Shown piece after piece: positions 1 to 23,119 of a DNA stretch of 23,119 nucleotides. This DNA comes from Myxococcales bacterium. GTDB taxonomy: Bacteria > Myxococcota > Polyangia > Polyangiales > Polyangiaceae. A program made the translations under genes and the position numbers. The DNA is taken from the NCBI GenBank assembly GCA_020430865.1, contig JAGQIY010001277.1, positions 1-23,119 of the forward strand, written 5' to 3'. Numbering within the stretch: position 1 is the first letter of the stretch; each line of letters begins with the position of its first letter. The notes beneath the pieces are model-generated. The model was given only the letters and a program-made list of their open reading frames with translations, was not told the DNA's origin and did no database searches.

Positions 1-376
1 AATCGATCAGGCCGTCGTTGTCGTCGTCTTTGCAGTTTCCACACAGATACAAGTGCGACTGGCACATCGTGGGCACGCAGGGGCCACCGCCGGCGCTCCC
101 TCCGCTACCAGCCGTGGTTCCGGCGCCGCCACTGGTGCCGCCTGCGGATGTGCCGCCACTCGCGATCAGATCGCCACCGGTGCCGCCCGCTGCAGCGCCG
201 CTCCCGGCGGAACCGCCAACGCCTCCGCTGGCGCCGCTGCTGGTACCAGCGCCGCCGTCGCCCGCGTTTCCAACCTCGACGTCGTCACCACAGGCCGCGG
301 CGAGCGCGCCCACACCCACGAGGGTGCCCAGAGCAAACCAACGTCGCAGCGCCCGTAGTCCGTGCTGATGTAACAC
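1..376 (-). CDS. Gly/Ser-rich lipoprotein, N-terminal part (3' end outside window)
   Basis: Open minus-strand frame running off the left edge; 125 complete codons are visible. The GTG at 376 gives a basic N-terminus (RALRR) and a hydrophobic stretch ending in a run of Ala before Cys29, which fits a lipoprotein signal, although the lipobox (LAAAC) is weak. A low-complexity Gly/Ser/Ala/Thr linker follows at about residues 37-90, then a Cys-containing segment (CGNC) and an Asp-rich stretch (DDDNDGLID). This tether-plus-acidic-repeat style is common in myxobacterial surface lipoproteins, and the Asp-rich part may bind calcium (inference). An AAGGGG purine run lies very close to the GTG, so the exact start is uncertain. 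The gene begins 33 nt after the membrane protein of the ECF module and is probably co-transcribed with it. Function unknown. Confidence 0.7.
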   Translation of the reverse strand, partial: MLHQHGLRALRRWFALGTLVGVGALAAACGDDVEVGNAGDGGAGTSSGASGGVGGSAGSGAAAGGTGGDLIASGGTSAGGTSGGAGTTAGSGGSAGGGPCVPTMCQSHLYLCGNCKDDDNDGLID

Positions 377-409
377 GACCCCTTCAGTGGGACGGGCTCT
401 GCGGGGTTA

Positions 410-1078
410 TCACTCCTCGAGAATCGACTCGACCTTGCGCTGATGAGCGGACTCCGGATGCTCCGTCTCGAAGCTCTCGGCGCGGCTCTTCGCCTCACCT
501 TCGCGCTTGAGCTGTTTCAATGCCTCGATCGCGATGACCTCGCGCTCCTGAGCCAGCACCCCGTTTGGATACAGACGCTTGTGCTCCTGAGTCGCAGCCA
601 GCGCGCCCGCCGGGTTCTTCCCGAGACTGCGGCGAGCGCGTTCGAGGATGGCCGCCTCGCTCGGCGCAGCAGGCTTGTTCGCCTTGTGAGGCGGAGCTTC
701 CGGCTGGGCTGGCTTCTCCGCTTCGACTGCCTCGGGCGCGGGCGCGCTCGGCGCTACCGGCTTCGGCTCCTCGACGGGTGGGGGAGCTACCGTTACGGGC
801 GCCTCCTGCCCGCCCGAAGCGGCGGACGGCGCGCTCTCACCCCCGAACAGGCCGTATCCCCCCGCCCCCACACCGACGCTGATCCCCACGGCAAGGGCGA
901 GCTTCGCCAGGCCGCTCAGCCCAGCGCCGCCAGTCCCGCTGCCTGGGCCCGCCGGTGGGGGTCCGGCCGGCAATCGCGCCGCCATGCGCGACAGGGCTTC
1001 GGCGGACGGCGCGTCGGCCCGCGCGCTGCCCACCAAGCGCCCGAGCTCGCTGCCCGAGTCGAGACGGGGCTCGCTCAT
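410..1078 (-). CDS. Single-span membrane protein, candidate anti-sigma factor
   Basis: 222 residues. The start ATG overlaps the TGA of the sigma gene by four bases (ATGA), which indicates translational coupling. The layout is a short cytoplasmic N-terminal part (1-55), one membrane span (about 56-79, Ala/Gly/Val-rich), a Pro/Ala/Glu-rich spacer (80-140) and a C-terminal helical region (141-222). The C-terminal region carries a pattern (NPAGAL..., LAQEREVIAIEAL, HPESAHQRKVE) that I associate with TPR-like helical hairpins in proteins encoded next to sigma factors in Polyangia. Coupling to an ECF sigma gene and this topology suggest an anti-sigma factor or a sensor that controls it. I see no canonical zinc anti-sigma HxxxCxxC motif, so the role is inferred from context. 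Confidence 0.8.
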   Translation of the reverse strand: MSEPRLDSGSELGRLVGSARADAPSAEALSRMAARLPAGPPPAGPGSGTGGAGLSGLAKLALAVGISVGVGAGGYGLFGGESAPSAASGGQEAPVTVAPPPVEEPKPVAPSAPAPEAVEAEKPAQPEAPPHKANKPAAPSEAAILERARRSLGKNPAGALAATQEHKRLYPNGVLAQEREVIAIEALKQLKREGEAKSRAESFETEHPESAHQRKVESILEE

Positions 1079-1632
1079 GTGCCCTCCTTAAGCGGGTCCG
1101 CCGCCTCGTCGTCAGGCAGCGCCCGAGCGCCACGGGGAGACGTGTGGAGCGACTCTTCGAGCAGCTTGCGAGCGGCGCGCAGTCGGGAATAGCCGGTCTG
1201 CAGGGGGCAGCCCACCAGGGCGACCACGTCCTTCATCTCCAACTCCTCGATCTCATACAGGACGAAGACCTCTCGCTTGGCATCGTCGAGCTGGTCCAGC
1301 GCAGCCGCCAGGCGGTCTCGCATCTCCCGATGCTCCACCTGGCGCTCCTGGTTCGGGTTGAGCCGAGGTTCCGGGAACTCGGAGGGGAAGCGCTCGCGAC
1401 GCACGTGAGCGCGTCGTCGGTAGTCCGACGCGACTCGCAGGCAGAACGCGTAGATCCAGGTGCGAAGGCTGGAGCGCCACTCGAACTCCCCGAGACGTCG
1501 ATGAACCGCGACGAAGACCTCCTGCACCTGGTCTTCGACGTCGCGCTCGGCCACCCCGAGGTAGCGCAGGCTGCGCCAGACGAAGGCTGCGTGTTCATCG
1601 AAAATCCGCCTGAAATCGGGTAGCTCGTTCAT
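1075..1632 (-). CDS. ECF-type RNA polymerase sigma factor (sigma-70 family)
   Basis: 185 residues from ATG 1632. Longer in-frame starts, such as TTG at 1659, add no conserved sequence. Sigma region 2 spans about residues 8-76; its core-binding and -10-recognition helices are visible around DVEDQVQEVF and RTWIYAFCLRVASDYRR. Region 4 (about 105-165) has the helix-turn-helix pattern KREVFVLYEIEEL...MKDVVALVG...GYSRLRAARK. There is no region 1.1 or 3, which is typical of the ECF class. It should direct RNA polymerase to a small regulon, perhaps including its own module. The downstream membrane protein overlaps it by 4 nt and is the likely partner. The leader holds two adjacent hairpins, one of which covers the start codon (see findings). 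Confidence 0.93.
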   Translation of the reverse strand: MNELPDFRRIFDEHAAFVWRSLRYLGVAERDVEDQVQEVFVAVHRRLGEFEWRSSLRTWIYAFCLRVASDYRRRAHVRRERFPSEFPEPRLNPNQERQVEHREMRDRLAAALDQLDDAKREVFVLYEIEELEMKDVVALVGCPLQTGYSRLRAARKLLEESLHTSPRGARALPDDEAADPLKEGT

Positions 1633-1648
1633 TGGCGGCTTCACCAAT
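1631..1648 (-). promoter_or_regulatory. Start-codon hairpin of the ECF sigma mRNA
   Basis: On the minus strand, ATTGGTG and CGCCAAT can pair as a 7-bp stem (six Watson-Crick pairs and one G-U) around the tetraloop AAGC. The 3' arm contains the A and U of the start codon, and the 5' arm contains the GGTGA that could act as a weak ribosome site. The pairing is seen in the sequence; translational control is inferred. Confidence 0.5.
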
Positions 1649-1665
1649 GGCCCCCCCAAGGGGCC
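1649..1665 (-). promoter_or_regulatory. GC-rich hairpin upstream of the ECF sigma start
   Basis: GGCCCC and GGGGCC form a perfect 6-bp stem with a 5-nt loop. It directly abuts the start-codon hairpin, so the two could stack coaxially. It could also be a remnant terminator or an operator; there is no T tract. Confidence 0.45.
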
Positions 1666-1824
1666 AAGTCACCGCCACTCGTTCTGTGGACGGTCGCAGG
1701 GTCGATTATGACGCCCTCGTCGGCCCAAAGCCTGCCGGCGCCCGAATAGCCTAGCAGGGTGTCCGGCTGCCGACACTCGCCCATTCGGTGCTGGGTACGC
1801 TCCCCCTCCATCAAACCGGGTGAC

Positions 1825-2835
1825 TCACAACCCCAGACGAAACCCCAGCGACAGACGGGCGCCGACGGGCGCCACCTGGAACAGCTCCACCTGCTCATCG
1901 CCGCGCTGATAGAGGTAGCGATCCTGCACCAGGGGCACGAGGCCCTCCAGCCCCAGCACCAGGTGATGCGACCCCAGACTCGGCGACCAGCGCAGGCCGA
2001 CAGTTATTTCCCCGCGGATTCTCCGTCGCGAGCGGTTGTTCTCCAGCCCCGCCCCTCGCGCCCAGACGGCTCCGACGCGCTGCCCCACGCACAACTCGAG
2101 ACCAAAGTCGAAGGGACACAAGCCGAGACCCCACATCAGCGAGTCGATGTGCAGCTCACCAGCATCCGCCGAGGCGAAGGCGTGGTCGTAGACGCCGCTG
2201 AACTCGATGGGCCAGAACCCCCTCGGTTCGAGCCGGAGCCCCAGATCGGCGCCGACGCTCCCCAGCGGCAGAGCGCCGACGCTGGACGCCCCATCCAGGA
2301 ACACGCCGTAGGCCCACGAGCGGGCAGGTGCCGGGACCTTCACCTCCGAGCGTGGTGGCAGCCGCAGGGGAGTACCGAGGGGCGGTACGGCCCTGGGCTT
2401 CTCCGCGCTCACTGGCGGCGCCTCGGGCGGAGGGGGTGGCGGCAGTTCCTCCCGTGGTACGTCGATCATGATCGACGTCACCAGCAGGAGAGACTCATCG
2501 AGAACCCGACAGTCCTCGCCGTCCATGTCCAGGTCGCGACTCCCGACCAGCGTCCCGCGGCGCCCGAGCCGGGTGTCGGCGGTGCGCAGCTCCAGCTCCG
2601 CGTGGGCCTTGCCATCCTGGAAGGATACGTTTCCACGCAGAACCAGGTCCGCGACTGCGCTGAACACACGCCTTCCGAGCCGGCGCTCGACGCCCTCCTG
2701 GAGCTCGTCGGCGTCCATGCAGGCTCCGGCGCTCTGCCACACGGCGCGGGTGGTGGCTGGGGTGGCCTGCGCGGGAGCCGTCCAGAACAGCGCCACCAGC
2801 CACACGATGCGGCGGGTGTCGCGCCGAGAATCCAT
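1825..2835 (-). CDS. Secreted protein with C-terminal beta-barrel-like region, ECF-module associated
   Basis: 336 residues from ATG 2835. A longer frame begins with TTG at 2889 but would bury the signal peptide. Residues 1-23 (basic MDSRRDTRR, hydrophobic core, APAQA) form a clear Sec signal peptide. The periplasmic domain (about 25-130) has two Cys residues (ACMDADEL, DGEDCRVLDE) and a pattern of alternating strands. A Pro-rich spacer follows (PPPPPPEAPP). The C-terminal half has alternating hydrophobic and polar strands rich in Gly and aromatics and ends in LSLGFRLGL, resembling a small outer-membrane beta-barrel. Proteins of this layout are, from memory, frequent next to ECF sigma genes in Polyangia. 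It could be a surface sensor or a target of the sigma factor. The gap of about 190 nt to the sigma start leaves shared transcription uncertain. TAGCCT lies 8 nt before the start. Confidence 0.75.
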   Translation of the reverse strand: MDSRRDTRRIVWLVALFWTAPAQATPATTRAVWQSAGACMDADELQEGVERRLGRRVFSAVADLVLRGNVSFQDGKAHAELELRTADTRLGRRGTLVGSRDLDMDGEDCRVLDESLLLVTSIMIDVPREELPPPPPPEAPPVSAEKPRAVPPLGTPLRLPPRSEVKVPAPARSWAYGVFLDGASSVGALPLGSVGADLGLRLEPRGFWPIEFSGVYDHAFASADAGELHIDSLMWGLGLCPFDFGLELCVGQRVGAVWARGAGLENNRSRRRIRGEITVGLRWSPSLGSHHLVLGLEGLVPLVQDRYLYQRGDEQVELFQVAPVGARLSLGFRLGL

Positions 2836-2843
2836 CGAGGCCG

Positions 2844-2849
2844 AGGCTA
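2844..2849 (-). promoter_or_regulatory. -10-like TAGCCT, 8 nt before the barrel-protein start
   Basis: A minus-strand TANNNT hexamer is separated by 8 nt from ATG 2835, and no Shine-Dalgarno sequence lies in between. It fits the recurring leaderless-type arrangement, although the spacing is the longest of the group. Confidence 0.4.
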
Positions 2850-2890
2850 GCTCACTCGAGCGCGACACAGCCACGCGACCGTGCGCCAAA

Positions 2891-2908
2891 GCTGCCGTTT
2901 CCCGCAGC
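2891..2908 (-). terminator. Possible weak terminator after the AGCS symporter
   Basis: A short inverted repeat (GCTGC/GCAGC with an 8-nt loop) begins 7 nt after the transporter stop codon on the minus strand and is followed by TTTGG. The stem is only 5 bp and the T run is short. Confidence 0.3.
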
Positions 2909-2915
2909 CTTCCGG

Positions 2916-4640
2916 CTACTCGGCAGGCGCGGGTTCATAGGGCTTCATTTCCCCGCTCTTGTAGCGACCCCAGTAGTCCTGGACGTGCTTGAGCAGGGTG
3001 GGGGCGAGGATCACGCTGCCGACGATGTTGGGGAACGCCATGCACAGGATCATCAGGTCGCTGAAATCCAGGACTGGACCCAGCTTGGTCACGGCACCGA
3101 ACCACGCCGCCAGCACGAAGAGCACCCGAAACACCACCACCGAGCGCAGCCCGGTGCCCTCGCCGAAGTGATCCAGCAGGTAGATCCAGCCCCGCTCCCC
3201 GTAATAGCACCACGAGATCATCGTCGAATACGCGAACAGCACCACGCAGACGCTGAGCACGTAGGGGAACCAGGAGATGACGCTGGCGAAGGCTTGACTC
3301 GTCATCACGACGCCTTGATCCACGTCACCCGCGCTGGCGAGGCTCGACTTCCAGGCTCCAGTGACCACCACGACCAGGGCCGTCATCAGGCAGATGATGA
3401 TGGTGTCGATGAACGGGCCAAGCATGGCGACCATGCCTTCTCGCACGGGCTCGTCCGTCTTCGCCGCTGCGTGCGCGATCGCGGCGCTTCCGAGGCCCGC
3501 TTCATTGGAGAACGAGGCCCTGGTCACGCCGATCACCAGCACGCCCACGGCGCCGCCGAACACCGCGTTCTTGGTGAATGCCATGCTGAAGATCGTGCCC
3601 AGGGCCTCGGGGATCTGCTTCGCGTTGACCACGATCACCGCCACCGCAGCAATCACGTAGATGGCGCACATGGCGGGCACCACTCGTGAGGTCGCGGCGC
3701 CGATGCGCTTGATTCCGCCGATGATCACCAGCCCCACGGCGATGGCGATCACGGTCGCGTAGACGTACTTGGCGCTGGGACCGAGCCCCACGGCGTTCCT
3801 GAGCACGGCGTAGCTCTGGTTCGACTGGAACATGTTCCCGCCGCCAAACGCCCCTCCCATCACCATCAGGGCGTAGACGCAACCGAGCACCTTCCCCAGG
3901 GGCCCGATGCCGAGCTTCTTCAGCCCGAGGTCCAGGTAGTACATCGGACCACCGCTCATGCTGCCGTCGGGGTTGTTGCGGCGGTAGAGCACCGCAAGGG
4001 TACAGCTCGAGAACTTCGCGCTCATGCCGAAGACTGCCATCACGATCATCCAGAACACGGCGCCTGGGCCACCCTTCTGAATCGCGATCGCCACCCCTGC
4101 GATGTTCCCCAAGCCGACCGTGGCGCTCAGCGCGGAAGTCAATGCGCGGAAATGCGAGATCTCCCCCTCGTCCTCCGGGTCGTCGAACTTGCCGCGCACG
4201 ACGTCGATGGCGTGACGGAACGCGCGCAGGTTGATGAAGCGGTACCACAAGGTGAAGAAGATCGAGCCCAGCGCGAGGATGGCCACGATGAAGGGCACCG
4301 TCGCGCCTTCCATCTCCACCTCCCCGTCTTTCCCGCGAACTTCGTTCCCTGCGGAATCCAGTTTGGGCTGCTGAAAGGCACCCGCCGAGATGTCGAAGAA
4401 CAAGCTCTTGGCGACCAGGCCATTGAACTTGGTGAGCGCGGCACCGAACGCGGAGTGCTGCTCCTGCGCTGGCGCGCTCTCGGCTGGGGGCGCCGACGGA
4501 GCCGCGCTGGGCGCTGCGCTGGCGGCCTGGGCGACCCCATCCGCGGGGGGGGTCTTGTCACCAAAAGCCAGACCGCTCAGGGTCAACACGAGCGCCATGA
4601 CGGCAAACAGGCTCATGCCTCGAATCCAGGACTTGTTCAC
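2916..4640 (-). CDS. Alanine/glycine:cation symporter (AGCS family)
   Basis: 574 residues from GTG 4640, chosen because GGAG lies 5 nt upstream and a signal-like segment follows (residues 1-28, ending GLAFGD). A much longer open frame upstream lacks a credible start. After an Ala/Pro/Ser-rich stretch (about 30-60) come the first AGCS membrane helix (VPFIVAILALGSIFFTLWY) and the hallmark RAFRHAIDVVRGKFDDPEDEGE. The conserved core includes ALSATVGLGNIAGVA and KGGPGAVFWM, then SMSGGPMYYLDLGLKK and SFSNEAGLGSA. The family imports alanine or glycine with Na+ (sometimes H+) across the inner membrane. An N-terminal signal-like helix is, as I recall, found in a known AGCS subgroup. It is divergent from an NhaC-type antiporter, so both may use the sodium gradient. 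Substrate cannot be read from the sequence. Confidence 0.94.
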   Translation of the reverse strand: MNKSWIRGMSLFAVMALVLTLSGLAFGDKTPPADGVAQAASAAPSAAPSAPPAESAPAQEQHSAFGAALTKFNGLVAKSLFFDISAGAFQQPKLDSAGNEVRGKDGEVEMEGATVPFIVAILALGSIFFTLWYRFINLRAFRHAIDVVRGKFDDPEDEGEISHFRALTSALSATVGLGNIAGVAIAIQKGGPGAVFWMIVMAVFGMSAKFSSCTLAVLYRRNNPDGSMSGGPMYYLDLGLKKLGIGPLGKVLGCVYALMVMGGAFGGGNMFQSNQSYAVLRNAVGLGPSAKYVYATVIAIAVGLVIIGGIKRIGAATSRVVPAMCAIYVIAAVAVIVVNAKQIPEALGTIFSMAFTKNAVFGGAVGVLVIGVTRASFSNEAGLGSAAIAHAAAKTDEPVREGMVAMLGPFIDTIIICLMTALVVVVTGAWKSSLASAGDVDQGVVMTSQAFASVISWFPYVLSVCVVLFAYSTMISWCYYGERGWIYLLDHFGEGTGLRSVVVFRVLFVLAAWFGAVTKLGPVLDFSDLMILCMAFPNIVGSVILAPTLLKHVQDYWGRYKSGEMKPYEPAPAE

Positions 4641-4954
4641 GCTCTCTCCGTTGGGCGCGCGCGGCGCCACAGCTACACACCAACCGGGACGGGCGGAAGA
4701 CGCGGGCACCACCCCAAAGCCTGAGGGACCATCGCACAAGTGACGCGCCGACGGTAAGACCAGAGCGGGCACTGCAGCCCCCAACAGCCGGACGCCCGAG
4801 CCACTCGGCGACCGCACTATAAGGCAGCAACCCGACTCGACCCCGCGCCTTGCGGGACCCCTCGCGCTCGACTGCCGGCGCTGAAGACAGACGAGTGCCA
4901 TTTTCGCGTCCGCCATCGGTGGTGGTCCGCGGTGGGCCGAAGTAGCGTCCGCGC
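4641..4954. promoter_or_regulatory. Divergent control region between two Na+-coupled transporters
   Basis: This 314-bp non-coding stretch separates the AGCS gene (minus) from the NhaC gene (plus). A GGAGAGAGC ribosome site precedes the minus gene. A GC-only inverted repeat sits around 4650-4668. An AT-rich island at 4816-4823 reads TATAAG on the plus strand and TATAGT on the minus strand, the best candidate -10 element for the minus gene, but no clear -35 partner is visible. The plus gene has its own TAGCGT close to its start. I looked for a glycine riboswitch and did not find one. Confidence 0.5.
4943..4948 (+). promoter_or_regulatory. -10-like TAGCGT, 6 nt before the NhaC start
   Basis: A TANNNT hexamer followed by CCGCGC and then the GTG start. 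There is no purine-rich ribosome site at all, so initiation on a leaderless transcript is the simplest reading. Confidence 0.55.
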
Positions 4955-6805
4955 GTGACGGACGAAATCCAGGCGCCATCTAGCCAGCGGCTCTCTGACA
5001 GACCTCCTCGCAGCGTGCCCGATCCTCACGCGAGGCGGTCCCAGGCGCGCACCTCCCTCACCCCCAAGACCCCCAGCGGGATTCGAGAGCTCCACGGCCG
5101 CCTGATCGCCGTGTCGCTGGGCGTGGCGCTGCTCGGCCTGCTGCCACACCTGTTGCCGAGCGCGGTCCACGAAGGGCGAGCAGTCGGCTGGACGGCGCTG
5201 GTGCCGCCGCTGGTCGCGGTGGTCGTGACGCTGGCGACGCGACGACTGCTCCCGGCGCTGGGTGGCGCGGTGCTGATCGGCGCGATCCTGCGCTTCAAGT
5301 CGGGCGTGTTCGTCGAGGGCAGCAAGACCTACGTCCTGGACAACCTGACCAACCCCACCCACCTCTACATCATCGGCTTCACCCTGGCGCTGCTCGGGAT
5401 GGTGCAGGTGGTCAGCCGCGCTGGAGGGACCTCGGGCATCGTCGAGTGGGTCAGCCGGCGCATCCGGTCAGCGCGCTCCACCGAGGTCGGCGCGGCGCTG
5501 ATGGGGCTCTTCGTGTTCTTCGACGACTACGCCAACTGCATGCTCGTCGGCCCCACGATGCGCCCGCTCACCGATCGCTGGCACATTTCCCGAGAGAAAT
5601 TAGCATACATAGTCGACTCCACCGCCGCACCCGTCGCCGGCCTCGCTGTTATTTCCACATGGATAGGTCACGAGGTAGGGCTACTGGATGCCCAGGCGCA
5701 GGCGCTGGGGCTCGACCAGCGCGGCTACGCGCTCGTGCTCTCGGCGTTGCCCTTCAGATTCTACTGCGTGTTCTCGCTGGTGTTCGTCTTCGCGTCGACG
5801 CTCCTGGGGCGCGACTTCGGACCCATGCTCAGAGCGCAGCGCCGCGCGCGTCACCTGCAGAAGCCACTCAGAGATGGCGCGCGCCCGATGGCGCAAGGCA
5901 ACTCGGAGTTGATGGCGCCTCCGGAGGACAAGCCGCACCGCGCTCGCAACGCCTTGATCCCGATCCTCGCGGTGGTACTCGTCGCGATGGTGGGGTTCAT
6001 CGTCGATGGTGGCGGCGCCGGCAAGCTCGGCGGCAACCCGGGCCTCGCGCTGAGCTTCACCTTCTGGCGAGAGACGCTCGGGGCGAGCGAGAACAACGTC
6101 AAGATGCTGCTCCTGGCCGCGAGCGTTGGCTCGCTGCTGGCGCTGGCGTTGCCCCTCGCGCAGGGCATCCTCGGCGTCGGCGCTGCGTTGCGCGCCTACT
6201 GGAACGGTGTGCGGCACGCAGCCTCCGCCGTGGTGGTCCTGTTGCTGGCCTGGGCGCTGGCACAGGTGTGTCAGGACCTCGGCGCTCAGGAGGTGCTGGG
6301 AGCGACGCTGCGAGGAAACATCGCGCTCTGGGTCGTTCCCCTGGCGACCTTCGGACTCGCCGCTGCGATCGCGTTCGCCACGGGCACGTCGTGGGGGACG
6401 ATGAGCATCCTGATCCCCATCGCGGTGCCCTTGGCGCACTCCATGGGGGGGCTGCCTCTGATGATCCTGACGGGCGCTGCGGTTCTGGACGGGGCGATCT
6501 TCGGCGACCACTGTTCACCCATCAGCGACACCACGCTGATGTCCAGCATCGCTTCCGGCTCGGATCACCTGGACCATGTGGAAACGCAGCTGCCCTACGC
6601 CGTGTTCGTGATGCTGGTGGCCGCGACGGTGGGCTACCTGCCGATCGCCCTCGGGGGACCGACGTGGCTACCCTACATCCTGGGTAGCGCGGTGATCGTG
6701 CTGTGGTTACGAGTCGTGGGTCGTCGCCCCGAGGACGGCCCTCCACCGGTCGAGGACGACGAGCTCGAGGACGACGTCGAGCTGGCCCCAGACCACATCG
6801 CCTGA
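4955..6805 (+). CDS. Na+/H+ antiporter, NhaC family
   Basis: 616 residues with about a dozen hydrophobic segments. The NhaC-family core is clear: VFFDDYANCMLVGPTMRPLT (about 187-206), followed by SREKLAYIVDSTAAPVAGLA (212-231) and TWIGHE. Later motifs are FATGTSWGTMSILIPIA and GDHCSPISDTTLMSSIASG. These regions hold the acidic and polar residues expected to handle the ions. The protein exchanges Na+ for H+ (or related amino-acid/Na+ exchange) at the inner membrane. A charged cytoplasmic loop follows LLGRDFGPM (about residues 290-328). Odd points are a long hydrophilic N-terminal tail (1-45) and a very acidic C-terminal tail (EDDELEDDVELAPD). GTG 4955 sits 6 nt after a TANNNT hexamer and no ribosome site is visible. 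Confidence 0.92.
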   Translation: MTDEIQAPSSQRLSDRPPRSVPDPHARRSQARTSLTPKTPSGIRELHGRLIAVSLGVALLGLLPHLLPSAVHEGRAVGWTALVPPLVAVVVTLATRRLLPALGGAVLIGAILRFKSGVFVEGSKTYVLDNLTNPTHLYIIGFTLALLGMVQVVSRAGGTSGIVEWVSRRIRSARSTEVGAALMGLFVFFDDYANCMLVGPTMRPLTDRWHISREKLAYIVDSTAAPVAGLAVISTWIGHEVGLLDAQAQALGLDQRGYALVLSALPFRFYCVFSLVFVFASTLLGRDFGPMLRAQRRARHLQKPLRDGARPMAQGNSELMAPPEDKPHRARNALIPILAVVLVAMVGFIVDGGGAGKLGGNPGLALSFTFWRETLGASENNVKMLLLAASVGSLLALALPLAQGILGVGAALRAYWNGVRHAASAVVVLLLAWALAQVCQDLGAQEVLGATLRGNIALWVVPLATFGLAAAIAFATGTSWGTMSILIPIAVPLAHSMGGLPLMILTGAAVLDGAIFGDHCSPISDTTLMSSIASGSDHLDHVETQLPYAVFVMLVAATVGYLPIALGGPTWLPYILGSAVIVLWLRVVGRRPEDGPPPVEDDELEDDVELAPDHIA

Positions 6806-7066
6806 GGAGTCCACAGGAATTCCAGGAATTCGCCGATCTTTACCTTCTGGTCACCCCCAAGGGTGGTGCAGTTTGGCGGAGAGATGAGTCAGAAAGTCAG
6901 TTGGACGTTCCATCGGCACCCTCACCGCCGTTGAGATCCTGCGCTCGTACCCCTACGCTCGTCGGGGGCGAGCGCTTCGCACACGCTGTGTCGCGCGGCG
7001 CTGACATCTCGGGCGCCTCGTTCAGGTCGCCCCATGCGACCCTGAGGTGGAACGCGGAAGGATGCT
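6806..7066. other. Intergenic stretch before the histidine kinase
   Basis: A 261-bp gap with no convincing ORF. It begins with a 9-bp near-perfect tandem repeat (see 6815-6832). A 5-bp hairpin CACCC/GGGTG lies at 6852-6865. The remainder has no clear promoter. It ends with a GGAAGGA ribosome site ahead of TTG 7067. Confidence 0.6.
6815..6832. repeat. Tandem AGGAATTCC/AGGAATTCG repeat
   Basis: Two 9-bp units in direct tandem, each containing the palindrome GAATTC, directly after the antiporter gene. It could be an operator for a factor binding two half-turn-spaced sites, or chance. Only eight of the nine bases agree between units. Confidence 0.45.
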
Positions 7067-9409
7067 TTGGACTCTCGCGTAGCGCTGCTCATCGGCTGTT
7101 CTCAGGAGCTGGAGGCGGCGCTACGCCCGCACTTCGAGCCTCGACTCGAGACCGAGTGGCGAGAGCTCACGCACGCGCTCGCCGCGGACCTGGTGTTGAT
7201 TGGACCGGAGGAGCCCGACGCCACGCTCGCCGCGCAGCACCTGGCAAAGCTCGCTCCCGCCGCGCGCCTGGTGCTCTACGTCCCGACCAGCGAGCTGCAG
7301 CAGGTGCGCGAGGTGGTGGACCAAAGCCCGAACCTGCCGATGGACACCCAGGTGCTGGGCTTTCCCGATCCCCAGGAGCTCGAGCGCGTGGTTCACCTGG
7401 CGGCCACGCGGATCACCCTGCAAGCAGCCCGGGATCGCGATCTGCAGCGGGACGCTCCTGGCTCCGCCCTCGATGACTTCGTGCCGCTGATCCCCAACTT
7501 CTTCTACCAGTGGTTCAGGCAGCGGCGAGACGACCTCGCTCCCGAGATCCTGGCAACCCTCTCGCAGTCCCCTGGGGGCGACACGCTGCTCGCGCTGATC
7601 CACAACGATCGCCTCGCAGGCTCGACCGACGAACGACGTGCACTGGAGCATCGGGCGTTCATCGAGGGAGATCTCCAGCCCTTCGTCGATAGCTACCGGG
7701 AACGCGGCAGGCACTTCGCCGCCATCGGCGTATCGCTCACCACCTGGCTGCATGTCCTGGGCGCCTTGCGGAGAGTGGTCTGGGAACGCTGGACCGACTC
7801 GTCGGAGTTCGATCCGCGACGGGTGGGCGCCTTCGCCACGGGCCTGGAGCACTACACTCAGGTCACGTTCGGCGCCCTGCTGCAGGGCTGGCAGGCGGCC
7901 ATCGAAGAAGGCCACCACCGCCTGCATGAGCGCGAGCGCCTGTTCACGGCTCTGGTCGAGTCGTCCCAGGACGTGATCCTGAGCAAGACCCCGGACGGCA
8001 CGATCACCGCCTGGAATCGCGCGGCAGAGGAACTCTATGGCTATCCCGCATCCGACGCGCTGGGACAGCACATCTCGCTCATCGTCCCCGAGGACAGGCG
8101 CGCCGAACTCGACTGGGTGATGCGTGAGGTGCGGGCAGGGCGCGGGGTGAGAAACCTGGTCACACGGCGTGTCTCCAAGGACGGACGCAGCCATGACGTC
8201 GCCATCACGGTCTCCCCGATCCGCAACAACCTCGGACAGGTGGTGGCCGCGTCGACCTTCGCCAGGGACATGAGCGATCGCCTCGGGCTCGAGCGACGCA
8301 ACGCCGCCATCCTCGCCGGCGCCATCGACGCGATCATCACCATCGACGACGCTGGCCAGGTAGTCGAGTTCAACGCCGCTGCGCAGACTCTGTTCGGCTA
8401 CTCCATGTCTGAGGCCGTTGGCCGCGAGCTGGCCGAGCTGGTGATCCCCGAGGAAGAGCGCGCCGCCCATCGCGCGGGGCTCGCTCATCAGCGCGCAGGC
8501 GGCAAGTCGCGCATCCTCGGTCGACGGGTCGAGCTGGTAGCCCAGCGCAAGGGCGGATCCCGTTTCCCCGTTGAAGCGAGCATCGTGCGCCTGGCGGGCA
8601 CTGACCCGCCGCTGTTCACTGCGTTCGTACGCGACCTGACCGAGCTGAAGCGAGCCAAGGAGGATCTGCGGCGCATCATCACCGATCTCACGCGCTCCAA
8701 CTCCGACCTGGAGCAGTTCGCCTACGTGGCCTCCCACGATCTGCAGGAGCCGCTGCGCATGGTCTCGGCCTACATGGACCTGTTGCAGCGCGACTACGCG
8801 GGCCAGCTCGATGAGCGCGCGCAGCGCTTCATCCAGTACGCGACGACCGGCGGCAAGCGGATGAAGGAGCTGATCGACGATCTGCTGGCCTACTCCCGGA
8901 TCGAGGCCCACGCGGTGAAGCCGACCGCGTGCGACTGCGGCGAGATCGTCGACATCGCCACGCAGAATCTCAAGCGCCTGGTCGATGACAGCGCTGGCAA
9001 GGTCACCTGGAGCGACCTCCCGAGCGTCGACGCCGAGGCCGGACAACTCCTACAGTTGTTCCAGAACCTGATCGGCAACGGCCTGAAGTTCCGCCGCGCC
9101 GACGCGCCCCCGGAGGTTCACGTGAGCGCCACGGATGCCGGCACTGAGTGGCTGTTCTGCGTCCGCGACAACGGTGTGGGCTTCGAACCCCGGTTCGCCG
9201 ACCGCATCTTTCAGATGTTCCAGAGGCTACACCCTCGCACGTCGTTTCCCGGCTCTGGCATCGGGCTCGCCGTAGCGAAACGCATCGTCGAGCGCCACGG
9301 CGGGCGGATCTGGGCGGAGTCCGAGCCAGGCCAGGGCACGCTCTTCTACTTCACGCTGCCAATTCAGCCTCGGCGAGGCAGCCTCACGAGCGCGCACGCT
9401 GGTGCTTGA
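7067..9409 (+). CDS. Cytoplasmic PAS-PAS sensor histidine kinase
   Basis: 780 residues from TTG 7067, supported by GGAAGGA 4-5 nt upstream. There is no membrane span, so it is cytoplasmic. Residues 1-125 resemble a receiver-like alpha/beta fold (VALLIG, ADLVLIG, ARLVLYV) but lack the phosphoacceptor Asp. Residues about 135-280 form an unassigned helical domain with a faint resemblance to RsbR-type N-terminal sensors. PAS1 covers about 290-405 and PAS2 about 411-528. The dimerisation/phosphoacceptor domain has His557 in SHDLQEPLRMV. The ATPase domain shows the N box (NLIGNGLKF, Asn667), DNGVGF (Asp701) and GSGIGLAVAKRI. The SHDLQEPLRMV type of kinase resembles those of bacterial phytochromes, which pair with Rcp1-type regulators, and such a regulator follows 68 nt downstream. 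The signal sensed is unknown. Confidence 0.93.
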   Translation: MDSRVALLIGCSQELEAALRPHFEPRLETEWRELTHALAADLVLIGPEEPDATLAAQHLAKLAPAARLVLYVPTSELQQVREVVDQSPNLPMDTQVLGFPDPQELERVVHLAATRITLQAARDRDLQRDAPGSALDDFVPLIPNFFYQWFRQRRDDLAPEILATLSQSPGGDTLLALIHNDRLAGSTDERRALEHRAFIEGDLQPFVDSYRERGRHFAAIGVSLTTWLHVLGALRRVVWERWTDSSEFDPRRVGAFATGLEHYTQVTFGALLQGWQAAIEEGHHRLHERERLFTALVESSQDVILSKTPDGTITAWNRAAEELYGYPASDALGQHISLIVPEDRRAELDWVMREVRAGRGVRNLVTRRVSKDGRSHDVAITVSPIRNNLGQVVAASTFARDMSDRLGLERRNAAILAGAIDAIITIDDAGQVVEFNAAAQTLFGYSMSEAVGRELAELVIPEEERAAHRAGLAHQRAGGKSRILGRRVELVAQRKGGSRFPVEASIVRLAGTDPPLFTAFVRDLTELKRAKEDLRRIITDLTRSNSDLEQFAYVASHDLQEPLRMVSAYMDLLQRDYAGQLDERAQRFIQYATTGGKRMKELIDDLLAYSRIEAHAVKPTACDCGEIVDIATQNLKRLVDDSAGKVTWSDLPSVDAEAGQLLQLFQNLIGNGLKFRRADAPPEVHVSATDAGTEWLFCVRDNGVGFEPRFADRIFQMFQRLHPRTSFPGSGIGLAVAKRIVERHGGRIWAESEPGQGTLFYFTLPIQPRRGSLTSAHAGA

Positions 9410-9415
9410 GTGACG

Positions 9416-9432
9416 GGGTGTCTGCTGCACCC
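9416..9432 (+). terminator. Weak hairpin after the histidine kinase
   Basis: GGGTG and CACCC form a 5-bp stem with a 7-nt loop, a few nt after the kinase stop. There is no T tract. At most it attenuates transcription into the response regulator gene. Confidence 0.25.
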
Positions 9433-9451
9433 AGCTAAACTCTCTGGCGAC

Positions 9452-9471
9452 AGCAGTGATGCTGCTACGCT
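9452..9471 (+). promoter_or_regulatory. -10-like TACGCT with adjacent inverted repeat, response regulator
   Basis: TACGCT (9466-9471) lies 6 nt before GTG 9478. Directly upstream, and sharing one base, is an inverted repeat AGCAG-N5-CTGCT (9452-9466) that would occupy the promoter spacer and could be an operator. The element suggests that the regulator can be transcribed apart from the kinase. Confidence 0.45.
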
Positions 9472-9477
9472 GAGGGT

Positions 9478-9906
9478 GTGACGCGACTCGCCAACGAGAA
9501 CGCCATCGTCATGGTCGACGACAACGACGGCGATTTATTCCTTGCGGAAACTTGCTACCGACGATCGAGCCTGCACGCGCCCTGGCTCGCGTTCGCCTCC
9601 GGTCGTGACTTCATCGCTTACATGAGCGGGGTCAAGCTGGGGCAGCACCCGATGCCCGCCCTGGTGCTGCTGGACATCAACATGCCAGAGATGTCCGGCA
9701 TCGAGGTGCTGGAGCACCTGAGGCAAGATGCTGCGTTCGACGAGCTCCCGATCGTCTGCATGCTGACCAGCTCGAGCGATCCGCGAGATCGTGCGCAGGC
9801 CCAGAGGCTCGGCGCGCGTGACTTCTTCACCAAGCCGTCGACCACCGCGGAGTACGTGGCGTTGTTCGACTCCTTCGCACCCGGAGAACCAGCGCCCCTG
9901 GTCTGA
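9478..9906 (+). CDS. Single-domain response regulator, Rcp1-like
   Basis: 142 residues consisting of one receiver domain with no output domain. The acidic pair is Asp14-Asp15 (VMVDDNDGD), the phosphoacceptor is Asp66 (LLDINMPEMSG), the switch Thr is Thr97 (MLTSSS) and the conserved Lys is Lys119 (FFTKPST). The insertion around residues 45-60 and the DINMP version of the motif are typical of the Rcp1/phytochrome-partner class. The preceding kinase is the probable phosphodonor. With no DNA-binding domain it should act by protein contact or pass phosphate on. GTG 9478 lies 6 nt after TACGCT; the purines GAGGG are too close to the start for normal ribosome pairing. Confidence 0.93.
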   Translation: MTRLANENAIVMVDDNDGDLFLAETCYRRSSLHAPWLAFASGRDFIAYMSGVKLGQHPMPALVLLDINMPEMSGIEVLEHLRQDAAFDELPIVCMLTSSSDPRDRAQAQRLGARDFFTKPSTTAEYVALFDSFAPGEPAPLV

Positions 9907-9959
9907 GACCGAGGACCTCCGCTGGCCAAACAGGCGTCGATCCCGTCTGCCCGGAGGCG

Positions 9960-9965
9960 TACCCT
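9960..9965 (+). promoter_or_regulatory. -10-like TACCCT, 6 nt before the phosphofructokinase start
   Basis: TACCCT followed by GGGGCA and ATG 9972. It is the same hexamer as before the VWA lipoprotein at 16003. The GGGG could serve as a poor ribosome site but sits too close to the ATG. Confidence 0.5.
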
Positions 9966-9971
9966 GGGGCA

Positions 9972-11300
9972 ATGTCGGAAGCCTCGTCGCCCTCTCCCCC
10001 CCAGACCCCGGACCACTCAGGCTCGCAGATCCGCCGCGTCGGTGTGGTGTTCTCGGGTGGCCCCGCTCCAGCAGCGAACGCCGTGATCTGCTCGGCGGTG
10101 ATGTCGTTCCGCCGCCAGGGCAGAGAGGTGCTCGGGTTCCGGCACGGCTACGGGAGCCTGCAGTCATTCGGCGACGAGCTCCCCCGACTCGAGGCAGAGA
10201 AGCACTACTTCCGCTTCGAGGATCATCACCTGCGCGGGCTACGCAACGCCCGCGGCATCATCATCGGGACCGCACGAGCGAACCCTGGCAAGGACATACA
10301 TGGCGCCGCGGACCTGCGCATCCCCGAGAAGACGCGGCGCCTGGACAACGTGTATCGCGCGCTGTGCGAGCTGGAAGTGGACGCATTGATCAGCATCGGC
10401 GGCGACGACACGCTGAAGACGGCGAACTTCCTCCACGAATATCAGAAGACCCTGCCGGCGGACGCGAAGCGTATCCGCGTGGTACACCTCCCGAAGACCA
10501 TCGACAACGACTACCGCGGGATCGACTTCACCTTCGGCTTCTTCACCGCCGTGGACTTCATGGCGCAGGAGCTCCTCAACCTGCGCGCCGACGCCATGGC
10601 GACGGGCTCCTACTTCATCGTCGAGACCATGGGACGCAAGGCTGGTTGGCTGTCGTACGGCGTGGCCATCGCTGGCGAGGCGCACCTGGTCGTGGCGGTC
10701 GAAGACGTGCGAGGCGAGCTTGCGCTGAAGGAGGTCGTGCGTGATGGCCGGGGCGAGCGCGAGGAGCAACGCCTGAACCTCGAGGCGCTCGCGGATCGGA
10801 TCGTGGACCTGATCCTCACGCGTGAACACCGGGGCAAGCAGTACGGCACCGTCGTCCTCGCCGAAGGGCTCGCGGAGATGCTGCCCCAGAGCTTCCTGGA
10901 TGGCGTCTCTCGAGACGAACATGGTCACATCTCCCTGGGGAAAATCGACATCGGAAAGCTGGTGGCGCAGCTGGTGAGCGAGCGCTTCGAAGCGCGGACC
11001 GGACGCAAGAAGAAGCTGACAGGCGTTCAGCTGGGCTACGAGTCCCGCTGCAGCGTGCCCCATGCCTTCGACGTGATGCTGGGCTCCCAGCTCGGTGTCG
11101 GCGCGTATCGCGCGCTGGTCGAGGAGGGTCTGGATGGTCACATGGTCAGTGTGACCGGCCAGCTCGATCTGCAGTTCGTGCCCTTCTCCGCGCTGGTCGA
11201 CCCCGAGACGTTGCTCACCGAGGTCCGCTTCGTCTCGCCCGAGAGCGACTTCCACCGCCTGGCCCGCATGCTCGGCACTCGCGTCGTTCCGCAGCGCTAG
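9972..11300 (+). CDS. pfp: Pyrophosphate-dependent phosphofructokinase
   Basis: 442 residues, group II PFK. It phosphorylates fructose 6-phosphate to fructose 1,6-bisphosphate in the cytoplasm, reversibly when PPi is the donor. Visible motifs are the phosphate-binding GGPAPAANAVI (29-39), GGDDT (143-147), PKTIDND (174-180, with the catalytic Asp178) and VETMGRKAGW (218-227, substrate binding). In this superfamily a second Asp in GGDD and a Lys in PKTIDND mark the PPi-using enzymes; ATP-using enzymes usually have Gly at those places. The donor assignment is therefore by family rule. It is longer than ATP-PFKs of about 320 residues, as expected for the PPi class. It follows the response regulator by 65 nt but has its own promoter-like hexamer. 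A short hydrophilic tail of about 19 residues precedes the domain. Confidence 0.93.
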   Translation: MSEASSPSPPQTPDHSGSQIRRVGVVFSGGPAPAANAVICSAVMSFRRQGREVLGFRHGYGSLQSFGDELPRLEAEKHYFRFEDHHLRGLRNARGIIIGTARANPGKDIHGAADLRIPEKTRRLDNVYRALCELEVDALISIGGDDTLKTANFLHEYQKTLPADAKRIRVVHLPKTIDNDYRGIDFTFGFFTAVDFMAQELLNLRADAMATGSYFIVETMGRKAGWLSYGVAIAGEAHLVVAVEDVRGELALKEVVRDGRGEREEQRLNLEALADRIVDLILTREHRGKQYGTVVLAEGLAEMLPQSFLDGVSRDEHGHISLGKIDIGKLVAQLVSERFEARTGRKKKLTGVQLGYESRCSVPHAFDVMLGSQLGVGAYRALVEEGLDGHMVSVTGQLDLQFVPFSALVDPETLLTEVRFVSPESDFHRLARMLGTRVVPQR

Positions 11301-11339
11301 CCCAGCGAGGATCACTCGCACGCCGCGCCAAGCCTCGCG

Positions 11340-11345
11340 TACGAT
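11340..11345 (+). promoter_or_regulatory. Candidate -10 TACGAT of the Cys-rich lipoprotein
   Basis: A TANNNT hexamer lies 53 nt before ATG 11399. This gene instead has a long leader and a near-perfect ribosome site, AGGAGGAG (11386-11393), so it acts as a contrast to the leaderless-type genes. No clear -35 element is visible. Confidence 0.35.
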
Positions 11346-11398
11346 ACTTGCAGGGTGCTGGGGACGCCGGGGCAAGAGCGCCCTCAGGAGGAGTGATC

Positions 11399-12322
11399 AT
11401 GCGCATCGGAGCTTGGAGTTCGAGTTGGATCTGGGGGTTAGGTGCGTTGTTCGTCGGCGCGCTGCCCTACGGCTGCAGTAGTGATGAAGGCGGTGGCAGC
11501 GTGTCCCAGACCGACGCACCGAACGCCGTCGCCGCGGCATTGTGCAGCGACTACTACGCCTGTAGCTGTGACGAGAACGACCAGACCTTCAGCAGTCAGA
11601 AGGACTGCGAGCTGCAGGTCGCGGCCACCGTTCAGCAAGCCATCGATGAAGGCAAGGACACCGACCTGAGCTACGACGGAACGTGCGTCACGAAGCTCAG
11701 GAGCGTCGTCGACGCCATCGACTGCCGGAGCGGTCAAGACATCGTCCTCGATACGAATTTCGTCAAGCTGGCGTACGAGTTCGCGGACTGCAAGATCTAC
11801 TACGGCGCGAAGCAACCGGGTGAGGCCTGTGCGCCGCTCGACGGCTCGAGCGGCGACGACTGCGTCAGAGGCTCCAGGTGCGACGGAGGGGTGTGCACCG
11901 CGCTGATCGCTCGGGGCGGAGTCGGAGCGAGCTGTCAGCAGAACGACGAGTGCGACGCCGGGCTCTACTGCATCGGCATCGACTCTCAGACGGACAAGAC
12001 CTGCCAGAGTCTGCCCGAGGTGGGTCAGACCTGTCTGGGCACGCTCGACCTGTGCACCACCACGGCCTACTGCGACCAGGCTTCCAAGAAGTGCGCCAGT
12101 CTGCCGAGCGCGGGGAGCGCCTGCACCCCGAGCGGAAACGTGATCCTCCGCCGCTGCGCGAAGGGCAACACCTGCGAGCAAGACACGTGCGAAGCCGCCC
12201 CTTCAGCCGGCGAGGCTTGCGTCCTCGAGTGCGCCGCCGGCTACAGCTGCGAGAGCAACCGCTGCGTCAAGACACAGAGCGCCTCCTGCGACTACACACG
12301 GGGTGTGGCAGGAGGCTCCTGA
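11399..12322 (+). CDS. Cys-rich lipoprotein
   Basis: 307 residues from ATG 11399, chosen over an upstream in-frame codon because AGGAGGAG sits about 5-8 nt before it. A lipoprotein signal peptide ends at LPYGC (Cys26), followed by an acidic/Gly linker. Residues about 35-140 form a domain with paired cysteines (ALCSDYYACSCDEN..., DCELQ..., DGTCVTKL...). The rest consists of repeated short Cys modules of the form GxxCxxxxxCxxGLYCxxxxxxCxxLPxxGxxC. These resemble the Cys-rich repeats (Dickkopf-like) common in myxobacterial extracellular proteins. The many disulfides would form in the periplasm; a VKOR-DsbA fusion is encoded at 19880. Function unknown, probably at the cell surface. Confidence 0.85.
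   Translation: MRIGAWSSSWIWGLGALFVGALPYGCSSDEGGGSVSQTDAPNAVAAALCSDYYACSCDENDQTFSSQKDCELQVAATVQQAIDEGKDTDLSYDGTCVTKLRSVVDAIDCRSGQDIVLDTNFVKLAYEFADCKIYYGAKQPGEACAPLDGSSGDDCVRGSRCDGGVCTALIARGGVGASCQQNDECDAGLYCIGIDSQTDKTCQSLPEVGQTCLGTLDLCTTTAYCDQASKKCASLPSAGSACTPSGNVILRRCAKGNTCEQDTCEAAPSAGEACVLECAAGYSCESNRCVKTQSASCDYTRGVAGGS
12281..12316. terminator. Strong hairpin inside the lipoprotein 3' end, convergent with serS
   Basis: Perfect 9-bp arms GCCTCCTGC (12281-12289) and GCAGGAGGC (12308-12316) enclose a second stem CACAC/GTGTG with a GGG loop, and a 5-nt bulge lies on one side. It ends 4 nt before the TGA, and the convergent serS stop is 8 nt further on. There is no T tract, but the position suggests a bidirectional transcription barrier that also codes for the last residues of the lipoprotein. 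Confidence 0.6.
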
Positions 12323-12329
12323 GCCCGCG

Positions 12330-13643
12330 TCAGCGAATCACGTCGGTGCCCAGGCGCTCTCGCAGCGCCTCGGGCACCTTCACGCTACCGTCGCTCTGCT
12401 GATACTGCTCGAGGATCGCCACCAGCGTGCGCCCCACCGCGAGCCCCGAGCCGTTCAGCGTATGCAACAGCCTTGGCTTCCCTTTTGGTTCCGCCCGGTA
12501 TCGAATCTTGGCGCGCCGCGCCTGGAAATCACTACACACGGAGCAGCTGGAGATCTCACGGAAGGCGCTCTGGCCTGGTAGCCATACCTCGAGATCGTAG
12601 GTCTTCGCCGCGCTGAAGCCCATGTCGCCGGCGCACAAGGCTGCCACCCGATAGTGCAGACCGAGCCCCTGCAGGACCTTCTCGGCGTGCCCCGTCAGCA
12701 CCTCGAGCTCGTTCAGCGAGGTCTCCGGCGTGCACAGGCGAACGAGCTCCACCTTGCCGAACTGGTGCTGCCGTATCAGTCCGCGCACATCCTTCCCGTA
12801 GGACCCTGCTTCACTACGGAAACACGGTGTGTACGACGTGTACGCGACCGGAAGCTGATCCGCTTCCAGCACCTCGTCGGCGTGCAGGTTGGTCAACGAG
12901 ACCTCCGCCGTCGGCAGCAAGAAGAGCGGCGAGCTGTCGCCTTCCTTGTCGTCCTCGGCCAGGCGCCGCTGGGTGCGGAACAGATCCTGCTCGAACTTCG
13001 GCAGCTGTCCCGTGCCGAGCAGCGCCTCGGGCTTCACCATCAGCGGCCCAGAGACCTCCGTGTAGCCGTGAGTTCCCGTATGCAAATCCAGCATGTAGCC
13101 TGCGATGGCACGCTCCAGGCGCGCCCCGAGGCCGGTCAGCACGCTGAAGCGAGAGCCGCTGAGCTTGGCCGCGCGCTCGAAGTCCAGGATCCCCAGGCGC
13201 TCGCCGATCTCCCAGTGGTTCCTGGGCTCGAAGTCGAACGTCGGCGCCTCGCCCCAGGTGCGCACCACCGGATTGTCAGCCTCGCTCTTGCCGTCGGGGA
13301 CGCTCGGGTCGGGCAAGTTGGGCACCTGAAGCAGCTGCTCCGACATCTCCGCTTCGACCCCGCCGAGCTCCGCTTCGAGCTCCTTGATCTGCCCGGAGAG
13401 CTGCTTCAGTGCGTTGCGCTTCTCGGCGAACGCGGCCTTGTCGGGCCCCTTCGCCAGCGCCGCCATGGCCTGGTTCGCGGCGTTGCGCTCGGCCTGCAAC
13501 GTCTCTGTGCGGCCGATCAGGGTACGCCGACGTTCGCTCAGCTTGGCGATGCCATCGAGCGCGCTGGCGGCCGTCTCGGAGCGGCGCCTGAGGGCGGTTC
13601 GAACCTCGTCCAGGTGGTCTGCTACGTATCTCGCATCGAGCAT
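12330..13643 (-). CDS. serS: Seryl-tRNA synthetase
   Basis: 437 residues from ATG 13643, the normal start (MLDARYVADHLDEV) for this family; an upstream extension of the frame is not conserved. It charges tRNA-Ser with serine using ATP in the cytoplasm. Residues about 1-105 form the antiparallel coiled coil that grips the tRNA long arm. The class II core shows TAEVSLTNL (246-254), motif 2 (TPCFRSEAG, 272-280, followed by GKDVRGLIRQHQF) and the serine pocket (ELEVLTGHAEKVL, DLEVW, EISSCS). Motif 3 is NGSGLAVGRTLVAILE (397-412). A charged insertion (RRLAEDDKEGDSSP) sits near residue 230. TATAAC lies 9 nt before the start on the minus strand, within a small GGGGT/ACCCC hairpin. Confidence 0.98.
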   Translation of the reverse strand: MLDARYVADHLDEVRTALRRRSETAASALDGIAKLSERRRTLIGRTETLQAERNAANQAMAALAKGPDKAAFAEKRNALKQLSGQIKELEAELGGVEAEMSEQLLQVPNLPDPSVPDGKSEADNPVVRTWGEAPTFDFEPRNHWEIGERLGILDFERAAKLSGSRFSVLTGLGARLERAIAGYMLDLHTGTHGYTEVSGPLMVKPEALLGTGQLPKFEQDLFRTQRRLAEDDKEGDSSPLFLLPTAEVSLTNLHADEVLEADQLPVAYTSYTPCFRSEAGSYGKDVRGLIRQHQFGKVELVRLCTPETSLNELEVLTGHAEKVLQGLGLHYRVAALCAGDMGFSAAKTYDLEVWLPGQSAFREISSCSVCSDFQARRAKIRYRAEPKGKPRLLHTLNGSGLAVGRTLVAILEQYQQSDGSVKVPEALRERLGTDVIR

Positions 13644-13703
13644 TTCAGCGGGGTTATAGCTCACCCCACGGGGCGTTGGCGTGCCTTCGTGGCGCCTGCG
13701 CGG

Positions 13704-13709
13704 TAGATT
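13704..13709 (+). promoter_or_regulatory. -10-like TAGATT, 7 nt before the small lipoprotein start
   Basis: TAGATT followed by CGGGGAC and GTG 13717. The position favours GTG 13717 over the in-frame GTG at 13681, which would put the hexamer inside the coding sequence. Confidence 0.5.
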
Positions 13710-13716
13710 CGGGGAC

Positions 13717-14277
13717 GTGAAGGCGATCGTTCCTCGCTCCCGTGGTCCGCTCCGCGCTGCCGCTCTGCTCGGCGGCGCGTTGCTCGCGCTGGCCTGCAGC
13801 GCCAACCCTCCCCCCCGCTGGCAAGAAGGCGGAGCGGCGTTGGTGGTTCAAGCGGCCCGCTGGGATCGCCCCGACGACGACCCCATCGAGATCCTCCCCA
13901 ATGGTCAAGTGCTCGAAGACGGCGAGCCGATCCTGCTGGTGGATCGCGTCGGCCGCGTCGTCGATGAGGACAACGACCCGGTGGCGATCCTGTTGCCCGA
14001 CGGATTCGTTGCCGGAAACGACAACGAGCTCCTGGGGCGGATCGGTGTGTCCAACGCGGCCCCCCCCAACGCCGCGGCGGCCTGGCTGGCGATCATGCCG
14101 GACGGGACGGTGGTGCGCTACGACGCGGACGGTGACCGCGAAGACGCCGGGCGCTGGGTGGGCTGCGACGGCCCCGCGCGCCGGACTTGCACGCTGATCT
14201 CGCACATGCTGCTCGTGCGCGAATACCAGCGGCGCCCGCGCTCCGGAGTCAGCATCGGCGTCGGCATCGGCTTCTGA
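13717..14277 (+). CDS. Small lipoprotein with repeated PDG-type strands
   Basis: 186 residues from GTG 13717. A basic start (KAIVPRSRG), a hydrophobic core and LALAC form a lipoprotein signal. The mature part contains four short similar units: LPNGQVLEDG, DRVGRVVDED, LPDGFVAGND and MPDGTVVRYD. Each is a turn flanked by beta strands, suggesting a small repeat sheet. A conserved-looking Cys pair follows (WVGCDGPARRTCTL). The C-terminus ends in an alternating Ser/Gly/Val strand (SGVSIGVGIGF). I recall similar lipoproteins in other Polyangia but no function. It is divergent from serS. Confidence 0.75.
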   Translation: MKAIVPRSRGPLRAAALLGGALLALACSANPPPRWQEGGAALVVQAARWDRPDDDPIEILPNGQVLEDGEPILLVDRVGRVVDEDNDPVAILLPDGFVAGNDNELLGRIGVSNAAPPNAAAAWLAIMPDGTVVRYDADGDREDAGRWVGCDGPARRTCTLISHMLLVREYQRRPRSGVSIGVGIGF

Positions 14278-14310
14278 GGCACGCCGCTTAGCGAAGTCCC
14301 GCAGTAGGCA

Positions 14311-14334
14311 ATCCGCGCGGCTTTTTTGGCGGAT
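14311..14334 (+). terminator. Hairpin with T6 tract after the small lipoprotein
   Basis: ATCCGC/GCGGAT can form a 6-bp stem whose loop contains GCGGC followed by six T. Alternatively GCCGC (14283-14287) pairs with GCGGC (14317-14321) directly before the T tract, which is a more classical terminator. A T6 run stands out in such GC-rich DNA. Confidence 0.4.
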
Positions 14335-14374
14335 CTCACGCCGCACGGTAGCCAAAGCGTAGAGGTCCTTCGCC

Positions 14375-15706
14375 ATGCGCTTCCGCCCGTATTCGTCGCC
14401 CGAGTTCCCCAACGACAATCACCGACTCCACCTCGGAGCCTCGTGGGTCTGCCTGACCCCCACCGGTCAGCCTCGCGCCGTCATGCGCGCACACCAGCCC
14501 GAAGCTGCGGAGCTGGTGCCGCTGACGCCGCTTCCTCCTCGAGCCGTGGAACCCACGCCTCCCACGGTCGGTGCGACCCCGAGCACCAGGATCCCGCTCC
14601 CGCCAGCGAGCGTCGTCCAGAGCCTGCTGCAGCGCTCACGCGATGGCCTGGGCTTCAGCATCTGTGTGCCCGACCCACAGCTGTTCAGCGAGTGGGACCG
14701 CCCCGCGGCGACTGACGAGCTACACCTGACGAGCGCGCCGGGCCCACTGCTCAGTCAGCTGCTGGAGCGCTTCGACGACCTGAGCTTCGCTGCCACCGAG
14801 CTCGAGGAGCCGAGCCCAGCCACCCACCGCTCCGCCGTCGCTACGCTCGACGCCCAGCCAGGCCACGAGGAGCTCGTACCACCGGTGCTGGAAGCCGAAG
14901 CCAGCGTGCCGCCACCCGTCGCCGAGCTGATCGAGAACCTCCCACCATCGACGCCCATGAACGAGGGGCAGCGCTTCGACGACGACCGAGCGCTCAACGC
15001 GGAGCTCTTCGAGGTACTGAAGACACTCGAGATCATCGACTCGGAGACGGAGTTCGCGCCCCTGGACGCGCCGCCCAGCGGCGTACACTCAACACCAGTG
15101 CTGGGTCGCAGCGCGGTGGACGACCTGGCAGACGCGGTCGCCGAGGCCCTGTGCGCGGAGTTCGCCGCCGCGGCGGAGCCACTGGACGCGGCCCATCCAG
15201 CGAGCGACGTCCAGCTCCCTGCGGCAACGCTCGGGTCGAGGCCGGGACAGGACGGTCAGGCGCCGGACGCGGACGGCGCACCCCATTGCGACCCGCAGCT
15301 CGCTCCAGATCACTACGCCGAGTTCGTGAACGCCCTGTGCGACGTCGCGCTGAGAGCCGGCGCCACCCGAGCCGCCGCGGTGCTCCCCCGGCTGATGGAG
15401 GGCAAGCTGGTCGACTCGAGCGCCCTCGCGGACGACGTGGTCGACTGCCTGCACCAGGCCGGGATCGCGAGCCTGCGCGGCTCCTGCCTCGAACCGAGCG
15501 ACGCTTTCAAGGCCAACGCCAGCGCCTGGCAACAGGTGCTGAGGGGCACGAGCGACGACCTCTCCGCGTGCGGAGACACCCTGGACGGCTTCGCGGCGTG
15601 CCTGCTCGGAGCGCTCCTCGGACCGCAGAGCGACGCAAAGCAGCTACGTCGCGACCTGCGCAGGCGTGGGGTGGCGGCCTTCGGCATGCTCTACGTCGCC
15701 GACTAG
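14375..15706 (+). CDS. Unrecognised 443-residue protein
   Basis: I do not recognise a family. There is no signal peptide or membrane span. Residues 1-45 form a compact start (RFRPYSSPEFPNDNHRLHLG...). A Pro/Thr-rich spacer follows (about 46-80), then a small domain (about 81-135, SLLQRSRDGLGFSICV...LSQLLERFDDLSF). A long acidic Pro/Ala/Glu stretch follows (about 136-300, with a helical patch AVDDLADAVAEALCAEF). The C-terminal helical domain is about 315-440 (HYAEFVNALCDVALRAGATRAAAVLP... and LDGFAACLLGALLG). The layout of small domains on disordered linkers suggests a scaffold or regulator. The start has no strong ribosome site; AGAGG lies 9 nt upstream. It is flanked by the lipoprotein and a palindrome-rich gap. 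Confidence 0.75.
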   Translation: MRFRPYSSPEFPNDNHRLHLGASWVCLTPTGQPRAVMRAHQPEAAELVPLTPLPPRAVEPTPPTVGATPSTRIPLPPASVVQSLLQRSRDGLGFSICVPDPQLFSEWDRPAATDELHLTSAPGPLLSQLLERFDDLSFAATELEEPSPATHRSAVATLDAQPGHEELVPPVLEAEASVPPPVAELIENLPPSTPMNEGQRFDDDRALNAELFEVLKTLEIIDSETEFAPLDAPPSGVHSTPVLGRSAVDDLADAVAEALCAEFAAAAEPLDAAHPASDVQLPAATLGSRPGQDGQAPDADGAPHCDPQLAPDHYAEFVNALCDVALRAGATRAAAVLPRLMEGKLVDSSALADDVVDCLHQAGIASLRGSCLEPSDAFKANASAWQQVLRGTSDDLSACGDTLDGFAACLLGALLGPQSDAKQLRRDLRRRGVAAFGMLYVAD

Positions 15707-16002
15707 CAAGGCTGTCCCGGGACACCGGAGCGCGACCTCCCAGGCACCAGCGCGCGAAATCGCCCGTCGAAGCGAGAAGATCGGCCCCGTGCTGGCCGTG
15801 CATCCCCGGGCCAGCCCAAGCACGCGAATTGTGCCCACAGCGGATGGCACGGAGTGCTGCGGGTTCGCCGCATGGAAAGTCCAGGCGTCACGCGCGTTGG
15901 CACGAGCACACCCGTCACCGCTACGTGAACTGGACTCGTATCTGCGCGAATGGGATCCGCGGTCTGCCGTGCGGCAGGAATCGGCGTGCTACCCTGGAGG
16001 GC
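15707..16002. promoter_or_regulatory. Palindrome-rich intergenic region before the VWA lipoprotein
   Basis: A 296-bp gap. It holds a perfect 12-bp palindrome TGTCCCGGGACA (15713-15724), a 7-bp hairpin GCTGGCC/GGCCAGC with an 11-nt loop (15791-15815), and CTGCCG-TG-CGGCAG (15964-15977). A promoter-like TACCCT lies at 15990-15995. The first two may end the upstream gene; the third overlaps the expected -35 of the downstream gene. I see no ORF that looks real. Confidence 0.55.
15990..15995 (+). promoter_or_regulatory. -10-like TACCCT, 7 nt before the VWA lipoprotein start
   Basis: TACCCT followed by GGAGGGC and ATG 16003. The GGAGG is only about 2 nt from the ATG, closer than a working ribosome site normally sits. 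The palindrome at 15964-15977 covers the -35 position. Confidence 0.5.
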
Positions 16003-17259
16003 ATGACGTCGCTTCACCAAGGCTCCCGTCGTCCGTACTCCACCTCGCGCGCAGCCAGCGGCATCGCCATCGGCGCACTGCTCCTCGCGGCGAGTCTGTT
16101 TCCCGGCGGTTGCAGCGGCTCCTCCGATGGCACGTCGGTCTGTGCCGAGCTCGGAGACGCCTGCGGCGGCGAGTGTACCTTCGATCAGGACTGCCCGAGC
16201 GGAACTCACTGCGGCGCGGGCGACACCTGCACCGCGGAGTGCACGACGGACGGCAGTCAGTGCGGACTGGGTCGGCACTGCAATTCCCTGGGGCAATGCG
16301 AGGACGGCGAGGGCGGGTCTGGCGGCTCGGGCGTCGGCGGATTTGGCGGCGGCTCGACCGGTGGCACCGGTGGCTCCGGGTGCATCGACGAGGACGTGAA
16401 GTTCGAGCCCCAGACGCCTACCGTCGTGCTCCTGGTCGACCAGTCGGGATCGATGTCCGAGAAGTTCGCAGGCACCACGCGCTGGAACGCGGTCTACGAC
16501 GCGCTCTTCGACATGCCGAGCGGCGTCGTGTTCACGCTCGAGGACAAGGTCCGCTTCGGCCTCAGCCTGTATACCAGCCACGGGGGCTTCAAGGGCGGCG
16601 AGTGCCCGATCCTCACGGAACAGAGCGTGGCGCTCGGCAACTACAACGCACTGGAGGCGCTCTACTCTGCCAGCGACCCAGACGGCGACACGCCCACGGG
16701 TGAGAGCATCACCGCGGTCGCGGCGGAGCTGGCTCAGGTCACCGAACCCGGGGACAAGGCCATCGTGCTGGCGACGGACGGCGAGCCAGACAACTGCACG
16801 GACGCTGACGCCCACGACGCAAGCTCCCAGAAGATCTCCGTCGACGCCGCCACGGCCGCATTCGGTCAGGGCATCCGCACTTACGTGATCGCGGTGGGCA
16901 GCGACATCAGCGACGCGCACCTCCAAGACGTCGCGAACGCGGGTACCGGCACCACCAGCGGTCCCGACGCGCCGTTCTGGAAGGCCAATGATCAGGCCGG
17001 TCTGATCGACGCCTTCAACACCATCATCGAAGGCGTGCGCTCCTGCATCTTCGACCTGAACGGCACCGTCGCGATGGAAGCCCAGAGCAAGGGCAACGTC
17101 AGACTGGACGGCGAGACGCTGGCCCAGGACGATCCCAACGGCTGGCAGCTGAACTCACCGAGTCAGGTGGAGCTGGTCGGCGACGCCTGCGAGGCGATCA
17201 AGAGCGGGGACCACGACATCAAGATCTCGTTCCCCTGCGGATCCATCACGCCCCGCTGA
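16003..17259 (+). CDS. VWA-domain lipoprotein
   Basis: 418 residues from ATG 16003; a longer in-frame extension upstream has no conserved features. The lipoprotein signal ends at FPGGC (Cys37). A Cys-rich module follows (about 47-99, e.g. CTFDQDCPSGTHC). A Gly/Ser linker covers about 102-126. The von Willebrand factor A domain starts near residue 135, with the metal-ion site DQSGS (Asp146, Ser148, Ser150), a DTPTGES loop and ATDGEPD. VWA domains bind a divalent metal and mediate protein contacts outside the cell. The C-terminal part after GVRSCIF is about 70 residues with Cys residues and may be a small beta domain. Adhesion or surface-complex roles are possible but not shown. Confidence 0.9.
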   Translation: MTSLHQGSRRPYSTSRAASGIAIGALLLAASLFPGGCSGSSDGTSVCAELGDACGGECTFDQDCPSGTHCGAGDTCTAECTTDGSQCGLGRHCNSLGQCEDGEGGSGGSGVGGFGGGSTGGTGGSGCIDEDVKFEPQTPTVVLLVDQSGSMSEKFAGTTRWNAVYDALFDMPSGVVFTLEDKVRFGLSLYTSHGGFKGGECPILTEQSVALGNYNALEALYSASDPDGDTPTGESITAVAAELAQVTEPGDKAIVLATDGEPDNCTDADAHDASSQKISVDAATAAFGQGIRTYVIAVGSDISDAHLQDVANAGTGTTSGPDAPFWKANDQAGLIDAFNTIIEGVRSCIFDLNGTVAMEAQSKGNVRLDGETLAQDDPNGWQLNSPSQVELVGDACEAIKSGDHDIKISFPCGSITPR

Positions 17260-17286
17260 ACCGCTCGACGACGGAGCCAGGGTCGG

Positions 17287-17317
17287 GGGTGAGGCGCACT
17301 TCGGGGCCACCTCACCC
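17287..17317. terminator. Bidirectional terminator between convergent genes
   Basis: Perfect 8-bp arms GGGTGAGG (17287-17294) and CCTCACCC (17310-17317) with a 15-nt loop, placed between the stop of the VWA lipoprotein and the stop of RNase R. There is no T tract. The convergent position supports a terminator role. Confidence 0.6.
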
Positions 17318-17332
17318 ACCCGGTCAACCACT

Positions 17333-19690
17333 CTACTTCTTGCGCCGGCCCTTGTTCTTGGACGCCTTCGGCTTGCTCGCCTTGGGACCAGCCTTGCGCG
17401 CACCGGCGTCACGCCCCGTTGCGCGAGGGCCCGCGCGCCCGCTGCGAGGGCTCGCCTTGCGACCGCCGTCGTTGCGTGACCCGCGCTTGCTCAGCGCGTC
17501 GTCCAGCGTGCGCCTACCGCGACGTCCCCGCTGGGGCTTCTGCGCCAGATCGTCCGGCGGAATGCGCCGCGCGAACACCGCCCGTCGCAGCACCGAGACG
17601 TCCTCGATCTCCACCAGCATCCGGTCCCCAACCTGGACCAGGTCCCCGCTGTTCAGACCGTGGACACCGAGCTCATCGTCGGTCATCTCGTAGCGATCGG
17701 GTCCCAGCGACTCCAGCCTCACGAGCACGTCGACGAAGGGGTCGTCCAGGCTGACGTAGAGCCCCGAGCCGACCACCGTGGTGACGGTCCCCTCGAGGCG
17801 ATCCCCGATTCGATCCCGCATGAACAGCGCCCGATACAGATCGGAGACCTCGCGCTCGACGTCCATCACGGCGCGCTCCCGCTGACTTGAACGCGTGGCG
17901 GCCGTCGCCGCTTGTTCCCGCGCGGAATCAGTCGTGTCGACGGCACCACCGCGCAGCAGGTGCTTGACCTGCCGGTGCACCATCAGATCGGGGTAGCGCC
18001 GAATCGGCGAGGTGAAGTGCAGGTAGGCATCGGAGGCCAGGCCGAAGTGGCCCACGTTGGAGATGTCGTACGTCGCCTGCTTCAGCGAGCGGAGCGTCAA
18101 GCCCTCGAGCACTTGCTTGCGCGGGTGCTCCTGGATCGAGCGCAAGAACTTGCCCAGGCCGAGCGGCTCCAGCATCTCGTCCAGGTCGAAGCGCACACCC
18201 AGCTTGTGAGCGACCTCACCCAGTCGCTCGAGCTTCTGTTCATCGGGCTTGCCGTGGACCCGGTAGATGGCCAGCGACTTGCGCCGCCCGAGCCAGCGCG
18301 CCACCAGCTCGTTGGCGAGCAGCATCAGCTCCTCGACGATCTGATATGCGCGCTTGATACCCGGGTCCTGGGTGCGGCGGTAGATCGCGGTCGGCGCGCC
18401 CGTCTCGGGGTCGACGACGATGCGCGCCTCCGGCAGGTCCAGGTCCAGCGCGCCACGCTTCATGCGCGCGCGACGCAGCTTCCCGGTGACCTCCGCGAGC
18501 ACCTTCAGATCGCGCTTGAAGGCATCCGCCTGGGCGCTGCGCGGTGGTTCCTCGGTGAAGCCCAGCGCGCGCGCGACGCCGCCATAGGTCAGGCGCGCCG
18601 CCGAGCGCATCACACCCTCCACGATCTTCACTCGCTTGACCTTCGCCTGTTTGTCCAGCTCGGCAATGACGCACAGACACAGGCGATCGGTGTCCGGCAG
18701 CAGGCTGCACAGGTCGGCGGCGAGCGCCGAGGGCAACATGGGGATTGCTCGATCGGGCAGGTAGATGGTGCAGCCGCGCCGCAACGCCTCTTGATCCAGC
18801 GCAGAGCCGGGCTGGACGTACTCGCTGACGTCGGCGATGGCGACCCAGATCTTGTAGCCGTCGCCATCGCGCTCGGCCCACACGGCGTCATCGTGATCGC
18901 GCGCGTCCTCGGGATCGATGGTCGGCAAGGGCACGTGCCGCAGGTCTTCTCGCTTCTCCGCGGCAACGCGACGCAACCTGGCAGCCATGCCCTCGGCTTC
19001 GGCCATCGCCTCTGGCGGGTGCTCTTCCGTGACCTCCTCGCGCACGAGGATCTTGGCCACCTCGACCTGCGGATCTCCGTCAGCCCCCAGCACCTCCACC
19101 AGCTCGGCGTGCGGGTTCTCGTTGCCGGAGTCTGGCCACTGGGTGATGCTCACCACCGCGGCGTCACCCTCGGAGCCTCGTTGCTCCCCCGCCGGCAACG
19201 TGATGGGACCACGGATACGGGTGTCATCCGGATCCATCCACAGCGAGCCACCTCGACGCCGCAGGACCCCAGCCACCCGTGGGCTGCGGCGCTCCACGAT
19301 CTCCTCGATCCGGCCCTCGACGCCCCTCGAGCTCCGCCCGACCACGCCGACGCGCACGCGATCCCGGTGCATCGCCCCCCCGATCGCCTCCGGAGGAACG
19401 TACACGTCGTCCTTGCCCACCTGGACCACGAAGCCGAATCCTCGCGGATTCACGTTCAGGAAGCCCTCCCAGCTCTCGTCGGACCTGCGCTTGCGCACGT
19501 CGGCGCGATACTTCCCGCCGCGCATCTCCTTCAACTTGCCCTCGGCGACCAGGCCGTCGAGCAGTTCGGGCAGGCGGCGCCGGGAACCACGAGGCACGGC
19601 GCAGAGTTCTCCAATCTCGCCCACACTGAGCGGGCGGCCTTCGGCGAGCAGCGCTTCAACGATTGCTTCGGGTTTGGGTAAACGAGCCAT
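17333..19690 (-). CDS. rnr: Ribonuclease R
   Basis: 785 residues from ATG 19690; the frame extends upstream but without homologous sequence. It is a processive 3'-5' exoribonuclease that degrades structured RNA in the cytoplasm. In order: a winged-helix N-terminal domain (about 1-65), cold-shock/OB domains (about 72-240, with GFLNVNPRGFGFV), the RNB catalytic domain from about 250 and an S1 domain near 640-720. The active site is DPEDARDHDDAVW (259-271), with the four metal-binding Asp at 259, 265, 267 and 268. The tail (about 720-785) is rich in Lys, Arg, Gly and Ala, as in other RNase R proteins, and probably helps RNA binding. TATAGC lies 7 nt before the start. It is divergent from the VKOR-DsbA gene and convergent with the VWA gene. 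Confidence 0.96.
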   Translation of the reverse strand: MARLPKPEAIVEALLAEGRPLSVGEIGELCAVPRGSRRRLPELLDGLVAEGKLKEMRGGKYRADVRKRRSDESWEGFLNVNPRGFGFVVQVGKDDVYVPPEAIGGAMHRDRVRVGVVGRSSRGVEGRIEEIVERRSPRVAGVLRRRGGSLWMDPDDTRIRGPITLPAGEQRGSEGDAAVVSITQWPDSGNENPHAELVEVLGADGDPQVEVAKILVREEVTEEHPPEAMAEAEGMAARLRRVAAEKREDLRHVPLPTIDPEDARDHDDAVWAERDGDGYKIWVAIADVSEYVQPGSALDQEALRRGCTIYLPDRAIPMLPSALAADLCSLLPDTDRLCLCVIAELDKQAKVKRVKIVEGVMRSAARLTYGGVARALGFTEEPPRSAQADAFKRDLKVLAEVTGKLRRARMKRGALDLDLPEARIVVDPETGAPTAIYRRTQDPGIKRAYQIVEELMLLANELVARWLGRRKSLAIYRVHGKPDEQKLERLGEVAHKLGVRFDLDEMLEPLGLGKFLRSIQEHPRKQVLEGLTLRSLKQATYDISNVGHFGLASDAYLHFTSPIRRYPDLMVHRQVKHLLRGGAVDTTDSAREQAATAATRSSQRERAVMDVEREVSDLYRALFMRDRIGDRLEGTVTTVVGSGLYVSLDDPFVDVLVRLESLGPDRYEMTDDELGVHGLNSGDLVQVGDRMLVEIEDVSVLRRAVFARRIPPDDLAQKPQRGRRGRRTLDDALSKRGSRNDGGRKASPRSGRAGPRATGRDAGARKAGPKASKPKASKNKGRRKK

Positions 19691-19697
19691 GGTCCCC

Positions 19698-19703
19698 GCT
19701 ATA
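19698..19703 (-). promoter_or_regulatory. -10-like TATAGC, 7 nt before the rnr start
   Basis: A minus-strand TATAGC is separated from ATG 19690 by GGGGACC, with TTGGGC as a possible -35 17 nt further upstream. It ends in C rather than T, so it is a weaker member of the group. Confidence 0.4.
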
Positions 19704-19844
19704 GACCGTCCCCGCGCCGCGCCCAACGTCATCCTGCGGGTGCTGGCTGCCCGCCCCCCCGCTGGTCCACGCCGCTGCCGAACCGCAGCACGCTGGTCCC
19801 ACAGGGCGTCTCGTGGGCCGTTTGCGGCGGTTTTCCCCAAAAGC

Positions 19845-19873
19845 TTCGACTCCCTTGGGCTTGGCGCTAGAAC
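19845..19873 (+). promoter_or_regulatory. Promoter-like TTCGAC-N17-TAGAAC of the VKOR-DsbA gene
   Basis: TTCGAC (19845-19850) and TAGAAC (19868-19873) are 17 nt apart, the normal sigma-70 spacing. GTG 19880 lies 6 nt after the second element. It is the only leaderless-type start here with a recognisable -35. Confidence 0.5.
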
Positions 19874-19879
19874 GCGGGA

Positions 19880-21052
19880 GTGCGAGCAGGACACGCGTCG
19901 AGAGGAAGCTGGCTTTTGCTGTTGCGCATCGCCACCTTGCTGGCCCTGGCGGCAAGCATGGCGTTGTTGATCGACTACACCACGCCCGCCGAGGCGTTCT
20001 GCGGCGCCGACTCTGCCTGTGCGAAGGTGCGCGGCAGCGGCTACGGCTACCTGTTCAACGGCTCGATCCCCGTGCCGGCGGTGGGCCTCGCCGGCTTCGC
20101 CAGCCTCTACCTGTTATCCCTCTGGAAAGACTCCGCCAGCGGGCGCAAGCTGCTGGTCTACGCGGCCTCCGCGGGGGCGGCGGTCGGGCTGTTCCTGATC
20201 GTGCTGCAGGTCGCCGTGGTGAAGCACCTGTGCTGGCTGTGCATGGTCACCGACATCAGCGCGATCGTCGCTGGCTCGGCGAGCATCATGTACTCCAAGG
20301 CGGTCGGGGACGCGGCGGCCGCCGAGGAGCAGGGCCGCAGCGTTGCCTACGGTCCGGACTTCGCACCCTGGGCGCTGGCGCTGATGGGCGTCATCGCCGT
20401 GGCGGCGCCCGCGCTCTGGCCGCGATTCAGGCCGCTGCCCCCGGTGCCGCCGCCGATCGCAGCGCTGTATGCGCCTGACAAGATCAACGTCGTCGAGTTC
20501 TTCGACTTCGAGTGCCCGCACTGCCGCGCGTTGCACCCGAAGCTGACGAAGGCCAAGGAGCCCTACGGCGAGAAGGTGAACTTCGTTCGCAAGAACTACC
20601 CCCTGGCCTTCCACCTGAACGCCAAGGCCTCGGCCCTGGGTCACCTCTGCGCGCGGGAGCAGGGGAAGGGCGACGAGTACGCCGAGCGAATGCTCGAGAA
20701 CGAGCCGATAGGCTCGATTGGCGCGACGCGCACTGCGAAGGCGCTCGGGCTCGACCTGGAGAAGTTCGAGGCGTGCGTCCAGAGCGCGGACACCCAGCAG
20801 GCGCTCGACAAGGAGATGCAGATCCTCCGCGACGCAGAGATGGTCGGCCTACCGACGACCTACATCGGCGGGCGGCGCATCATCGGCAACCAGCCCGAGG
20901 ACGTCTACGTCGATGCGCTTAGCCGCGCGGAAGCGGAACTGAAGAGCGGGGAGCACGAGAGCGGCGTGCCGGCCCCGGTCTATGCCCTGGTCTGCCTGGT
21001 CGCGTTCGCAGGGGTCGCCTTCGCCGGACGCAAGCGACCCGCCAACGCCTGA
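19880..21052 (+). CDS. VKOR-DsbA fusion, disulfide-forming membrane protein
   Basis: 390 residues. The N-terminal part is a vitamin K epoxide reductase-like domain with about four membrane spans. Its loop cysteines are Cys41 and Cys47 (FCGADSAC) and its quinone-side active site is CWLC (Cys118, Cys121). Another span (about 160-182) leads to a thioredoxin/DsbA-like domain with CPHC (Cys212, Cys215) and the cis-Pro region GLPTTYIGG. Such fusions are known: DsbA oxidises secreted proteins and the VKOR part reoxidises it, passing electrons to quinone. The C-terminus has a further hydrophobic segment followed by RKR, so the DsbA domain is tethered at both ends. The many Cys-rich lipoproteins nearby are plausible clients (inference). 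GTG 19880 lies 6 nt after TAGAAC. Confidence 0.93.
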   Translation: MRAGHASRGSWLLLLRIATLLALAASMALLIDYTTPAEAFCGADSACAKVRGSGYGYLFNGSIPVPAVGLAGFASLYLLSLWKDSASGRKLLVYAASAGAAVGLFLIVLQVAVVKHLCWLCMVTDISAIVAGSASIMYSKAVGDAAAAEEQGRSVAYGPDFAPWALALMGVIAVAAPALWPRFRPLPPVPPPIAALYAPDKINVVEFFDFECPHCRALHPKLTKAKEPYGEKVNFVRKNYPLAFHLNAKASALGHLCAREQGKGDEYAERMLENEPIGSIGATRTAKALGLDLEKFEACVQSADTQQALDKEMQILRDAEMVGLPTTYIGGRRIIGNQPEDVYVDALSRAEAELKSGEHESGVPAPVYALVCLVAFAGVAFAGRKRPANA

Positions 21053-21237
21053 GGCGACCACTCGGGCGGCGACCGTGCCCCCGACGCTGCGCTCCATGGG
21101 CGGCCTCGAGAGCCCCCGCGTCGGGCGTCCTTCGACACGCGGTGCGCATCGACGCACCCTCACCCCCGAACTCGTCTCCGGACCTCCCACTCGCGCGCAC
21201 CGATCGTGTTTCGGGCCTATTGCACGAGGCAAAACCG
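21053..21237. other. Intergenic stretch before add
   Basis: 185 bp without a convincing ORF. An inverted repeat GGTGCG-N6-CGCACC lies at 21141-21158. GAGG at 21226-21229 is 8 nt before ATG 21238 and is the likely ribosome site of add. No clear -10/-35 pair is visible. Confidence 0.5.
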
Positions 21238-22437
21238 ATGGTAGAGTCCTCTATGGAAACGAAAAGTCAGAAACTGCCTGAAAGCACGAGCGGCTCCGGT
21301 CGCCGCGTCGTGCCCTTCGAAGTGTTTCAGGCGCTGCCCAAGACCGACCTTCACGTCCACCTGGACGGCTCTCTGCGGCTGTCCACCATCCTCGACCTGG
21401 CGAAGGAGGAAGGCATCGACCTTCCCGCCAACACCGAAGACGGCCTGAGCAAGGCGATCGGTTGCGGCAACAACTTCGGCTCTCTGGTCGAGTACCTGCG
21501 CGGCTTCGAGATCACCCTGAAGGTGATGCAGACCGAGTCGGCGCTGGAGCGCATCGCGTTCGAGCTCGCCGAGGACGCGCATCAAGAGAACGTCCGCTAC
21601 ATGGAGGTGCGCTACGCGCCGATGCTGCACACCCAGCGCGGCTTGAAGCTCACCAAGGTGGTCGAAGCCGTGCTCAACGGCCTGAGCCGCGCCCGCGAGA
21701 CCTACGGCATCAAGTGCAACGTGATCATCTGCGGGATCCGCAACATCTCGCCGGAATCATCCTACGAGATGGCCGAGCTCGCGGTAGCCTACAAGGGACG
21801 TGGCGTCGTCGGCTTCGATCTGGCCGGTGCCGAGGCGGATTTCCCCGCGGCACACCACAAGCGCGCGTTCCAGCTGGTCCGTGACAACAACATCAACTGC
21901 ACGATCCACGCGGGTGAGGCGTATGGACCGGAGTCCATAGCGCAGGCCATCCACGTCTGCGGCGCCCACCGCATCGGTCATGGCTGCCGCCTGCGCGAGA
22001 ACGGCGACCTGCTGCACTACATCAACGATCACCGCATCCCCCTCGAGTGCTGCCCGTCGAGCAACGTGCAGACCCAAGCCGTGGAGACGCTGGAGAGCCA
22101 TCCGCTGAAGCTCTACTTCGACCTCGGCCTGCGGGTGACGATCAACACCGACAATCGCCTGATCACCGACACCACCGTCTCCAAGGAGCTCCACCTGGTG
22201 CACACCAAGATGGGCGTCCCGTTCAGGGAGATAAAGAGCATGATCGTCGCGGGCTTCAAGTCAGCGTTCCGGCCCTTCCACGAGAAGCAGGCGGCGCTCC
22301 GCCACGTGGTCTCCGAGCTCAGCCGCTATGACGACGAGGGCAACCTCGTCGACGCGCCGGTCAAGGAGTCCAAGCGCCCGCGCGCCAGCGCCGAGCTGAG
22401 CAGCCCGCCAGCATCCGCACCCACGGCCAAGGCCTGA
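21238..22437 (+). CDS. add: Adenosine deaminase
   Basis: 399 residues from ATG 21238, which has GAGG 8 nt upstream; a second in-frame ATG at 21253 is possible. It hydrolyses adenosine (and deoxyadenosine) to inosine plus ammonia in purine salvage. The zinc ligands and catalytic groups are visible: HVHLDGSL (His39, His41), HAGE (His224, catalytic Glu227), RIGHG (His248) and NTDNR (Asp305). The residue after the zinc Asp is Asn rather than the Asp of the animal and E. coli enzymes; the mycobacterial enzyme, as I remember it, also has TDNR. PSSNVQT and MEVRYAPMLHTQRGL are further family marks. The last 35 or so residues are a hydrophilic Ser/Pro/Ala tail. A strong hairpin follows the gene. Confidence 0.96.
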   Translation: MVESSMETKSQKLPESTSGSGRRVVPFEVFQALPKTDLHVHLDGSLRLSTILDLAKEEGIDLPANTEDGLSKAIGCGNNFGSLVEYLRGFEITLKVMQTESALERIAFELAEDAHQENVRYMEVRYAPMLHTQRGLKLTKVVEAVLNGLSRARETYGIKCNVIICGIRNISPESSYEMAELAVAYKGRGVVGFDLAGAEADFPAAHHKRAFQLVRDNNINCTIHAGEAYGPESIAQAIHVCGAHRIGHGCRLRENGDLLHYINDHRIPLECCPSSNVQTQAVETLESHPLKLYFDLGLRVTINTDNRLITDTTVSKELHLVHTKMGVPFREIKSMIVAGFKSAFRPFHEKQAALRHVVSELSRYDDEGNLVDAPVKESKRPRASAELSSPPASAPTAKA

Positions 22438-22454
22438 AGGCGCGCTCCAGGAGT

Positions 22455-22490
22455 CGAGAGCCCTGCGCCACAGCCGGCGTCGGGCTCTCG
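22455..22490 (+). terminator. Long hairpin terminator after add
   Basis: Perfect 9-bp arms CGAGAGCCC (22455-22463) and GGGCTCTCG (22482-22490) continue, past one mismatch, into GCGCC/GGCGT around a 6-nt loop. The sequence after it is TATTCCT. It starts 17 nt after the add stop. This is the best stem in the window. Confidence 0.75.
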
Positions 22491-22531
22491 TATTCCTCGG
22501 GCGTCCCTACCTGGATCACACCGGCCTCGCG

Positions 22532-22537
22532 TAGACT
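22532..22537 (+). promoter_or_regulatory. -10-like TAGACT, 6 nt before the zinc-ribbon protein start
   Basis: TAGACT followed by GCTGCG and ATG 22544. There is no purine-rich ribosome site between hexamer and start, so this is one of the two clearest leaderless-type starts, with 4955. Confidence 0.55.
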
Positions 22538-22543
22538 GCTGCG

Positions 22544-23059
22544 ATGGCCAGCATCGGGCGCTTCTTCTCCGTGACGCGGGCGGCGCTGGCCCTGGGTCTG
22601 GTGGGGGTGAGCGCAGTCCTCGGGGCGCGCTCGTTGACGCAGACTCAGAGCGGCGACCTCCCAGTCGGCGCGCTGATCCTCGCGGCCAGTCTGCTGCTGT
22701 TCGGCCTCGGTATGCTGCTCACCGTATTTCCGTACGGCTGTTCGCGCTGCCGGGTGAAGCTGCAGGAATCCGACACGACGTTCCCGGTCGGCTGCTACGA
22801 GCGACTCAACCAGACGCTGGTGCAGGGCAACGGACCGGCGCTGTGGGAGCTGCGCATCGAACCCAAGGACGAGACGCATTTCGCCAAGCTGCAGCTCGAG
22901 TACTGCCCGCGCTGTCAGCAGGTCGGGCGCGCGCAGGCCATCAGCCAGCACCACGACGGCGAGTTCGTGAACACCCGACAGCAAGGGCCACGCGTCGCCG
23001 TTGACGCCGAGTTCATCGCCACCGCCCTCGAGGTCGTGCGAAAGCGCGCGCTGCTCTGA
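22544..23059 (+). CDS. Two-span membrane protein with zinc-ribbon-like cysteines
   Basis: 171 residues, family not recognised. Two hydrophobic segments (about 8-30 and 40-63) are followed by a soluble part with CSRC (about 66-69) and CPRC (about 122-125), two CxxC knuckles about 53 residues apart that could bind one zinc. An extra Cys lies in VGCYERL. The short loop and basic residues after the second span suggest that the knuckle domain is cytoplasmic (inference). It comes after the add terminator and has its own promoter-like element, so it is probably a separate unit. Confidence 0.75.
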   Translation: MASIGRFFSVTRAALALGLVGVSAVLGARSLTQTQSGDLPVGALILAASLLLFGLGMLLTVFPYGCSRCRVKLQESDTTFPVGCYERLNQTLVQGNGPALWELRIEPKDETHFAKLQLEYCPRCQQVGRAQAISQHHDGEFVNTRQQGPRVAVDAEFIATALEVVRKRALL

Positions 23060-23063
23060 CGGC

Positions 23064-23119
23064 TCAGAAATGCAGGTCGGAGCGCACGTCGCCCGTGGCC
23101 TCGCCGAGCGTCTTGATCG
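23064..23119 (-). CDS. C-terminal fragment of a minus-strand gene
   Basis: An open minus-strand frame enters from the right edge and stops at TGA 23066-23064. The 18 visible residues read IKTLGEATGDVRSDLHF at the end. It is convergent with the zinc-ribbon gene, with only 4 nt between the two stop codons. Too short to assign. Confidence 0.45.
   Translation of the reverse strand, partial: IKTLGEATGDVRSDLHF

Follow-up and report, generated by a model that had tools for sequence, protein, structure and literature searches.

Within the window, the whole 23,119-nt stretch of Myxococcales DNA analysed here (contig JAGQIY010001277.1), the hexamer TANNNT recurs a few nucleotides in front of start codons, raising the question of whether these genes are read from mRNAs whose 5' ends lie on the start codon or adjacent to it. 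The earlier note had proposed such leaderless mRNAs from exact TANNNT before seven starts, and all seven hexamers are found at the gaps it gave, the gap being the number of nucleotides between hexamer and start codon. On the minus strand, the -10-like hexamer TAGCCT (2844..2849) lies 8 nt before the ATG at 2835. On the plus strand, TAGCGT (4943..4948) precedes the GTG at 4955 of a Na+/H+ antiporter family gene (Pfam PF03553) by 6 nt, TACGCT (9466..9471) the GTG at 9478 of a response regulator by 6 nt, TACCCT (9960..9965) the ATG at 9972 of a phosphofructokinase family gene by 6 nt, TAGATT (13704..13709) the GTG at 13717 by 7 nt, TACCCT (15990..15995) the ATG at 16003 of a VWA-domain protein by 7 nt, and TAGACT (22532..22537) the ATG at 22544 by 6 nt. 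Codon usage alone also selects the starts at 2835, 9478, 13717, 16003 and 22544, while those at 4955 and 9972 are not chosen in that call. The two looser matches named alongside them, both TANNNC variants, are likewise present: TAGAAC (19868..19873, plus strand), 6 nt before the GTG at 19880 of a VKOR-DsbA fusion, and TATAGC (19698..19703, minus strand), 7 nt before the ATG at 19690 of rnr. Two further hexamers had been missed, namely TAGAGT (21242..21247, plus strand), 5 nt before the ATG at 21253, the likely adenosine deaminase start, and the TANNNC variant TATAAC (13653..13658, minus strand), 9 nt before the ATG at 13643 of serS. The lipoprotein gene starting at ATG 11399, cited as a contrast, indeed carries the Shine-Dalgarno (SD) sequence AGGAGGAG (11386..11393, plus strand) 5' of its start, with a TANNNT (TACGAT) 53 nt upstream. 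Scans of the window with Rfam at the gathering threshold and for tRNAs return no matches.

At the window GC content of 67.4%, TANNNT has a probability of 0.0043 per position, or about 1.3% over three positions, in line with the guess of one to two per cent. Of the 1263 ATG or GTG triplets on both strands, 11 follow a TANNNT at gap 6-8. Seven of the 11 are the listed starts; the other four lie at 1759 and 15098 on the plus strand and at 12585 and 2615 on the minus strand. With starts taken from codon usage only, TANNNT stands at gap 6-9 in 5 of 17 window genes (binomial p 8e-6).

The scan of relatives' starts against controls that the earlier note proposed, run here on sampled relatives, finds TANNNT enriched, not at background frequency. 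Seven sets were scanned, the window being part of one of them, with starts called by codon usage alone. A TANNNT stands 6-9 nt upstream of 145 of their 1609 starts, where 18.9 would be expected, and excluding the window genes leaves 140 of 1592. These counts come from the second version of the gene caller, seeded on codon-position GC, which recovers 65 genes in set G260; the first version had broken down at very high GC content, giving 41 genes without a signal for that set, and the two agree closely on the first sets. Where TANNNT lies at gap 6-10, the 158 start codons comprise 104 ATG, 47 GTG and 7 TTG. E. coli gives no signal (4 of 103 starts, 5.4 expected), nor do the small samples taken from one SD-rich lineage and from four distant genomes, and the hexamer signal is not detected in every sampled lineage of the phylum. 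The positive control, D. radiodurans MP1, yields just 6 of 100 starts against 1.8 expected. Plain counts are relied on because a learned motif model assigns weight to motifs in shuffled upstream DNA as well (10-21%). Percentages from a mixture model are rough because some control patterns score high: TANNNT versus TCNNNT reaches 19.9% versus 21.4% in G001, 12.3% versus 17.6% in D. radiodurans MP1 and 10.9% versus 9.6% in G195, while TANNNT stands at 25.5% in G056 (TNNNAT 16.8%, TCNNNT 16.4%) and at 45.4% in G270 (control patterns up to 24.8%).

The reading that best explains these observations, and very probably the correct one, is that the genes are transcribed into mRNAs with no leader or a leader of 1-4 nt, the promoter role, the transcription start and the ribosome binding all being deduced from sequence. 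The hexamers would be -10 elements of housekeeping (sigma-70-type) promoters adjoining the coding sequence. At gaps of 6-7 nt the first transcribed base would be that of the start codon, and at gaps of 8-10 nt transcription would start a few bases before the codon, so that the mRNA would be translated without Shine-Dalgarno contact by a ribosome presumably binding the 5'-terminal AUG or GUG. Arguing for this are the positional enrichment, the absence of any excess of SD words over background, the conservation of hexamer and spacing, and the footprint at serS. The leaderless interpretation first offered for the window is thus supported.

Analysis of the surrounding sequence reveals that SD 4-mers beside near-start TANNNT remain at control level (7.6% of 144, versus 5.3% of 189 control TANNNT windows), while starts lacking a near-start TANNNT carry one in 361 of 1351 cases; the mutual exclusion of TA and SD is partly mechanical, because both sites occupy the same bases. 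The statement that most of these window genes lack a usable ribosome site is roughly right, with the qualification that, among the seven, GAGG or GGAG occurs at 9478 and 16003, just 2-3 nt before the start; at 16003, GGAGG lies only 2 nt 5' of the ATG. The -35 signal at near-start hexamers is weak. TTG at a spacer of 16-18 nt upstream is found in 14 of 144 (Poisson p 3e-5 versus other spacers), a minority, and no better than the 20 of 189 for control TANNNT farther upstream. As a point against the leaderless reading, TANNNT is not distinctly rarer at operon-like starts (at most 60 nt from a same-strand gene), with 26 of 356 cases versus 99 of 1043 first-like starts (p 0.24); these operon counts and the SD/TA counts (361/1351) rest on the first gene caller. 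C at -1 was considered as an initiator signal and rejected, being nearly as frequent in SD genes (58% versus 61%).

In the nearest relative, G001, hexamer and spacing are kept in 8 of 8 comparable start regions, three of the eight having TANNNC. Specifically, the regions of 4955, where hexamer and gap are identical, and of 9972, 13717, serS, rnr, 19880 and 21253 were compared by alignment. For 9478 the BLAST alignment set in only within the gene, and its upstream region in G001 was therefore read by position (TACGCT, gap 6, GTG). At 9972, TACCCT and the 6-nt gap are kept though the gap bases and early codons differ. The starts at 2835, 16003 and 22544 have no counterpart among the relatives' DNA compared. 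At serS, TA occurs at -16..-11 in 25 of 30 genomes, and the three genomes that have an SD sequence without TA group together with modest support.

Other readings of the hexamer fare poorly. That TA merely belongs to a TAG or TAA stop ending an upstream frame, or arises from calling starts just after an in-frame stop, draws on the share of TAG or TAA among the hexamers at gaps 6 and 9, which are in frame with the start: 25 of 49 and 22 of 32, respectively. However, the hexamer coincides with the stop of an upstream same-strand gene in just 3 of 128 cases, and the out-of-frame gaps 7 and 8 are enriched too (34 and 29 matches, with TAC or TAT in 16/34 and 13/29); on these two grounds the stop-codon artefact, to which we give almost no credence, was rejected. 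Moreover, the positive sets have no comparable TA excess at -9 or -6. Nearly as implausible is an AT-rich patch acting as a translation signal in a normal leader, for example as a ribosomal protein S1 site: AT-rich stretches between roughly -20 and -10 have been considered candidate S1 sites (PMC5397173), but the signal here is a fixed hexamer with T1, A2 and T6 at a narrow distance, accompanied by some TTG excess 16-18 nt upstream.

Slightly less remote, though still very unlikely, is that the promoters are real and the true start codons lie farther downstream, giving mRNAs with ordinary leaders. Codon usage alone does place several window starts downstream, among them those of the antiporter (5015) and the phosphofructokinase (10044). 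Against this, the antiporter aligns with its G001 counterpart from residue 1 at 93% identity, the same geometry recurs at serS, whose start is taken as secure from its conserved N-terminus, and the spacing from hexamer to start codon is kept in relatives.

With leaderless or near-leaderless initiation as the favoured reading, the start codon appears to vary with the spacing. The ATG:GTG ratio is 42:39 at gaps 6-7 and 62:8 at gaps 8-10, which are thus nearly only ATG (stratified p 6e-7), a pattern found after the fact. A second set, comprising 83 loci and 221 genes (101 search loci less 12 in sampled genomes and 6 overlapping others), did not reproduce the rule, the ratio being 7:7 for gaps 6-7 and 2:3 for gaps 8-10; it is small, with few matches at gaps 8-10, and centred on a few gene families. 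We only tentatively entertain, at somewhat less than even odds, that in these myxobacteria the -10 distance fixes the permitted start codon, AUG and GUG serving equally at 6-7 nt, where transcription would be expected to start on the codon itself, and AUG almost exclusively at 8-10 nt, a distance expected to leave a leader of 1-4 nt. If true, this would amount to a two-tier system combining strictly leaderless RUG initiation with a near-leaderless, AUG-only mode, the latter extensive here, with hardly any examples in the plasmid samples of Rhodococcus and Deinococcus. The difference in start codon by spacing is possibly new.

Discussion of leaderless initiation usually centres on archaea, actinobacteria and Deinococcus, and leaderless gene starts of this type are already known from other bacterial groups. 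Judged from the hexamer pattern, leaderless initiation appears to be frequent in several sampled myxobacterial lineages; in small samples of other myxobacterial lineages the signal is not detected, and one of these is almost wholly SD-led. This lineage contrast would offer a natural comparison for the gain and loss of leaderless translation in bacteria, and start sites in myxobacterial annotations should be checked where they rest on SD signals. Leaderless genes had been predicted for delta-proteobacteria by Zheng et al. 2011 (PMC3160421), with 8 of 33 genomes positive (mean 15.8%); in their TA-led genes, as here, TANNNT sits about 12 bp ahead of the start and is taken for a leaderless -10 box. 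The main text of that paper makes no mention of "myxo", Sorangium or Anaeromyxobacter, and its available part contains no start-codon-by-spacing result of the kind seen here. In Deinococcus-Thermus, TANNNT similarly lies about 6-7 bp before the start, most genes with this -10 motif lack a classical -35, and experiments in D. radiodurans have demonstrated that the motif functions as a -10 (PMC12340547). The gaps reach 10 nt here, whereas the Deinococcus plasmids (200 kb, 123 genes) have nine matches at gaps 5-8 and none at 9-10, and the Rhodococcus plasmid pRHL1 (504 genes) has 19 matches at gaps 5-7 against 2 at gaps 8-10. Mycobacterium tuberculosis has a TANNNT -10 with no conserved -35, and 26% of its genes with a primary TSS are leaderless (PMC3898074). 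Its leaderless genes resemble its leadered ones in their ATG and GTG frequencies, whereas here GTG almost disappears at gaps 8-10. Primary TSSs are known for 14 of its tRNA synthetase genes, 7 of which are leaderless (PMC3898074), as serS seems to be here.

In the window, which has a GC content of 67.4% and encodes a sigma factor, transporters, a histidine kinase with a response regulator, phosphofructokinase, serS, rnr, a VKOR-DsbA fusion and adenosine deaminase, the earlier note had placed TANNNT hexamers 6–8 nt before the starts at 2835 (minus strand), 4955, 9478, 9972, 13717, 16003 and 22544. Re-reading the sequence finds all seven, as well as the two near matches, at the positions first described. 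Of 1263 ATG or GTG codons on both strands, 11 carry TANNNT at a gap of 6–8 nt, and seven of these 11 are the listed starts. When genes and starts are called by codon usage alone, which avoids picking starts by motif, TANNNT lies at a gap of 6–9 nt in 5 of 17 genes (p 8e-6), with codons downstream of 4955 and 9972 being picked for those two genes. Eighteen window starts were tabulated (coordinate 377, of the partial first gene, has no start codon there): exact TANNNT precedes eight of them at a gap of 5–8 nt, TANNNC precedes three (serS, rnr and VKOR-DsbA) at 6–9 nt, and a plain Shine-Dalgarno (SD) sequence serves at least three (1078, 4640 and 11399). TAGAGT, absent from the first list, lies 5 nt upstream of the likely adenosine deaminase start ATG 21253 (21242–21253) and is kept in the nearest relative. 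The 296 nt upstream of the VWA gene (15707–16002) have no assigned gene, and a scan of the window at gathering score returned no Rfam family.

Of the relatives found, the nearest is G001 (also locus L001), a metagenome assembly under the title Polyangia bacterium, with identities of 90% for phosphofructokinase and 93% for serS, which fits a placement of the window in or near the Polyangia. G001 retains, with unchanged spacing, TAGCGT (4955), TACCCT (9972), TAGATT (13717), TATAAC (serS), TATAGC (rnr), TAGAAC (19880) and TAGAGT (21253). At phosphofructokinase (9972), window and relative have different bases in the gap and different early codons, while hexamer and gap length are identical. The BLAST alignment at 9478 starts inside the gene, so the upstream region was compared by position; it reads TACGCT, gap 6, GTG, with different surrounding bases. 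Counterparts of 2835, 16003 and 22544 were not found in the relatives' DNA compared.

The serS start region (13643–13658, minus strand; loci L223–L252) was compared across 30 genomes, 25 of which have TA at a nearly fixed site within −16 to −11 (mostly −12 to −15), giving 29 occurrences there versus 9 over −45 to −17 (29 positions). TA alone occurs in 23 genomes, TA with SD in two, SD alone in three and neither in two. The SD-only genomes (L245, L249, L252) cluster in the protein tree at modest support values (80/85); G105, SD-led across the 80 kb sampled, is among them. The sixth base of the serS hexamer is often C, with TANNNC at gap 5–9 in 17/30 and TANNNT in 0/30, and TANNNT therefore undercounts.

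Enrichment was assessed at gap 6–9 against counts expected from gaps 25–60, excluding genes whose start lies <70 nt from a stretch end, in 40 contigs of G001, 400 kb each of G056, G033 and G029, 80 kb from each of five genomes and 20 kb from each of four. TANNNT precedes 20/223 starts in G001 with the window (3.4 expected), 21/286 in G029, which shares the genus of G001 (3.2), 29/281 in G056 (2.8), 13/239 in G033 (1.8), 6/65 in G260 (0.6), 11/54 in G270 (0.7) and 45/461 in 42 loci (6.4), two of them titled as other groups (L016 Syntrophobacteria, L027 Eisenbacteria); because L001 and L043 are one contig that belongs to two sets, a few genes are counted twice. Little or no excess appears in the samples of G119 (2/50 versus 1.9 expected), G195 (2/61 versus 0.8), G105 (0/55 versus 1.9), four distant genomes pooled (0/56 versus 1.8) and E. 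coli (4/103 versus 5.4). Plasmid MP1 of D. radiodurans, a species with known leaderless genes, gives just 6/100 (1.8 expected), so the counting method underestimates. A mixture model in which the start position may also vary puts the TANNNT share at 18–26% in G001, G029, G056 and G260, 13% in G033, 45% in G270, 11% in G195, 12% in MP1 and 0.4–5% in G119, G105, the four distant genomes and E. coli; these shares are only rough because control patterns also score high (TCNNNT 21.4% in G001 and 17.6% in MP1; TNNNAT 16.8% in G056 and 24.8% in G270).

SD 4-mers stand beside near-start TANNNT at control level (7.6% versus 5.3%), and TA and SD coincide in only 6/128, partly because both need the same bases. 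The hexamer is the stop of the preceding gene in only 3/128. TTG lies 16–18 nt upstream of 14/144 near-start hexamers, above other spacers, and of 20/189 TANNNT farther from starts; G is enriched two positions upstream of the hexamer (62% versus 45%). Strictly leaderless transcription would predict a hexamer rarer inside operons; it is not clearly so (26/356 in likely operons versus 99/1043 elsewhere, p 0.24).

Across the seven positive sets, TANNNT occurs 49, 34, 29, 32 and 14 times at gaps 6, 7, 8, 9 and 10 (background 4.7 per position), and start codon varies with spacing: ATG 42 and GTG 39 at gaps 6–7, ATG 62 and GTG 8 at gaps 8–10 (Fisher p 1.2e-6, with the few TTG starts excluded). The lean has the same direction in all seven sets (stratified p 6e-7), and TANNNT at gap 14–60 precedes 115 ATG, 70 GTG and 28 TTG starts. 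This rule was spotted in these same data rather than set in advance, and did not recur in a small second set (ATG:GTG 7:7 at gaps 6–7, 2:3 at gaps 8–10). On the simplest reading, transcription would start about 7 nt past the −10 box and AUG, not GUG, would tolerate a 1–4 nt leader; alternatively, the rule may come from a transcription start shifted onto an A. In M. tuberculosis, initiation seems to work more efficiently from the first base than from positions 2–5 (PMC4633059).

Zheng 2011 already took TANNNT ~12 bp upstream as a mark of leaderless genes, with 8/33 delta-proteobacteria listed (PMC3160421), and the StartLink+ paper quotes a figure of 21.6% for bacterial species predicted to use leaderless transcription (PMC9581028). 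Among the matches listed, open-licence literature showed no title on leaderless genes in Myxococcus, Sorangium, myxobacter or Myxococcota, nor on M. xanthus TSS mapping; the best 15 of 19 matches included none on a leaderless GTG-start/spacing rule. The picture differs in 700 kb of the Rhodococcus plasmid pRHL1 (504 genes, background 1.4 per position), with 19 TANNNT at gaps 5–7 and two at gaps 8–10, both before GTG and without excess over background, whereas the seven positive sets have 86 and 75 (p 0.0009).
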